The position numbers were made by a program, and so were the translations under genes. A DNA stretch of 53,754 bases from a virus: positions 1 to 53,754 of IMG/VR virus record IMGVR_UViG_3300010885_066608, one strand, 5' to 3'. Below, piece after piece: positions 1 to 53,754 of this stretch; the first letter of the stretch is position 1, and every line of letters starts with the position of its first letter. The notes under the pieces were generated by a model. The model saw only the letters and a program-made list of their open reading frames with translations. It searched no databases and was not told the origin of the DNA.

Positions 1-327
1 GAGGTGCTTTGCCCACTCCACGCTTTGAATGTCACGTTTATCGCGATAATATAAATCGTGGTTACCAGGAATAAAATACACATGTTCAAAGTTGTCATTC
101 ATATGCTCCAATGCTCGTAGACTATAACTCAGTGTGACAATGTTCAAACTGGCTCGGTTGTTGTGCCAGTCACCCAGGAACAAGCAGGTCTCGCAACCCT
201 CTTCTCGAGCCTTGGCAGTGGCCCATTTGACAAAATCCAAACAGTCATCGTTGTGTGTTTGACTGTTGGATTTGAGTCCAAAATGTATGTCTGTGAAGAC
301 CGCGGCTTTTTGAAATAGGTTAGGCAT
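1..327 (-). CDS. 47: gp47-like recombination nuclease subunit (SbcD/Mre11-type metallophosphoesterase), 3' part outside window
   Basis: Reading the minus strand from an ATG at 327 gives 109 residues that run off the window start, so only the N-terminus is seen. It contains the calcineurin-like phosphoesterase motifs in order: FTDIHFG (D13, H15), LGDWHNN (D53, H55) and PGNHD (N89, H90). These are the metal-binding motifs of SbcD/Mre11 nucleases. In T4-like phages the member of this family is gp47, which works with the gp46 ATPase in recombination and DNA end processing. It lies 12 bp downstream of the gp55-like gene on the same strand, probably co-transcribed; I recall the same pairing in marine T4-like phages. 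It is too short for the ORF list because it is cut by the window edge. The metallophosphoesterase call is firm; the gp47 assignment rests on context. Confidence 0.85.
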   Translation of the reverse strand, partial: MPNLFQKAAVFTDIHFGLKSNSQTHNDDCLDFVKWATAKAREEGCETCLFLGDWHNNRASLNIVTLSYSLRALEHMNDNFEHVYFIPGNHDLYYRDKRDIQSVEWAKHL

Positions 328-339
328 CTACCTATTATA

Positions 340-1239
340 CTACTCTTCGTAGGTGATTACAACCGGACCGGACATGGCTGCCATGCCAGCTTTGCCAGAG
401 TTCTGGCGCGTCCAGCTAGGATTCAGCCCGGCCATTTCCAGCATGTCATCGCGGATGTTTTGATTTTTCTTTTCCAGATTCAAGATACGAGTAAAGCTGT
501 TGGTGATGGCAGCAGTGTAATACGCAAAAGGGTTCTGCGATTTGGATTCGTCGAATTGCAAGCCAATTTGACTGAGTTGCAACAGGGCCTGTCCGCGCAT
601 TTCTTCATTGTAGGTATAGCCTCGCCAGTTGCTTCTGGTGGCATAGCGTTCGCACAATTTTATATACATGGTGGCCAGGGTTCTGGTGGTTTGGCCGTGG
701 TCTTTGCAGAACTCACCGGTGTCCAATGCGCCCTTCCAGTGGCTTTTGCCCACCAGCACCGGTTGTTTGTTTTCGTCCAATCTATAGTGATAAAACGGCG
801 GAAAATTCAAACGCACATGTTTGTCGTCCAGCACCGGAATGTCCACCAGATCGTCCAGCCCGTCATTTTCGGGCATGTCCAGTTCAAAAATATCTTCAAT
901 TTTTTTCTTTTTGGTTGTAGATTTTGGCACTTTTTTGGCCGCCATGGGTATGTGGTCCCAGGTGGTCACACGAAATACCAGGTCTTTGTTGTCAATTTTT
1001 TTTGGATCAACCACTACACCGGTTTCACGTTTGATTCGGTCGGCACGATTTCGTCGAGCCTCAGCCACGGTACGCTGATTGATTTTTGCTAAGGCCGGCA
1101 ATATCAAATCAAATTGATGATCATTTGCTGGATCTAGATAAGTGCAGTAGGTATTTTTGCTGAGATGTATTTGTTTTAAGATATCTCGATTGTTGAGATA
1201 ATTGGTTTTGGCAGGCGTTTTTGGCAAAAGTGTGGCCAC
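340..1239 (-). CDS. 55: T4 gp55-like late sigma factor
   Basis: This 299-residue protein should direct host RNA polymerase to the phage late promoters. The C-terminal half carries a sigma-70 region-2-like block: a segment with NWRGYTYNEEMR (residues 204-215), then QIGLQFDESKSQNPFAYYT (224-242), then a basic stretch ending LEKKNQNIRDD (255-265). The NPFAYYT element corresponds to the region-2 core of phage late sigma factors. The N-terminal 160 residues contain a lysine-rich linker (107-113) and a conserved FPPFYHYRLDENKQP segment. T4 gp55 is 185 residues, so this is longer; extended versions occur in marine T4-like phages as far as I recall. Translation starts at GTG 1239-1237, chosen because AGGAG (complement of 1246-1250) lies 6 bases upstream. 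A strong sigma-70-type promoter precedes it. T4-type late promoters elsewhere in the window agree with the function. Confidence 0.92.
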   Translation of the reverse strand: MATLLPKTPAKTNYLNNRDILKQIHLSKNTYCTYLDPANDHQFDLILPALAKINQRTVAEARRNRADRIKRETGVVVDPKKIDNKDLVFRVTTWDHIPMAAKKVPKSTTKKKKIEDIFELDMPENDGLDDLVDIPVLDDKHVRLNFPPFYHYRLDENKQPVLVGKSHWKGALDTGEFCKDHGQTTRTLATMYIKLCERYATRSNWRGYTYNEEMRGQALLQLSQIGLQFDESKSQNPFAYYTAAITNSFTRILNLEKKNQNIRDDMLEMAGLNPSWTRQNSGKAGMAAMSGPVVITYEE

Positions 1240-1261
1240 GGAATTCTCCTATAGTGTATTT

Positions 1262-1289
1262 ATTGTAACACAAAAACCACAGTTGTCAA
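1262..1289 (-). promoter_or_regulatory. Sigma-70-type promoter of the gp55-like gene
   Basis: On the minus strand a perfect TTGACA (complement of 1284-1289) is followed after 16 bases by TACAAT (complement of 1262-1267), five of six matches to the -10 consensus. The expected start near 1255 gives a leader of about 16 bases, containing AGGAG and then the GTG start. This suggests transcription by unmodified host polymerase, as needed for a factor made before late genes. A late-promoter-like ATAAATA overlaps the -10 (complement of 1257-1263), so later self-activation is possible. Confidence 0.75.
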
Positions 1290-1331
1290 CCTTTTATAAA
1301 CTGAGCCGTTTTTGTTTTGGGTAAATACAAG

Positions 1332-1691
1332 ATGACCTCTACTATTTCTCAGCCTATACCAACACCGGTTGAATCTCAGCCTATCACATTGTCCAGTCGT
1401 TGGGTTGAAATAAAACACATTTTGACCTCTGGCATTTATATGAGAGCACATCGCGCACCAAGAGGCCTGCAAGTACGAACCAAACAATTTGATTTTGATC
1501 ATGTGGTGGTGCTTGCTCATGGATCTGTGGTCGTAAAAAGTGATACAGGCGACGTAAAATTCAAAGCGCCAGCACACTTTTTCATTCCAGCAAACACAAG
1601 AGTTGTAGCAGCCACATTGGAAGATGCTGTGTGGTACTGCATACATCCAACCGAAGAAACCGATCTGGCAGTACTGGCAGAAAAATATTAA
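1332..1691 (+). CDS. Small cupin-like protein
   Basis: This protein of 119 residues, counted from the ATG at 1332, has alternating hydrophobic strands typical of a single-domain cupin: a central HVVVLAHGSVVVKSD strand pair and a later APAHFFIPANTRVVAATLED segment. Cupin barrels often have such a G-turn between two beta motifs, but I do not see a full set of metal-binding histidines, so enzymatic activity is doubtful. A TTG at 1317 would add five residues; I prefer the ATG. The TAAATA at 1322-1327 just before it resembles the core of a late promoter but would leave almost no leader. It is the first gene of the rightward structural block and diverges from the sigma gene, so a virion or assembly role is possible. 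Function unknown. Confidence 0.6.
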   Translation: MTSTISQPIPTPVESQPITLSSRWVEIKHILTSGIYMRAHRAPRGLQVRTKQFDFDHVVVLAHGSVVVKSDTGDVKFKAPAHFFIPANTRVVAATLEDAVWYCIHPTEETDLAVLAEKY

Positions 1692-1703
1692 GGAATCAAC
1701 AGT

Positions 1704-3644
1704 ATGGGATTTGAGTTTACCGCAATCGAAGAATTGGTAGGAGGCCTAATAGAGTCAGTTGCTGCCGCGCCTGTATCATCAACAGTATTAGACAATGGTT
1801 CTGAATTTTTGTCTGACACTCTGAGCACTGATTTTGTTCCTCAATTGCAAGGACAAGTGGGCGACTTGGCTGGCAACAAAAACTGGTGGGACCTCAACAA
1901 TCCCAGCACCGTTGTCAATAATGCACCGACGGTGACGGACTTTAATCTGGAAAATACCACTGCCATAGCTTACCCAAGTGCAACTTTTGCAAATCCAGCA
2001 ACAGACTTTATTACAAACAATACCACTGCCATAGCTTACCCAAGTGCAGTTTTTGCGAATCCAGTGCAACCAGGTCTGCTTGATCAATTCCAAAGCTATT
2101 TAAAAACAACACTTTCGCCGGAAAATATCAACAAGGTGGCCACCGGGTTGGCCACGGACTTTGCCAAGCAGGCGGTGCCACAGTTGGTTAACCAAGCCAT
2201 CTCTGCGGTAGTGCCGCCGGCACTGCAACCCTATGCGGCCAACGGGGTCAATCTATTGATAGCCAACACCAGCGCTACTCCGGTAAGGCCAGGAGTGGAT
2301 TTGACACCAGTACCAGCAAGCGCAAATGAGTCAAGCAGTTATTATACTGCCGCACCCGTAGATCCCAAAACTGACGACCCGGGTGCGCTGACAGCCGATG
2401 GCTATTTTGCTGATCCGCAAGGTAATATCTATAAAATCATTGATGGCGGTAATGCGCCTGCACAGTTGTATCGTGCAGCCGAAGTGTCAGCAGACATAGA
2501 CCCCGAGGTGGGCAAACCAACCTATACCACTGATGCAAACGGCAATACTTATAAAATTCAGGCCAACGGTGATACTCAACTGGTTCGTGCAGCTGAAGTA
2601 CCAGCAGACATAGAGGTTGGCACTGATCCCGGCCTGGCACAGGTACCGGCCAATGCCAATATCAGTCTGGCGTCTATAGTAAGATCAGCTGCAGAAGTGG
2701 CCGGCAACACCTTGAGCGGCTTTTTTACCAACACCGTAAATTCCGCAATCAATCCTGCATTGTCCAACAGCGAGAATGTGATCAGTGCAGCACTACTGAC
2801 CCAGGCCAACTTTGAAAACACTTTGTTGGCACAGGCAAGAAATCAACAAACAGCACGCCAGCAAAATCAAAATCAAGCACAAAGCAGTGACTGGCGTGTG
2901 CGCTTGAGCCTGGCACCCAACAGTGATTATTTGTACAATGCACGTGACACTGGATCGGTGCTGTGGCCTTTGTACAACACCAACGGAGTTGTATTCCCCT
3001 ACACTCCCACCATAGACACAGCATACAAGGCCAACTACAGCACCTATGATCTTACACACAGCAACTATCGTGGCTATTTTTATCAAAACAGCTATGTGGA
3101 TCAGATCACCATCAAGGCCACATTCACTGCACAGGACACACCCGAAGCCAATTATCTTTTAGCAGTGATACACTTTTTCCGTTCGGTGACCAAGATGTTT
3201 TATGGCCAAGACGGCCAGCGTGGCTCGCCACCGCCGTTGACTTTTTTGTCAGGTCTGGGTGATTATCAATTCAATAAACATCCTTGTGTGGTGTCTCAAT
3301 TCAACTATACCTTGCCGGCCGATGTCAACTACATACGAGCACAAAACGTTTCCAACAACGGCACCAATCAACTGGTGGCACGTAATCGTCAAACTGTGTT
3401 GAGCAATCCAGTGACCAATGCACTGCAACGTTTGGCCAGCCTGGGACAGCAGATCAATCCGGGCGCATTGCCATCTCCGTTTGCGGTACAAGGCAGCTTG
3501 GCCGCTGAGAATCCCACCTATGTGCCAACCAAGATGGACATCAGCCTCACACTGTTGCCGATACAGAGTCGTAGCCAGGTCAGCCAAATATTCAGTCTCA
3601 AGGGATTTGCCAACGGTAACCAGCTCAAAGGAGGATTCTGGTAA
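1704..3644 (+). CDS. Virion structural protein, probable tail tube/baseplate component
   Basis: 646 residues, with AAGGAA upstream of the ATG. The C-terminal part (about 393-560) is ordered and well conserved in character. It opens with SSDWRVRLSLAPNSDYLYNA, continues with HSNYRGYFYQNS and DTPEANYLLAVIHFFRSVTK, then FYGQDGQRGSPPPLTFLSG. I recognise this domain as one that recurs in the structural genes of marine T4-like phages beside baseplate genes. It may correspond to the tail-tube cap or initiator (gp48/gp54 positions in T4), but I cannot confirm that from sequence. The first 380 residues are low in complexity, rich in Asn, Thr, Ala and Pro, and contain two internal repeats: TTAIAYPSA twice at about residues 86 and 108, and a GNxYKI...RAAEVxADI unit twice at about 235-300. 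The next gene (gp53) starts on its last base. Confidence 0.75.
   Translation: MGFEFTAIEELVGGLIESVAAAPVSSTVLDNGSEFLSDTLSTDFVPQLQGQVGDLAGNKNWWDLNNPSTVVNNAPTVTDFNLENTTAIAYPSATFANPATDFITNNTTAIAYPSAVFANPVQPGLLDQFQSYLKTTLSPENINKVATGLATDFAKQAVPQLVNQAISAVVPPALQPYAANGVNLLIANTSATPVRPGVDLTPVPASANESSSYYTAAPVDPKTDDPGALTADGYFADPQGNIYKIIDGGNAPAQLYRAAEVSADIDPEVGKPTYTTDANGNTYKIQANGDTQLVRAAEVPADIEVGTDPGLAQVPANANISLASIVRSAAEVAGNTLSGFFTNTVNSAINPALSNSENVISAALLTQANFENTLLAQARNQQTARQQNQNQAQSSDWRVRLSLAPNSDYLYNARDTGSVLWPLYNTNGVVFPYTPTIDTAYKANYSTYDLTHSNYRGYFYQNSYVDQITIKATFTAQDTPEANYLLAVIHFFRSVTKMFYGQDGQRGSPPPLTFLSGLGDYQFNKHPCVVSQFNYTLPADVNYIRAQNVSNNGTNQLVARNRQTVLSNPVTNALQRLASLGQQINPGALPSPFAVQGSLAAENPTYVPTKMDISLTLLPIQSRSQVSQIFSLKGFANGNQLKGGFW
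1953..2064 (+). repeat. In-frame direct repeat inside the structural gene
   Basis: Two near-identical 46-bp copies (1953-1998 and 2019-2064) with a 66-bp period, exactly 22 codons, each encoding NTTAIAYPSAxFANP. The few differences are single bases. In-frame periodicity means the duplication lengthens the protein without breaking it, which suggests a recent slippage or recombination event in a flexible linker. Confidence 0.85.
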
Positions 3645-3946
3645 TGTCAGTTTCTTACGAATCAACCAGTCCCTACTATCTTACTGGTTACACACAGTTT
3701 TATCTCAACCCCATGGTCAATCGTCCCATACCCAAGTTGCCCGACGACCAACAGATGATCATCAATCTTACCTATCAATACCGGCCCGATCTATTGGCCT
3801 TGGACCTTTACCAAACTCCGAACTTGTGGTGGGTGTTTTATCAACGCAATCCCAACACCCTGTCGCGCCCACCAGTGGATTTTGTTGCTGGTACCACAAT
3901 CTATCTGCCCAGCATAAACACTTTAAAAGATGTGTTAGGATTCTGA
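3644..3946 (+). CDS. 53: gp53-like baseplate wedge protein
   Basis: A 100-residue protein with the features of the phage baseplate wedge gp53 family. It has the segment YRPDLLALDLYQTPNLWWVF followed by RNPNTLSRPPVDFVAGTTIY, matching the family pattern in which RPxxLA, a short spacer and YxxPxLWWV are followed by a LysM-like strand. In T4, gp53 joins neighbouring wedges during baseplate assembly; T4 gp53 is 196 residues, so this is a short version, as in many marine relatives. The ATG at 3644 overlaps the last base of the upstream stop, and the next gene begins one base after its own stop. Its place among other baseplate genes supports the call. Confidence 0.85.
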   Translation: MSVSYESTSPYYLTGYTQFYLNPMVNRPIPKLPDDQQMIINLTYQYRPDLLALDLYQTPNLWWVFYQRNPNTLSRPPVDFVAGTTIYLPSINTLKDVLGF

Positions 3947-3947
3947 C

Positions 3948-6900
3948 ATGGCATCAATTGCTGAAATTCAAGCTGCACTGGAACTAGCCCGGACCGAACT
4001 GGATCGAGATAACAAACTGGCGCAGTCACCTGGCGCATACACCCCAGCACTTCAACAAAAGATAAAACAAGATCTTAATTTGTATAACAGCCTTGATCGG
4101 CAGTTGCAGGCTGCGCAACGAACTCCCACAGTCAGTGCCGGTACTGTGGTACACGATGATCAGCTGGCCACAGTGCCCGAATCACAGCCGCAGACTCCGG
4201 CCAGCACTGCACAAAAATTAGATAACAACGGACGAGTGGTGCTGGTGCCTGACACCACATCTGTTACCAATGCAGTAAGACCCATCAACACCGAAACCGA
4301 CAACAGAAACATTGGTCTACAAGCTGAGATACGCAAAATAGAAAACTCACAGGCCACACCAGCAGCACCACCGGGATTGTTGAAAGAACCGGGACCGCTT
4401 AGGGGTGTTACCAACGGAGATGGCACTGTCATAGCAGTACCACCAGCAGCGACTCGGCCCGGTGTGGGTGCCGGCAGCGGCAGTGAAGATATATCGGGTG
4501 CGCCACCTGCACGTCCCAATGCTACCCAACAAGAAGTCAGTTCAATTTTTGACAATGCTGCCATAACACCGCAACCCAATGTGCTGGATCAATATGCCAG
4601 CTACACTTATGGTATTTCGGTATATCTCACTACAGAAAATGCCTACCGCAACATGGTATCAACTGGCAAAAAAAATCTAAGTGGCAGTTACCTACTGTTT
4701 CAAAGTGCCGGCATTCCTACCGGCAGTCGCACACCCTATTTCAACAACGACTACTACATCGAACAGGTCGAGTTGCACAGCAAAATAATTGGCAAAGGCA
4801 CTGGCATGACACACAATGTGGTGGATTTTACCATGACTGTGACCGAACCCACTGGCATAACTCTTATAGACAATCTCAGCAAGGCTGTGCAAACACTGTT
4901 GCCAGAAGCCAATGTCAAGAAAAACCTGTCAGCCGCGGTGTTTTTTATGGTGATTAGATTTTACGGCTATGATCAGTACGGAACATTGGTGCGCGGTGCT
5001 CCGGGAGTGCCTGGTGTATCTGTAGTTGACAACACCGATACCAACGCATTTGTGGAAAAGTTTTTTCCGTTTGTCATTGATAATATCAAATTCAAAGTGG
5101 GCAGCAAGACTGTGGAATACGACATCACTGCAAAAGGAGTACACTACAACATCAATGCCAGTTCGGCTCGCGGAAGCATACCCTTCAATATCGAACTCAG
5201 TGGGCAAACAGTGGCTGACCTGTTGAGTGGTGACCGTATCCAGGATGTGGCCACCAATCTTGCTCCAGCCAACGCTGGTTCGGCACCCACAGTACGAGGC
5301 ACAATACGTCGAGGACTCATGGCCGCTATGAATGCATATCAACAAAGGCTTTCGGGACCAGGCGCAGACTTTCCCTATACCTACCCAGATGTTTACTCAA
5401 TAGAATTTGCTACTCCGGCATTGAAAGCAGCACGAGTTAGAAAAGCCGGTACTCTCAATCGGGCAGCCACCAGCAACAGTACCAGCCAAACTCCAGCTGA
5501 TCAAAAATTAGGCGCAAAACAAAGCGTGGATGTCAACAGCAGAACACAAAGTGCCACAGCCGGCATGCAGATTGTGCAACTGCTGGATCAAATCATGCGT
5601 AACAGCACTTACCTTGAAGACCAGCAGTTGGTCAAATACGATGAAGAACGAGGATTAATATTGCCCAACGGAGCACCAGCGCAAAACGTGGCCTGGTTTA
5701 AAATCTCCATGCAGGCAACACCAATCAAGTATGATCCCAAACGCAATGACTATGCTTACAACATCAAGTACATAGTCAGCCCTTATAGAATAGCTCAACT
5801 CAACAGCAAATATTTTCCAGCGCCGGTCTATCCAGGTGTACAAAAAGAATATAACTATTGGTTTACCGGACAAAACACTTCGGTACTGAGCTACGAAGAA
5901 AGCATCAACAATCTCTATTACCTAACAGTGTCGGGGGTGAATTTCAGTGACGGATCTAGTAGCATTGGCGACAATGGTGACCAGATCAAATACAGTTTTA
6001 ATTCACGCAGTGTAGAAAGCAGTCAAGGTGCTGCTGGCAAGGTAAACGAACCAGTGGCCAATGCGGCCGAGCAACTGTTGAATCCGGCAGATTTTAAAGA
6101 AAGCACTATCACCATTGTGGGCGACCCGGCCTGGATTCAACAAGGCGAGGCTTTTGTAGGCACTCCAGCTGGTACTACGGCCGTATACGGAGCATTTTTA
6201 GCTGACGGTACCATAAACTTTGATGCTGGCCAGGTGTTGTACAGAGTGGCATTCAACGCCAGCAACGATTACGATCTTGGCACTGGTCTACAAACCATAT
6301 CAGGCTTGGCCACAGGATCCGTGACAGGTGCTGGCACTGGGGTAACTCGGCTGACCAGTCAACCGGGCGGGCCTGCGGCAATCAACAGAACATTTGTGGC
6401 CAAAGAATGTGTCAGCAGTTTTGTCAAAGGCAAATTCACACAGACTCTCAAAGGCAGTTTGTTGTTGAATGCCACCACAGCCGACAATGCAGCTGCTGTG
6501 GTGGCTCGGCGTGCGTTGACCACATCTGCTATTTCGGCTCTGAGTACAAATCGTCAAAGTGGATCAGTTATCAATTCTACACTGAGCTCGTTGTCAACAC
6601 TGGCCTGGCCCAGTTCGGCTTCATCTTTGGTACAGCAACTGACCAACGCCGGAATAAATTTTCTTGCAGAAAATGTCACTCGTACCATAACCACTAGACC
6701 TCAACCAGATCCGCGTGTGCCCACCAGTGGCGGAACAGTGGTAGGAGTCGACGGTGAATTTACAGCCCCGGGGCGGTTAAACAACGCTGGAACCATACCA
6801 AGCCTGGCCACACCAGGGTTCAATCCAACAGGCGATCAACAAATTCAGCCCGGAGTGGTAGATCTGGTAAGTAATGGCACTACACAGGTAGTGGCTGGCA

Positions 6901-7019
6901 ATGATGATTCTGGATACGCCACTGCGAATCAAACTCAATTATTTGCCGGCAACAACACAGTGGTCACGTTGGATAGTCCTGATAGCAATTTGTTCAACAC
7001 CGATAATGTAATCGTATAA
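3948..7019 (+). CDS. Large virion structural protein, possible baseplate hub component
   Basis: 1023 residues lying between gp53 and the gp5-like spike. Residues 1-210 are low in complexity, rich in Thr, Pro and Ala, and probably flexible. A folded core follows from about 215 with YGISVYLTTENAYRNMV, YLLFQSAGIP, FTMTVTEPTGITLIDNLS, FFMVIRFYGYDQYGTLVRG and an FPFVIDNIKFKVGSKTVEYD strand. A second conserved part near 585-660 contains NIKYIVSPYRIAQLNS and VLSYEESINNLYYLTV. The last 200 residues are again Gly, Thr and Asn rich. I recognise the core as a type common in marine T4-like phages at this position, but I do not know a proven function. Size, order and neighbours suggest a hub or tail-associated part. 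No catalytic motif is visible. Confidence 0.7.
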   Translation: MASIAEIQAALELARTELDRDNKLAQSPGAYTPALQQKIKQDLNLYNSLDRQLQAAQRTPTVSAGTVVHDDQLATVPESQPQTPASTAQKLDNNGRVVLVPDTTSVTNAVRPINTETDNRNIGLQAEIRKIENSQATPAAPPGLLKEPGPLRGVTNGDGTVIAVPPAATRPGVGAGSGSEDISGAPPARPNATQQEVSSIFDNAAITPQPNVLDQYASYTYGISVYLTTENAYRNMVSTGKKNLSGSYLLFQSAGIPTGSRTPYFNNDYYIEQVELHSKIIGKGTGMTHNVVDFTMTVTEPTGITLIDNLSKAVQTLLPEANVKKNLSAAVFFMVIRFYGYDQYGTLVRGAPGVPGVSVVDNTDTNAFVEKFFPFVIDNIKFKVGSKTVEYDITAKGVHYNINASSARGSIPFNIELSGQTVADLLSGDRIQDVATNLAPANAGSAPTVRGTIRRGLMAAMNAYQQRLSGPGADFPYTYPDVYSIEFATPALKAARVRKAGTLNRAATSNSTSQTPADQKLGAKQSVDVNSRTQSATAGMQIVQLLDQIMRNSTYLEDQQLVKYDEERGLILPNGAPAQNVAWFKISMQATPIKYDPKRNDYAYNIKYIVSPYRIAQLNSKYFPAPVYPGVQKEYNYWFTGQNTSVLSYEESINNLYYLTVSGVNFSDGSSSIGDNGDQIKYSFNSRSVESSQGAAGKVNEPVANAAEQLLNPADFKESTITIVGDPAWIQQGEAFVGTPAGTTAVYGAFLADGTINFDAGQVLYRVAFNASNDYDLGTGLQTISGLATGSVTGAGTGVTRLTSQPGGPAAINRTFVAKECVSSFVKGKFTQTLKGSLLLNATTADNAAAVVARRALTTSAISALSTNRQSGSVINSTLSSLSTLAWPSSASSLVQQLTNAGINFLAENVTRTITTRPQPDPRVPTSGGTVVGVDGEFTAPGRLNNAGTIPSLATPGFNPTGDQQIQPGVVDLVSNGTTQVVAGNDDSGYATANQTQLFAGNNTVVTLDSPDSNLFNTDNVIV

Positions 7020-7022
7020 AAA

Positions 7023-8633
7023 ATGTCAGAAAATACACAACGCAGCCGAGGGCGCCCTCAAAATTACAAATTTGACCGTGGTGGCATGGCCGCCGAAATG
7101 GGTCCTTACATTGGCACAGTGGTCAACACTGTGGACGATACTCGCAGCGGCCGCCTACAAGTTTGGATAGCACAGTTCGGAGCCACCAACCCTGACGGCT
7201 CGCCAAATCTCAAAGATGACACCACATGGCGCACAGTCAGCTATTGCCCACCATTTTACGGAAGCACTGCACAGGTTGGTACCAGTGCTGGCTATGGCAC
7301 TTACCCAGGCAACAGCAACAGTTACGGCATGTGGTTTACACCTCCGGATCTTGGTGTCAAAGTACTGTGTTTCTTTGTGGGCGGCGACCCTGATGACGGT
7401 TATTATGTGGGTTGCATACCCGAGAACGGCATTAACCACATGATACCAGCCATTGGTGCCAGCACACAATATGTCACAGCTGGCAATTCTGGACAGTCCA
7501 CTTATCTTGCAGGTGCTGCACAGTTGCCAGTGACTGAAATTAATCAACTGAATAAAGCCATCAACGAAAATCCCAAATTTTATGATCAGTCCAAACCAGT
7601 GCAAAGTGTGGTGGCCGGTACTTTTTTGCAACAGGGATTGATAAAAGATCCTGTGCGTGGTCCTATCGAAAGCAACAGTCAACGAGAAAGCCCTAGCGCA
7701 GTTTACGGTATCAGCACCCCGGGCAAGCCCATCTATCAAGGCAGACTAACATCTGAAAACATTGCAGCACAATTAGCACAAGGCACAGTGCGTCCGCAGG
7801 ACTTGGTGGTAGTTGGCCGTCAAGGTGGTCATACTTTTGTGATGGACGACGGCAATCTTGAAGGCAAAGATACCCTGGTGCGCATACGCACAGCCAAAGG
7901 CCATCAGATAACCATGAGCGATGATGGAAATTGTTTTTATATCTGTCATGCCAACGGACAAAGCTGGATAGAATTGGGACAAAATGGCACAGTGGATGTT
8001 TACAGCACCAACTCGGTCAATGTGCGAACTCAAGGCACATTGAATCTACATGCTGACCACGACATCAACATGTTTGCGGGCGGCAATATTAAAATGAAGG
8101 CCAAGGGCCAACTCAAGCTGGAAGGTGACACAGCCATCACCATGTTTTCAAATCAACAAATCAACCTGTATGCAAAAACCAAAATTGGAGTGCGCAGTGA
8201 TGGCTCCTTGGCTCTGCAAGGGCATACCAGCAGTTGGAACGGTGGCGGCAGTTTGAATCTCAAAGCCTCAGTGATCAATCTCAATGGTGCAGCTGCACAG
8301 TCAGCTGGCCTGGTGTCAACCATGGTGGGATACAAATTGCCCAACACCATTTTTGTAGCTGGACAAGGATGGGTCAGTCAGTCTGGTACACTGGACACCA
8401 TTGTTACGCGAGCACCCACGCACGAACCCTACGAAAGCCACAACAGCGGAGTCAATTTGACCACCAATCTTGACAATCAAGCCACCAGTTCAAATCCACC
8501 GCCTACTAGCAATTTGCAAGCACAGGCCAATACGGCCTATATTACAACCAGTGCCACAGCAGTTCAACAACCGCTGGGGGCCAATAATTTCCTAGCTGAA
8601 CCCACATCTGTTTTGACGGTACCTGCACAATGA
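7023..8633 (+). CDS. 5: gp5-like baseplate hub/tail spike (VgrG-like), no lysozyme domain
   Basis: 536 residues forming the central membrane-piercing spike. An OB-fold-like N-terminal part includes GPYIGTVVNTVDDTRSGRLQ and DDTTWRTVSYCPPFYG (about 20-90). A middle domain has RQGGHTFVMDDGN and VRIRTAKGHQITMSDDGN. A repetitive C-terminal segment contains LNLHADHDINMFAGGNIKMK and INLYAKTKIGVRSDGSLAL, the short-period pattern of the triple-stranded beta-helix of gp5 and VgrG. T4 gp5 has a lysozyme domain between OB fold and helix; no such catalytic segment is seen here, only about 150 residues rich in Gln, Pro and Ser. The length (536 against 575 in T4) is therefore made up differently. The next gene overlaps by ATGA. 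Confidence 0.85.
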   Translation: MSENTQRSRGRPQNYKFDRGGMAAEMGPYIGTVVNTVDDTRSGRLQVWIAQFGATNPDGSPNLKDDTTWRTVSYCPPFYGSTAQVGTSAGYGTYPGNSNSYGMWFTPPDLGVKVLCFFVGGDPDDGYYVGCIPENGINHMIPAIGASTQYVTAGNSGQSTYLAGAAQLPVTEINQLNKAINENPKFYDQSKPVQSVVAGTFLQQGLIKDPVRGPIESNSQRESPSAVYGISTPGKPIYQGRLTSENIAAQLAQGTVRPQDLVVVGRQGGHTFVMDDGNLEGKDTLVRIRTAKGHQITMSDDGNCFYICHANGQSWIELGQNGTVDVYSTNSVNVRTQGTLNLHADHDINMFAGGNIKMKAKGQLKLEGDTAITMFSNQQINLYAKTKIGVRSDGSLALQGHTSSWNGGGSLNLKASVINLNGAAAQSAGLVSTMVGYKLPNTIFVAGQGWVSQSGTLDTIVTRAPTHEPYESHNSGVNLTTNLDNQATSSNPPPTSNLQAQANTAYITTSATAVQQPLGANNFLAEPTSVLTVPAQ

Positions 8634-9469
8634 CAACCATACTCACACAAGCACAAGTCACGGGCCTGCTTTCACAGGCCGCTGTTGCAGCCACGTATCC
8701 TGCTACCAACGCCAATGGTGTGTTGTTGCCAGACTGGTACTTCAACGACGATGGTATACCAGTTTATTCTGGAGCCGAAATTGCCACTCGCGGAGTGGGC
8801 ATATACGGACAAACTACGGCCAACCTGGTGCTGGTCGGTGCACTAAAGTCGGCTGCCCTGGCCCTGATAACCAGCCCGGCCATGACGTTGACTGTGTTGA
8901 ATACTCCTGCCGTTTGGACTGGCATATATGATATCAACAGCCTGGCCGATTATCTCAATTCAACTACTGTACAAAATCAATTTGAATTGGCCTTGTACGA
9001 AGGTGCCTACCAAGGCTTGATTGATGCTGGAGTCATAGTCGGTACTGAAATAGATCGTTACATTGCTACCTTTCTTCAACCGGCGGTCAAGTACGGAGTA
9101 GACAACGTAGTTGCCTGGTTGCAAGGAAAAACCGCACCAGACTTGTCACTTGCTATATTGATAGCAGCTCGGCAAGGACAATATGCTATAGATTTTGTCA
9201 ACACCTACGGCAAAGTACTCAATGTAGCCGCCAGCCCGGTCATTTCCAACAACACAGTGATACGTGATCAAGTGGATCAGGCTGTGTCTCAAGTGATTGA
9301 CAATCCTCGCATTGCCAATTTAGTTTATGCCAATACCGAAGCCATCATTGCCAGCGAAACTGTGGCAGCCAATATTGCATCTGTGATTGGCAATGTGCTG
9401 ATCAGCATACCGCCCAGCAACACTGATGATGGCACATTCCGATTTGCGCCAGGGTACCGACAGGGTTAA
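8630..9469 (+). CDS. Tail/baseplate-associated protein of unknown function
   Basis: 279 residues, translationally coupled to the spike gene by an ATGA overlap. The N-terminal half carries the string GVGIYGQTTANLVLVGALKS, then a hydrophobic stretch, LNTPAVWTGIYDINSLADYL and a Gln-containing helix. The pattern GxYGQT, LxxxGxLK, WTGxxxIxSLxDYL recurs in large structural proteins of marine T4-like phages as I recall them, but I know of no proven function. The C-terminal half is mostly helical, Ala and Val rich, and ends in a basic tail. No signal peptide or clear membrane segment is seen. Its place between the spike and gp25 suggests a baseplate or tail lumen role. Confidence 0.6.
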   Translation: MTTILTQAQVTGLLSQAAVAATYPATNANGVLLPDWYFNDDGIPVYSGAEIATRGVGIYGQTTANLVLVGALKSAALALITSPAMTLTVLNTPAVWTGIYDINSLADYLNSTTVQNQFELALYEGAYQGLIDAGVIVGTEIDRYIATFLQPAVKYGVDNVVAWLQGKTAPDLSLAILIAARQGQYAIDFVNTYGKVLNVAASPVISNNTVIRDQVDQAVSQVIDNPRIANLVYANTEAIIASETVAANIASVIGNVLISIPPSNTDDGTFRFAPGYRQG

Positions 9470-9479
9470 ATACTAAACC

Positions 9480-9854
9480 ATGCCCACATTCATCGGATTT
9501 AACACACAGAATCAATACAAGAAGTTCACCTTGTTGGACACCGAATTGGTCAAGCGTGATCTGTTGAACGGACTTAACATACGTCAAGGTCAGTTGCCAG
9601 GGCGGCCGCAGTACGGCACTGTGCTGTGGGACAATCTGTTTGAAAATCAAACCAATGAAACCACCAGGGCCATACAGACCGAAATACAACGTGTGGCCGG
9701 GTACGATCCGCGCATACAGATTGTTGACACACAAGTTTTCCCACAAGAAAATGGTATTTTGATACAAGTAGAGTTGGCCATAGTGCCCAGTACAGATGCA
9801 CAACAATTGAGCATATTTTTTGATTTGCAAACACGGATTGCCAGTTACGTTTAA
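9480..9854 (+). CDS. 25: gp25-like baseplate wedge protein
   Basis: 124 residues of the GPW/gp25 family (T4 gp25 is 132). It shows the family core: a start like FIGFNTQNQYKKFTLLD, RPQYGTVLWDNLFE in the first half, then TEIQRVAGYDPRIQIVD. The EIQRV element in phage and type VI secretion members (TssE) is central to the wedge core with gp6. It sits directly before the gp6 homologue, the order found in T4-like phages. The sequence GTTAAATAC at 9465-9473 just upstream is a weak late-promoter resemblance overlapping the previous stop codon; I do not claim it as a promoter. Confidence 0.92.
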   Translation: MPTFIGFNTQNQYKKFTLLDTELVKRDLLNGLNIRQGQLPGRPQYGTVLWDNLFENQTNETTRAIQTEIQRVAGYDPRIQIVDTQVFPQENGILIQVELAIVPSTDAQQLSIFFDLQTRIASYV

Positions 9855-9873
9855 CTACGCCGTTTTTGAATTT

Positions 9874-9881
9874 TATAAATA
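9874..9881 (+). promoter_or_regulatory. T4-type late promoter TATAAATA before gene 6
   Basis: A perfect copy of the T4 late promoter core TATAAATA lies in the 45-bp gap before the gp6 homologue. An AGGA ribosome binding site (9891-9894) and the ATG at 9900 follow at a suitable distance. There is no good -35 element, as expected for a gp55-dependent promoter. Confidence 0.75.
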
Positions 9882-9899
9882 CAAAAACACAGGATTATC

Positions 9900-12800
9900 A
9901 TGGCATCAACTACAAGACAAACAGTAATATTCGGCGTAGAAGATTGGAAAAGAATATATCAGACCTATCAAGAGGCCAATTTCCAAAGCTACGACTTTGA
10001 AACCTTACGCAAGAGTTTTGTAGATTATCTGCGCCTGTATTACCCAGAAACCTTCAACGACTACATTGAAAGTTCAGAATTTATTGCGCTGTTGGATGTT
10101 ATGGCATTCATGGGGCAAAGTTTAGCATTTAGAAATGATCTCAACACTAGAGAAAACTACATTGATTCGGCTGAACGTAGAGACAGTGTGGTGCGCCTGG
10201 CCAATTTGGTCAGCTACACCCCCAAACGCAACATAGAGTCATCGGGCTATCTCAAAGTATTTTCAGTACAAACTACTGAATCTGTGACTGATATCAACGG
10301 CGTTGACTTGGCCAATGTCACAGTCAACTGGGCAGATCCTACCAATTTCAGTTGGCAAGAACAATTCACTGCCATTATTAATGCAGCATTGGTCAACAGC
10401 CAGCGGGTTGGCGTACCCGGCAATCGTGCTACAGTGCTGGGAGTGGACACCAGCGAATACAGTATCAACCTAGTGCCCGGCTATTTGCCTGTGGTACCTT
10501 ACACCAGCACAGTGGATGGTATCAACATGCCATTTGAAGCTGTAACCTCAACCACAGTGGGCGAAAGTTATGTGTACGAGCCTAGACCCACACCCAATGG
10601 CATATTCAACATATTGTTCCGTAATGACCAATTGGGATTCAGCAGTGCCAACACTGGATATTTTTTCTTGTTCAAACAAGGCGTACTGCAAAATCAAGAT
10701 TTTAACCTGGCCGATCGTGTCAGCAACAGAACAGTGAACATCAATATTGAAGGTGTCAACAATACTGATGTGTGGTTATATCAGTTGGACAATGTTGGCA
10801 GCATCAGTACCGTGTGGCAAAAAGTGCCCAGTGTGTATGGTGCAGCAGCCGAACAAAAAGCACCAGCCAGCCGCCCATTGTACAGTGTATCCAGTCGTAC
10901 CAATGATCAGATCACTTTGAATTTTGGTGATGGTGTGTTCAGCGATATTCCAGTGGGCACCTTCCGCTGCTATGTACGTGCCTCAAACGGTCTACAGTAC
11001 ATTATTAATCCTCAGGAAATGCAAAGTGTTTCTGTGCCCATCAGTTATGTGAGTCGCACCGGCCAACTGGAAACCATTACTTTCACTTGCGGCATCACTA
11101 CCCCAGTATCTAATTCGCAACCAAGAGAAACCATCGATCAGATCAAGACCAATGCACCGGCCAGATACTACACACAAGATCGAATGGTCAACGGCGAAGA
11201 TTACAACAACTTTCCGTACACAGCCTACAATTCAATTTTGAAAAGCAAGGCCGTAAACCGTGCATCAATTGGTATCAGTCGTTATTTGGATTTAGTCGAC
11301 AACACAGGAAAATATTCCAGCACCAACACTTTCAGCAGTGATGGTGCCCTGTATGAAAATTACAGTTTACCGTCATTTCAGTTTACCACGCAGACCACCA
11401 ACGAAACCAATGATGTGATACTGAATCAAATACAACCCCTGCTGGGCAAGAGTCAAGCCGAGCAATTTTACTATGCCAATTATCCTCGAGCCAATCTTGT
11501 TCCTTTGACCATTAGCTGGCATCTCAGCACAGCACAAACTGGAAGCAGCACTGGATATTTTGTCAACAGCTTGGGCAATCCAGTGCCGGTCAATGGCTAC
11601 ACCAGTTCAAATGCACAGTACATCACAGTGGGTAGTTTGATCGAATGGACTGCACCAGCTGGTTATTATTTTGATGCCAACAATCGTCTGCAGGTCGGTA
11701 CACCCACAGCAGCAGATCAAAAGTTAACGCTATGGTCAAGTCCATTGGAAATATATCTTGACGGGACCAACCAGGGGCAAGGCAATTTTACCAACGGAAT
11801 TGGCCCAGTGGTACTCAACAACTTTGTACCAACTGGGGCCATAGCAACACAAGTGATACCAATTTTCATCACTGAATTGTCCACAGCTTTGCAGACCAGC
11901 ATGGCTGAACAAATACGTCTCAAAAGAAATTTTGGACTGGGATACGATAGCCTGGGCACTGTGACTGGAACGTCAGGCACCTGGTATCTGATCACTGCCA
12001 ACAACCTTGCTGTTGATGCTGACTGGAGCGAACGCTATGCTGGTGATACTTCAGGTGCTGGCCTAGATTCCAGCTGGTTTATTGAACTGATCTACAACAC
12101 CAGTTTTTACACAGTCAGCTTCCGAGCACTTGACTATTTCTTTGGCAGTGTAAAACAAACTAGATTTTTCTTTGAAAGCGATCAACTGATCTACGACAGT
12201 AGAACTGGCACCACAATTTATGATTTTATCAATATCTTAAAGACCAACAGTCAGCCTGATTCTTCTTTGCCGTTGGGTGTTGATGTCATAACCAAAATTG
12301 TAGGACAACCCATACAGACTGATGGACTAGTAGACGATTATCAAATTTTGGTATCGTTTGCTGACCAAAACAACGATGGCATTGCACAGAATCCTGATTT
12401 TTTCAACGACATAGTGGGACCAGTTCCAATACCGCCCACAGCCAATAATCCCTGGGTGTTCCTGCAACAAATTGTGGACTTTGACAACCTACAACGATAT
12501 GTGTTGATTGATTCAGGCATTGTCAATAGTCAGTATGCCACTGCCAGTGCCATTGCTTTGGTGTTGACACAATACTCGGCCGGTCAGGTTTTTTATGCCT
12601 ACGGCATTTACAATATCACTACCAGCACCTACACAAGCCAGCCAACATTTTATGTGCTGACTGTAGATCCAAATACCGGTGTGAGGTCGCTGACTGAAAC
12701 CACAGAATACATTGCACGTACCGGACGGCAAAATTTGTATTTTCAATATCGTCACAACAGTCCATTGAACAATCGAATTGACCCGGGCACTACCAACATC

Positions 12801-13367
12801 ATTGATGTGTATGTGGTAACCAATGAATACTACACTGCTTATACCAATTACATTCAAGACACTACCAACACAGTACAAGAACCTGCGGTGCCCACTATTG
12901 ATCAGTTGACCACGGCCTACACTGGCCTACAAGATTATAAAATGATTTCTGACACGCTAATCCTAAACAGTGTAGAATTCCAGCCCTTGTTTGGCACCAA
13001 AGCCCTGTCACCTCTGCAGGCCACAATCAAAGTAATTCCGGCAGCCAATACCACTGCAACCAACAGCGAAATACAAAATCTTGTGGTACAGTACCTCAAC
13101 ACCTACTTTAGCTTAGATAACTGGGACTTTGGGCAGACATTTTATTTCTCAGAACTGTCGGCATATTTGCACTCAAACATGTCCAATGTGATCAGCAGTG
13201 TGGTGCTGGTACCATTGAACCAAGACAAATATTTTGGAAATTTGTACGAAATACGTTGTGCTCCCAATCAAATATTTGTCAATGGCGCTACTGTGCAAAA
13301 CATCGAAGTGATCACAGCATTGACCAGTACCAACATTAGAACTGCACCTGGCAGCGGAGTAATTTAA
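9900..13367 (+). CDS. 6: gp6-like baseplate wedge protein (baseplate J-like)
   Basis: 1155 residues, much longer than T4 gp6 (660). The N-terminus has the recognisable wedge signature: DFETLRKSFVDYLRLYYPET, then ESSEFIALLDVMAFMGQSLA, FRNDLNTRENYIDSAERRDS and VVRLANLVSYTPKR (residues about 33-115). The middle contains the NFGDGVFSDIPVGTFRCYVR strand (near 350) and ARYYTQDRMVNGEDYNNFPY (near 420), both typical of baseplate J/gp6 members. The protein forms the ring that joins wedges around the hub with gp25 and gp53. The C-terminal 500 residues look like extra beta-rich domains. The stop overlaps the start of the next gene by one base. AGGA precedes the ATG and a TATAAATA late promoter lies upstream. 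Confidence 0.92.
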   Translation: MASTTRQTVIFGVEDWKRIYQTYQEANFQSYDFETLRKSFVDYLRLYYPETFNDYIESSEFIALLDVMAFMGQSLAFRNDLNTRENYIDSAERRDSVVRLANLVSYTPKRNIESSGYLKVFSVQTTESVTDINGVDLANVTVNWADPTNFSWQEQFTAIINAALVNSQRVGVPGNRATVLGVDTSEYSINLVPGYLPVVPYTSTVDGINMPFEAVTSTTVGESYVYEPRPTPNGIFNILFRNDQLGFSSANTGYFFLFKQGVLQNQDFNLADRVSNRTVNINIEGVNNTDVWLYQLDNVGSISTVWQKVPSVYGAAAEQKAPASRPLYSVSSRTNDQITLNFGDGVFSDIPVGTFRCYVRASNGLQYIINPQEMQSVSVPISYVSRTGQLETITFTCGITTPVSNSQPRETIDQIKTNAPARYYTQDRMVNGEDYNNFPYTAYNSILKSKAVNRASIGISRYLDLVDNTGKYSSTNTFSSDGALYENYSLPSFQFTTQTTNETNDVILNQIQPLLGKSQAEQFYYANYPRANLVPLTISWHLSTAQTGSSTGYFVNSLGNPVPVNGYTSSNAQYITVGSLIEWTAPAGYYFDANNRLQVGTPTAADQKLTLWSSPLEIYLDGTNQGQGNFTNGIGPVVLNNFVPTGAIATQVIPIFITELSTALQTSMAEQIRLKRNFGLGYDSLGTVTGTSGTWYLITANNLAVDADWSERYAGDTSGAGLDSSWFIELIYNTSFYTVSFRALDYFFGSVKQTRFFFESDQLIYDSRTGTTIYDFINILKTNSQPDSSLPLGVDVITKIVGQPIQTDGLVDDYQILVSFADQNNDGIAQNPDFFNDIVGPVPIPPTANNPWVFLQQIVDFDNLQRYVLIDSGIVNSQYATASAIALVLTQYSAGQVFYAYGIYNITTSTYTSQPTFYVLTVDPNTGVRSLTETTEYIARTGRQNLYFQYRHNSPLNNRIDPGTTNIIDVYVVTNEYYTAYTNYIQDTTNTVQEPAVPTIDQLTTAYTGLQDYKMISDTLILNSVEFQPLFGTKALSPLQATIKVIPAANTTATNSEIQNLVVQYLNTYFSLDNWDFGQTFYFSELSAYLHSNMSNVISSVVLVPLNQDKYFGNLYEIRCAPNQIFVNGATVQNIEVITALTSTNIRTAPGSGVI

Positions 13368-16300
13368 TGGCCAATCCAAGATCAGTTGATTTCCTACCAG
13401 AAATTTTTCAAACTTCTACCAATCGACAAATACTATCGGCCACACTGGATCAATTGATCCAAGAACCCAGCCTAAAAAGAATACAGGGCTTTGTAGGACG
13501 CAAAGTTGGACCCGGAGTCCAGCCCAATGATTCGTATGTGTCCGAAACCACTGCCACACGTGCCAACTATCAACTGGAGCCAGGAATTGTACAGACTGAT
13601 CCTACCAACAGTCGAAAAATAGTTGATGCCATAACTTACCCAGGAATAACCGATGCTCTTGCAGTGCAAGGCGGCATCACCAGCAGTGCTGATCAACTGT
13701 ATACCAGCGAATACTATGCGTGGGATCCTTTTGTTGATTTTGACAAATATGTAAACTACGCACAGTACTATTGGTTGCCGGCTGGACCGGACTCAGTGGA
13801 TGTGTATTCAGGTGGTGTTCCGGTGACCGACAACTATGTGGTAACTCGAGCCAACGGAGTCTACACATTTTCAGGAGTTAGTGAAACCAATCCCAATTTG
13901 ACCTTGGTACGTGGTGGCACCTACACTTTCCAAGTGGCCCAAAATACCAGCGAAGCTGCCAATTTCCGTGTGTCAACCACGGGTACATCGGCCTGGGTGA
14001 TTGATTATGTAAACAACCCCACATTGACTCTGGTACGCGGCAATACCTATACGTTTACCATGGTGCCACAAACACCAATTTCTTTCTATATCAAGACACA
14101 ACAAACACTGGGGATCAACAATCTCTACAACACTGGTGTAACCAACAACGGCTCAGCAACAGGAACCATAACTTTTACTGTGCCACAAGATGCACCCAAC
14201 ACGCTGTACTACAACAGTGCCACACAAATGAACATGCAAGGCACATTTGTGATTGTTGATGCCACCCCCGGCACTGGTCCAGGTTTTTGGATACAAACAG
14301 ATCCTGGAGTCACTGGTGCTATACCCAGTACTCCCAACATCAGCGGACGTCTTGGCACAGTCAATGGCGTCACCAATAACGGTTACGACCTCGGTACTAT
14401 CACGTTCGAAGTGCCCTACAGCAACGCACAAGATTTCTATTACGAGTTGCCTCTTATTTCTTACAATAATGGTCGCGTGGATCTTGTGACCAATTTGCAA
14501 TTTGACCAAATCAACAACGTGTTTGTTGATCAATTTTTGCTAGACAACCCAGGCGGAATTGATGGCATCACAAACTTGAATGGTCGCACTTTGATTTTTA
14601 CAGAACCCAATCCAGACCCAACAGATGGCGGATGGTTTGGCATTTCACAATACGACCCACTGACAGAAACACCGGCCAACAATGGACAATCAGGATCATA
14701 TGACAGTTTGTTATTTGATGAAACTACCCCTATTACCAATGTGGCCATTCAGCGCAGTGTCTGGCAGGTGCGTTATACAACTCCCGACGGTGGTGGTGCG
14801 CCCTATATGACATTGACCAGTGTGGCACCAATTGAAAATTTAACCAAGTTTTCTATACAATTTGGAGCTGTGTATTCCAACACTGGATGGTACAAAGACA
14901 ACGAAGGAGCCTTTCAAGAAATACCATTGCTGGCCGCCATCAGAAGCACACTGTTTTATCAGGATGGCACAGACCCAGAGATATTTGGCGAAATCAGACT
15001 CATTGATCAATCGGCATCGTCGACCCTGGACATTGATGCAATCATAGGTCAAAAACAATATGTGAGTCCAAACGGAGTAACATTCACCAATGGTCTCAAA
15101 GTACAATTTATTGGTAGCACCAGTCCAGCCAGTTACGAAAACAACAGCTACTATGTAGAAGGAGTAGGAACGGCCATACAGTTGTTGCCAGTTACAAATT
15201 TTGTCACACCCGAGACTTACACACAAAGCGGGTCGGTGCCGTATGACAGCACCAGATACGATGTAGGCAATTATGATGCCAGCCTCAACCAACCAATACA
15301 AAAAGATTATCTAACTATAAATCGTGCCAGTCCCGACCTAAATCCCTGGACTCGCAGCAATCGTTGGTTTCATTTCAGTGTGCTCGAACAAACTGCGGCC
15401 TACAACAATGTGACCTTGGTCATTGACAACGTTGCCCGTGCCATTCGTCCCATACTGGAGTATCGTGCCGGCACCAAATTGTTTAATTTTGGTACCGCTG
15501 GTCTAGAACCAGTGGATGTGATTGATTTTTCGCCCACCAATGCGCTGGCCGACATCAACGGATTAACTGGTTATTCAATCAACGGATACACGTTTATCAA
15601 TGGTAGCCGTGTTATATTTGCTGCCGACGTTGATCCGGACGTGCGTGATCAAATATACGTGGTGGAATTTATAACTCCGGACACTGTACCACCAACCGGT
15701 ACCCAACCAGTCATTAGATTGGTACCGGTGTCAGACATACCAATTCTGGTCAACAATACTGTGGTGTGCCTCAGTGGAAACACTCAACAAGGGCTGAGTT
15801 TTTACTTTGATGGTGTAGAGTGGCAACAGTCACAACAAAAAACCAAGGCCAATCAAGCACCGTATTTTGATATTTACAATATCGATGGAGTCAGCCTGAC
15901 TGACCCTGTTGTGTACCCCAGTAGCAATTTTAGAGGTTGCAAACTGTTTTCTTACGCCACTGGCAACAGTACCAATGATTCAGAGCTGGGTTTTGCCATT
16001 CGATATCTCAGTCTGGCCAACATTGGAGACATAGTATTTGATAACAATTTATATGTAGACACATTTGTTTACACTGTAAATGGAATCAGTTATACTGAAA
16101 ATGTCAGCATAGGATTTGCTCGCCAATACAGTGACAGAACCAATTATGTAAAAGAATTGGGCTGGCAAACTGCGGCAGTGCCCAGCCGTTCGAGACAACA
16201 ATTTCAATTCAGCTACAATGGTTTTCCTTTGCAACTTGATATAGCAACATTGCCCGACCGTGTGGTGCCCAGCGTACAACTGTTTGTGAACGGTGAATTT

Positions 16301-19300
16301 CAAGAACCTTACAAATACACTGTCAACACCACAGCAATCAGCACAACCATAACATTTAGCACTGCCACTTATAACAATGGCACAGCATTTGCCAACGGAG
16401 ACATTATTGAAGTAGCAGTGTTGAGTGATCAGACCAGTCAAGTGGGATTTTATGAGGTTCCACTCAATTTGGAAAACAATGCACTCAATGTCAACAGTTC
16501 ATATGTTACATTAGGCACTGCCAGAACACACTACGAATCAATTTGTGAAAACTTGTTGTCATTGGTGGGACCCATCAACGGCAGCAACAACTCACGAGAC
16601 CTGGGCAATATCATACCCTACGGTGACAATATTGTACAGAACAGTTCTCCTTTGACTCTGACTGGATATTTTTTAAGATCCAACAAATACAATATTTTTG
16701 ATGCATTGTCCTACAACAGCAGAGAATATGAACAGTACAAGGCACAACTGTTAAATGCAGCCGTGACTGCAGACTATACCAATTATACCATTCCAAACAT
16801 GTTGACTGCAGTCGTGACACGATTGATTGCAGGACGCAACAGCATCAATCCATTCTATTGGTCCGACATGTTGCCAGCCAATACCAGTTATACCACAGTG
16901 GCATCCACGTGGACCAATATATCTACAACCACATTCAATCTCAACAACGTTTACAATTTCACCAGTTCCAATTATCAAAGTGTTTTGGTATACATTAATG
17001 ATGTGATACAACAGTCAGGGTATGATTATGTGGTCAGTGCAGACACACCAACCCTGACCTTGACACAGTCGCCCAACATAGGCGATGTGATTGTCATACA
17101 AGAATATGCCATCACTTATGGTACATTTGTGCCCAACACACCTACCAAATTGGGCCTGTATCCGGCTTTCCGTCCTCAGATTTATCTTGATACCACCTAC
17201 ATAACACCGGCTTTTGTGATACTGGGGCACGATGGCAGTAAAACTATAGCGTTCGGCGATTTCCGAGACCAACTGTTGTTGGAATTTGAAACTCGCATAT
17301 TCAACAATCTAAAAATCAAATCTGCAGTGCCGTTGAATCTGGTTGATGTGGTGCCCGGACAGTTTAGAACCAACACTGGTTATAGTCTGGGCGATATCAA
17401 CCAAATCTTGGCACCCAGCTTTTTGAGTTGGCTGGGCTGGAACAAATTGACCTACAGCAGTCAAGATTTTATTGCTGGCAATCAATTTACCTGGAACTAC
17501 AACGGCAGCGGCAACAGAATCAGCAGCACCACCGAGTTAACTGAATCACCTCTTCCAGTGGGAGCCTGGCGCGGCATTTATCAGTATTTTTACGATACTC
17601 CGACTCCACAGACCACGCCATGGGAAATGTTGGGATTTAGTCAGCAACCCAGCTGGTGGGTTTCGACCTATGGTCCTGCGCCGTATACTTCGGGCAACTT
17701 GGTGCTATGGGACGATTTGGCATTGGGTCGGGTGGCTGATCCGGCCGGTATGTATTACAAGCCTCGTTATGCCAGACCAGGACTACAACAAGTGATACCA
17801 GTGGACGATCAAGGTAACCTGCTGAGCCCATTTATCAGTGTGGTAGGCCTGTGGGATTCCAGCCAGTTCCAGAAAAGCTGGGTATTCGGTGACGAGGGTC
17901 CAGTGGAATATTCCTGGCGCACCAGTTCAGCATATCCATTCGCAGTGATGCGCTTGCTGGCCTTGACCCGACCAGCCGAATTTTTCAGCTTGTTTGCTGA
18001 TCGCGATCTTTACAAGTACGACACAGAAGTCGATCAGTATTTGTACAATCAACGCTACAGATTGGATGCCAACGGTCTAGAAATATACGGCAATGGAGTC
18101 AGCAAAGCCAGCTACATTGACTGGATTGTGGACTACAATCAACAGTTGGGCATAAACTCGACCACACAGTTGACAGCAGATCTCAAACTACTGGATGTGA
18201 GATTGTGCTATAGAATGGGCACATTTACTGACAAGCAGTATTTAGAAATTTATGCAGAAAAAAGCAGCCCAAAAAGCACCAACAGCACTCTGTTGATACC
18301 CGACAACAGTTATAACCTTTTGGTTTACAAAAACCAACCGTTCAATCAAGTACTGTACAGTTCGTTGGTGGTACAGGTGGTCGATGCCGGATACTTGGTT
18401 ACTGGCTACAGTATCTCCAATCCGTATTTTAATATCTTGGCCAGTCGTACCACAGGGGTCACACGCACTTTATCATCTGGCGGAACCACGGTCACTGTGC
18501 CGGCCACCTATACCGACAACATAGTTCAGGTGCCCTACGGTTACGTGTTTACCAATTACAACATGGTAGTTGATTTTATATTGAGCTATGGCGCTTTTTT
18601 AGAAAGCCAAGGCCTGGTATTTGACACAAGAGAAAACGGGTATACCTTGAGTTGGGGTCAGATGGCCCAGGAATTTTTGTACTGGGCCAATCAAGGCTGG
18701 GGCACTGGTGCTGTAATCAATTTGAACCCCACAGCCACACAGTTGACCATTGTTACTCCTGGTTCAATCATTGATTCGTTGGTGATTCAAACCCCCGAAA
18801 ATATTATATTGGATCAAAATAGAACTACCATTCCGGCCAAAGAATTAGTCATAAATCGCGAAGGCAACTCTTTTAAGGCCATGACGCTGAATTCTCAATT
18901 CATCAGCTATATGGCCCTGCGTTTTACCAATTACGAAAGTTTGGTGATTTTAGACAATGTCAGCCTGTTCAACGATCTGATATATGATCCAGCCACCGGT
19001 GCTCGACAATATCGAGTGATTGTGTCGGCAGCAGTAACAGCCGAATGGAATGGTCAACTTGATGCACAGGGATTTATATACAACAATCCGCAGACAGTAA
19101 AGCAGTGGGAGCCGTTGAAAAAGTACAGCAAGGGCGAAATTGTCATTTACAAAAACAGCTATTGGCAAGCTGCTAACATAGTACAACCATCTAATCAATT
19201 CAACAAAAACAATTGGTTACCCAGTAACTATACCAAAATTGAACAAGGCCTGTTGCAAAACTTAGCATTGCAAAGCAATCAGTTGGCCAACAGCTACGAT

Positions 19301-22300
19301 GTCAATCAGGCCAATCTACAACTTGAGCAAGATTTATTTGCGTTTGGGTTGATTGGCTTCCGCCCACGCCAATATATGGCTGATTTGAATTTGAATGACA
19401 TCAGTCAGGTCAATTTGTATCAACAGTTGATACGAGACAAAGGCACCATCAACAGTGTACGACTGTTGACCAACGCACAGTTGGACAACGAAACAGCACA
19501 GTATCAAGTATTTGAAAACTGGGGCATTTTGCGCGGAACCTATGGCGCCAATGCTGATCGCAGATACATTGAACTGCAACTCAACGAAGCACTGTTGACC
19601 TCAAACCCCAGCACAATACAAGTCATTGCACCTCAACAGACCAGCACAGCCGACCAAACTGTGTACTACAGCAGTCTTTGGAGTGAAAGTTACAAAGTAA
19701 CCAGCCCAGCTATATTTCCAACAACCACAGTGTCACATATCAATTCGGCACTGCCCAGTGCTGGATATGTGAATCTAGATGATGTTGATATCACTGTGTT
19801 TGATCTCGAAGGACAACTGGGCCTAGCCGATGGGGTATTGAACACCATCGGCATTGGTACCACGGTATGGGCTGCCAAAAGTACCACTTACGATTGGAAC
19901 ATATACCGAGCCAGCAAAGTGCCTGGTTTCATAAATTCTTCCACACCAAACCTCAACGGCACCACGATTATCACATTCAGCGAACCTCCGTTGTTGTCAG
20001 TAGGTGATGTGATCATCATACGATTCCTCAGCGACACCATAGATGGTGTTTATCGTGTGTTGTCTCGAGTTGGATTGACTTCGGTTGTTATAGCATTGTC
20101 CAGCACCAAAGCAGTGGTCAACGGTAGTGGCCTGGCATTCAGTCTGCAGACCATGCGTGTGTCACAGGCCAGCGATGTGGTCAATTTGCCTTATGTGAAT
20201 GACCTGATACCGGGCGCACGAGCCTGGATAGACGACAACGGCCAAGGTCTTTGGGAAGTGTTGGAAAAAACTGATCCGTTTGTGCCAGGCGCTGTGCTGA
20301 ATGCAGGTGCTCCTTACACTGGAGAACTGCTAGGAACCAGCCTAGCACAAGGCTATCAAAATCTCATGGCTCTGGTAGGAGCGCCCGGTTATGAAGGCTC
20401 TGGCGCACTTTACACCTATTTTAAGAATTATCAAAATGTCTACGAAGAACATGCAGTATTGACACTGGGTGCCACCGGTACTGCGGGTTACGGCAATGCT
20501 GTGGCCATCGGTTATCAAAACTGGGCCGTAGCCGGAGCCAGCGCAAGCCGGAGCAATCAGGGATATGCAGTGACCATTTATCGTCCGTCTGGCACCACTG
20601 CATTTGTACAACAGCAGTTGTTGACTTCGCCCGACGCTGATTTTTCCAATGCCAAGTTTGGTTATAGTATAGCCATCAGCCGCGACGAACGCTGGATGTA
20701 TATTTCGGCTCCAGGAAAAAACAAAGTATATGCATACGGTCGTGTGGATCAGCCCGAAGAAATAGCCAAATTTACCACAACAACTGGCCAAAGTTATGAT
20801 GTCACGGGCCTAATTGAATTTGATGATCCTACTCAATTGACTGTGGTGTTGAACAACCGACTGTTGACCTTGGATGTGGGCTACAGTGTGTTTGGCAATT
20901 TGATCACTTTGAATTCGGCACCACTTGCAGGATCAAAGTTGATTATCACACGTAAAACTGAAGAAACTATTACCGCAGACGGCTCTTCGTTCTACTTGAC
21001 AACGCCCCTGTATACCATAACCGATATCCAAAGTTTTTCAGTATATGTTGATGACGTCATACAGGTGCCTGATGTTGATTACACATTTAATAGTATGCTA
21101 TCGCGTCTGTTGTTTGCGTCACCTCCGGTTGTGGGGTCGGTCATTAAATTGTTTGCCAGCACTCATTGGAGATGGATTGAGCAAGTGATCACTGTACCTG
21201 GCCTAGGAGCCACAGCCAATTTTGGAAGTCAGATTGCCACCACCACAGATGGAAGACAACTCATAATTGGTGCCAGTGGTGCCAGCGCCAGCGCTGAATA
21301 TCCAGATGCCGGAGCAGTTTATGTGTTTGATCGCAGTGTCACACGATACATTGTCAGCAACACTGATCAATTTGTTTATGACTTGCCAGCAGGATTTCAA
21401 AATCCTGTGGCAGTGTTGTTGAACAATCAGTATCTAACCAATACAGAACAATACATTGACGGACAGTTTGCTGTTTCAGGAAACACTGTGGTACTGCAAG
21501 GTGTGACTTTGAACCTGGGCGACATACTAGAACTTGAAAGCAACATTTTTAAACAAGTACAAAAAATTGTACCAGAAGTGTTGTTTGATGAATCACAATT
21601 TGGCACCTCAGTTGATATTTGCCCGTTGAATTGCAGCATCTACACCGGGGCTCCGGGTGATGGATCTGTGCTGGCCAACGCTGGGTCTGTACAACGCAAT
21701 GTGAATCAAAGTCGCGTGTATGGAACTATTGCATCCACTGTGGTCAATCCCACGTTGACCGCTGGCAATACCATACGCATACAAGATACACCAGTGACAG
21801 TGCCAGCTGTACCCAATAACACTGTCACTGGCCTGGCTGTTGCTATACGCAACGCTGGCATACCTAATGTCACCGCAGTGGCCAGTGGTGGCCGATTGAC
21901 TATCAGTGTGATCAACACCAAAGCTGCTGACGAATTCAATCGACTGACTGTGTTGCCTGGCACCAGTGGCACGGCGTTTACTGATCTTGGTTTTGTGACC
22001 TATGCCTATACACAGTACATCAGCAGTCCCTATCCCACAGTGTCAGCCAATTTTGGATCTGCAATAAACATTGACACTTCGGCTGCAACGTTGGTAGTGG
22101 GAGCGCCACGCGGCACCTTGTTCGAACCAGAAATATTTGATGGTGGCGCCACATACTTTGATGATCGCAGTACCACATTCTTCTCAATCATAACACAAAG
22201 TGGTGTGGTTTATACTTTTGATTATCTGCCCAGTTCTACAGATTCTATTGCTGACCCAGGAAAATTTGTATTTGGACAACAAGTTTACAACAGTTCAGTA

Positions 22301-25300
22301 CAAGCATTGGAAACCTGGGGCACTGCGATTGATTATACCACTGGCATATTGTTGGTTGGTGGCCCCAAACATAACAATGTGGGTCGTGTGGGAGTGTTCA
22401 ACAACACAAACCAACTGCCAACCTGGCAAGTGATACATCAACAACAACCAGTGGTTGACGTGTACCTGTTGAACAGCGTCAACATGTATAACAAACTACA
22501 AAGTCCTGAAACTTATTTCTTTGACTTCTTTTATCCATTGCAGGGCAAAATACTAGGCGCAGCTCGTCAGAATATTAACTTTATTGGAGCCGTGGACCCA
22601 GCACAATACAACTCAGGCAATCACAACAACAATGGTAATTTCTGGGGCCGTGAACGTGTGGGCGAAATTTGGTGGAATACCATTGGTGCAAGGTTCATTG
22701 ACCCCAATCAAGATGACATTGTGTACGCCAGTCGTCGATGGGGACAACTGTTCCCTGGCAGTACCATTGATATTTTTCAATGGGTAGCCAGCTCGGTACC
22801 GCCCGATAATTATACCGGCGAAGGCATTGTGTACAATACCACCAGTTACACTGTTACGGCTCAGTTGAATATACAAGGTACATTTGAAACCACTTACTAT
22901 TTTTGGGTGACTGGGCTGACCACTATCAACACCGGTGCTGGAAAAACTCTCAGCACCACTGGTATAGCCAGATATATCTTAGATCCACGCAGCAGCGGAA
23001 TACCGTACATAGCAGCACTTAATGCCAGTACAGTGGCCATCTACAATGGTGCACAATATCTGTCGGCCAGTGACACTATACTGCATATAGACTTTTCGCA
23101 GACTTTGACCGACGCCAATGTACATAATGAATTCCAGTTGATTGCCGACGGCGATGCTCACAGTTTCTTGGTCAGCAACCTCTATCAGAAACTGCTGGAC
23201 AGTTTTGCTGGTTACAGCGCCAATGGTGCCTTGGTGCCGGATCCATATCTGAGTCCGGCCATGCAATACGGAGTGCAATTTAGTCCAAGACAAAGCATGT
23301 TTGTCAATCGTTTCTTGGCATTGCAAAACTACCTTACCAGAGCCAACAACATATTGGCTACCTTGCCCATTGTGGACCTTCGTAGATTTGCAATTCTAAA
23401 CTCCAGCGAACCAATTCCCAGTGCTACCAGTGAGGCCTACAATAGATTATTGACCAGTGTGGATCAATTGGCCTATCAGGATTTGGCACAAGTACCGGTA
23501 GGTTATCGATATCTAGTGACCGATGACAACAACTACAACGGGTCCTGGACCATTTACACAGTGATAGCAGAAGGCAGTTCAAAAGCTCTGCAACTGACTC
23601 GCATACAAAACTACAATACCACCTACTACTGGCATTATGTTGACTGGTATCAGGTAGGATATAATTCTTCAACGGCTGTGGTTGCACAGGTGCCAAACTA
23701 TGCCAGCTTGGCCACGTTGGATGTGGCCATTGGCAGCAGTGTACGAGTTGCGGCCAATTCACAGGGCAAATGGGAAATTTATCTCTATACTGGCGTTGGT
23801 TGGGACCGTGTGGGCCTACAGGATGGCACCATTGCGTTTGATGAAACATTGTGGGATTATTCAATTGGACGGTTTGGCTGGGACGCTGAAGTATATGATG
23901 CACAACGCTACGACCAAGAGCCTGCAATAGAAACACGCAATATTATCCAAGCTATCAACTATGAACTGTTTACCAATGATTTGGCCATATATCGCAATGA
24001 ACTGTTGATATTGATGTTTGAATTCATTATGACCGAGCAAGAAGCACCGCCCTGGTTAAACAAAACCAGTTTGATTGATGTTCGCCACGACATACGAGCG
24101 TTGTTGCCCTACCAGGTGTATCGTCAAGACAATCAAACTTTTGTAGAAAATTACATACAAGAAATAAAGCCCTATCATGTGCAGATCAAGAATTTCAATT
24201 TGGTCTACAATGGGTTGACTTTGTATCCAGGTACACTGACTGATTTTGACTGCCCGGCATATTATGACACTACGCTACAGCAACCACAGTATGTGAGTCC
24301 GGTGCTGTTGCCATATACCAAAAGCACCGCAAGTGGAACAGGAACAGCCAGTGACATTGTCGACACTGCCAGCAACGCAGAAATTTGGTCCACTACACCT
24401 TGGCAAGATTGGTACAACCATTATCTATTGACCTTGCAGTCAGTTTTGGTCACTGTTGGCGGCACAGGCTACACCAGCGTTCCTGATGTAATTATTGGGC
24501 AACAGTGGGAAGCCGAAACCGACTACACCATTGGTCAACAAATTTTCTATGGAACCAATCTTTATACTGTGGTCATTGCCGGTACTTCGGGAGTCACAGC
24601 GCCAACATTTACCACCGGCAGTCAGACCAATGGTTCTGCTACATTGGCCTATGCTGGCACACCAGCTGTGTGCCTGGCACAAATTAATTCGCAATTACGT
24701 GTGATTGCTATCACGGTGGTCAATGAAGGATCCGGTTATACCACAACTCCGCCAATTACCTTGATCAACGGCGGCGGGTCAGGTGCACAGGCTTCGGCCA
24801 TTATGGGCAACAGTTTGGTACGTAACATAAACATGACCATCAAGTATGACCGCTATGAATACGTCAGTGCTATCACTGATTGGAGTTATCTGGTGGCCAG
24901 TTATCCAGCCGACACTCGAGTACGGCACCTGGACACAGTATGGCAGGCCAATGAGACCGTGACCAATGCTCCGGTGATTACCACAGCCACTGGATCCGCT
25001 GGATCATATCAATTGACACTGGCATCCTCAACTGGCCTTGGCACCGGATTGATTGTGACTGGATTTGGTATTCCCAGCGGAACTATTATTTCTCAGTACA
25101 ACAATGGCAACAATGTGATCTCTCTCAGTCAGGCCTTGTTAGTATCTGTTACCAATGAATATGCCAGCATTTACGATCCGTTTATATTTGAGCAATGGAC
25201 TCCAGTAACTGCCGGCACACTCAGTGGAGTTGACCGTACACAGGGTTACTATTTGCCAACTGCCAACCAACCGGGCCGTAATTTGCCACTGTTGATTGAT

Positions 25301-26410
25301 GGTCTTGATTATCCAGGAGTGCAAGTTTCTGGAGTAAATTTTGCAGCCAGTGGCGGGTTCAGTGTTGACAATTATGATGCTAGTCCGTACGATGTTGGAG
25401 GCAGTGTTACCAGCAGTCTGTTGTTGGACGCTGTGTATTCTAGCGAGTACACTGATGTATTCTTGGGTACCAGACCCACAGATATCAATGTTGATGGTGG
25501 TGGGTACATTGATGTTTTCAGCAGTTATGCGCCAGAAGAATTGGTACCTGGCAGCGAATTTGATACTTTGGACTTCCTAGTGCTCACAGACGATGGCTCT
25601 CCTGAATTCCGTATATTCCAAGACATGCGTGGAACTCAGGCCACCTATCGTGTTACTGTTGCCAGTACTACAGAATTAACAGAACCAGTTGGCATGGCTG
25701 ATGACATTATCCATGTGGTCAATGCATCGGCACTGGGAGAACCAAACTTTGCTGCTAATTTCAACATCACTTTTGATTATCATATTGGAGACGTGGTCAT
25801 ATATGGCGGCAACTACTATCGATGTATTGCTGACACTACCGGAACCTTGCCAACCAATACCAACTATTGGGAACTGACATTGGGCAGTGCCAACATTTGG
25901 GGAGTGTTGATGATAGGTGCCGAGCGTATCCTGTATCGACATAGAGATGTTGTTGCCAACACAGTCAGCGGCCTATTGCGCGGCACCGCAGGAACAGCCA
26001 TTGCCGACCACACAACTGGAGATCTGGTGTACAATACCGGGCGCGACAATCTTTTGCCGTTGATGTGCCAAAATTATATTGAATCTAACCTGACTTATCC
26101 ATTGGAACCCGGAGTAAATTCGGGAGATGGTACCACAACTGAATTTGTAACCGAAATTGATATCAGCCAGGTTCCGAGTGGTGTGCGTGATCGAGCAGTG
26201 GAAGTGTACCTAGGCGGCACACTGCTACAAAGCGGATACACCATAACTGATGATGCTCCGGTCACAGTGACTTTTGATGCTGTGCCGCCATTGGGAGTCG
26301 AAGTGGCCATTCAAGTACGTCGAGCACATACCTGGTACAATGTAGCTACTCCGGAGTTGCCTTTGAGCCAAACAGACACTCAGTGTGCAAGGTTTTTACG
26401 AGGTCAATAA
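13367..26410 (+). CDS. Giant modular virion structural protein (4347 residues), baseplate wedge or proximal fibre
   Basis: A single uninterrupted 13-kb reading frame takes 24 percent of the window. The N-terminus (SVDFLPEIFQTSTNRQILSA, then IQGFVGRKVGPGVQPNDSYV) marks a family seen next to gp6 in marine T4-like phages, in the place of T4 gp7. Modules I can make out: a cupredoxin-like pair with LVRGGTYTF and LVRGNTYTF (about 173-300) that lacks the usual His/Cys copper ligands; a Trp-rich segment GAWRGIYQYFYDTPTPQTTP and LGFSQQPSWW (about 1400); a chitin-binding-like segment near 1915; seven FG-GAP-like repeats (2321-3012); GYTSVPxV/GYTTTPP repeats around further chitin-binding-like segments near 3714 and 4138; and at least six beta-sandwich modules of the type VxVNxxxQxxxYxV...GDxIxI. 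Composition is dominated by Asn, Thr, Tyr, Val and Ser, as usual for adhesive virion proteins. Role inferred: baseplate periphery or receptor contact. Confidence 0.85.
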   Translation: MANPRSVDFLPEIFQTSTNRQILSATLDQLIQEPSLKRIQGFVGRKVGPGVQPNDSYVSETTATRANYQLEPGIVQTDPTNSRKIVDAITYPGITDALAVQGGITSSADQLYTSEYYAWDPFVDFDKYVNYAQYYWLPAGPDSVDVYSGGVPVTDNYVVTRANGVYTFSGVSETNPNLTLVRGGTYTFQVAQNTSEAANFRVSTTGTSAWVIDYVNNPTLTLVRGNTYTFTMVPQTPISFYIKTQQTLGINNLYNTGVTNNGSATGTITFTVPQDAPNTLYYNSATQMNMQGTFVIVDATPGTGPGFWIQTDPGVTGAIPSTPNISGRLGTVNGVTNNGYDLGTITFEVPYSNAQDFYYELPLISYNNGRVDLVTNLQFDQINNVFVDQFLLDNPGGIDGITNLNGRTLIFTEPNPDPTDGGWFGISQYDPLTETPANNGQSGSYDSLLFDETTPITNVAIQRSVWQVRYTTPDGGGAPYMTLTSVAPIENLTKFSIQFGAVYSNTGWYKDNEGAFQEIPLLAAIRSTLFYQDGTDPEIFGEIRLIDQSASSTLDIDAIIGQKQYVSPNGVTFTNGLKVQFIGSTSPASYENNSYYVEGVGTAIQLLPVTNFVTPETYTQSGSVPYDSTRYDVGNYDASLNQPIQKDYLTINRASPDLNPWTRSNRWFHFSVLEQTAAYNNVTLVIDNVARAIRPILEYRAGTKLFNFGTAGLEPVDVIDFSPTNALADINGLTGYSINGYTFINGSRVIFAADVDPDVRDQIYVVEFITPDTVPPTGTQPVIRLVPVSDIPILVNNTVVCLSGNTQQGLSFYFDGVEWQQSQQKTKANQAPYFDIYNIDGVSLTDPVVYPSSNFRGCKLFSYATGNSTNDSELGFAIRYLSLANIGDIVFDNNLYVDTFVYTVNGISYTENVSIGFARQYSDRTNYVKELGWQTAAVPSRSRQQFQFSYNGFPLQLDIATLPDRVVPSVQLFVNGEFQEPYKYTVNTTAISTTITFSTATYNNGTAFANGDIIEVAVLSDQTSQVGFYEVPLNLENNALNVNSSYVTLGTARTHYESICENLLSLVGPINGSNNSRDLGNIIPYGDNIVQNSSPLTLTGYFLRSNKYNIFDALSYNSREYEQYKAQLLNAAVTADYTNYTIPNMLTAVVTRLIAGRNSINPFYWSDMLPANTSYTTVASTWTNISTTTFNLNNVYNFTSSNYQSVLVYINDVIQQSGYDYVVSADTPTLTLTQSPNIGDVIVIQEYAITYGTFVPNTPTKLGLYPAFRPQIYLDTTYITPAFVILGHDGSKTIAFGDFRDQLLLEFETRIFNNLKIKSAVPLNLVDVVPGQFRTNTGYSLGDINQILAPSFLSWLGWNKLTYSSQDFIAGNQFTWNYNGSGNRISSTTELTESPLPVGAWRGIYQYFYDTPTPQTTPWEMLGFSQQPSWWVSTYGPAPYTSGNLVLWDDLALGRVADPAGMYYKPRYARPGLQQVIPVDDQGNLLSPFISVVGLWDSSQFQKSWVFGDEGPVEYSWRTSSAYPFAVMRLLALTRPAEFFSLFADRDLYKYDTEVDQYLYNQRYRLDANGLEIYGNGVSKASYIDWIVDYNQQLGINSTTQLTADLKLLDVRLCYRMGTFTDKQYLEIYAEKSSPKSTNSTLLIPDNSYNLLVYKNQPFNQVLYSSLVVQVVDAGYLVTGYSISNPYFNILASRTTGVTRTLSSGGTTVTVPATYTDNIVQVPYGYVFTNYNMVVDFILSYGAFLESQGLVFDTRENGYTLSWGQMAQEFLYWANQGWGTGAVINLNPTATQLTIVTPGSIIDSLVIQTPENIILDQNRTTIPAKELVINREGNSFKAMTLNSQFISYMALRFTNYESLVILDNVSLFNDLIYDPATGARQYRVIVSAAVTAEWNGQLDAQGFIYNNPQTVKQWEPLKKYSKGEIVIYKNSYWQAANIVQPSNQFNKNNWLPSNYTKIEQGLLQNLALQSNQLANSYDVNQANLQLEQDLFAFGLIGFRPRQYMADLNLNDISQVNLYQQLIRDKGTINSVRLLTNAQLDNETAQYQVFENWGILRGTYGANADRRYIELQLNEALLTSNPSTIQVIAPQQTSTADQTVYYSSLWSESYKVTSPAIFPTTTVSHINSALPSAGYVNLDDVDITVFDLEGQLGLADGVLNTIGIGTTVWAAKSTTYDWNIYRASKVPGFINSSTPNLNGTTIITFSEPPLLSVGDVIIIRFLSDTIDGVYRVLSRVGLTSVVIALSSTKAVVNGSGLAFSLQTMRVSQASDVVNLPYVNDLIPGARAWIDDNGQGLWEVLEKTDPFVPGAVLNAGAPYTGELLGTSLAQGYQNLMALVGAPGYEGSGALYTYFKNYQNVYEEHAVLTLGATGTAGYGNAVAIGYQNWAVAGASASRSNQGYAVTIYRPSGTTAFVQQQLLTSPDADFSNAKFGYSIAISRDERWMYISAPGKNKVYAYGRVDQPEEIAKFTTTTGQSYDVTGLIEFDDPTQLTVVLNNRLLTLDVGYSVFGNLITLNSAPLAGSKLIITRKTEETITADGSSFYLTTPLYTITDIQSFSVYVDDVIQVPDVDYTFNSMLSRLLFASPPVVGSVIKLFASTHWRWIEQVITVPGLGATANFGSQIATTTDGRQLIIGASGASASAEYPDAGAVYVFDRSVTRYIVSNTDQFVYDLPAGFQNPVAVLLNNQYLTNTEQYIDGQFAVSGNTVVLQGVTLNLGDILELESNIFKQVQKIVPEVLFDESQFGTSVDICPLNCSIYTGAPGDGSVLANAGSVQRNVNQSRVYGTIASTVVNPTLTAGNTIRIQDTPVTVPAVPNNTVTGLAVAIRNAGIPNVTAVASGGRLTISVINTKAADEFNRLTVLPGTSGTAFTDLGFVTYAYTQYISSPYPTVSANFGSAINIDTSAATLVVGAPRGTLFEPEIFDGGATYFDDRSTTFFSIITQSGVVYTFDYLPSSTDSIADPGKFVFGQQVYNSSVQALETWGTAIDYTTGILLVGGPKHNNVGRVGVFNNTNQLPTWQVIHQQQPVVDVYLLNSVNMYNKLQSPETYFFDFFYPLQGKILGAARQNINFIGAVDPAQYNSGNHNNNGNFWGRERVGEIWWNTIGARFIDPNQDDIVYASRRWGQLFPGSTIDIFQWVASSVPPDNYTGEGIVYNTTSYTVTAQLNIQGTFETTYYFWVTGLTTINTGAGKTLSTTGIARYILDPRSSGIPYIAALNASTVAIYNGAQYLSASDTILHIDFSQTLTDANVHNEFQLIADGDAHSFLVSNLYQKLLDSFAGYSANGALVPDPYLSPAMQYGVQFSPRQSMFVNRFLALQNYLTRANNILATLPIVDLRRFAILNSSEPIPSATSEAYNRLLTSVDQLAYQDLAQVPVGYRYLVTDDNNYNGSWTIYTVIAEGSSKALQLTRIQNYNTTYYWHYVDWYQVGYNSSTAVVAQVPNYASLATLDVAIGSSVRVAANSQGKWEIYLYTGVGWDRVGLQDGTIAFDETLWDYSIGRFGWDAEVYDAQRYDQEPAIETRNIIQAINYELFTNDLAIYRNELLILMFEFIMTEQEAPPWLNKTSLIDVRHDIRALLPYQVYRQDNQTFVENYIQEIKPYHVQIKNFNLVYNGLTLYPGTLTDFDCPAYYDTTLQQPQYVSPVLLPYTKSTASGTGTASDIVDTASNAEIWSTTPWQDWYNHYLLTLQSVLVTVGGTGYTSVPDVIIGQQWEAETDYTIGQQIFYGTNLYTVVIAGTSGVTAPTFTTGSQTNGSATLAYAGTPAVCLAQINSQLRVIAITVVNEGSGYTTTPPITLINGGGSGAQASAIMGNSLVRNINMTIKYDRYEYVSAITDWSYLVASYPADTRVRHLDTVWQANETVTNAPVITTATGSAGSYQLTLASSTGLGTGLIVTGFGIPSGTIISQYNNGNNVISLSQALLVSVTNEYASIYDPFIFEQWTPVTAGTLSGVDRTQGYYLPTANQPGRNLPLLIDGLDYPGVQVSGVNFAASGGFSVDNYDASPYDVGGSVTSSLLLDAVYSSEYTDVFLGTRPTDINVDGGGYIDVFSSYAPEELVPGSEFDTLDFLVLTDDGSPEFRIFQDMRGTQATYRVTVASTTELTEPVGMADDIIHVVNASALGEPNFAANFNITFDYHIGDVVIYGGNYYRCIADTTGTLPTNTNYWELTLGSANIWGVLMIGAERILYRHRDVVANTVSGLLRGTAGTAIADHTTGDLVYNTGRDNLLPLMCQNYIESNLTYPLEPGVNSGDGTTTEFVTEIDISQVPSGVRDRAVEVYLGGTLLQSGYTITDDAPVTVTFDAVPPLGVEVAIQVRRAHTWYNVATPELPLSQTDTQCARFLRGQ
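20332..22403 (+). repeat. Seven FG-GAP-like repeats (integrin-type beta-propeller) inside the giant protein
   Basis: Seven diverged protein repeats follow the FG-GAP pattern (FGxxIA, then a short strand, then GAPG, then GxVYVY). Examples are LMALVGAPGYEGSGALYTYF, WAVAGASASRSNQGYAVTIY, FGYSIAISRDERWMYISAPG, LIIGASGASASAEYPDAGAV, FGTSVDICPLNCSIYTGAPG, NFGSAINIDTSAATLVVGAP and WGTAIDYTTGILLVGGPKHN. Approximate residues are 2321, 2375, 2430, 2617, 2744, 2894 and 2983. Seven is the blade number of integrin alpha propellers. Long inserts separate repeats 2 to 5. DNA identity between copies is low, so this is a domain repeat, not a recent duplication. Confidence 0.7.
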
Positions 26411-26429
26411 ACACTGGTAAATAACATAT

Positions 26430-26576
26430 ATGCAAAAAAACAATCAACCAACAACAGCAGTCAACCCCGGGGTTGCGCCCAAACGCCCCAATGAAACTGG
26501 CAGCGTTCGTGTGGAAGGATTTGTCAAAATATTTGATCCTAAAACCAAAGAAGTATTTGTGGAGAAACGAGCATGA
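26430..26576 (+). CDS. 48-residue micro-gene sharing its core with the next gene
   Basis: ATG at 26430 to TGA at 26574-26576, 48 residues. A basic, Asn/Pro-rich first half leads to VRVEGFVKIFDPKTKEVFVE, which closely matches IEGFVKIFDPNSGEVLVDKK at the start of the next gene. The two overlap by ATGA, so translation is probably coupled. The TAAATA at 26418-26423 lies just upstream, too close to leave a normal leader. It is either a small virion protein made from the strand pair at the neighbour's N-terminus, or the remnant of a tandem duplication. Retention of an open frame and the coupling favour a real gene. Confidence 0.6.
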   Translation: MQKNNQPTTAVNPGVAPKRPNETGSVRVEGFVKIFDPKTKEVFVEKRA

Positions 26577-27190
26577 TCCAGCCAGGTCTAGCCAAAATTG
26601 AAGGGTTTGTCAAAATCTTCGATCCCAATTCGGGCGAAGTTTTGGTAGACAAGAAAAATGCCATACACTACGAAAACATCAGTATTGCCATGGCTCGTAC
26701 CTTGAGCAACCGCACATCTGCGCAAGGCGGCGGTTGGATCTACGAAATGGCGTTTGGCAACGGTGGATCCAGTGTGGATCCCACCGGTGTAATCACCTAT
26801 TTGCCGCCCAACACCACTGGTCAAAATGCTGACCTCTACAACGAAACTTATGCCAAGGTAGTAGATGACAACAGTGCTGCTGACACTGATCCCAACAACA
26901 ACTACATGACTGTGATACACACCACCGGTAAAGTATACACCGACATTGTGGTTACCTGTTTGTTAGATTACGGCGAGCCGCCCGGACAACAGGCGTTTGA
27001 CAACAGCACCAATTTCAACGGCGAATATGTGTTTGATGAGCTGGGCCTCAAAAGCTGGGCCGGCAGTGCCAGCGAACTGTTGTTGATTACCCATGTGATT
27101 TTTCACCCGGTTCAAAAGAGCTTGAACCGTCAGATACAAATAGAGTATACTCTGCGTATACAGACTCTTACTAACCTAAGTGCTGCATAA
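26573..27190 (+). CDS. Virion structural protein (fibre/neck-associated), unknown function
   Basis: 205 residues. It starts with KIEGFVKIFDPNSGEVLVDK, then NAIHYENISIAMARTLSNR, a Gly-rich IYEMAFGNGGSSVDPTGVI, and ends in alternating strands (FNGEYVFDELGLKS, LLLITHVIFHPVQKSLNRQI, EYTLRIQTL). I recall this protein type among structural genes of marine T4-like phages, without a proven function. It is coupled to the preceding 48-residue gene, and its stop codon lies inside a CATAAATA late-promoter match that would serve the next gene. No catalytic residues can be argued. Role in tail fibre assembly is inferred from position only. Confidence 0.65.
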   Translation: MIQPGLAKIEGFVKIFDPNSGEVLVDKKNAIHYENISIAMARTLSNRTSAQGGGWIYEMAFGNGGSSVDPTGVITYLPPNTTGQNADLYNETYAKVVDDNSAADTDPNNNYMTVIHTTGKVYTDIVVTCLLDYGEPPGQQAFDNSTNFNGEYVFDELGLKSWAGSASELLLITHVIFHPVQKSLNRQIQIEYTLRIQTLTNLSAA

Positions 27191-27218
27191 ATATGGGTAT
27201 ATTAAGGCAACATAAATA
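27186..27218 (+). promoter_or_regulatory. Two tandem T4-type late promoters (CATAAATA) before the fibre gene
   Basis: CATAAATA occurs twice, at 27186-27193 and 27211-27218, 25 bp apart, in front of the gene at 27242. The second is followed by AGGACGGAG (27224-27232), a strong ribosome binding site nine bases before the ATG. Doubling of the core suggests high late expression of the fibre-like protein. Confidence 0.7.
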
Positions 27219-27241
27219 ACATTAGGACGGAGTAAACAAGA

Positions 27242-28528
27242 ATGTCATACACAATAACTTTAACCGATGGCGCCACACTGACCACCATCGCCGACGGTAC
27301 TTTAAATACTACTGCTTCGAGCGTGGCTTTGCCTGGCAAAAACTTTGCTGGTTACGGTATATATTTGGATCAGAATTTTGTCCACATGTTGGAGAATTTC
27401 TCCAACACTACCGCACCGGGTACCCCGTTGATCGGACAACTGTGGTGGGATTCAACCAACAAGGTCATGAATGTGTGGAATGGCACACAATGGAAAACCA
27501 TCAGTTCGGCCACAGCCAGTGCCAGTCAGCCCACTTCTAATGTGGTTGGCGACCTATGGTATGACACCACAAATGAACAATTAAATGTTTACAATGGATC
27601 AGCCTGGGTTTTGGTCGGTCCTGCATACACATCAGGTCAAGGGCAAACTGGCGCTTTTGCCAGTTCAGTTCTAGACAATACCAGTACTTCACATACTATT
27701 TTGGAATTCTATGTGGGTGGTACACTGTTGGCCATCATGAGTTATGATACCACAGCATTTACTCCACAGACCCCCATCAGCGGATTTGCGACCATCAAAC
27801 CCGGTCTACAATTGAGCTCAGCCAGTGCGTCCTATGTATTTCAAGGGCAAATCACCAATGCTGCCACCCTAGGCCCAGACAATTTGCTGGCCACTCAATT
27901 CATGCGCAGTGATTCGGCTGCTACCACAACAGGAAAACTGACCACAACCAGCAATGCTGGCCTGGCAGTGGGTGCCAGCGGTAATTTTGCCATTTCAGTA
28001 AGTGGCACCACCGTGGCTTTGAACAACACCGTAACCAACGGAAACATAACTTTTGGTGCCAATGTGGGTGGTACACCAACCACAGTAATGACCATAAATG
28101 GTTCCAACGGAACTATTTCGGGCAACCAGATCAATGCCAACTATGCTGACGTGGCCGAGCGATTTGCAGCTGACACAAGATTAATGCCGGGCACAGTGGT
28201 TGAGTTAGGCGGTGTAGCTGAAATTACCCAAGTTATTGATGATCTCAGCGAAAATGTGTTCGGAGTCATAAGTACACAAGCAGCATACTTGATGAACAGT
28301 TCAGCTGGTCCTGACCTTACTCATCCTCCGGTTGCAATGACTGGTCGAGTACCAGTTAGAACCGTCGGACAAGTACGCAAGGGCGACAGATTGGTCAGTG
28401 CCGGAAATGGTCTGGCAAGAGCAGCAAAATCAGGCGAAGCCACAGCATTTAATGTAATTGGACGCTCTTTGCAGAACAAAGTAGATCACGACGAAGGAAC
28501 AGTCGAAGCTATTGTAACAATCAAATAA
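27242..28528 (+). CDS. Tail fibre-like protein with a C-terminal chaperone/peptidase-like domain
   Basis: 428 residues. The N-terminal part carries two copies of the phage appendage motif GxLWWDSTNKVMNVWNGTQW / GDLWYDTTNEQLNVYNGSAW (about 63-125), a short strand-turn-strand unit common in fibre proteins. The middle is Thr, Ser and Asn rich with beta-helix-like spacing (TVALNNTVTNGNITFGANVG). From about 297, NYADVAERFAADTRLMPGTV, VFGVISTQAAYLMNS and GRVPVRTVGQVRKGDRLVSA resemble the self-cleaving C-terminal domain of phage tailspike and fibre proteins (Peptidase_G2-like), which assists trimer folding. That last identification is from memory and moderate. Two late promoters and a strong ribosome binding site precede it. 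Confidence 0.7.
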   Translation: MSYTITLTDGATLTTIADGTLNTTASSVALPGKNFAGYGIYLDQNFVHMLENFSNTTAPGTPLIGQLWWDSTNKVMNVWNGTQWKTISSATASASQPTSNVVGDLWYDTTNEQLNVYNGSAWVLVGPAYTSGQGQTGAFASSVLDNTSTSHTILEFYVGGTLLAIMSYDTTAFTPQTPISGFATIKPGLQLSSASASYVFQGQITNAATLGPDNLLATQFMRSDSAATTTGKLTTTSNAGLAVGASGNFAISVSGTTVALNNTVTNGNITFGANVGGTPTTVMTINGSNGTISGNQINANYADVAERFAADTRLMPGTVVELGGVAEITQVIDDLSENVFGVISTQAAYLMNSSAGPDLTHPPVAMTGRVPVRTVGQVRKGDRLVSAGNGLARAAKSGEATAFNVIGRSLQNKVDHDEGTVEAIVTIK

Positions 28529-28549
28529 GCAAGGATTCAAAATCACCCA

Positions 28550-28570
28550 GCAATCGCCAAACACGATTGC
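28550..28570 (+). other. Short hairpin between two fibre genes
   Basis: GCAATCG (28550-28556) pairs perfectly with CGATTGC (28564-28570) across a 7-base loop in the 82-bp gap between the genes at 27242 and 28611. No T-run follows, so it is a poor terminator; mRNA processing or attenuation are options. The AAAGGGAAAG stretch shortly before the ATG at 28611 may serve as ribosome binding site. Confidence 0.35.
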
Positions 28571-28610
28571 GTTGAAATTGATCAACTAATACAAAGGGAA
28601 AGAAAATAAA

Positions 28611-29594
28611 ATGACTTACACATCTGGCAGTTTAATACAAGCAACAGATTATAACGGTTTTGTTAGCACCACAGCGGCTGCTAATATCAATGCCACCTGG
28701 AACACAACATATGGACAGACTGCACTAGGAACAGTGGCAGCAGCTGGTACAGTGACAGCCACACAATGGGCATCACTGAACAATACACTGACCAGCCTTG
28801 GCAATCACCAAGCCACCACACTGACCAGTAGAAGCAGTCCCACAGCTGGACAAACTATTAATATCTTGAGCAATCTTGGTACAGATATTGGAAATTGCTA
28901 TAACAATCGTCGCAATGCTTATGCATCTGGCTCACAAGTCATTAACTGGACCGGCAGCTCCAGTCAGACCACACAGATGGGCAATTACCAAGCGGCTTGG
29001 ACCATTACTTTTACTCACACAGTGACCTTTGCCAGTGCAGCAGCTGCATCATATTTTTTCAATGCCGGTGGCCTACTAAAAGTACAGTTTCATAAAACCA
29101 GCACCGGAACCAATGCGGACACAGACTGGAACAATTTTATCAATAACATTTGCGGAACAGTGTATTTTAGTTCAGATGCTGCAACCAAGACCATTGCTGG
29201 AGTCTCGTACGCCGGAACCAAATGTATTGGCGGCTCAGGAACACCCACTGTGGCCACCAACATTGGATTCACTCAGTTGACCAGTCTGGCACAACAAATT
29301 TACATACAGTATGACACAACCTATGCCTACACCGGTGACTATGTACAGGTGACAGCGGCCTACAACGGCACAACCACATTGACTCTGAATACCTATTGGT
29401 ATTCGGCTGCTCGAGCCACCTCTGCACCCAATCGTAACATTTCGGGCGGTACCGCTACGCCAGCTGGCACAGTGACCTGGGGAACAGCTCCGGCCACAGT
29501 GGTCTCATACCTGCCGCCAGAAACAACATATCTAACCAGCACCTGGGGAACACCCACTGTGGCCGCCACTACCAGCGGCACAGCCTACGCCTAA
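28611..29594 (+). CDS. Fibre/appendage structural protein
   Basis: 327 residues, strongly enriched in Thr, Ala, Ser, Asn, Tyr and Gly. The beginning (SLIQATDYNGFV, then WNTTYGQTALG and VTATQWASLNNTLTSLGNHQ) resembles a structural protein seen near tail fibres in marine T4-like phages. The middle has QVINWTGSSSQTTQMGNYQA and SAAAASYFFNAGGLLKVQFH, features of beta-rich virion proteins that form knob or sheet surfaces. Only two cysteines occur in the C-terminal 150 residues, so disulfide bonding is not a feature. It is the last gene of the rightward structural block and is followed by a strong hairpin. Confidence 0.65.
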   Translation: MTYTSGSLIQATDYNGFVSTTAAANINATWNTTYGQTALGTVAAAGTVTATQWASLNNTLTSLGNHQATTLTSRSSPTAGQTINILSNLGTDIGNCYNNRRNAYASGSQVINWTGSSSQTTQMGNYQAAWTITFTHTVTFASAAAASYFFNAGGLLKVQFHKTSTGTNADTDWNNFINNICGTVYFSSDAATKTIAGVSYAGTKCIGGSGTPTVATNIGFTQLTSLAQQIYIQYDTTYAYTGDYVQVTAAYNGTTTLTLNTYWYSAARATSAPNRNISGGTATPAGTVTWGTAPATVVSYLPPETTYLTSTWGTPTVAATTSGTAYA

Positions 29595-29626
29595 TTACGC
29601 AACAATTAGTTGGTGCAGTTTTACCA

Positions 29627-29646
29627 AAAGGGGCTCCGGCCCCTTT
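29627..29646 (+). terminator. Hairpin terminator at the end of the structural block
   Basis: AAAGGGGC (29627-29634) pairs with GCCCCTTT (29639-29646) around the tetraloop TCCG, giving an 8-bp stem with a 5-bp GC core. The sequence after it is T-rich but not a clean T-run (a TTTTT occurs about 12 bases later). It lies between the last fibre gene and the accessory block, where a transcript end is expected, and could work from both sides. Confidence 0.75.
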
Positions 29647-29672
29647 ACCTTGTCTAATTTTTATAGTACAAT
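29644..29672 (+). promoter_or_regulatory. Possible sigma-70-type promoter for the accessory block
   Basis: TTTACC (29644-29649) and TACAAT (29667-29672) are separated by 17 bases; they match the consensus at four and five of six positions. The start would fall at or within a base or two of the ATG at 29679, giving a leaderless message. The -35 overlaps the terminator hairpin, so this is tentative. Confidence 0.35.
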
Positions 29673-29678
29673 ACTGCA

Positions 29679-29987
29679 ATGAATACTGAAGAACTTATTG
29701 CTCACAGTCGAAGTCGATTTGACCACCATCAGGCCCGTATCTCGGTTCGAGAAAAATATCAAGCCAAATTGGCATTTGCCTATCGTGGTGGTCTCTGGCG
29801 TGCCGGTCCTGAACTGCACAGTATGATAACCACTTGCGGAAGAACCGGAGAAACTGTGTTGCCAGATCTTTACGACACGCCGGTACTGGTTGATGTTGCT
29901 GAACTGCTGACTCAGAGTCAAGAGCGCTGGCATGAACAAATGACCGCTTGGTTGGTTGAGTACGAAGAGTTGAACAAAACCCGATGA
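29679..29987 (+). CDS. Small conserved phage protein, unknown function
   Basis: 102 residues with a character I recall from marine T4-like phages: TEELIAHSRSRFDHHQARIS, then REKYQAKLAFAYRGGLWRAG and a C-terminal helix ERWHEQMTAWLVEYEEL. It is charged, lacks cysteines apart from one, and has no signal peptide, so it is probably a cytoplasmic or virion-bound small protein. It opens the block after the terminator, and its stop overlaps the ATG of the glycosyltransferase gene (29984), so the two are probably translated together. I cannot assign a function. Confidence 0.6.
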   Translation: MNTEELIAHSRSRFDHHQARISVREKYQAKLAFAYRGGLWRAGPELHSMITTCGRTGETVLPDLYDTPVLVDVAELLTQSQERWHEQMTAWLVEYEELNKTR

Positions 29988-30799
29988 CACGCGGCGTAAC
30001 AATATTTGCTTTCAATAATCATCAAACTGACTATTTGGCTATGGCAGCCTGGTCAGCACAAAACATACATCGACATCTAGATCTTCCGGTGTGTGTAATA
30101 ACTGACATAGATGACGCGACACGCACAGCAAACTTTGATCAGGTGATTGTTACTCCATCGCCCCAAGTACAACAACACAGATATTTTTATGACTACAAAG
30201 ACAGTGGGGTATGGCACAACATGAATCGATCCACTGTGTATGATCTCAGTCCGTGGGACCATACACTGTTGTTGGATGCAGACTATGTGGTAGCATCAGA
30301 CCAACTGCGGGTGTTGTTTGAAATCGATCAAGACTTTCTAACACATCGTTGGGCCCTTGATGCCACTGGATACCCGCCGTTTGCTGACAACAATTATTTT
30401 GGATCTTATCGAATGCCAATGCACTGGGCCACAGTTATAAGTTTTCGTAAATGCAAAACAGCTCGATTGATATTCGACAGTATGCAAATGATAAGAGACA
30501 ACTGGGATCATTATCGTCAACTGTACTACATAAGCGAAGATACTTATCGCAATGATTATGCCATGAGCATAGCTATGAATATTGTGGATGGGCATACCTT
30601 GAGCGCATCAGCAATTCCATGGCCATTGATTTCGATAACAAGTCTATCTCGTTTGACTCAAGTGGATACCGACACCTATCGTGTAGAATACGAAAACAGC
30701 AACACTGATAACAGAACCAAATGGATACTGCTGAAACAGCGAGATTTCCACGCCATGGGCAAAAAAACACTAGGAGAAATTGTTGCCAATTGTTGCTGA
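29984..30799 (+). CDS. Glycosyltransferase-like protein (GT-A fold, DxD motif)
   Basis: 271 residues. A Rossmann-like start (GVTIFAFNNHQTDYLAMAAW) leads to a strand PVCVITDID and then HTLLLDADYVVASDQLR (near residues 88-104), in which DAD is the metal- and nucleotide-sugar-binding DxD of GT-A glycosyltransferases. The later part (NYFGSYRMPMHWATVISFRK) is consistent with an acceptor region. The overall plan resembles the related protein encoded next (30780), and the two overlap by 20 bp. It probably transfers a sugar from a nucleotide donor to a phage protein, DNA or host surface glycan; the acceptor cannot be told. It overlaps the preceding small gene by ATGA. Confidence 0.7.
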   Translation: MTRGVTIFAFNNHQTDYLAMAAWSAQNIHRHLDLPVCVITDIDDATRTANFDQVIVTPSPQVQQHRYFYDYKDSGVWHNMNRSTVYDLSPWDHTLLLDADYVVASDQLRVLFEIDQDFLTHRWALDATGYPPFADNNYFGSYRMPMHWATVISFRKCKTARLIFDSMQMIRDNWDHYRQLYYISEDTYRNDYAMSIAMNIVDGHTLSASAIPWPLISITSLSRLTQVDTDTYRVEYENSNTDNRTKWILLKQRDFHAMGKKTLGEIVANCC

Positions 30800-31523
30800 A
30801 CGCGGGTATCTTATACCGGCGATCAATTCAGACAAGGTAGATTATGTGGCCTGTGCTGAACAGCTGGCCGACAGCATACGTCGCTGGCATCCAGAAGCAA
30901 ACATAACAGTGTTGACCAAAAATATGTTGCCTGTGGGCGACGTGGGCGGCTTAGCCAACGATTGGCAATGTTTTGGTGCCAGCCCGTATCGACAGACCAT
31001 CAAGTTGGAAGCGGACATGATAGTGGCCGGTCCAATAGATCACTGGTGGACCTTGTTCGAAAATCAAGACGTGGTGATCAGTCAAGGTTGCCGTGACATC
31101 TATCACCGGGTCAGTTCAGATCGCACTTATCGACGGTTGTTTGATCAAAATCAATTGCCCGATGTGTACAATGCTGTTACCTATTGGCGATTCAGCCAAA
31201 CAGCCAAAAAGTTTTTTGATCTTGTGAGAGAGATATTTGGCCATTGGGAAGAATTTAGAACACTGTTGAAATTTCCTGACAAAGAAGCCACCACCGATGT
31301 GGTATATGCCATGGCTGCAGCAATACTAGGAGTAGAACAGGTTACACTGCCTACTGGTATGGGGCCACAGATTGTGCATATGAAACGCGGTATAATACCA
31401 ACTGTGACCGATAATTGGACCAACGAATTGGTCTGGGAAAACTTGGACCCAGGAGTCAGAATTCAAACTGTGGCTCAATCGGGATTTGTGCATTATCACA
31501 TCAAGGATTGGAGGCTGACATGA
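30780..31523 (+). CDS. Second glycosyltransferase-like protein, related to the preceding gene
   Basis: 247 residues, beginning at a TTG (30780) inside the preceding gene; there is no in-frame ATG nearby, so the exact start is uncertain. It has YLIPAINSDKVDYVACAEQL, the strand ANITVLTKN, then RQTIKLEADMIVAGPIDHWW, where EAD takes the place of the DxD in the previous protein. Both share the sequence plan strand, xDxxx(V/I)xxxxxxxLFE, then a conserved segment. I infer the pair arose by duplication. The catalytic acidic motif is changed (E-A-D for D-A-D), which is tolerated in some GT-A enzymes. The stop overlaps the next ATG. Confidence 0.65.
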   Translation: MLPIVAERGYLIPAINSDKVDYVACAEQLADSIRRWHPEANITVLTKNMLPVGDVGGLANDWQCFGASPYRQTIKLEADMIVAGPIDHWWTLFENQDVVISQGCRDIYHRVSSDRTYRRLFDQNQLPDVYNAVTYWRFSQTAKKFFDLVREIFGHWEEFRTLLKFPDKEATTDVVYAMAAAILGVEQVTLPTGMGPQIVHMKRGIIPTVTDNWTNELVWENLDPGVRIQTVAQSGFVHYHIKDWRLT

Positions 31524-31885
31524 CCGATGATCAGCCCATGACCGAAGAAGAGTTTTTGTCCATATGGCAAAGTCATCAACAGGCAGAACCAGCACAACTC
31601 GAATATCGATTGTATTATGATGAAAATGGATTTTTGTTATTTTTCAGCACAGAGGATCGGCCAGGTAACTATGTAGTTGTTGATCAAGAAACATATCTTC
31701 ATACCTCAGGACAGATCAGGGTAGTCGACGGAGAATTAACAATAAAACATATAGCATATGGCAAAAAACTGATACCATCGGATCAAGGTTTGCCCTGTGA
31801 CATCAGAGATGTATGTGTGGTTGTGACTGAAGACCAGCCACATACACGATGGTATTTAAAACACGAGGACGCCGAAAATGAATAA
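31520..31885 (+). CDS. Small acidic conserved protein, unknown function
   Basis: 121 residues from the ATG at 31520, which overlaps the previous stop by ATGA; an upstream in-frame start at 31415 would read through the preceding gene and is less likely. It is acidic and contains YRLYYDENGFLLFFSTEDRP, then NYVVVDQETYLHTS and GKKLIPSDQGLPCDIRDVCV. The alternating hydrophobic pattern suggests a small beta protein. I recall similar short proteins in marine T4-like phages but know no function. The next gene starts eight bases before its end. Confidence 0.6.
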   Translation: MTDDQPMTEEEFLSIWQSHQQAEPAQLEYRLYYDENGFLLFFSTEDRPGNYVVVDQETYLHTSGQIRVVDGELTIKHIAYGKKLIPSDQGLPCDIRDVCVVVTEDQPHTRWYLKHEDAENE

Positions 31886-32810
31886 AAAAATTGACATAGC
31901 TGATTTAGATTGCATCTACTTGACCTATGATGAACCACAACGCGAAGAATTTTGGGCAAAGATCCGCAACATGATTCCCTGGGCTCAACGTGTGGACGGC
32001 ATCAAAGGGTCAGATGCTGCGCACAAGGCCGCTGCTGCCGCCAGCAGTACTGAACGTTTTATTTTAATCGATGGCGACAACTTGCCAGATGCAAAATTCT
32101 TTAACCTCACACTGGAATTGCCTGACTCTCTATGGGAAACGGCGGTGTTTCGCTGGCGGGCCCGTAATCACATAAATGGTCTCATGTACGGCAACGGCGG
32201 TCTCAGTTCTTGGACACGCACCTTTGTAAACAACATGAAAACACACGAAGCGTCGGATGGCACAGACGAAACTGCTGTGGAATTTTGTTTTGATCCCAAC
32301 TACTGGCCCATGCATGATTGTTACAGCACCACCTATCCCAATGGATCTGCTTTTCAGGCCTGGCGTGCCGGATTTAGAGAAGGTGTAAAAATGTGTCTCA
32401 ATCGAGGTACCAGGCCCACTGTGAGTGAGTTTCGTGATCGAGTACATCAACGCAACCTGGATCATTTGACCATATGGCACAATGTGGGTCGTGATGTAGA
32501 ACACGGCATCTGGAGCATAGCCGGCAGTAGAATGGGCACTTACATGACCATGATTACTCCGCAATGGGATCACCGAGTGGTACAGGACTTTGCTGAACTT
32601 GAACGCTTGTGGAACACAGTAAAAGATTCTGATCCTGAAGTGGTTGCCGGACGAGTCACTCAAGACCTGTCCACGCAGTTGGATTTGCCCATGACCATGA
32701 TGCTGGAAAACGAAAGTGCATTTTTCAAACATCATTATCGCAGCAACTGGCACAACCGCGGAGTAATGGTTCGTGAGATGGATGTGATCCGTAGTATAGA
32801 AGGATGGTAA
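31878..32810 (+). CDS. Putative glycosyltransferase-like protein with IDGDN motif
   Basis: 310 residues. The sequence opens with LDCIYLTYDEPQREEFWAKI, then QRVDGIKGSDAAHKAAAAAS and RFILIDGDNLPD (residues 60-71), the last looking like a DxD motif after a strand. INGLMYGNGGLSSW follows near 100. The same plan occurs in the C-terminal domain of the 599-residue protein at 49471 (DIVFISNGESEARRNYEHL, VKGINGRVAAYHAAAEAS, VNGLVYGHQAMIAYN), so the two are paralogues. A nucleotide-sugar transfer role fits the neighbours, but I do not know a named family and no structure is visible. It overlaps the previous gene by 8 bp. Confidence 0.55.
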   Translation: MNKKIDIADLDCIYLTYDEPQREEFWAKIRNMIPWAQRVDGIKGSDAAHKAAAAASSTERFILIDGDNLPDAKFFNLTLELPDSLWETAVFRWRARNHINGLMYGNGGLSSWTRTFVNNMKTHEASDGTDETAVEFCFDPNYWPMHDCYSTTYPNGSAFQAWRAGFREGVKMCLNRGTRPTVSEFRDRVHQRNLDHLTIWHNVGRDVEHGIWSIAGSRMGTYMTMITPQWDHRVVQDFAELERLWNTVKDSDPEVVAGRVTQDLSTQLDLPMTMMLENESAFFKHHYRSNWHNRGVMVREMDVIRSIEGW

Positions 32811-32839
32811 GACCCTGGTTGATGATTTGAGACCACAAC

Positions 32840-33232
32840 ATGAAAAAACTGTTTGTGATACATGCCGATCTTGGTGCAGCAAAAAATATAATTAAAAATG
32901 TATTGTTGCTGAACAACTCGGTACATTGGCCGGTCAAGCCAGTGGCCAATCGACTGCAATATCTAATAGAAATGTATCAGCAATGTTCTTGGGAAACCTG
33001 GCTTGACTGTAAATACAAATTAAAAACTTATCAAAATGACGGTATAGGCATGGCACTAGGAGATGTATCATGCCAGGGGCTGTTGCCTTTGAATGATCAA
33101 ATGACACGTATTTTAGAGGCAAAAAATTATGCGATTGATTTGTTTGATCACACATTGGCCACTCAATTGAATACGCAACCCTATGTAAAATTATTGGGTA
33201 TAATACCAACAACTGATTTGGGACTGGCCTAG
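32840..33232 (+). CDS. 5' part of an amber-interrupted gene, unknown function
   Basis: 130 residues ending at a TAG (33230-33232). The frame stays open beyond it, through a 13-codon bridge, into the gene at 33272 in the same reading frame, so the pair looks like one 270-codon gene with a single in-frame amber codon. The N-terminus KKLFVIHADLGAAKNIIKNV has a strand-loop-helix look, but no P-loop is complete. It may still be translated as a short product. TAG is a normal stop elsewhere in this window (36759, 45984), so general recoding is unlikely. Options are a recent nonsense mutation, a sequencing error, or programmed readthrough. Confidence 0.55.
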   Translation: MKKLFVIHADLGAAKNIIKNVLLLNNSVHWPVKPVANRLQYLIEMYQQCSWETWLDCKYKLKTYQNDGIGMALGDVSCQGLLPLNDQMTRILEAKNYAIDLFDHTLATQLNTQPYVKLLGIIPTTDLGLA

Positions 33233-33271
33233 CAAATTCGAGCCTATGCAATCAAAAAAACTCTGGAAAAA

Positions 33272-33652
33272 ATGCATAACTTCACCTGTCGGGACGAGTC
33301 TTGTATGCCAGCGGCACGTGTGAAATTTGGGGTTGACTCGTGGAATGTGGCCAATCTTATTAATTTTTATGATATTGTTAACACACGCAAAGATGAATGG
33401 AAAAAAGCTCCATTGCATTGGATCAACCTGGAAATGATAATATATAAAAACAACTGGGATCGGTTGCTGGATTGTTTGGAACAGCATTTTCTATTAGACA
33501 TAGACCGTGCCAGCAGCAAAGATCTGTTAGACCACTGGCTGTCATTGCACTGGCCTACTGAAAAAACATTTGAGTGGGAATTCTCTAATATATTTCCACA
33601 AAACAGAATGCAAAAAGAACTGGACATACTGGAAAAATTCAATGAGAATTAA
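33272..33652 (+). CDS. 3' part of the amber-interrupted gene, unknown function
   Basis: 126 residues in the same frame as the gene at 32840, from a downstream ATG; the true start, if the TAG is read through or an error, is 32840. It contains FGVDSWNVANLINFYDIVNT and a Trp-rich helical end, HWLSLHWPTEKTFEWEFSN. There is no good ribosome binding site at 33272 (the preceding bases are A-rich), which argues against an independent start. The next gene begins at 33642 within its last 11 bases. Function unknown; the position suggests a glycan- or surface-related role. Confidence 0.5.
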   Translation: MHNFTCRDESCMPAARVKFGVDSWNVANLINFYDIVNTRKDEWKKAPLHWINLEMIIYKNNWDRLLDCLEQHFLLDIDRASSKDLLDHWLSLHWPTEKTFEWEFSNIFPQNRMQKELDILEKFNEN

Positions 33653-34664
33653 TTTAGAAGATGACTATTGGAAAAATTCCGCAGTGGTTAAATTAGAAAA
33701 CAGCGACGGCAAAATATGGAATTTGGAAGATAAAATAATTGAAATAATTTCTGCTATGTTGACACATGGTTCTGTAGTTATATGGTTGAATGGCGAAGGA
33801 CCATGTTTGGATAGTCTAGGATTGATCACTTTATTAGAAAAAATTTGTAGCAAATTTAGTTTCGATAAATCTAAGATTCTAATTGACGTTTGTAATTTAA
33901 TTCAAAAACCTGCACCTTTCACACTGCAAATAAATGGCCTTGGAATGGTTGAACTTGTTAAAATCAATCAAACCAAACTCTTGCCAAGCAAAAACATACA
34001 AAAATACTTTGGATTTTTTATAGGAAGGTCCAACTGGAACAGATTGTGGTTGGGCACTAGGTTGCATTTTCAATACCAAGACAAAACACTCATGTCATTT
34101 CATTATGATAATTCTAGTGATTTTCACAAAGAACATGTGGGCCTAGATGAGTTGTTTTCGCAAACTGAGGACAAAGAATTGTTGGTTGATGCAACAAAAT
34201 TTTTAAACAAGTGTCCAATCATACCATTTGGTAAACCAGCAACTTATCCTATTTTAATCGACCAAAACATGTCTATATTGGAACAATATTCTAAAATATT
34301 TTTAGATCTGGTATGCGAAACTTATACCAGCGGGCACACATTTTTTCCAACAGAAAAAACCTGGCGACCGATCAAAGCCAAGACACCTTTCATTGTCAAC
34401 GGGCCCGTTGACTTTTTAAAAAATTTAAAAAAAGCAGGATTTAAAACTTTTGATCGCTGGTGGAGTGAAGAGTACGATAGCTACGATGGCCGCATGCGAA
34501 TACTAGAAATAGAAAATCTTCTTTTGCATATCAGCTACAAATCTCTTGAAGAACTAGTACAAATATATTCTGATATGCAATCAGTTCTTGATCACAATTA
34601 TTATCTTTTAGAAAATATGACTTCATTGAAACTGCGCAACATTTTTAGAGATCAATCACAATGA
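33642..34664 (+). CDS. Putative glycosyltransferase-like protein, AT-rich gene
   Basis: 340 residues from the ATG at 33642; an earlier in-frame ATG at 33570 would overlap the upstream gene by 83 bp and is less likely. The C-terminal half shows HTFFPTEKTWRPIKAKTPFI, then FLKNLKKAGFKTFDRWWSEE and YDSYDGRMRI. The same arrangement (ITEKTFKAIALEMPFVLV, LEYLRHYGFRTFASV, ESYDEETND) is in the minus-strand gene at 48375, so both belong to one family, probably transferases acting on glycans. The gene is clearly richer in A and T (many TTA and AAA codons) than its neighbours, which suggests separate acquisition. It overlaps the start of the first radical-SAM gene by 4 bp. Confidence 0.55.
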   Translation: MRINLEDDYWKNSAVVKLENSDGKIWNLEDKIIEIISAMLTHGSVVIWLNGEGPCLDSLGLITLLEKICSKFSFDKSKILIDVCNLIQKPAPFTLQINGLGMVELVKINQTKLLPSKNIQKYFGFFIGRSNWNRLWLGTRLHFQYQDKTLMSFHYDNSSDFHKEHVGLDELFSQTEDKELLVDATKFLNKCPIIPFGKPATYPILIDQNMSILEQYSKIFLDLVCETYTSGHTFFPTEKTWRPIKAKTPFIVNGPVDFLKNLKKAGFKTFDRWWSEEYDSYDGRMRILEIENLLLHISYKSLEELVQIYSDMQSVLDHNYYLLENMTSLKLRNIFRDQSQ

Positions 34665-36070
34665 ACAAAGGCGACGAAGTTACCACAGAGTTCAAATCTC
34701 AATTTTTAAACAATGCTGAGCAGATGAAAGCACAGTTGGGTCCGGCCTTGTGCTTGGCCAAATGGAAACAGGTCAGTCTACACCTGCCTACTGGACTCAA
34801 CAATAGTTGTTATCATCCGCCCCTGCACCCAATACCAGTTGAACTGCTGGCCACTAATCCGTCGGCTCTGCACAATACACCCTACAAGAAACAGCAACGG
34901 CAGATCATGTTGCAACAACAACGCCCGTCTGAATGCAACTATTGTTGGACCATGGAAGACAACGGCAAACTCAGCGACCGGCATTATCGATCAGGCGAAT
35001 CCTGGGCCGCTGTAGATTTTGAATCGATAAAAAACAGCACAGGAACAGAAGATGTTATCCCCAGTTACGTTGAAGTTAATTTTAATCATGCTTGCAATCT
35101 CAAGTGTAGCTATTGCAGTCCTCAGTTTTCAAGCAGTTGGCAAGATGAGATCTCAAAGTTTGGCGCTTATCCTACTAGTAGTCCACACAATGCTCCTGAG
35201 CATTTTGTGGGACAACGTAAGCCAATTCCAGTTAGAGACGCCAACCCTTATATTGACGCCTTCTGGTGCTGGTGGCCTGAACTTTATCCAAATTTGAAAC
35301 ATTTCCGCATGACCGGTGGCGAACCCATGTTGGATCGCAATACCTATCGTGTGTTTGATTATGTGTTGGCCAATCCCAAACCAGATCTACATCTCAATGT
35401 GACCAGTAATTTCAGTGTTGACGAAAAAAGTTGGCAACGTTACAAAGGCTACGTCAAACAACTGTGCGAAGGTGAACAGATTGAACACTTTATGCAGTAC
35501 GTGAGCCTGGACTCGTGGGGCACACAGGCTGAATACATCAGACACGGTTTAGATTTTGACCTGTTGTGGGATCGAGTCAACCAATTCTTAACAGAAATTC
35601 CCGGACGAAATTCAATTACCTTTATTGTGACCATGAACAATCTTTCAGTCACTGGCCTGGGGCAACTGTTCTCGGGCATACTGGGCTTGCGAAAACTCTA
35701 CAGCACAGTGTATCAGCGCATCTGGTTTGACACACCGATTCTGCGTCAACCTGCCTGGCAAAGCCTGCAACTGTTGCCAGAAAGTTATGTGGATCAATTG
35801 GAAACAGTGTGGGCATTCATGTTGAAAAACATCGAAACCGAGGCCACTAGATTTCAAGGCTTCAAAGACTATGAAATAGCTCGCTTGGACCGTGACATGG
35901 CCTGGATGCGAGATGGTGCAAAATTGGATCCTGGCTATGTCAATCAAAACAAAGCCGACTTCTATCGTTTCTTTACCGAAGCAGATCGTAGACACGGAAC
36001 TGATTTTTTAAAGACATTTCCAGAAATGTCGGCCTGGTGGGCCGAGTGCAAATACTGGAGTCAACAATGA
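34661..36070 (+). CDS. N-terminal twitch radical-SAM enzyme (1 of 6)
   Basis: 469 residues. The radical-SAM motif is CNLKCSYC (C145, C149, C152), which holds a [4Fe-4S] cluster and cleaves S-adenosylmethionine; the GGEP glycine-rich motif follows at 219-222. Before it lies a cysteine-containing N-terminal region (C31, C50, C92, C95; SCYHPP, ECNYCWTMED) that resembles the twitch/SPASM-like auxiliary-cluster region of the N-twitch radical-SAM family. The substrate is unknown. Related enzymes modify peptides or small molecules; glycan-linked substrates are possible here. The gene overlaps the preceding one by 4 bp and the SGNH-like gene after it by ATGA. With that gene it forms the first of two repeated rSAM-SGNH pairs. 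Confidence 0.8.
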   Translation: MNKGDEVTTEFKSQFLNNAEQMKAQLGPALCLAKWKQVSLHLPTGLNNSCYHPPLHPIPVELLATNPSALHNTPYKKQQRQIMLQQQRPSECNYCWTMEDNGKLSDRHYRSGESWAAVDFESIKNSTGTEDVIPSYVEVNFNHACNLKCSYCSPQFSSSWQDEISKFGAYPTSSPHNAPEHFVGQRKPIPVRDANPYIDAFWCWWPELYPNLKHFRMTGGEPMLDRNTYRVFDYVLANPKPDLHLNVTSNFSVDEKSWQRYKGYVKQLCEGEQIEHFMQYVSLDSWGTQAEYIRHGLDFDLLWDRVNQFLTEIPGRNSITFIVTMNNLSVTGLGQLFSGILGLRKLYSTVYQRIWFDTPILRQPAWQSLQLLPESYVDQLETVWAFMLKNIETEATRFQGFKDYEIARLDRDMAWMRDGAKLDPGYVNQNKADFYRFFTEADRRHGTDFLKTFPEMSAWWAECKYWSQQ

Positions 36071-36759
36071 ATCTACTGGTAAATGGATGTAGTTTTAGTC
36101 GCGGGCCCACAGCATGGCCTTATCATATTGACAATGTCAATGTGGTCAACTTGGCTTGTTCAGGTGCCGGCAATGACTACATATTCAATTCTACCATTGC
36201 AGAACTAAGCCAACGTCAGTATGATTTTGTAGCTGTGATGTGGACACAACTATCAAGACTTGATGTCAAAGTAGACGACATTTCTCAATTTGCCGAGTCG
36301 CCATACACCAGTTATTATCAATCTGCCAAAAATGATTGGCCAGAAAAAATAATCCAATCCACAAACGATCAAGACTATGTAGAAAAAGACTGGGTCTATG
36401 GTTGCGGATTTTTGAACAGTGATCCTGCATTATTAAAAACAAAATTGTTTGATCGTCATTATTTTTATCAAAACGATGATCAATTTAATTATCTGACACT
36501 GGTAAAAATGATTGCACTACAAAACACACTGAAGCAAATGGGCATTCCTTATTTGTTTACGTATTTTAAAGACTACGAGGCCAGACTGGCAAAAATTTCA
36601 AATTTGTATAACCTGCTGGACCAATTATGCATCTATAATAAACAAAATATCTATACCATAACAAAAGACAACAACTGGTATGACCAGGATGGTCTACACC
36701 CTGGCATAACAGCTCATCAGGCATGGGCCAAACTGATAACGCCATTGATATTGTGCTAG
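36067..36759 (+). CDS. SGNH/GDSL-like hydrolase
   Basis: 230 residues from the ATG at 36067, overlapping the preceding stop by ATGA. The start is MNLLVNGCSFSRG, with S9 in the block I position of SGNH hydrolases (GCSF is a common variant in phage and bacterial members). Near the C-terminus WYDQDGLHPGITAHQAW supplies the Asp and His of block V. These enzymes remove or transfer acyl groups, for instance acetyl groups on sugars, or cleave esters. The middle carries several Tyr and Asn and one further Cys. It probably acts on the product of the radical-SAM enzyme encoded just before it, or on the same glycan. It ends in TAG, which shows that TAG serves as a stop in this genome. Confidence 0.7.
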   Translation: MNLLVNGCSFSRGPTAWPYHIDNVNVVNLACSGAGNDYIFNSTIAELSQRQYDFVAVMWTQLSRLDVKVDDISQFAESPYTSYYQSAKNDWPEKIIQSTNDQDYVEKDWVYGCGFLNSDPALLKTKLFDRHYFYQNDDQFNYLTLVKMIALQNTLKQMGIPYLFTYFKDYEARLAKISNLYNLLDQLCIYNKQNIYTITKDNNWYDQDGLHPGITAHQAWAKLITPLILC

Positions 36760-36788
36760 GCAATCGTCGCCAGGATTCTGGATCGCAC

Positions 36789-36817
36789 TTGCAAGTTTTT
36801 GCAAAGGCTGTTATAAT
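36789..36817 (+). promoter_or_regulatory. Sigma-70-type promoter inside the radical-SAM block
   Basis: TTGCAA (36789-36794) and a perfect TATAAT (36812-36817) are 17 bases apart, the optimal spacing. A late-promoter-like GTAAATAC follows at 36822-36829. The start would fall near 36824, 27 bases before the ATG at 36851. It sits in the 91-bp gap between the first SGNH-like gene and the second radical-SAM gene, the largest gap in the block, so the downstream rSAM/carbamoyl operon probably has its own host-like promoter. Confidence 0.7.
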
Positions 36818-36850
36818 ACAAGTAAATACAACCGTTAATAACCAGCATCA

Positions 36851-38188
36851 ATGACAGATTTAGAATTTCGACAACAAGTATTGGACCCGGTGTCCGCAAG
36901 TTTTTGTGCAGCAAAATGGTACAATGCTACCATTTGGTTAGGAAGTGGGCAGACCACAAGTTGCCATCACCCGCCAGCTCATTTGATTGACATTGATAAA
37001 GTCTCTAACAACTCTAGGCTACTGCACAATACTGATCAAAAGAAAGAAGACCGCCGCAAAATGTTGGCTGGTGAACGCCCTGCAGGCTGTGAATACTGCT
37101 GGAAGATCGAAGACATGGGTCGTGATGCTGTGAGTGATCGTGTGTACAAATCAAAGATATATCCTATAGAGGCCCTGAATGAAGCTGTTAACACCCCCAT
37201 CGAACATGATGTCAATCTTAGAACTCTCGAAATCAGTTTTGATCGCACTTGTCAATTTGCTTGTTCTTATTGCAATCCTGCTTTTAGTTCCACTTGGGTC
37301 AATGATATACGCCGGAATGGGCCCTATGTCGGACTTGTTAGCGATGGCCGGAACCATTTTACTCACACTCATGATAATAGTCAACTTTATAAATTCGGTG
37401 AGGTTAATCCGTACGTGGAAGCCTTCTTCGACTGGTGGGAACGGGACCTACACCGCACCCTGCAAGAACTCCGAATAACCGGCGGCGAGCCGTTGATGTC
37501 GGGCTACACCTGGAAACTGATAGAGTGGTTCAAGACCAATCAAGGACGTAGCACAACACGCTTGGCCATCAATTCAAATCTTGGCATTGAGTTAGACAAG
37601 ATGAAAGAATTTGCCCTAGCAGTTGCCACACTGCCCAAAGTAGACCTGTACACTTCGATGGAAGCCACCTGGACACAGGCCGAATATATTCGTGATGGCC
37701 TGGACTACAACCAATGGTTCAACAATGTGTTGTTTTTGTTAGAAGGTCGATTTGTCAATGCTGTTCATGTGATGGGCACTATCAATGCACTGTGCTTGAC
37801 CACTCTGGTTGATAATTTAAATATGCTGTTGAGTTTGAAACAACGCTACGGACGTGACAGTGTGAATTTTACTTTGAACATATTGCGGTTTCCCAGTTTT
37901 CAAAGTGCCCTGATTCTGCCAGACGAATTGCGAAATCGTTATCGTCTACAACTGGAAGCCTGGTTGTTTCACAACCGTGACAATCCTTGCTTGCACGAGC
38001 ACGAAGTCAACCATGTTCAGCGCCTGATTGACTACTTGGATGTGGTAAAAACTCCGCACTCGGAAGCATTTGAATTGCCCAAACTGCGCAATGATTTTCG
38101 ACAGTTTTATACACAATACGATCAACGTCGCGGCAAAGATTTTGTTGCTGCGTTTCCGGATTTGGTGGAATGGTACAACACGCTATGA
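36851..38188 (+). CDS. N-terminal twitch radical-SAM enzyme (2 of 6)
   Basis: 445 residues. Radical-SAM motif CQFACSYC (C134, C138, C141), then ITGGEPLM near residue 214. The N-terminus (SFCAAKW, SCHHPP, LHNT, RPAGCEYCWKIED; C19, C38, C80, C83) is very close in layout to that of the enzyme at 34661, including CxAKW, SCxHPP, LHNTxxKK and YCWxxED, so the two are paralogues. Like that gene it is followed directly, with an ATGA overlap, by an SGNH-hydrolase-like gene. It is preceded by its own strong promoter. The C-terminal 130 residues are Arg, Asp and Trp rich and lack a visible second cysteine cluster. Substrate unknown. Confidence 0.8.
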   Translation: MTDLEFRQQVLDPVSASFCAAKWYNATIWLGSGQTTSCHHPPAHLIDIDKVSNNSRLLHNTDQKKEDRRKMLAGERPAGCEYCWKIEDMGRDAVSDRVYKSKIYPIEALNEAVNTPIEHDVNLRTLEISFDRTCQFACSYCNPAFSSTWVNDIRRNGPYVGLVSDGRNHFTHTHDNSQLYKFGEVNPYVEAFFDWWERDLHRTLQELRITGGEPLMSGYTWKLIEWFKTNQGRSTTRLAINSNLGIELDKMKEFALAVATLPKVDLYTSMEATWTQAEYIRDGLDYNQWFNNVLFLLEGRFVNAVHVMGTINALCLTTLVDNLNMLLSLKQRYGRDSVNFTLNILRFPSFQSALILPDELRNRYRLQLEAWLFHNRDNPCLHEHEVNHVQRLIDYLDVVKTPHSEAFELPKLRNDFRQFYTQYDQRRGKDFVAAFPDLVEWYNTL

Positions 38189-38856
38189 CAATACTGGCAT
38201 TTGGATGTTCAATTGCACACGGTGCAGAAACAGTGGTAGGTGGAAACTGCGAGGCCAACATACCTTTCAGTTATCCGGCGCTGGTGGCCCAGCATCTAGG
38301 AGTCACCTGCATCAACCGTGCATTTTGCGGAAACAGCAATGAAAATATTTTTCACGATGCTGTGGAAATGATTCCTAAATTTGACAATCTCAGTGCAGTC
38401 ATAGTGGGTTGGACCAGTTCGGTACGTGAAACTTGGCAGTGCGATGGCCGCACCTGGCAGTTTATCAGTGGCTGGTGTAATACCGGAGCCATCGCCTGGA
38501 AATCGGCCAGCTATCATGTGCCGGCTGCTGATGGTGAGCCAGAATATTCTGCTGACAGAGATGGGTACATGCCGGCCTTGAAAGAAATTTACCATGTGCT
38601 TTCACGCTACAAGTTTGATTTTGATGAGTATACCAAAAAAAGAAATCATTATGCACAGACACTGCGAGCCTATTGCAACGCCAACAACATTCGATTGATT
38701 GAAACCAGTTGGTCTGATCCTGTGGACGGAGTGGACATTGATCTCAGGCCCGTCGGAGAATGGTGGCCAGCCAATTACGAAGGCCCGCAACGACACCCTA
38801 ACCGGCAAGAACAACAGATGATTGCTGATCAGATCGTCAATCATTACCAACTATGA
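38185..38856 (+). CDS. SGNH/GDSL-like hydrolase, second copy
   Basis: 223 residues from the ATG at 38185 (MTILAFGCSIAHG), overlapping the previous stop by ATGA; an upstream ATG at 38170 is less likely. S9 in GCS takes the block I position, and a late HPNRQEQQMIAD supplies the candidate block V His, although the preceding Asp is not in the usual DxxH spacing. GNSNENIFHDAV near residue 50 could be the Asn-containing block. The gene duplicates the arrangement at 36067, with an N-twitch radical-SAM gene immediately upstream, but the two SGNH proteins are diverged. The next gene overlaps it by 4 bp. Ester or acyl-group chemistry on the shared substrate is the likely role. Confidence 0.6.
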   Translation: MTILAFGCSIAHGAETVVGGNCEANIPFSYPALVAQHLGVTCINRAFCGNSNENIFHDAVEMIPKFDNLSAVIVGWTSSVRETWQCDGRTWQFISGWCNTGAIAWKSASYHVPAADGEPEYSADRDGYMPALKEIYHVLSRYKFDFDEYTKKRNHYAQTLRAYCNANNIRLIETSWSDPVDGVDIDLRPVGEWWPANYEGPQRHPNRQEQQMIADQIVNHYQL

Positions 38857-40178
38857 CAAAAATACTAGGCAAGTACAACTGGCAAGATCGTGTGCCCAGC
38901 TATGTTCCGCTGGAGCAACTGAATGACACGCAAAAACATCGCTTGATGGAAAGCGAAACATTTTGCATGTTGCCATGGATACATCTGCATGCCTGGCCCG
39001 ACGGTCGTGCCTATCCCTGTTGTTTAGCCAATGGTCAACACCCGGTGGGCAACTTCAAAGAAAAAACCATGCGCGAGGTTTGGAACGACACTGACATGCG
39101 TGAAATGCGACTCAACATGCTGTCTGACAAATCTTGCAAACAGTGTAGCGATTGTTACGAGCAAGAGGCCGCGGGTTTTGCCAGCATGAGAAACAACAGC
39201 AATAAAAATTTTGCACAACACATGAGCGAAGTAGAACAAACACAACCCGATGGCAGTTTGCCTGACATGCGCCTGCACTATTGGGATGTGCGTTTTTCAA
39301 ACATTTGCAATTTAAAGTGCCGCAGTTGTGGCAGCATATTCAGCAGTAGATGGTATGACGATGATGTTAAATTGTGGGGCCGAGAACTGAGACCACGTGT
39401 GAGTTTCGCTGGGCGACACGACGAAGATATTTGGGAACAGATGCAAGAGCATGTGCCACACCTGGACCAGATTTACTTTGCCGGCGGTGAACCTCTGATC
39501 ATGGAAGAACACACCCGCATTCTCAAACTGTTGATTGAAAAAGGCAACACTGGTGTGCGATTGATTTACAATACCAATCTTACTGAACTCAAATACAAAC
39601 GAGAAAGTGTGTTGGATCTGTGGAAACATTTCCCCAATGTGTGTGTGGCTGCCAGCCTAGATGACATGGGCGATCGAGCCGCCGTGATACGCAGTGGAAC
39701 CGACTGGGCACAAGTTGAACAAAACATACGAGATTTAAAACGCGAATGTCCGCACATAGACTTTATGATCAGTCCCACACTCAGCATGATGAATATTTGG
39801 AATTTCACTCGTTTCCATCGTTACATGGTTGAGTCTGGATTTATTCGAGCACAAGATTTCAATCTCAATATCTTGCAAGGTCCGCAGGACTACAGAATTG
39901 ACATGCTGCCTGCAGAGATCAAACAGCAGTTCCAGAAGGATTTTGAAGCACATATAGCCTGGTTAGAACCGCGAGATGGTATACAACGTGCCACTGGTGG
40001 ATTTCGTGGTGCCATTGAGTTCATGATGGCCACTGACAACACGCACCTGTTGCCAGATTTTTGGCGATCAGTCAATGATCTGGACTGGAGCCGCAGTGAA
40101 TCTTTGATTTCGGTAGTGCCAGAATTAGAGGCTATCGTGCAATACCGACCAGTTGATACTCGGATACCACTCAAATGA
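38853..40178 (+). CDS. N-terminal twitch radical-SAM enzyme (3 of 6)
   Basis: 441 residues. Radical-SAM motif CNLKCRSC (C152, C156, C159) and FAGGEPL near 210. The N-terminal region is the classical form: FCMLPWIHLHAWPDGRAYPC (C38, C56, C57), then CKQCSDCYEQE (C95, C98, C101), giving enough cysteines for an auxiliary iron-sulfur cluster. It differs from the enzymes at 34661 and 36851, whose N-terminus has CxAKW and HPP instead of CMLPW and PCC. It is most like the enzymes at 40175 and 41397. Genes overlap by 4 bp on both sides, so expression is coordinated. A D-x-D-x-G string (DDMGDRAAVIR) follows the barrel strands. The substrate is unknown. Confidence 0.8.
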   Translation: MTKILGKYNWQDRVPSYVPLEQLNDTQKHRLMESETFCMLPWIHLHAWPDGRAYPCCLANGQHPVGNFKEKTMREVWNDTDMREMRLNMLSDKSCKQCSDCYEQEAAGFASMRNNSNKNFAQHMSEVEQTQPDGSLPDMRLHYWDVRFSNICNLKCRSCGSIFSSRWYDDDVKLWGRELRPRVSFAGRHDEDIWEQMQEHVPHLDQIYFAGGEPLIMEEHTRILKLLIEKGNTGVRLIYNTNLTELKYKRESVLDLWKHFPNVCVAASLDDMGDRAAVIRSGTDWAQVEQNIRDLKRECPHIDFMISPTLSMMNIWNFTRFHRYMVESGFIRAQDFNLNILQGPQDYRIDMLPAEIKQQFQKDFEAHIAWLEPRDGIQRATGGFRGAIEFMMATDNTHLLPDFWRSVNDLDWSRSESLISVVPELEAIVQYRPVDTRIPLK

Positions 40179-41404
40179 AATTGCCACATGACCAATTCTG
40201 CGTATTGCCCTGGGTCAGCTTGGAAGCCAGTCCTATTGGCACAGTGAGACCTTGCTGTCTAGCCGATGACGAAATTGTTGATGACGCGGGCAACAAATTT
40301 GATCTCAACACAGCCACATTTGGCGAAATACAAAACAGTGCTGACATGAAGAATCTGCGCCAGCAGTTTTTGGATGGTGTTAAACCACAGACCTGTAGAA
40401 AATGCTGGAGAGAAGAACGTGCAGGCCGTACCAGCAAACGTATGCACACCTTGGACAGGCTCAAACACATGTTGCCAGATCAAGAATGGTCTGTGGATGC
40501 CAAGCCGCTGATGTTTTTGGATCTCAAACTGGGCAACATCTGCAATCTAAAATGTCGTATCTGTGGTTCTTGGAGTAGCAGTACCTTTGCCACTGAAGAA
40601 CTGGCACATTTACCACCCAGCGAAGATCGTCGATCCAATCATCATTATCAGATGTTGCGACAAGGTGCCTGGCCCAGAGAAAATCAACAGTTTTGGTCTG
40701 AAATTTCCAACATATCAGATCAGATCAGATATATTGAATTTACCGGTGGCGAGCCGTTTATGATCCAAGAACATTTTGACATGTTGCAGGGTCTGATTGA
40801 TAGAGGACTGGCCAGCAACATAGAAATACACTACAACACCAATGGCACACAATGGCCAGCGGCGGCCGAAGACATATGGCGTCATTTCCGCACTGTAGAA
40901 ATAGCATTCAGCATTGATGACGTAGAGTCAAGATTTGAATATCAACGATCCAATGCAGTATGGTCAGATGTGGTGGCCAACATGGAACGGTTCCGAGAAC
41001 TACGCAGTCGGCACAGCAACATACGACTGCAGATTTGTTGCACCATCAACATTTTTAACGTGTACTATTTGGCCACTGTGGCCAACTGGATTGTACAGCA
41101 ACGCATGGATTTTGTCTACTGGAACATGATGCACGATGCCTACTACTTCAGCATCAGTTCATTGCCAGAATCAGCCAAACAGGCCATTGCCGAACAGTTG
41201 AGATCGGCTGATGTACCGCCGCGTATTCGCACAGAATTTGACCATGTGATTGATTTTATGAGTCGCGGAGTCAGCTTGGATGGATTTCAAATGCGTAGAG
41301 AAATTGGAAATCTAGATCGCCGACGCAATCAAAATTTGGCCACTACGGAACCAGAATTTGCCAAATTGATAAACTATACAGATCCCAACAATCCCAATGG
41401 ATAA
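40175..41404 (+). CDS. N-terminal twitch radical-SAM enzyme (4 of 6)
   Basis: 409 residues. Radical-SAM motif CNLKCRIC (C123, C127, C130), then FTGGEPFMIQEH near 189. The N-terminal twitch-like part has FCVLPWVSLEASPIGTVRPC (C9, C27, C28) and CRKCWREERAG (C74, C77). The WSS string after the cluster (CGSWSSSTF) is shared by these enzymes. It overlaps its neighbours by 4 and 8 bp. The C-terminal 90 residues have no further cysteines. The function cannot be narrowed beyond a radical reaction on a substrate bound by the barrel; a different substrate from its neighbours is implied by sequence divergence. Confidence 0.8.
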   Translation: MKLPHDQFCVLPWVSLEASPIGTVRPCCLADDEIVDDAGNKFDLNTATFGEIQNSADMKNLRQQFLDGVKPQTCRKCWREERAGRTSKRMHTLDRLKHMLPDQEWSVDAKPLMFLDLKLGNICNLKCRICGSWSSSTFATEELAHLPPSEDRRSNHHYQMLRQGAWPRENQQFWSEISNISDQIRYIEFTGGEPFMIQEHFDMLQGLIDRGLASNIEIHYNTNGTQWPAAAEDIWRHFRTVEIAFSIDDVESRFEYQRSNAVWSDVVANMERFRELRSRHSNIRLQICCTINIFNVYYLATVANWIVQQRMDFVYWNMMHDAYYFSISSLPESAKQAIAEQLRSADVPPRIRTEFDHVIDFMSRGVSLDGFQMRREIGNLDRRRNQNLATTEPEFAKLINYTDPNNPNG

Positions 41405-42692
41405 GCCCGAAACCCTGTGCATGGCACCGTGGACTCACACATACCTGAGCCCGCAGACTGAACGCAGAATGTGCTGTGCGTCAAGAGAACCGGCACAGAG
41501 TTTTGAACAGTACATAGACACTGCCACCGGCACCGGAGTATATGCTCCAGTATCATTGGAGCAACACTGGAACAGCGATCACATGCGTTCAGTGCGGCGC
41601 AGAATGCAGGCCGGCGAAACTTTGCCCGAATGTGCAGTATGCAATGACAAATTGCTCAATACCGATGTGTATCGCAGTTATTTCAATAGATTGTTTGGGC
41701 ACAAATATCAACAGGCCATGGCTCAAACCGATGCTGATGGACGCACTACTGTACAACCGGTCAGCTGGGATTATCGTTTCAGTAATTTGTGCAATTTCAA
41801 ATGTCGCATGTGCGGCGACATGCTGAGCAGCAGTTGGGAAAGCGAACAACGCGAGCATCAGATGATTAATTGGGACAATCCCAAAAATGCCTGGATGAGT
41901 CCCGAAATCAAAAGTCAGATCACTGCATTTCAAGACAGCCAGATCGAAAGTGAATTTGCCCAAGCAGTGGAACAACATCGGGTTGAAGAAGTGTACTGGG
42001 TAGGCGGCGAGCCACTCATGTATGAACAACATTGGCGCTACATGAAACGCATAATTGAACTGGGCGACGGTCCACGTGTCTATGCCAGATACAACACCAA
42101 TCTCAGTCGATGCCAGTATCGTGGCATTGATCTGTTTGACGACATTCTAAAGCACGTGAGAGATTATCAGATCTGTGCCAGCCTGGACGGAACCGGTGTT
42201 GTGGGCGAATACATTAGAACCGGCTTGAATTACACAGCCTGGCTGACAAATTTTACTCAAGCAGTACAAAATCGCAATCACAGTCGTCAGGTGCGCATTG
42301 ACTTTACCTTGACCCTGCCCGGCATGTTTGAAATTGAAAACATTTTACAATTGGCACAACAATACAACACAGAAATATTGGCCAAAGTGGTATTTGCATT
42401 TACTCCAGACATTGTGATGAGTCCGTTGGCCCTGCCACGACACCTGTTGGAGCCGTGGATCGATGAACTGCTACAAACAGCATCATCGGGAGCTGTACGA
42501 GACATGTTGATTCAATTGAAAACTCGTCCCACATTTGAAGAACAATGGCCGGACCAATATCGTCAAGGGCTTGCTCAAGGCCGGCGTCGTGTTTTAAAAT
42601 TAGAAAATATCAGAGATGCCGACACCGACATGGCCACAATACTGTCAGCACGACCCGAGATACTAGAATGGTGGAACCAAATTGACAATTAA
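41397..42692 (+). CDS. N-terminal twitch radical-SAM enzyme (5 of 6)
   Basis: 431 residues. Radical-SAM motif CNFKCRMC (C132, C136, C139), then WVGGEPLM near 204. The N-terminal part has LCMAPWTHTYLSPQTERRMC (C8, C26, C27) and CAVCNDKLLN (C79, C82). It lacks the third C-terminal Cys seen in the enzyme at 38853. Start overlaps the previous gene by 8 bp. It is followed by an unknown gene whose TTG start lies 11 bases before its stop. The enzyme probably belongs with 38853 and 40175 as a triplet arising from tandem duplication followed by divergence. Confidence 0.8.
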   Translation: MDKPETLCMAPWTHTYLSPQTERRMCCASREPAQSFEQYIDTATGTGVYAPVSLEQHWNSDHMRSVRRRMQAGETLPECAVCNDKLLNTDVYRSYFNRLFGHKYQQAMAQTDADGRTTVQPVSWDYRFSNLCNFKCRMCGDMLSSSWESEQREHQMINWDNPKNAWMSPEIKSQITAFQDSQIESEFAQAVEQHRVEEVYWVGGEPLMYEQHWRYMKRIIELGDGPRVYARYNTNLSRCQYRGIDLFDDILKHVRDYQICASLDGTGVVGEYIRTGLNYTAWLTNFTQAVQNRNHSRQVRIDFTLTLPGMFEIENILQLAQQYNTEILAKVVFAFTPDIVMSPLALPRHLLEPWIDELLQTASSGAVRDMLIQLKTRPTFEEQWPDQYRQGLAQGRRRVLKLENIRDADTDMATILSARPEILEWWNQIDN

Positions 42693-43782
42693 AATTGTAT
42701 TGAGAAATCCATTGGATCACCGTGATCAAATTGACTATACCATCAGGTTGGCCGAAAACCAGCTGGCACAGGATTGGCAAACTGCACTGAAATCATTGTT
42801 GCACACAGGCAACCTGTTGGAAAAAAACTTTTGTTTTATGGGATTTCCCAACACTGCTAGGAATTTACCATATCTAGTGGCACAGTTGAATCAGGCCGTT
42901 GATACCATCAACCGCAGTGACCTTGATTACTGCATTGAAGAATCCTACACTGTGGACACAGTGACCGTGCAACGCACCGGGCGAGACTCGTCTGTACCAA
43001 TCATTGCTGTCAATCACGACGCCATGAACACCTTGCACAATCATTTTGAACGTCTGCAGGGCACAGTATGGAATCTCAGTGATTATTATTATCGTGCTGA
43101 TTACGAAACCAAATATGCCATACGCCAACTCAACAACATCTGTCACGAAATAGAAAATCTAGTGTTGAGTCTGCGCAAAAAAGCCACAGTGCCCGAGTGG
43201 GTTAGGCCCAGTCAGATCACAACCTTTTTACAGGCACAACGTTATGATCTCAAACCCGAACATCGATCCGGGTTTTTAGTCAACGGCTATGATCGTGTGT
43301 TGGGCGGAGTATACATGCACTGGACACAGATAGGCAAAACCCTGTTTGAAGTGTTTCGCGATGAGCATGCACCTGAGTTGACCGATGCAGTGTGTGAGGC
43401 CATCACCGAATTGCGTTACTACTCAGGCGAGTTTGATATCGAATGGGGCAACGATGTGACCTACCCAGGAAAACATCCCTGGCATGATCAAGAACAAGAA
43501 GCATTTCGTGCCTGGTTGCAGGCCAATGGTCGAGACTGGCAAGATCCTACCCTCAGTCTGGGGTACCTGCCCATAGGCCAAGTGGACCTTGCGGCCAGTT
43601 TTGGTACCACAGACTACCAATCAATTTGGAACCAGTTGGGGTCTCATCTAGATATATACAAAATTGAAACAGACGGAGCAGTTGGTACGTTTGATTACTG
43701 TTGGACCGATGCCGATTACAAACAACAACAGATCGATCAAATGCGCCCTGGATATGATTATCACACAAGGAAAACACCATGA
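42682..43782 (+). CDS. Protein of unknown family, linked to the radical-SAM operon
   Basis: 366 residues from a TTG at 42682, which overlaps the previous gene by 11 bp; the start is not certain. It opens with TIKIVLRNPLDHRDQIDYTI, has a long helical middle (YAIRQLNNICHEIENLVLSL), then LVNGYDRVLGGVYMHWTQIG near 215 and DIEWGNDVTYPGKHPWHDQE near 265. It has a high content of Asp, Tyr, Trp and His, without a known catalytic triad. I do not recognise the family. Because it is coupled on both sides to radical-SAM and carbamoyltransferase genes, it could be a substrate-binding partner or an unrecognised enzyme. The stop overlaps the ATG of the 33-residue gene. Confidence 0.6.
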   Translation: MTIKIVLRNPLDHRDQIDYTIRLAENQLAQDWQTALKSLLHTGNLLEKNFCFMGFPNTARNLPYLVAQLNQAVDTINRSDLDYCIEESYTVDTVTVQRTGRDSSVPIIAVNHDAMNTLHNHFERLQGTVWNLSDYYYRADYETKYAIRQLNNICHEIENLVLSLRKKATVPEWVRPSQITTFLQAQRYDLKPEHRSGFLVNGYDRVLGGVYMHWTQIGKTLFEVFRDEHAPELTDAVCEAITELRYYSGEFDIEWGNDVTYPGKHPWHDQEQEAFRAWLQANGRDWQDPTLSLGYLPIGQVDLAASFGTTDYQSIWNQLGSHLDIYKIETDGAVGTFDYCWTDADYKQQQIDQMRPGYDYHTRKTP

Positions 43783-43880
43783 ACTGGATTAAAAATTTAT
43801 ACAATCGTGTACTGTTGGAAATACGTTATAGAAAAAAACTTAAAGAACTTCGCAAACGAGATCCATTTATCTACAAATGA
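43779..43880 (+). CDS. 33-residue peptide between radical-SAM operon and carbamoyltransferase
   Basis: ATG at 43779 overlaps the preceding stop (ATGA), and its own TGA overlaps the ATG of the next gene at 43877 (ATGA), so translation is coupled at both ends. The product begins MNWIKNLYN, and its C-terminal half RYRKKLKELRKRDPFIYK is strongly basic with an aromatic end. It has no Cys, so it is not a sactipeptide-type substrate, but Lys, Arg or Tyr modification is possible. It could be a precursor peptide for the neighbouring radical-SAM enzymes or simply a small conserved phage protein. Coupling shows that it is a real gene; the substrate idea is inference. It is too short to appear among long reading frames. 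Confidence 0.7.
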   Translation: MNWIKNLYNRVLLEIRYRKKLKELRKRDPFIYK

Positions 43881-45358
43881 ATATCCTAGGAATCAGTGCC
43901 GGCTACCATGATGCCGCTGCCACAGTAATCAATAGCCAAGGTGACATTGTATTTGCTGGACATGCAGAACGCTACAGCAAGAAGAAGAATGATGCTGACA
44001 TCAACCTTGCCCTAATCTGGGACGCATGCGGCGATGTTGGCATTGATCATGTGGCCTACTATGAAACGCCATGGAAAAAACAACTGCGCCAGTGGTATGC
44101 AGGGCAAGGCATTGAGTGGAGCCGGTTGACCACTGGACAAGTTTTACAACAACAACTGCGAGGATGGTTTTCTCACATGCCCCGTAGTTGCCATAGTCAT
44201 CACCTGTCACACGCAGCCAGTGGCTTTCAAACATCACCTTATGACCGTGCCACTGTGGTGGTGATTGATGCCATAGGCGAGTGGGACACAATATCAATCT
44301 GGGGAGCAGAGTATGACCGACACGGACGAGCAAGATATAAAAGACTGTGGGGACAGCATTACCCTCACAGCCTGGGTCTCTTTTATAGTGCAATTACTCA
44401 GCGTGTGGGCCTACACCCACTAGACGAAGAATACATCACCATGGGCATGGCAGCATATGGTCGTAACAGCTACCATCCAGTTATGGAAGCAGTCTTAGTA
44501 AGTGATGCGGATGAAATAGAATTTGCACAAAATCTACACACCGGAGTCAGTAATGATTTCATGGGCAGTCTCAGCAATGAAGACATTGCTGCCAGTGCTC
44601 AAACTTTATTGGAACGATTGATAGGCAATGTCATGCAACGGGCCAGAGACTTTGGATGGAGCACTAATCTTGTGTATCAAGGTGGTGTGGCGCTGAACTG
44701 CTTGGCCAATAGAAACTTGGGAGAATACTTTGACAACATCTGGATCATGCCTAACCCTGGCGACGCTGGCTCGAGCTTGGGCGCAGCTGCTCTTGTGTAC
44801 GGTAAAAGACTCAATTGGCACAATGCTTATCTTGGTCGCAATATCCCTGGCGCTTATCCCGTTGACAGTGCTTTGGCTCATTTGCAACGCGATCGTATGG
44901 TGGGTGTGGCAAGCGGCCGAATAGAATTTGGACCCAGGGCACTGGGCAATAGAAGTTTGTTGGCCGACCCACGCGGTGCAGAAATAAAGGATCAAGTGAA
45001 TGCAATCAAACGCAGACAACAATTTAGACCGTTTGCCCCTGTGGTCATGGCTGAGTTGGCTGACGACTACTTCGATATGTCATCTGGCTGGCATACTCAC
45101 AGTTATATGCAGTCAGTCGCTCGATGCCGTGAGCCTGACCTTTATCCTGCTATATGTCATGTTGATGGCACAAGTAGAGTACAAACCGTGGGACGAGATG
45201 GATCCGGGATAAGACAGTTGTTGGAAGCCTGGTATGATCAAACCGGTTGCCCTATGTTGCTCAACACCAGTTTGAACATACGTGGTGAACCCATGGTCAA
45301 CGATCGAGCAGATGCTGATCGTTTTGAAACTCTGTACGGTGTAAAGGTCTGTAGTTAA
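43877..45358 (+). CDS. Carbamoyltransferase (NodU/CmcH/TobZ family)
   Basis: 493 residues, a typical length for the shorter members of this family. The N-terminal domain starts with GISAGYHDAAATVI, followed by CHSHHLSHAASGF (residues 105-117), the His-rich catalytic site of TobZ-like enzymes, and DRATVVVIDAIGEWDT. The C-terminal YrdC-like half contains GRIEFGPRALGNRSLLADPR (near 347-365) and LLNTSLNIRGEPMV near the end. These enzymes make carbamoyl-AMP from carbamoyl phosphate and ATP and transfer the carbamoyl group to a hydroxyl, usually of a sugar in antibiotics or Nod factors. Its neighbours (methyltransferase, glycosyl-type genes, amidinotransferase, aminotransferase) fit decoration of an aminosugar. 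Coupled by ATGA to the 33-residue gene and by TAATG to the methyltransferase gene. Confidence 0.92.
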   Translation: MNILGISAGYHDAAATVINSQGDIVFAGHAERYSKKKNDADINLALIWDACGDVGIDHVAYYETPWKKQLRQWYAGQGIEWSRLTTGQVLQQQLRGWFSHMPRSCHSHHLSHAASGFQTSPYDRATVVVIDAIGEWDTISIWGAEYDRHGRARYKRLWGQHYPHSLGLFYSAITQRVGLHPLDEEYITMGMAAYGRNSYHPVMEAVLVSDADEIEFAQNLHTGVSNDFMGSLSNEDIAASAQTLLERLIGNVMQRARDFGWSTNLVYQGGVALNCLANRNLGEYFDNIWIMPNPGDAGSSLGAAALVYGKRLNWHNAYLGRNIPGAYPVDSALAHLQRDRMVGVASGRIEFGPRALGNRSLLADPRGAEIKDQVNAIKRRQQFRPFAPVVMAELADDYFDMSSGWHTHSYMQSVARCREPDLYPAICHVDGTSRVQTVGRDGSGIRQLLEAWYDQTGCPMLLNTSLNIRGEPMVNDRADADRFETLYGVKVCS

Positions 45359-45984
45359 TGAATTATAAAAAATTTCAACGTTATGAACAACAGGCATTGA
45401 GCACTGTTTACAGTGAAGTGCCGGGCGGGTTTCACGATCAAATTATCCCTGAGTTTGCTCAAAGATTTTTACCTGAGTTCAATCTACAACCCAATGCCTG
45501 CATCATTGACATAGGTTGTGGTCCAGGACTGTTTGCGCAGGCTGCACACAAATTGGGCTATCAAGATGTCACAGGAGTCACGCTCAGTCCTGATGATGTG
45601 GCTGCATGCGAGTCAGCTGGATTAAAAATAAAACACGCTGACATGAGTGACTTGCCCTGGGCAGACGGCAGTGTGGATTTTATCTGGTGCAGACATGCAC
45701 TAGAACACAGTCCTTATCCTATTTTTACATTGTACGAATTTCATCGTGTGTTGAAACCCGGTGGCCAAGCATTTATTGAAGTGCCAGCACCTGACAATCA
45801 GCGCACCTGGATGCACGAAAACAATCCCAACCACTACAGCATATTAGGCAACAAGATGTGGCAAGGATTGTTTGGCAAGGCCGGATTTGAAACTCGAGCC
45901 CACTGGGTGTATGACACTGATCAACAGTTTGACGAAGGACTAGTCAAAGAAATTTCTCTGTTGTATGGTATCCAGCGTCTGTAG
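45358..45984 (+). CDS. SAM-dependent methyltransferase
   Basis: 208 residues, class I fold. Motif I is IIDIGCGPGLFAQA (near 49-62), then DMSDLPWADGSVDFIWC (motif II/III area), RHALEHSPYP and EFHRVLKPGGQAFIEVPAP (motif post III). It begins on the last base of the carbamoyltransferase stop (TAATG), so it is part of the same operon. The substrate is probably a hydroxyl or amine of the same compound or glycan. The gene ends in TAG, with an opposite-strand gene eight bases beyond, so the operon ends here. No clear terminator is seen; a bulged CCATTGGTT/AACCATGG inverted repeat lies at 45986-46006. Confidence 0.85.
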   Translation: MNYKKFQRYEQQALSTVYSEVPGGFHDQIIPEFAQRFLPEFNLQPNACIIDIGCGPGLFAQAAHKLGYQDVTGVTLSPDDVAACESAGLKIKHADMSDLPWADGSVDFIWCRHALEHSPYPIFTLYEFHRVLKPGGQAFIEVPAPDNQRTWMHENNPNHYSILGNKMWQGLFGKAGFETRAHWVYDTDQQFDEGLVKEISLLYGIQRL

Positions 45985-45992
45985 ACCATTGG

Positions 45993-47312
45993 TTAATCAA
46001 ACCATGGAGCCCATTCAGGCACCACTTGTGGCAATGATTTTTTACTGACCAAGTCTTCGCGACGCATGTGTTTAACAAATCGTTCCAACTCTGCAGGGTT
46101 AAACTTGGTACTTTCGATTATGGATATGAGCGCATCCACAGTGTCGAGCCAGTTGCGTTCCCAGTTGTTGTACTGCGGCAAAGCATAGTGCTCGTAGCGT
46201 TTGCGACCCTGAGTCAGTCGTTCCAACGCCAGATTCCGTAATTCAGGCGGCAATATTGCCGCGCTCAAGTATGATTGAAACACTGTGCTGACTGTGATAA
46301 ATTTTACATTGTTGGCATGGCACCAATCTACAAAATCCATGGCACTGAGCAAATTGACACCGGTGGCCACATAGTTGATGATATTGTGCAACTCAGGAGT
46401 CTGATTTATTCTCAATGCATTCGCTGAAACGGTGCTCCAGTCAGCACCGCGCCGCTGATACTCAATTACATCGCCAACTCCGTCTATGCTCACAGTGTAT
46501 AACACTCGTTTGAATTTTTTAAATTTTTCTACTAATTTTTCAGGATAACTGCTGGCATTGGTCAACAGCGTTATTATTATATTTTTAGCCAAATCTTTTT
46601 CAACCAGGTAATCAATCAACCGATGCACTTCGGGTTGTAATACAGTTTCTCCGCCGGTGAATCCCAATATTTTTACATCTTTGACAATGTCAAAAAAATC
46701 AGCGTCAGGCAATCCGGTTACTGTTTTTAACTCATGATTGTTTTTACGTTCGATGCCGTTTTCTTTTCCAATCAGTTTTTCTATCTGTATTTCAAATGTG
46801 ACACGACCGCTGCTGGCCCCGGGTCTGCACATCACACAGGCATAATTGCAATAATTGCTGGGCATGTAATCTAGTGCGTGGACAGCATCGGATATTAATC
46901 CATTGGCAATAACCCGTTCTACTTCAGCAATGATATCCATGTCTAATTGTTCATACAGATATTCATTGTTGACTATGCGTGGACTAGACGCACCCTGTCG
47001 TTCGGCTTGGATACAGGCCTGACACGCAGTCGATTCTTCCATACGTCCGTCTAAAAACAGTTGGCGCAACTGTATCCACCGATCGGTGTTCCTGGACTCC
47101 ATTATGCTGGAATTTTGTATGTTCCAATCGGTCATTGACCAAATGAGACTACAGGGCCTCACATTGTTGTTGCCGGCCTGGCCTTCTGACACTGCATTGG
47201 AAGTTGAATAAAAACTGTTCATAAATGGTGCCAGACACATTTTAGGACCAAAACGGTCATACAGTTTTTGTACATCGGCTTTTCGTGCCGTGATACGGTC
47301 ATAGTCATTCAT
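45993..47312 (-). CDS. N-terminal twitch radical-SAM enzyme (6 of 6)
   Basis: 439 residues from the ATG at 47312, whose ATGA overlaps the stop of the amidinotransferase gene; a longer frame to 47378 lies inside that gene and is unlikely. Radical-SAM motif CNYACVMC (C155, C159, C162), then FTGGETVLQPEVHRLIDYLV, where the usual P of GGEP is replaced by T. The N-terminal part has MCLAPF (C26), VRPCSL (C54) and ACQACIQAERQG (C97, C100). It is the only one of the six on the minus strand. It is paired with the amidinotransferase, which suggests that both act on the same compound. A lysine-rich stretch with VEKFKKFKRVLYTVSIDG follows the barrel. Confidence 0.8.
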   Translation of the reverse strand: MNDYDRITARKADVQKLYDRFGPKMCLAPFMNSFYSTSNAVSEGQAGNNNVRPCSLIWSMTDWNIQNSSIMESRNTDRWIQLRQLFLDGRMEESTACQACIQAERQGASSPRIVNNEYLYEQLDMDIIAEVERVIANGLISDAVHALDYMPSNYCNYACVMCRPGASSGRVTFEIQIEKLIGKENGIERKNNHELKTVTGLPDADFFDIVKDVKILGFTGGETVLQPEVHRLIDYLVEKDLAKNIIITLLTNASSYPEKLVEKFKKFKRVLYTVSIDGVGDVIEYQRRGADWSTVSANALRINQTPELHNIINYVATGVNLLSAMDFVDWCHANNVKFITVSTVFQSYLSAAILPPELRNLALERLTQGRKRYEHYALPQYNNWERNWLDTVDALISIIESTKFNPAELERFVKHMRREDLVSKKSLPQVVPEWAPWFD

Positions 47313-48331
47313 AAGTAACTTTCCAATCCGCCACGACGGTGTAGGTCCTGCGTACAACAACTGATCCCTCCATCCCAAAAATAACTGTGGCGCAGTTCAC
47401 TAATGATCGGATTGATGCGATGTCGTTTACAAAAATCAAACACTTCTCGATTGTAGGCACTGAAGATTACATTTTCTTCGTCCAACACCAAGCAGTTGAC
47501 ATCGAACACAGTTTCGGCTACAAAGCCGGTCCATTTGTTTAGATAGGTGTCAACAAACTGTGTAAACTCAGGTGTGGGATTTTGTCCCTGCACGTACCAG
47601 GCACCGGGATTGGAGTCGTATTTGAATTTGCCCACTTCCATAGCAGCCCAAATTGAACTATCCCAAATTTTGCACACTTCCCAACCAGGGAAATCACGTG
47701 CCAAATTCAAGTGCATGTCGTGTTTGCTAGAAAGAATAACACCGGGTTTGAGAATGGCAAACACTGCATCGCCGTGACCGTCGGTGACAGCTTCGTGTAT
47801 GCGATATTCAGGTCCCAACACGTTGTCACGAATCCATTCGGTTTGTTCGGGACGCAGGTAATCACTGTTGTCAAAAAACACATCACGACCCACACGCACA
47901 ATGCACGAGGCTGATGCACCATTTAAGATACAGTCAGGATTCCATTCGTTGCCACCATGTGGATTTACCACCTGATCAGCATTGGCATCGCACACCTCAT
48001 TGAGCTCGCGTATGGGCAACACACGCAACAGTTTTTGCCCCAAACTGATCTGCCAGTCTCTGGGAGTCAGCGGTGGCAATGGTACTCCATGGCCAGAACT
48101 CTGTAAATTTACAAAACTGCTTTTGCTGGGCATGGTGGGCCTGTGAACCACAGCACCGTACTGTTCAATGGTGCGTTGTAGATTGTCAAGGTCTTCTTCG
48201 GTTTCTGCCAGGATTTGTTGCAGTTGATTGCGAACCTGTGCATCTTCGATATGGTCAAAGTAGTCGGGCGGATAAGCACGACCCACTATGACTTCTTCCA
48301 GCGGTTGCCAGGAGGTGTAGCTGTTGATCAT
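47309..48331 (-). CDS. Amidinotransferase (glycine/inosamine amidinotransferase-like)
   Basis: 340 residues. The C-terminus FWDGGISCCTQDLHRRGGLE matches the end of arginine:glycine amidinotransferases, where the nucleophilic Cys lies in GGxHCxTxDxRRRG. The catalytic His is in DGHGDAVFAILKPGVILSS. A segment ASCIVRVGRDVFFDNSDYLR corresponds to the third conserved block, although the expected catalytic Asp of that block is not obvious (Ser or Cys takes its place by my alignment). The family transfers an amidino group from arginine to an amine; StrB1 does this in streptomycin formation. Next to carbamoyl, aminosugar and epimerase genes this suggests guanidination of an aminosugar. GAAAGG lies upstream of the ATG. 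Confidence 0.8.
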   Translation of the reverse strand: MINSYTSWQPLEEVIVGRAYPPDYFDHIEDAQVRNQLQQILAETEEDLDNLQRTIEQYGAVVHRPTMPSKSSFVNLQSSGHGVPLPPLTPRDWQISLGQKLLRVLPIRELNEVCDANADQVVNPHGGNEWNPDCILNGASASCIVRVGRDVFFDNSDYLRPEQTEWIRDNVLGPEYRIHEAVTDGHGDAVFAILKPGVILSSKHDMHLNLARDFPGWEVCKIWDSSIWAAMEVGKFKYDSNPGAWYVQGQNPTPEFTQFVDTYLNKWTGFVAETVFDVNCLVLDEENVIFSAYNREVFDFCKRHRINPIISELRHSYFWDGGISCCTQDLHRRGGLESYL

Positions 48332-48374
48332 TGTGGCCTTTCAGAGGGTGTATGATATTTAATTGATTGCAAAT

Positions 48375-49472
48375 TCAAAGTATAAATTCTGACAGCATGG
48401 CAGTGAGTTCCTGCCACAGCACTGTGCTGAAATTTCCTCGATAAAAATGATTGTAATTGTGTTCAACTGTGCTCAAACAGGCCCGATGAATCTGTTGACG
48501 TTCGGCCACAGACTGATTGTCTAGGTCTTTCAGCAACCGAGTGACTTTTTCTATGCGCCGTATGTCATTGGTTTCTTCATCATAACTTTCGTCCAAAACT
48601 GATGCAAATGTTCTAAATCCATAGTGTCTCAGGTATTCCAAACTGCCAGCGGGCGCCACCAACACAAATGGCATCTCCAGTGCAATGGCCTTGAAAGTTT
48701 TTTCGGTAATGTGTTGTCTGCGACCAAAGTACACAGTTTCTGTGGGCACATATACCAGGCTGTCAGCCGCTTCTTCAAAGTTAGTAAGCCAACAACTGGT
48801 CATGGCCTGTGTGGCTTCGCCAGCAAACAGTTGTGGCAACGGAGCCTGGTCCATCACTGTGGCAATGTCCTGGTATACATTGTTGTATTTTTGTGCTATA
48901 CTAGTGATGTTTACACCTTCTGCTGGACAGATTCTAGGAGCACTGACATGGTTGTGTTCCAGTTGATTTTTAAAAATGTTATAAAGAAAAAGAACTCGAT
49001 GATCTCGCTTGCCGCCCACAATACGATTCGGACTCATAAAGGTCTGTGTGGGTTGACGATTGCGAGCCCTGGGCATCAAAAATGTTCGATCATAGCCGCG
49101 GAACCAGTCCTGACAGGCCCAGCCGTGATAAAAATAGTAGTGCGGAATCCAGCCGTATCGATCACAAAGCTGTTGCACATTTTCACCTTTTTCGCTCACA
49201 ATCACATGTCCGGGCACATTGTCGCGTTGAGCCAGATCACCGTTGCGTTGCTTGACAGAATCAAACAACGGTGCATAAAGGTCAGCGTCCACAGGTTCTT
49301 GGTCATGAAAAAACACATAGTCAGTTTCTTTGTCGGCGTCATTGCCGTAGTTAAATAATGCTTCAGGACTGGTATTGCCCGGTGGGTCACAAAAAAACAT
49401 ACGGGTGCCGCCCAAGTTATTTTTTAACCAGGGCCAAAATATATTATCGTAAATTTCGTCTATTCTAATCAT
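48375..49472 (-). CDS. Putative glycosyltransferase-like protein, family of 33642 gene
   Basis: 365 residues. The C-terminal half has RRQHITEKTFKAIALEMPFV, then LEYLRHYGFRTFASVLDESY and DEETNDIRRIEKV, the same arrangement as in the AT-rich gene at 33642; the two families are clearly related. The N-terminal half contains YVFFHDQEPVDADLYAPLFD and HVIVSEKGENVQQLCDRYGW, plausibly the first Rossmann domain of a GT-B enzyme. Its start codon overlaps by two bases the start of the opposite-strand gene at 49471, so promoter and ribosome binding elements of each lie inside the other gene. The 43-bp gap to the next gene downstream is the only spacer here. Confidence 0.6.
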   Translation of the reverse strand: MIRIDEIYDNIFWPWLKNNLGGTRMFFCDPPGNTSPEALFNYGNDADKETDYVFFHDQEPVDADLYAPLFDSVKQRNGDLAQRDNVPGHVIVSEKGENVQQLCDRYGWIPHYYFYHGWACQDWFRGYDRTFLMPRARNRQPTQTFMSPNRIVGGKRDHRVLFLYNIFKNQLEHNHVSAPRICPAEGVNITSIAQKYNNVYQDIATVMDQAPLPQLFAGEATQAMTSCWLTNFEEAADSLVYVPTETVYFGRRQHITEKTFKAIALEMPFVLVAPAGSLEYLRHYGFRTFASVLDESYDEETNDIRRIEKVTRLLKDLDNQSVAERQQIHRACLSTVEHNYNHFYRGNFSTVLWQELTAMLSEFIL

Positions 49473-51270
49473 GTTTGATGTATTCTATTCCGGACCAAAA
49501 CCCAATCAATTTGCACACGAACAAGCAGCAGATTCTATCGAGCATGCACAGCAGTTGAGTCGCACTAGATATTTCTGGTGGATCAATTATTTAACTGACT
49601 ACACAGATTGGGATTTTTTATGGGAGCCAGTGCCGTGGGAAAGTCATCAACGGCATGCCTGGCCCAGCCAATGGCAAAAAGATGCCGGCACATACCTGGT
49701 GCCGCGAGGCGGCTACAGTGAAACCAACTATAGAAAAACGCCAGCACTCAAACGCCTGCCAGACTCGGAACCCTGGATCATACCTGACACATTTGAGTTG
49801 GGCAGCTTTGATTGGAGTTGGCACCCAGATCCCACCGAACCGTTGTATGTGTATCAGTTTGGCACACAGCACCAAAAAACTGGTGGGCCACAATATGTGA
49901 CTCCGGGCGCCACAGATATCAAATTTTGTGATCAAGTGCGAGGCAATGTCAAGTCTGGTATCACACCGATTGTTGAAATCAATCATCTGGATGGCAATGC
50001 GGGTCAGGTGCCCGGCACTGTTGCCACTGTGCGATACTTTGACAACTACAAAGATGTGCTCACACGCATAGCCAAAACCACTGACCACGAATATATCTGG
50101 ATTGTCAGCAGTGTGTGTGATTATACTGCATTTGATTTCTCATGGCATCCCGAACTGTGGCAAAACACCATGCTTCATGTGTTCGCCAGTGGCAATCAAA
50201 AGTTTGGTGACACCTTCTACATGCATGTGCCCACATTCCGCAATCGCATTGATCAGTTTGAACTATTAGATTGGTACGATGTAAACTTTATTTCAGTCAG
50301 TGTGCCACGCAGGCCCATGCCAGTGATTGTACACGATGCCGACAGTCAAGTGGATGCAGTAAAAACAACCGAGTGGGCCGGTCCCTTGGCCACGTTTACC
50401 AATCATGATTATGTGCCCGGCAACCTGGTCACTGTGTCACTGTGGCGTGAAAAAACCAAGACCATTGTGCCCGTCAGCGACGGTGCTGGAACTGTGGTGG
50501 TACCGCGTGTGGCTGTTCCTTATATACAAACACAGTTGTACGATTACCCATACATAGATCGTTCGCACAGGATGTTGAAAGATCCACAACTGGACATTGT
50601 GTTTATCAGCAATGGTGAAAGCGAGGCAAGACGCAACTATGAACATTTATGTTCGACAACACTCGGCACTTCTTCTCGTGTACATTGGGTCAAAGGCATC
50701 AACGGACGTGTGGCAGCATATCATGCAGCCGCCGAGGCCAGCACAACGCCTTGGTTTTTTGCTGTGTTTGCTAAACTACAAGTCAATGAACAGTTTGACT
50801 GGGCTTGGCAACCTGATCGCATGCAACAGGCCAAACACTACATATTTCATGCACACAATCCTGTGAACGGATTGGTATACGGTCACCAGGCCATGATTGC
50901 ATACAATAAACGACTGGTGTTGGAAAATACAGGGCAGGGCCTGGACTTCACACTAGATCAACTGCATGAAGTTGTGCCCATTGTATCCGGCACAGCCAAC
51001 TATCACACCGACGACTGGGCATGCTGGCGCACTGCATTCCGCGAAGTGCTCAAACTGCGAGCCAGCTTGCCTGATGTGGAAAGTGAGCACAGACTCAACA
51101 AGTGGCTCACTGTTGATACCACAGCCGGGCAATGGAGTCGCAAGGGTGCCGAAGACGCTGTGGAGTACTACGACTCAGTTGACGGTGACTTTGCGGAACT
51201 GCGAAAGAGTTACGAGTGGTCGTGGCTGGCTACGTATGCGTTTATGAAACGCAGTCTAATAGCAAATTAA
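49471..51270 (+). CDS. Repeat-containing transferase-like protein (599 residues)
   Basis: The protein repeats one module about four times. Each unit has a strand, then DFxW(E/H)P or similar, then a segment like HHVFASGNQKxGDTxY: DWDFLWEPVPWESHQRHAWP, FDWSWHPDPTEPLYVYQFGT, FDFSWHPELWQNTMLHVFAS and FDWAWQPDRMQQAKHYIFHA (starting near residues 47, 113, 221 and 437). The last unit, with DIVFISNGESEARRNYEHL and VNGLVYGHQAMIAYN, matches the single-domain protein at 31878. The DxD-type motif of that relative (IDGDN) is not preserved in the repeats, so some units may only bind. It stands alone on the plus strand, starts on the CATG shared with the gene at 48375, and its TAA stop overlaps the stop of the next minus-strand gene (TTAA). 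Confidence 0.6.
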   Translation: MFDVFYSGPKPNQFAHEQAADSIEHAQQLSRTRYFWWINYLTDYTDWDFLWEPVPWESHQRHAWPSQWQKDAGTYLVPRGGYSETNYRKTPALKRLPDSEPWIIPDTFELGSFDWSWHPDPTEPLYVYQFGTQHQKTGGPQYVTPGATDIKFCDQVRGNVKSGITPIVEINHLDGNAGQVPGTVATVRYFDNYKDVLTRIAKTTDHEYIWIVSSVCDYTAFDFSWHPELWQNTMLHVFASGNQKFGDTFYMHVPTFRNRIDQFELLDWYDVNFISVSVPRRPMPVIVHDADSQVDAVKTTEWAGPLATFTNHDYVPGNLVTVSLWREKTKTIVPVSDGAGTVVVPRVAVPYIQTQLYDYPYIDRSHRMLKDPQLDIVFISNGESEARRNYEHLCSTTLGTSSRVHWVKGINGRVAAYHAAAEASTTPWFFAVFAKLQVNEQFDWAWQPDRMQQAKHYIFHAHNPVNGLVYGHQAMIAYNKRLVLENTGQGLDFTLDQLHEVVPIVSGTANYHTDDWACWRTAFREVLKLRASLPDVESEHRLNKWLTVDTTAGQWSRKGAEDAVEYYDSVDGDFAELRKSYEWSWLATYAFMKRSLIAN

Positions 51271-52271
51271 TGTCCGCAGTTGTGATCGCATACTACAAGT
51301 CTACCTTGTTGGTAAGTCTCAATATTCCAGGCCGATTGTATTAAAGAAAACCATTCGATGCATTCTTCTAATGGGTATTGTAATGCATTATTTTTTGATA
51401 TCAATGGTTGTAATTGACTGTTGATTGCCTGGTGATATGTTCCTGAACCATAAGTTGATGGCGCAAATCCGGTCCAGCAACAGGGACTAACTTCTCCATA
51501 TGCCGATATGTAGATACTGGATCGTTTCACTGCCCAGCACGAAACATGTTTTTTTGTAGAGTCGGCGTCGACCACGTCTTCTATCTGTATTGTGTCGGTT
51601 TTTTTCTTGTCAAACAAGATTTTAAAGTCTGTTGACCCGTCAACAGACCCAAGATTGTGCGTGTGTTCGCCGCAATGATTAAACACTGGACCGGTGCTAC
51701 GTCCTTCGTTGGTCAATTCAAAATTAGCAAACCCCAATGTCTGACTCAATTTGCGACATTGTTCAATTTGATGCTGATTATGTTTAAATTCAATCATCTT
51801 CCAGATTGCTTTGCCACCGGCCTCAATAAAAGTTTTTGCATTTTTTATTACTGTATCCCATATTGTATTTTGTCTATATAGATGATGCGTATCCGCTAAT
51901 CCATCAAGACAAAAGTATATATGAACTTTCAAATCGGCAAGTCCTTTCCAAAAACTTTTATCTCTAGCAGATCCATTTGTATAAATGCTGATGTGTAAAT
52001 TAGGATTTTGTTGTTTGAAATACTCAATGATCTGTAACCCTTCGGGATTCATGACAATATCTCCAAAATTTCCACAGACGCGAATCCCCTTCAATTGTTG
52101 TAAAAAATCAGTGGTGAAGATTTTTTTTGAATTTTCTAATGTAAAATGTGTTTCTGGATACCCATTATTATATTCATATCCAAAGAAATTTCGTGGGCAT
52201 AATGGACATGCGGCGTTACAAAAAGTGCTAAGTTCAAGATGAACGTCACGTATATCTTTATAGTTGATCAT
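51267..52271 (-). CDS. Radical-SAM/SPASM domain enzyme
   Basis: 334 residues from the ATG at 52271, whose ATGA overlaps the stop of the aminotransferase gene. Radical-SAM motif CNAACPLC (C18, C22, C25) is at the very start, and YGEVSPCCW near 257 belongs to a C-terminal SPASM-like domain with further Cys (CWAVK, CIEW, CDHNC) that could bind auxiliary clusters. This is a different class from the six N-twitch enzymes here: its extra cysteines follow the barrel rather than precede it. Related enzymes modify peptides or small molecules. The gene is AT-richer than the neighbours. It is co-transcribed with the aminotransferase gene, so a link to aminosugar chemistry is possible. Confidence 0.82.
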   Translation of the reverse strand: MINYKDIRDVHLELSTFCNAACPLCPRNFFGYEYNNGYPETHFTLENSKKIFTTDFLQQLKGIRVCGNFGDIVMNPEGLQIIEYFKQQNPNLHISIYTNGSARDKSFWKGLADLKVHIYFCLDGLADTHHLYRQNTIWDTVIKNAKTFIEAGGKAIWKMIEFKHNQHQIEQCRKLSQTLGFANFELTNEGRSTGPVFNHCGEHTHNLGSVDGSTDFKILFDKKKTDTIQIEDVVDADSTKKHVSCWAVKRSSIYISAYGEVSPCCWTGFAPSTYGSGTYHQAINSQLQPLISKNNALQYPLEECIEWFSLIQSAWNIETYQQGRLVVCDHNCGH

Positions 52272-53365
52272 GCAACACAATCCAGTAACGAATCAATAAC
52301 ATACTCAACTTCCAAGTCTGTTAGTTCAGGATAGATAGGCAAGCTCAGGCATCTACGTGCTAGACTGCTGCCAGCACTCAACAGGTCTGGACCCTGGTAG
52401 TGTTGATATGCTGGCAACTCATGCATGGGAGTTGGGTAGTGTACTCGGGTCTCAACACCACGCAAGGCAAGATTGCGTTGTACAATGTCTCGATTGTCCA
52501 CATGGATCACAAACTTGTGAAAACAATGTGTATCAAAGTTACTGTCATCAATCAAACAAGTGATCCAAGGCTTGTGCTTCAACATCTCCATCCAGTGTTG
52601 AGCAATGGTCCGCCTACGCTGTTGCCACTGGTCAATGTAGCGAGTTTTTACCAACATCTGCGCCGAATCTATTTCACTCATTCTGCTGTTGGTACCTGTT
52701 TCGGCATGTCGACTATGCTTGCCATTGCTGACCCAGTTTCTAGCAAATTCCATCAGCTCACGATTGGCAGTGATCACGGCACCACCATTACCGTAGTTGG
52801 CTAGATTCTTTGTGGGATCAAAACTGATAGCACAGTCGCCCACACGTTTACAGTCATTGCTGAGCCAGTGCTGTGCTCCATCCTCTATGATAGGCAAAGT
52901 CAATGTCCAAAGGCTTTGGTGTATGCTGTGCAATGCCTGACCGTATAGACCAACCCCACATATGGCCTGAATGTTTGCTCCGTGTTCCAGTTGATCTTCA
53001 CGATCAATATCCATTAGACCATATCGATCAGTATCTATAATGCGTATGTTCCAGCCTGTGCGCACAAATGCGTTCAGTGTGGCCGGATAAGTCAGTGTAG
53101 GCACCGCCACAGTGGGAGTATCGGGTCGACCTGCTTGCAACATATACCACTCAGCAATGATTTCCAGTGCTTGCGTACCTGAATGACAGGTCACAGCATA
53201 AGGTACATGATTGCGACGAGCCAGCCAGTCTTCAAACTCGTAGGTGTAGTTGCCACTCATGAGAACACCTGAACGCAACACTGTGTCTGTTGCCTCCAAG
53301 ATCTCAGTACGGAGATTGTTATACTGTCGTCGGATTCCGGTAAAGGGAATTTGTAAGATACTCAT
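52268..53365 (-). CDS. DegT/DnrJ/EryC1/StrS-family aminotransferase
   Basis: 365 residues, PLP-dependent. The start IPFTGIRRQYNNL and SGVLMSGNYTYEFE matches the N-terminus of sugar aminotransferases. The internal VPTLTYPATLNAF, IIEDGAQHWL and SFDPTKNLANYGNGGAVI (K186 as the PLP lysine) are typical of the family, as is the C-terminal GVETRVHYPTPMHELPAYQH. These enzymes transfer an amino group to a keto-sugar nucleotide. The usual motif around the lysine is SFxxxKxxxxGEGG; here GNGG is present. The gene overlaps the epimerase-like gene upstream by 47 bp, so the two are translated from one message. Confidence 0.9.
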   Translation of the reverse strand: MSILQIPFTGIRRQYNNLRTEILEATDTVLRSGVLMSGNYTYEFEDWLARRNHVPYAVTCHSGTQALEIIAEWYMLQAGRPDTPTVAVPTLTYPATLNAFVRTGWNIRIIDTDRYGLMDIDREDQLEHGANIQAICGVGLYGQALHSIHQSLWTLTLPIIEDGAQHWLSNDCKRVGDCAISFDPTKNLANYGNGGAVITANRELMEFARNWVSNGKHSRHAETGTNSRMSEIDSAQMLVKTRYIDQWQQRRRTIAQHWMEMLKHKPWITCLIDDSNFDTHCFHKFVIHVDNRDIVQRNLALRGVETRVHYPTPMHELPAYQHYQGPDLLSAGSSLARRCLSLPIYPELTDLEVEYVIDSLLDCVA

Positions 53366-53754
53366 AATACTTTTGGAATCCTTGTTCTATGTCCACTCGG
53401 GGATCAAAACTCAAAATGGTTCTAGCCCTGTCAATGTTTAATGCACCGCGACTGGGGAAGTCTGCATCTCGGTCCTGCACCTCAACGGTGCCCTGGCCCA
53501 CAATCTTCACAATCATTTCTGCGGCTTCCAGCAGGCTTACTGAATGGCTCTTGGTAATATTGAATGTCATGTTACGGCACATGATGCGTGTTGCGGCAGC
53601 AACAATGCCATCAGCCACATCATCCACATAGGTAAAGTCTAAGGTTTCGTTTGCTCCATTAACTCGGAGCACTCCGCCGCGCATTGCTGTGAGCATGAAT
53701 TTGGCAACAACTCGGTCTTCAACATCAAGTGGCCCATAAACAGCACTGGGACGA
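53319..53754 (-). CDS. NAD-dependent sugar epimerase/dehydratase (extended SDR), 5' end outside window
   Basis: The frame is open to the window edge; an internal ATG at 53696 is not the true start, because the residues before it read SAVYGPLDVEDRVVAKF, the family sequence after the catalytic region. The rest has TLDFTYVDDVADGIVAAATR, typical of the NAD-dependent nucleotide-sugar epimerases (GalE/RmlB type), and the C-terminal RARTILSFDPRVDIEQGFQK. The N-terminal NAD-binding motif and catalytic YxxxK are outside the window. It would supply the keto or epimerised sugar nucleotide used by the aminotransferase that follows, which it overlaps by 47 bp. Confidence 0.88.
   Translation of the reverse strand, partial: RPSAVYGPLDVEDRVVAKFMLTAMRGGVLRVNGANETLDFTYVDDVADGIVAAATRIMCRNMTFNITKSHSVSLLEAAEMIVKIVGQGTVEVQDRDADFPSRGALNIDRARTILSFDPRVDIEQGFQKYYEYLTNSLYRNPTTV

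Follow-up and report, generated by a model that had tools for sequence, protein, structure and literature searches.

A fixed-order array of radical-SAM enzymes in T4-like phages of freshwater bacteria and the glycan it may tailor

Why should a phage carry several radical-SAM genes side by side with genes for putative sugar-tailoring enzymes? The question is raised by a stretch of viral DNA of 53,754 nucleotides (IMG/VR record IMGVR_UViG_3300010885_066608; hereafter the window), in which an initial annotation had recognised seven radical-SAM enzymes in a phage island and proposed a pathway leading to a multiply modified small molecule, peptide or glycan. Here we delimit the conserved part of this cluster and weigh what it may produce.

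Phage type and layout of the cluster

The term island proved inappropriate, as there is no host DNA around the cluster: the entire window is a phage contig, and PHROG matches identify a late sigma factor and baseplate genes in it. A Gp23-type capsid gene is absent from the window itself; such a protein, diagnostic of T4-like phages, was found in four of five large relatives (E ~1e-98), and related contigs carrying the T4-type capsid gene reach 344 kb. The cluster carriers are large T4-like viruses of freshwater bacteria. Moraphages are probably not the lineage in question, as their description gives smaller genomes and does not mention radical-SAM genes (PMC12619734). The related large phages come from more than 60 metagenomes.

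The features are listed in Table 1. The initial gene list had omitted protein X, the 33-residue ORF and the GT-like genes from 29984 on; the strand had to be corrected for 45993, 47309, 48375 and 51267, which lie on the minus strand. The giant tail gene is separated from the cluster by three genes that hold the same position in relatives; their PHROG hits are to structural and unknown phage families. Two of the products (27242 and 28611) look like structural or fibre proteins, that of 27242 being 37% identical to a tail-fibre-like protein of a marine phage contig. A predicted hairpin and a conserved sigma-70-like promoter set the cluster apart from these tail genes. The promoter-like sequence occurs in 51 of 59 distinct orthologous gaps, for a shuffle expectation of 32%, and the hairpin stems vary in sequence among relatives with their pairing preserved. 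The putative promoter upstream of R2 falls in a true intergenic gap, and the T4 late promoter TATAAATA has one site in the window, which equals chance expectation. We infer the expression window of the cluster from promoter-like sequence only.

Table 1. Features of the cluster and its surroundings (fractions are loci with the gene: out of 174 for presence counts, or out of the 56 loci whose sequence continues for 6 kb beyond the carbamoyltransferase)
Feature	Position	Strand	Evidence and occurrence
Three genes (26573, 27242, 28611) between giant tail gene and cluster	26573..29594	+	PHROG: structural and unknown phage families
Hairpin (AAAAGGGGC..GCCCCTTT), then sigma-70-like promoter TTTACC-17-TACAAT	29592..29678	+	conserved in orthologous gaps
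GT-like genes a, b, c (29984, 30780, 31878) and small 31514 gene	29984..32810	+	91-125/174
GT10-like protein (accessory)	33642..34664	+	family alignment A6, invariant TEK motif; 19/174
R1, N-twitch radical-SAM	34661..36070	+	NF033640 302 bits; 154/174; own clade, 100% support
SGNH-like protein 1 (accessory)	36067..36759	+	PF00657 E 0.012, below cut-off
Sigma-70-like promoter TTGCAA-17-TATAAT, TG before -10, upstream of R2	36789..36817	+	scan
R2, N-twitch radical-SAM	36851..38188	+	NF033640 283 bits; 161/174
SGNH-like protein 2 (accessory)	38185..38856	+	PF13472 18 bits, below cut-off; 4/174
R3, N-twitch radical-SAM	38853..40178	+	NF033640 414 bits; 148/174
R4, N-twitch radical-SAM	40175..41404	+	NF033640 342 bits; 145/174
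R5, N-twitch radical-SAM	41397..42692	+	NF033640 296 bits; 148/174
X, 366 aa	42682..43782	+	141/174; pLDDT 92.4, pTM 0.89
33-aa ORF MNWIKNLYNRVLLEIRYRKKLKELRKRDPFIYK	43779..43880	+	129 loci; overlaps X and carbamoyltransferase
NodU/CmcH-family carbamoyltransferase	43877..45358	+	PF02543 and PF16861; PHROG 1601 315 bits; 122/174
SAM-dependent methyltransferase (accessory)	45358..45984	+	PF08241; 1/174
R6, N-twitch radical-SAM (accessory)	45993..47318	-	NF033640 221 bits; 7/174
AGAT-family amidinotransferase	47309..48331	-	PDB profile match; motifs kept in orthologues
GT10-like protein	48375..49472	-	alignment A6; no PDB match
599-aa protein, GTc-like C-terminal part	49471..51270	+	53/56
R7, radical-SAM, other subfamily	51267..52271	-	PF04055 35 bits; best start 52271
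DegT-family sugar aminotransferase	52268..53365	-	PF01041 E 4e-55; 35/56
Nucleotide-sugar epimerase, cut by contig end	53319..53753	-	PHROG 540

Five radical-SAM enzymes and X form the fixed core

All six proposed N-twitch proteins, R1 to R6, score above the curated cut-off (170 bits) of NF033640 (N_Twi_rSAM, the NCBIfam model of twitch domain-containing radical SAM proteins) over the full model, and each of them carries CX3CX2C followed by GGE and at least four N-terminal cysteines. The 51267 ORF, R7, is also a radical-SAM protein, as judged from its PF04055 match and CX3CX2C motif; it has neither GGE nor the N-terminal cysteine set, its NF033640 score of 39.5 bits is far under the cut-off, and its relatives in a marine phage array are 26-39% identical to it. 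The retention of CX3CX2C and GGE is 98-100%. R1-R6 share with the NF033640 family, for which no function is reported in the sources searched, their score (221-414 bits), the N-terminal cysteine set and CX3CX2C, but five of them are here divergent paralogues, 21-30% identical to R3, in one fixed order with X.

Among the 121 IMG/VR loci containing both R1 and X, 101 show R1-R2-R3-R4-R5-X in precisely this order. R5 adjoins X in 115 loci, and R3 and R4 are fused as one protein in four phages. The fixed set is therefore not the seven enzymes initially taken as a unit: it comprises five, R1-R5, and X, while the methyltransferase, the two SGNH genes, R6 and R7 count as accessories. The reported gene coupling was confirmed from R2 to the methyltransferase, where each gene overlaps the next by 1-11 bp, the 33-residue ORF included. 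A dN/dS of 0.05-0.10 indicates purifying selection. The fold of X was predicted confidently by a second model (pLDDT 92.4, 70 for the first), and no PDB fold matched either model. A fold search of BFVD returned nine uncharacterised phage proteins; in Atu_ph07, whose protein matched X by fold, a profile search found nothing.

The cluster is retained with its recurring neighbours among phage relatives, which supports the proposed phage-borne multi-enzyme pathway. Because relatives keep the cluster, its genes are not scattered singly, and because independent contigs share the boundary between tail genes and cluster, misassembly is ruled out. In the tree, each of R1 to R6 is a single clade. Marine phage copies group with R1, R2 and R3, and a further, separate clade unites five of the six bacterial copies. 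These clades contradict a recent host capture, as does the rarity of X, which was found in only two contigs among the genomes of 84,980 species, one with phage-like genes and the other in a bin holding a radical-SAM-rich phage contig.

T4-like phages with dense radical-SAM arrays had already been reported, contrary to the view that such enzymes usually come singly: 12 radical-SAM genes were published in 2017 for the T4-like marine genome TARA_ERS488813_N000010 (PMC5332604), radical-SAM cassettes in host recognition clusters followed in 2020 (PMC7029224). About 15 such genes are packed into 27 kb of a marine phage contig, in which the region of GT-like genes a, b and c is also conserved, and the cultured relative Vibrio phage K566 carries three annotated ones. 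The 2017 genome resembles the present phages in its many radical-SAM genes but was described as an Fe-S protein inventory, without fixed core, X or peptide. In the pelagimyophage host recognition cluster (PMC7029224), glycosyltransferases and radical-SAM cassettes adjoin tail fibre genes, as here; that cluster is hypervariable, whereas here the five enzymes and X are fixed and variation falls on slots such as those of the SGNH and GT10-like genes. The literature searched does not describe the fixed core, X, the 33-residue peptide or the Wzt fusion reported below.

Putative tailoring enzymes and the RDPFIYK protein

Both halves of the carbamoyltransferase score above cut-off (PF02543, E 1e-37; PF16861, E 1e-48), as in NodU/CmcH enzymes including cyanophage copies (PMC3037559), but it is preceded by a 33-residue protein ending in RDPFIYK, which was not seen upstream of the five cultured cyano- and pelagiphage copies inspected. 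The methyltransferase assignment also held (PF08241, E 2e-21), as did that of the amidinotransferase: the latter has no Pfam match, and its orthologue profile matches human AGAT, SxtG, HsvA and StrB1 (E 1e-17 to 1e-24). Its orthologues keep the cysteine motif DGGISCCTQDLxR and GHGD, hence the active-site Cys and His-x-Asp. It shares profile match and catalytic motif with AGAT, StrB1 and SxtG but is phage-borne and adjoins GT-like and radical-SAM genes. The two SGNH-like hydrolases retain their resemblance only, since they miss the GDSL Pfam cut-off (E 0.004 and 0.012; best 18 versus 32.9 bits); the slot of the first holds a GT10-like gene in most relatives.

No PDB sequence match was found for GT-like a and c or for the GT10-like protein 33642, so that the GT label rests on motif and context. 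A full-length epimerase-like cluster (c4) is present in 38 of 56 loci. The phage cluster contains DegT, epimerase and GT-like genes, but no exporter or ligase was recognised in it.

The 33-residue ORF occurs in nearly every relative with sequence at that site, and its codon-position entropy (0.41/0.22/1.10) indicates that it is coding. The protein is basic and partly amphipathic, with a variable N-terminus and an invariant C-terminus. It gave no tblastn match in cultured phages, where the BLAST low-complexity filter may hide it. An ORF of this size escapes usual gene-length limits.

What the pathway may produce

On balance, we favour a phage-encoded biosynthetic operon making an unusual, heavily tailored glycan. 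Of the products initially considered, the glycan is favoured by the DegT, epimerase and GT-like companions and by the bacterial relatives, most of which sit amid O-antigen or nucleotide-sugar genes. In a set of 397 other Pseudomonadota genomes, only two contain NF033640 genes. The first has four consecutive copies within one O-antigen cluster with WbsX, TylF, Wzm-like and RfbC/D-like genes, one of the four being fused in frame to ABC_tran and Wzt_C (the exporter ATPase Wzt); the second has a single gene beside an epimerase/dehydratase and a GT2. We also count for the glycan operon the fixed order, the dN/dS, the kept motifs, the downstream recurrence of DegT, epimerase and the GTc-like 49471 family, the R3-R4 fusions, the AGAT family, the conserved promoter-like sequence and hairpin, and the gene row of cultured pelagiphage Mosig, where aminotransferase, MoaA-like, carbamoyltransferase and methyltransferase genes are consecutive. 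Against it, one bacterial NF033640 gene (G588) is outside any glycan cluster, the GT-like proteins have no PDB sequence match, and SPASM/twitch enzymes in general often act on peptides.

A peptide product, in which the 33-residue protein would be a ribosomal precursor like PqqA or MftA, its RDPFIYK end processed by the radical-SAM enzymes and the carbamoyltransferase, appeared strong at first: the protein is small, clearly translated, has the termini described above, and is encoded between X and the carbamoyltransferase, near five twitch-type enzymes, as a small conserved ORF beside enzymes. An independent scan weakened it. In at least 97 of the 111 loci scanned the ORF precedes a carbamoyltransferase, and X is in most cases not close by; the ORF therefore tracks that enzyme and not the radical-SAM array. 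Where 2.6 kb of upstream sequence was available, NF033640-like genes were found in only 29 of 83 loci. The cluster also shows no recognisable protease or peptide transporter, and we consider a peptide product unlikely. HypF carbamoylates the C-terminus of HypE, and by analogy the RDPFIYK protein could be a carrier or substrate, its C-terminus carbamoylated by its partner and passing the group on, or could itself be built by R1-R5 and X into a product class without known counterpart; we regard this as a long shot.

Decoration of the virion, by a glycan or protein modification on tail fibres or capsid that tunes adsorption or shields the particle, is a possible but less probable alternative. The cluster directly follows tail genes in freshwater and marine phages, a site equally compatible with a virion and a host target, and mycobacteriophages are an established case of glycosylated virions (discussed in PMC12619734); however, the cluster's own conserved sigma-70-like promoter and hairpin would separate it from the tail genes, and the pelagimyophage GT-like and radical-SAM genes of the same region were read as host O-chain modification. 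Hypermodification of phage nucleotides or bases against restriction seems highly improbable: phages do apply group-transfer, glycosylation and radical-SAM chemistry to bases, but most bacterial family members found are in polysaccharide clusters, the cluster has no recognisable base-modification gene, and thymidylate synthase-like and dCMP deaminase-like genes occur only downstream, in some relatives.

For the tailored glycan, the DegT, epimerase and GT-like proteins would assemble a sugar chain, on whose units R1-R5 would act in sequence by radical chemistry, e.g. dehydrogenation, epimerisation or deoxygenation. R3 and R4 may catalyse neighbouring steps, since some phages fuse them, with X as putative partner of the radical-SAM set. 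The carbamoyltransferase, AGAT-type amidinotransferase, methyltransferase and SGNH proteins would add or remove decorations, and the 33-residue protein would be a carbamoyltransferase partner, perhaps a docking subunit. The likeliest use would be remodelling the infected cell's surface polysaccharide, a virion glycan being a close second.

Radical-SAM genes of aquatic phages had so far been entries in lists of auxiliary genes, with no pathway attached; a core of five enzymes in fixed order, joined by X with its unmatched predicted fold and kept under strong selection, turns this list into one testable pathway. The bacterial Wzt fusion gives the NF033640 family its first concrete link to surface polysaccharide, and the RDPFIYK protein offers a new way to approach the carbamoyltransferases of different phage lineages.

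Organisation and conservation of the cluster

The window, a linear IMG/VR record of 53,754 bases, encodes in its first 26 kb a late sigma factor, baseplate hub and wedge components and a 4,347-residue protein; the radical-SAM cluster sits downstream of these tail genes. A T4-type Gp23 gene is present in four of five large relatives. The 4,347 residues belong to a single ORF of the tail region, and this gene differs among relatives (cluster c3).

Six of the seven radical-SAM proteins claimed in the initial annotation, R1 to R6, passed the cut-off of the NCBIfam N-twitch family NF033640, each with CX3CX2C, GGE and N-terminal cysteines; the seventh, R7, is a radical-SAM protein of another subfamily, without GGE. 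The six are mutually distant (21-30% to R3). The annotated carbamoyltransferase, methyltransferase and amidinotransferase proved real, as did DegT; the assignments of the two proposed SGNH-like hydrolases are weak.

Features discussed, with positions in the window unless a locus is named
Feature	Position	Strand
4,347-residue ORF	13367-26410	
Gene before cluster	28611	
Hairpin, promoter-like pair	between 28611 and 29679	
GT-like a, b, c (GTc)	29984, 30780, 31878	
Low-GC segment	32808-34664	
ORFs in this segment	32840, 33272	
GT10-like	33642, 48375	
R1-R6	34661, 36851, 38853, 40175, 41397, 45993	
SGNH1, SGNH2	36067, 38185	
X (366 aa)	42682-43782	+
RDPFIYK protein (33 aa)	43779-43880	+
Carbamoyltransferase	43877-45358	+
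Methyltransferase	45358	
Amidinotransferase	47309	-
R7	51267	
DegT	52268	-
Extended R1 (locus L006)	5604-7544	
N-twitch with insert (locus L202)	10420-12198	
N-twitch with insert (locus L201)	4235-5959	

Scans with R3, X and R1 returned 14, at least 80 and at least 80 loci, from more than 60 metagenome identifiers, with some contigs shared between scans. Among the matches listed, R1-R5 were found in 145-161 of 174 loci, and X and the carbamoyltransferase in 141 and 122 respectively, many absences being contig ends; the exact order was kept in 101 of the 121 loci holding R1 and X, and R5 adjoined X in 115. The same matches gave SGNH1 in 18 loci, SGNH2 in 4, the methyltransferase in 1, R6 in 7, R7 in 5 and the amidinotransferase (80-86% identity in the nearest lineage) in only 28. 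R3 and R4 form one protein in four phages. Core dN/dS was 0.05-0.10, a rough estimate because several dS values are near saturation.

Relatives of 156-344 kb (G001-G005) have 11-14 NF033640 matches apiece, many outside this cluster. In loci L006, L124, L125 and L133, R1 is extended at its N-terminus by a domain of some 177 residues that starts MIIAFYPGSGGNRYY and by eye is sulfotransferase- or P-loop-like. The low-GC segment (38% near 33-35 kb) holds a GT10-like gene and two ORFs with no counterpart among the 174 related loci. Lying between GTc and R1, it has the look of a cassette that was swapped recently.

Ahead of the cluster lies a hairpin, then TTTACC-17-TACAAT. Of 59 distinct orthologous gaps, 51 have a promoter-like pair (32% in shuffles), usually TTTACC-17-TATAAT at a constant distance from the start, and the hairpin stems change in sequence across these gaps while their pairing is kept. 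The operon therefore probably has a transcript separate from that of the tail genes; that the hairpin is a terminator is a guess, since its T-run is short. A second promoter-like site lies upstream of R2.

Protein X and the RDPFIYK protein

The model of X, built from a 68-sequence alignment, reached pLDDT 92.4 and pTM 0.89. Its predicted fold matched no solved structure (best E 0.15) and matched nine uncharacterised phage proteins. In a collection of 84,980 species' genomes, X occurred in two contigs only, one with phage-like genes alongside and one with X at its end, in a metagenome-assembled genome (MAG); the other contig of this MAG belongs to a marine phage and has about 15 radical-SAM genes.

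The sole apparent gap in the coupled run from R2 to the methyltransferase is filled by a 33-codon ORF overlapping both X and the carbamoyltransferase. It was found in 129 loci, the window included, and was absent from three loci having X and ample sequence downstream. Third codon positions vary (entropy 1.10) and second positions do not (0.22), and more than one codon is used at all 13 near-invariant residues, so the ORF is translated. The motif used to collect the 129 loci (L-[KR]-E, two to five residues, DP[FYW][IVL][YF]), looser than the pattern of the scan below, partly selected for DP and for the aromatic positions. It did not select for the strict Phe, Ile and Tyr or the final Lys, nor for Glu14 and Tyr17, which are invariant upstream. 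A first unselected look at ORFs after X, whatever their ending, yielded 59 peptides, all 33 residues long and all ending in the same way.

A pattern scan that made no use of X or the enzymes gave 120 loci, in which DPFIYK is invariant by construction. The family members it found have about 30-45 residues and a median net charge of +8. At least 97 of the 111 loci that extend 500 bp downstream have a carbamoyltransferase there, 61 of them with the same 4-base overlap, and two apparent exceptions do encode one. Upstream, X was present in 24 of the 97 loci that reach 1.3 kb in that direction, and NF033640-like genes in 29 of the 83 that reach 2.6 kb. The protein had no match in Pfam, PHROG or the papers searched. 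Towards its N-terminus it is moderately amphipathic (mean z 1.2 versus shuffles), which allows, without demonstrating, membrane binding. A single-cell record, Marine virus AG-345-D19 (L341), carries an amidinotransferase, an SGNH-like gene, a divergent small ORF ending SDPYIYEE, a carbamoyltransferase and an N-twitch gene within about 5 kb.

Ancestry and possible product

Earlier publications describe T4-like genomes with many radical-SAM genes (PMC5332604), pelagimyophage host recognition clusters with radical-SAM cassettes and GTs (PMC7029224) and, in large cyanophages, LPS clusters that are unexplained. None of the papers searched contained a fixed core with X, the RDPFIYK protein or the Wzt fusion described below, subscription papers and preprints lying outside the search.

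In a 72-row tree whose deep joins are unsure because branches are long, R1 to R6 each formed a clade with 100% support; R1, R2 and R3 have marine phage copies beside them, and five of six bacterial copies fell in one clade. The divergence of the copies thus took place largely within phages and predates the split of the freshwater lineages.

A marine T4-like phage contig (C6 of G009; loci L192, L193) lies inside a Rickettsiales MAG, MED657; in this contig the same GT-like genes as in the window are followed by about 15 radical-SAM genes within 27 kb. The reference genome MED657 is contaminated with phage. A 335-kb contig in a bacterial MAG (C57 of G509; L212), with R1-like, GTc, GT10-like and SGNH genes, probably comes from a marine jumbo phage that was binned along with a bacterium. 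In two bacterial N-twitch proteins (L202, L201) a beta-rich-looking insert, which may bind carbohydrate, separates the radical-SAM motif from GGE.

Among 398 Pseudomonadota genomes, NF033640 genes occurred in the MAG with the phage contig and in two others. G086 has four among WbsX, TylF, Wzm-like and RfbC/D-like genes, one of them fused to ABC_tran and Wzt_C, with accA- and dnaE-like genes adjoining; G121 has one near an epimerase/dehydratase and a GT2. A genome from another phylum sample, G588, has one outside any such cluster. Few as these bacterial cases are, their neighbourhoods, together with the DegT, epimerase and GT-like genes of the phage clusters, favour glycans over peptides as the product of the pathway.
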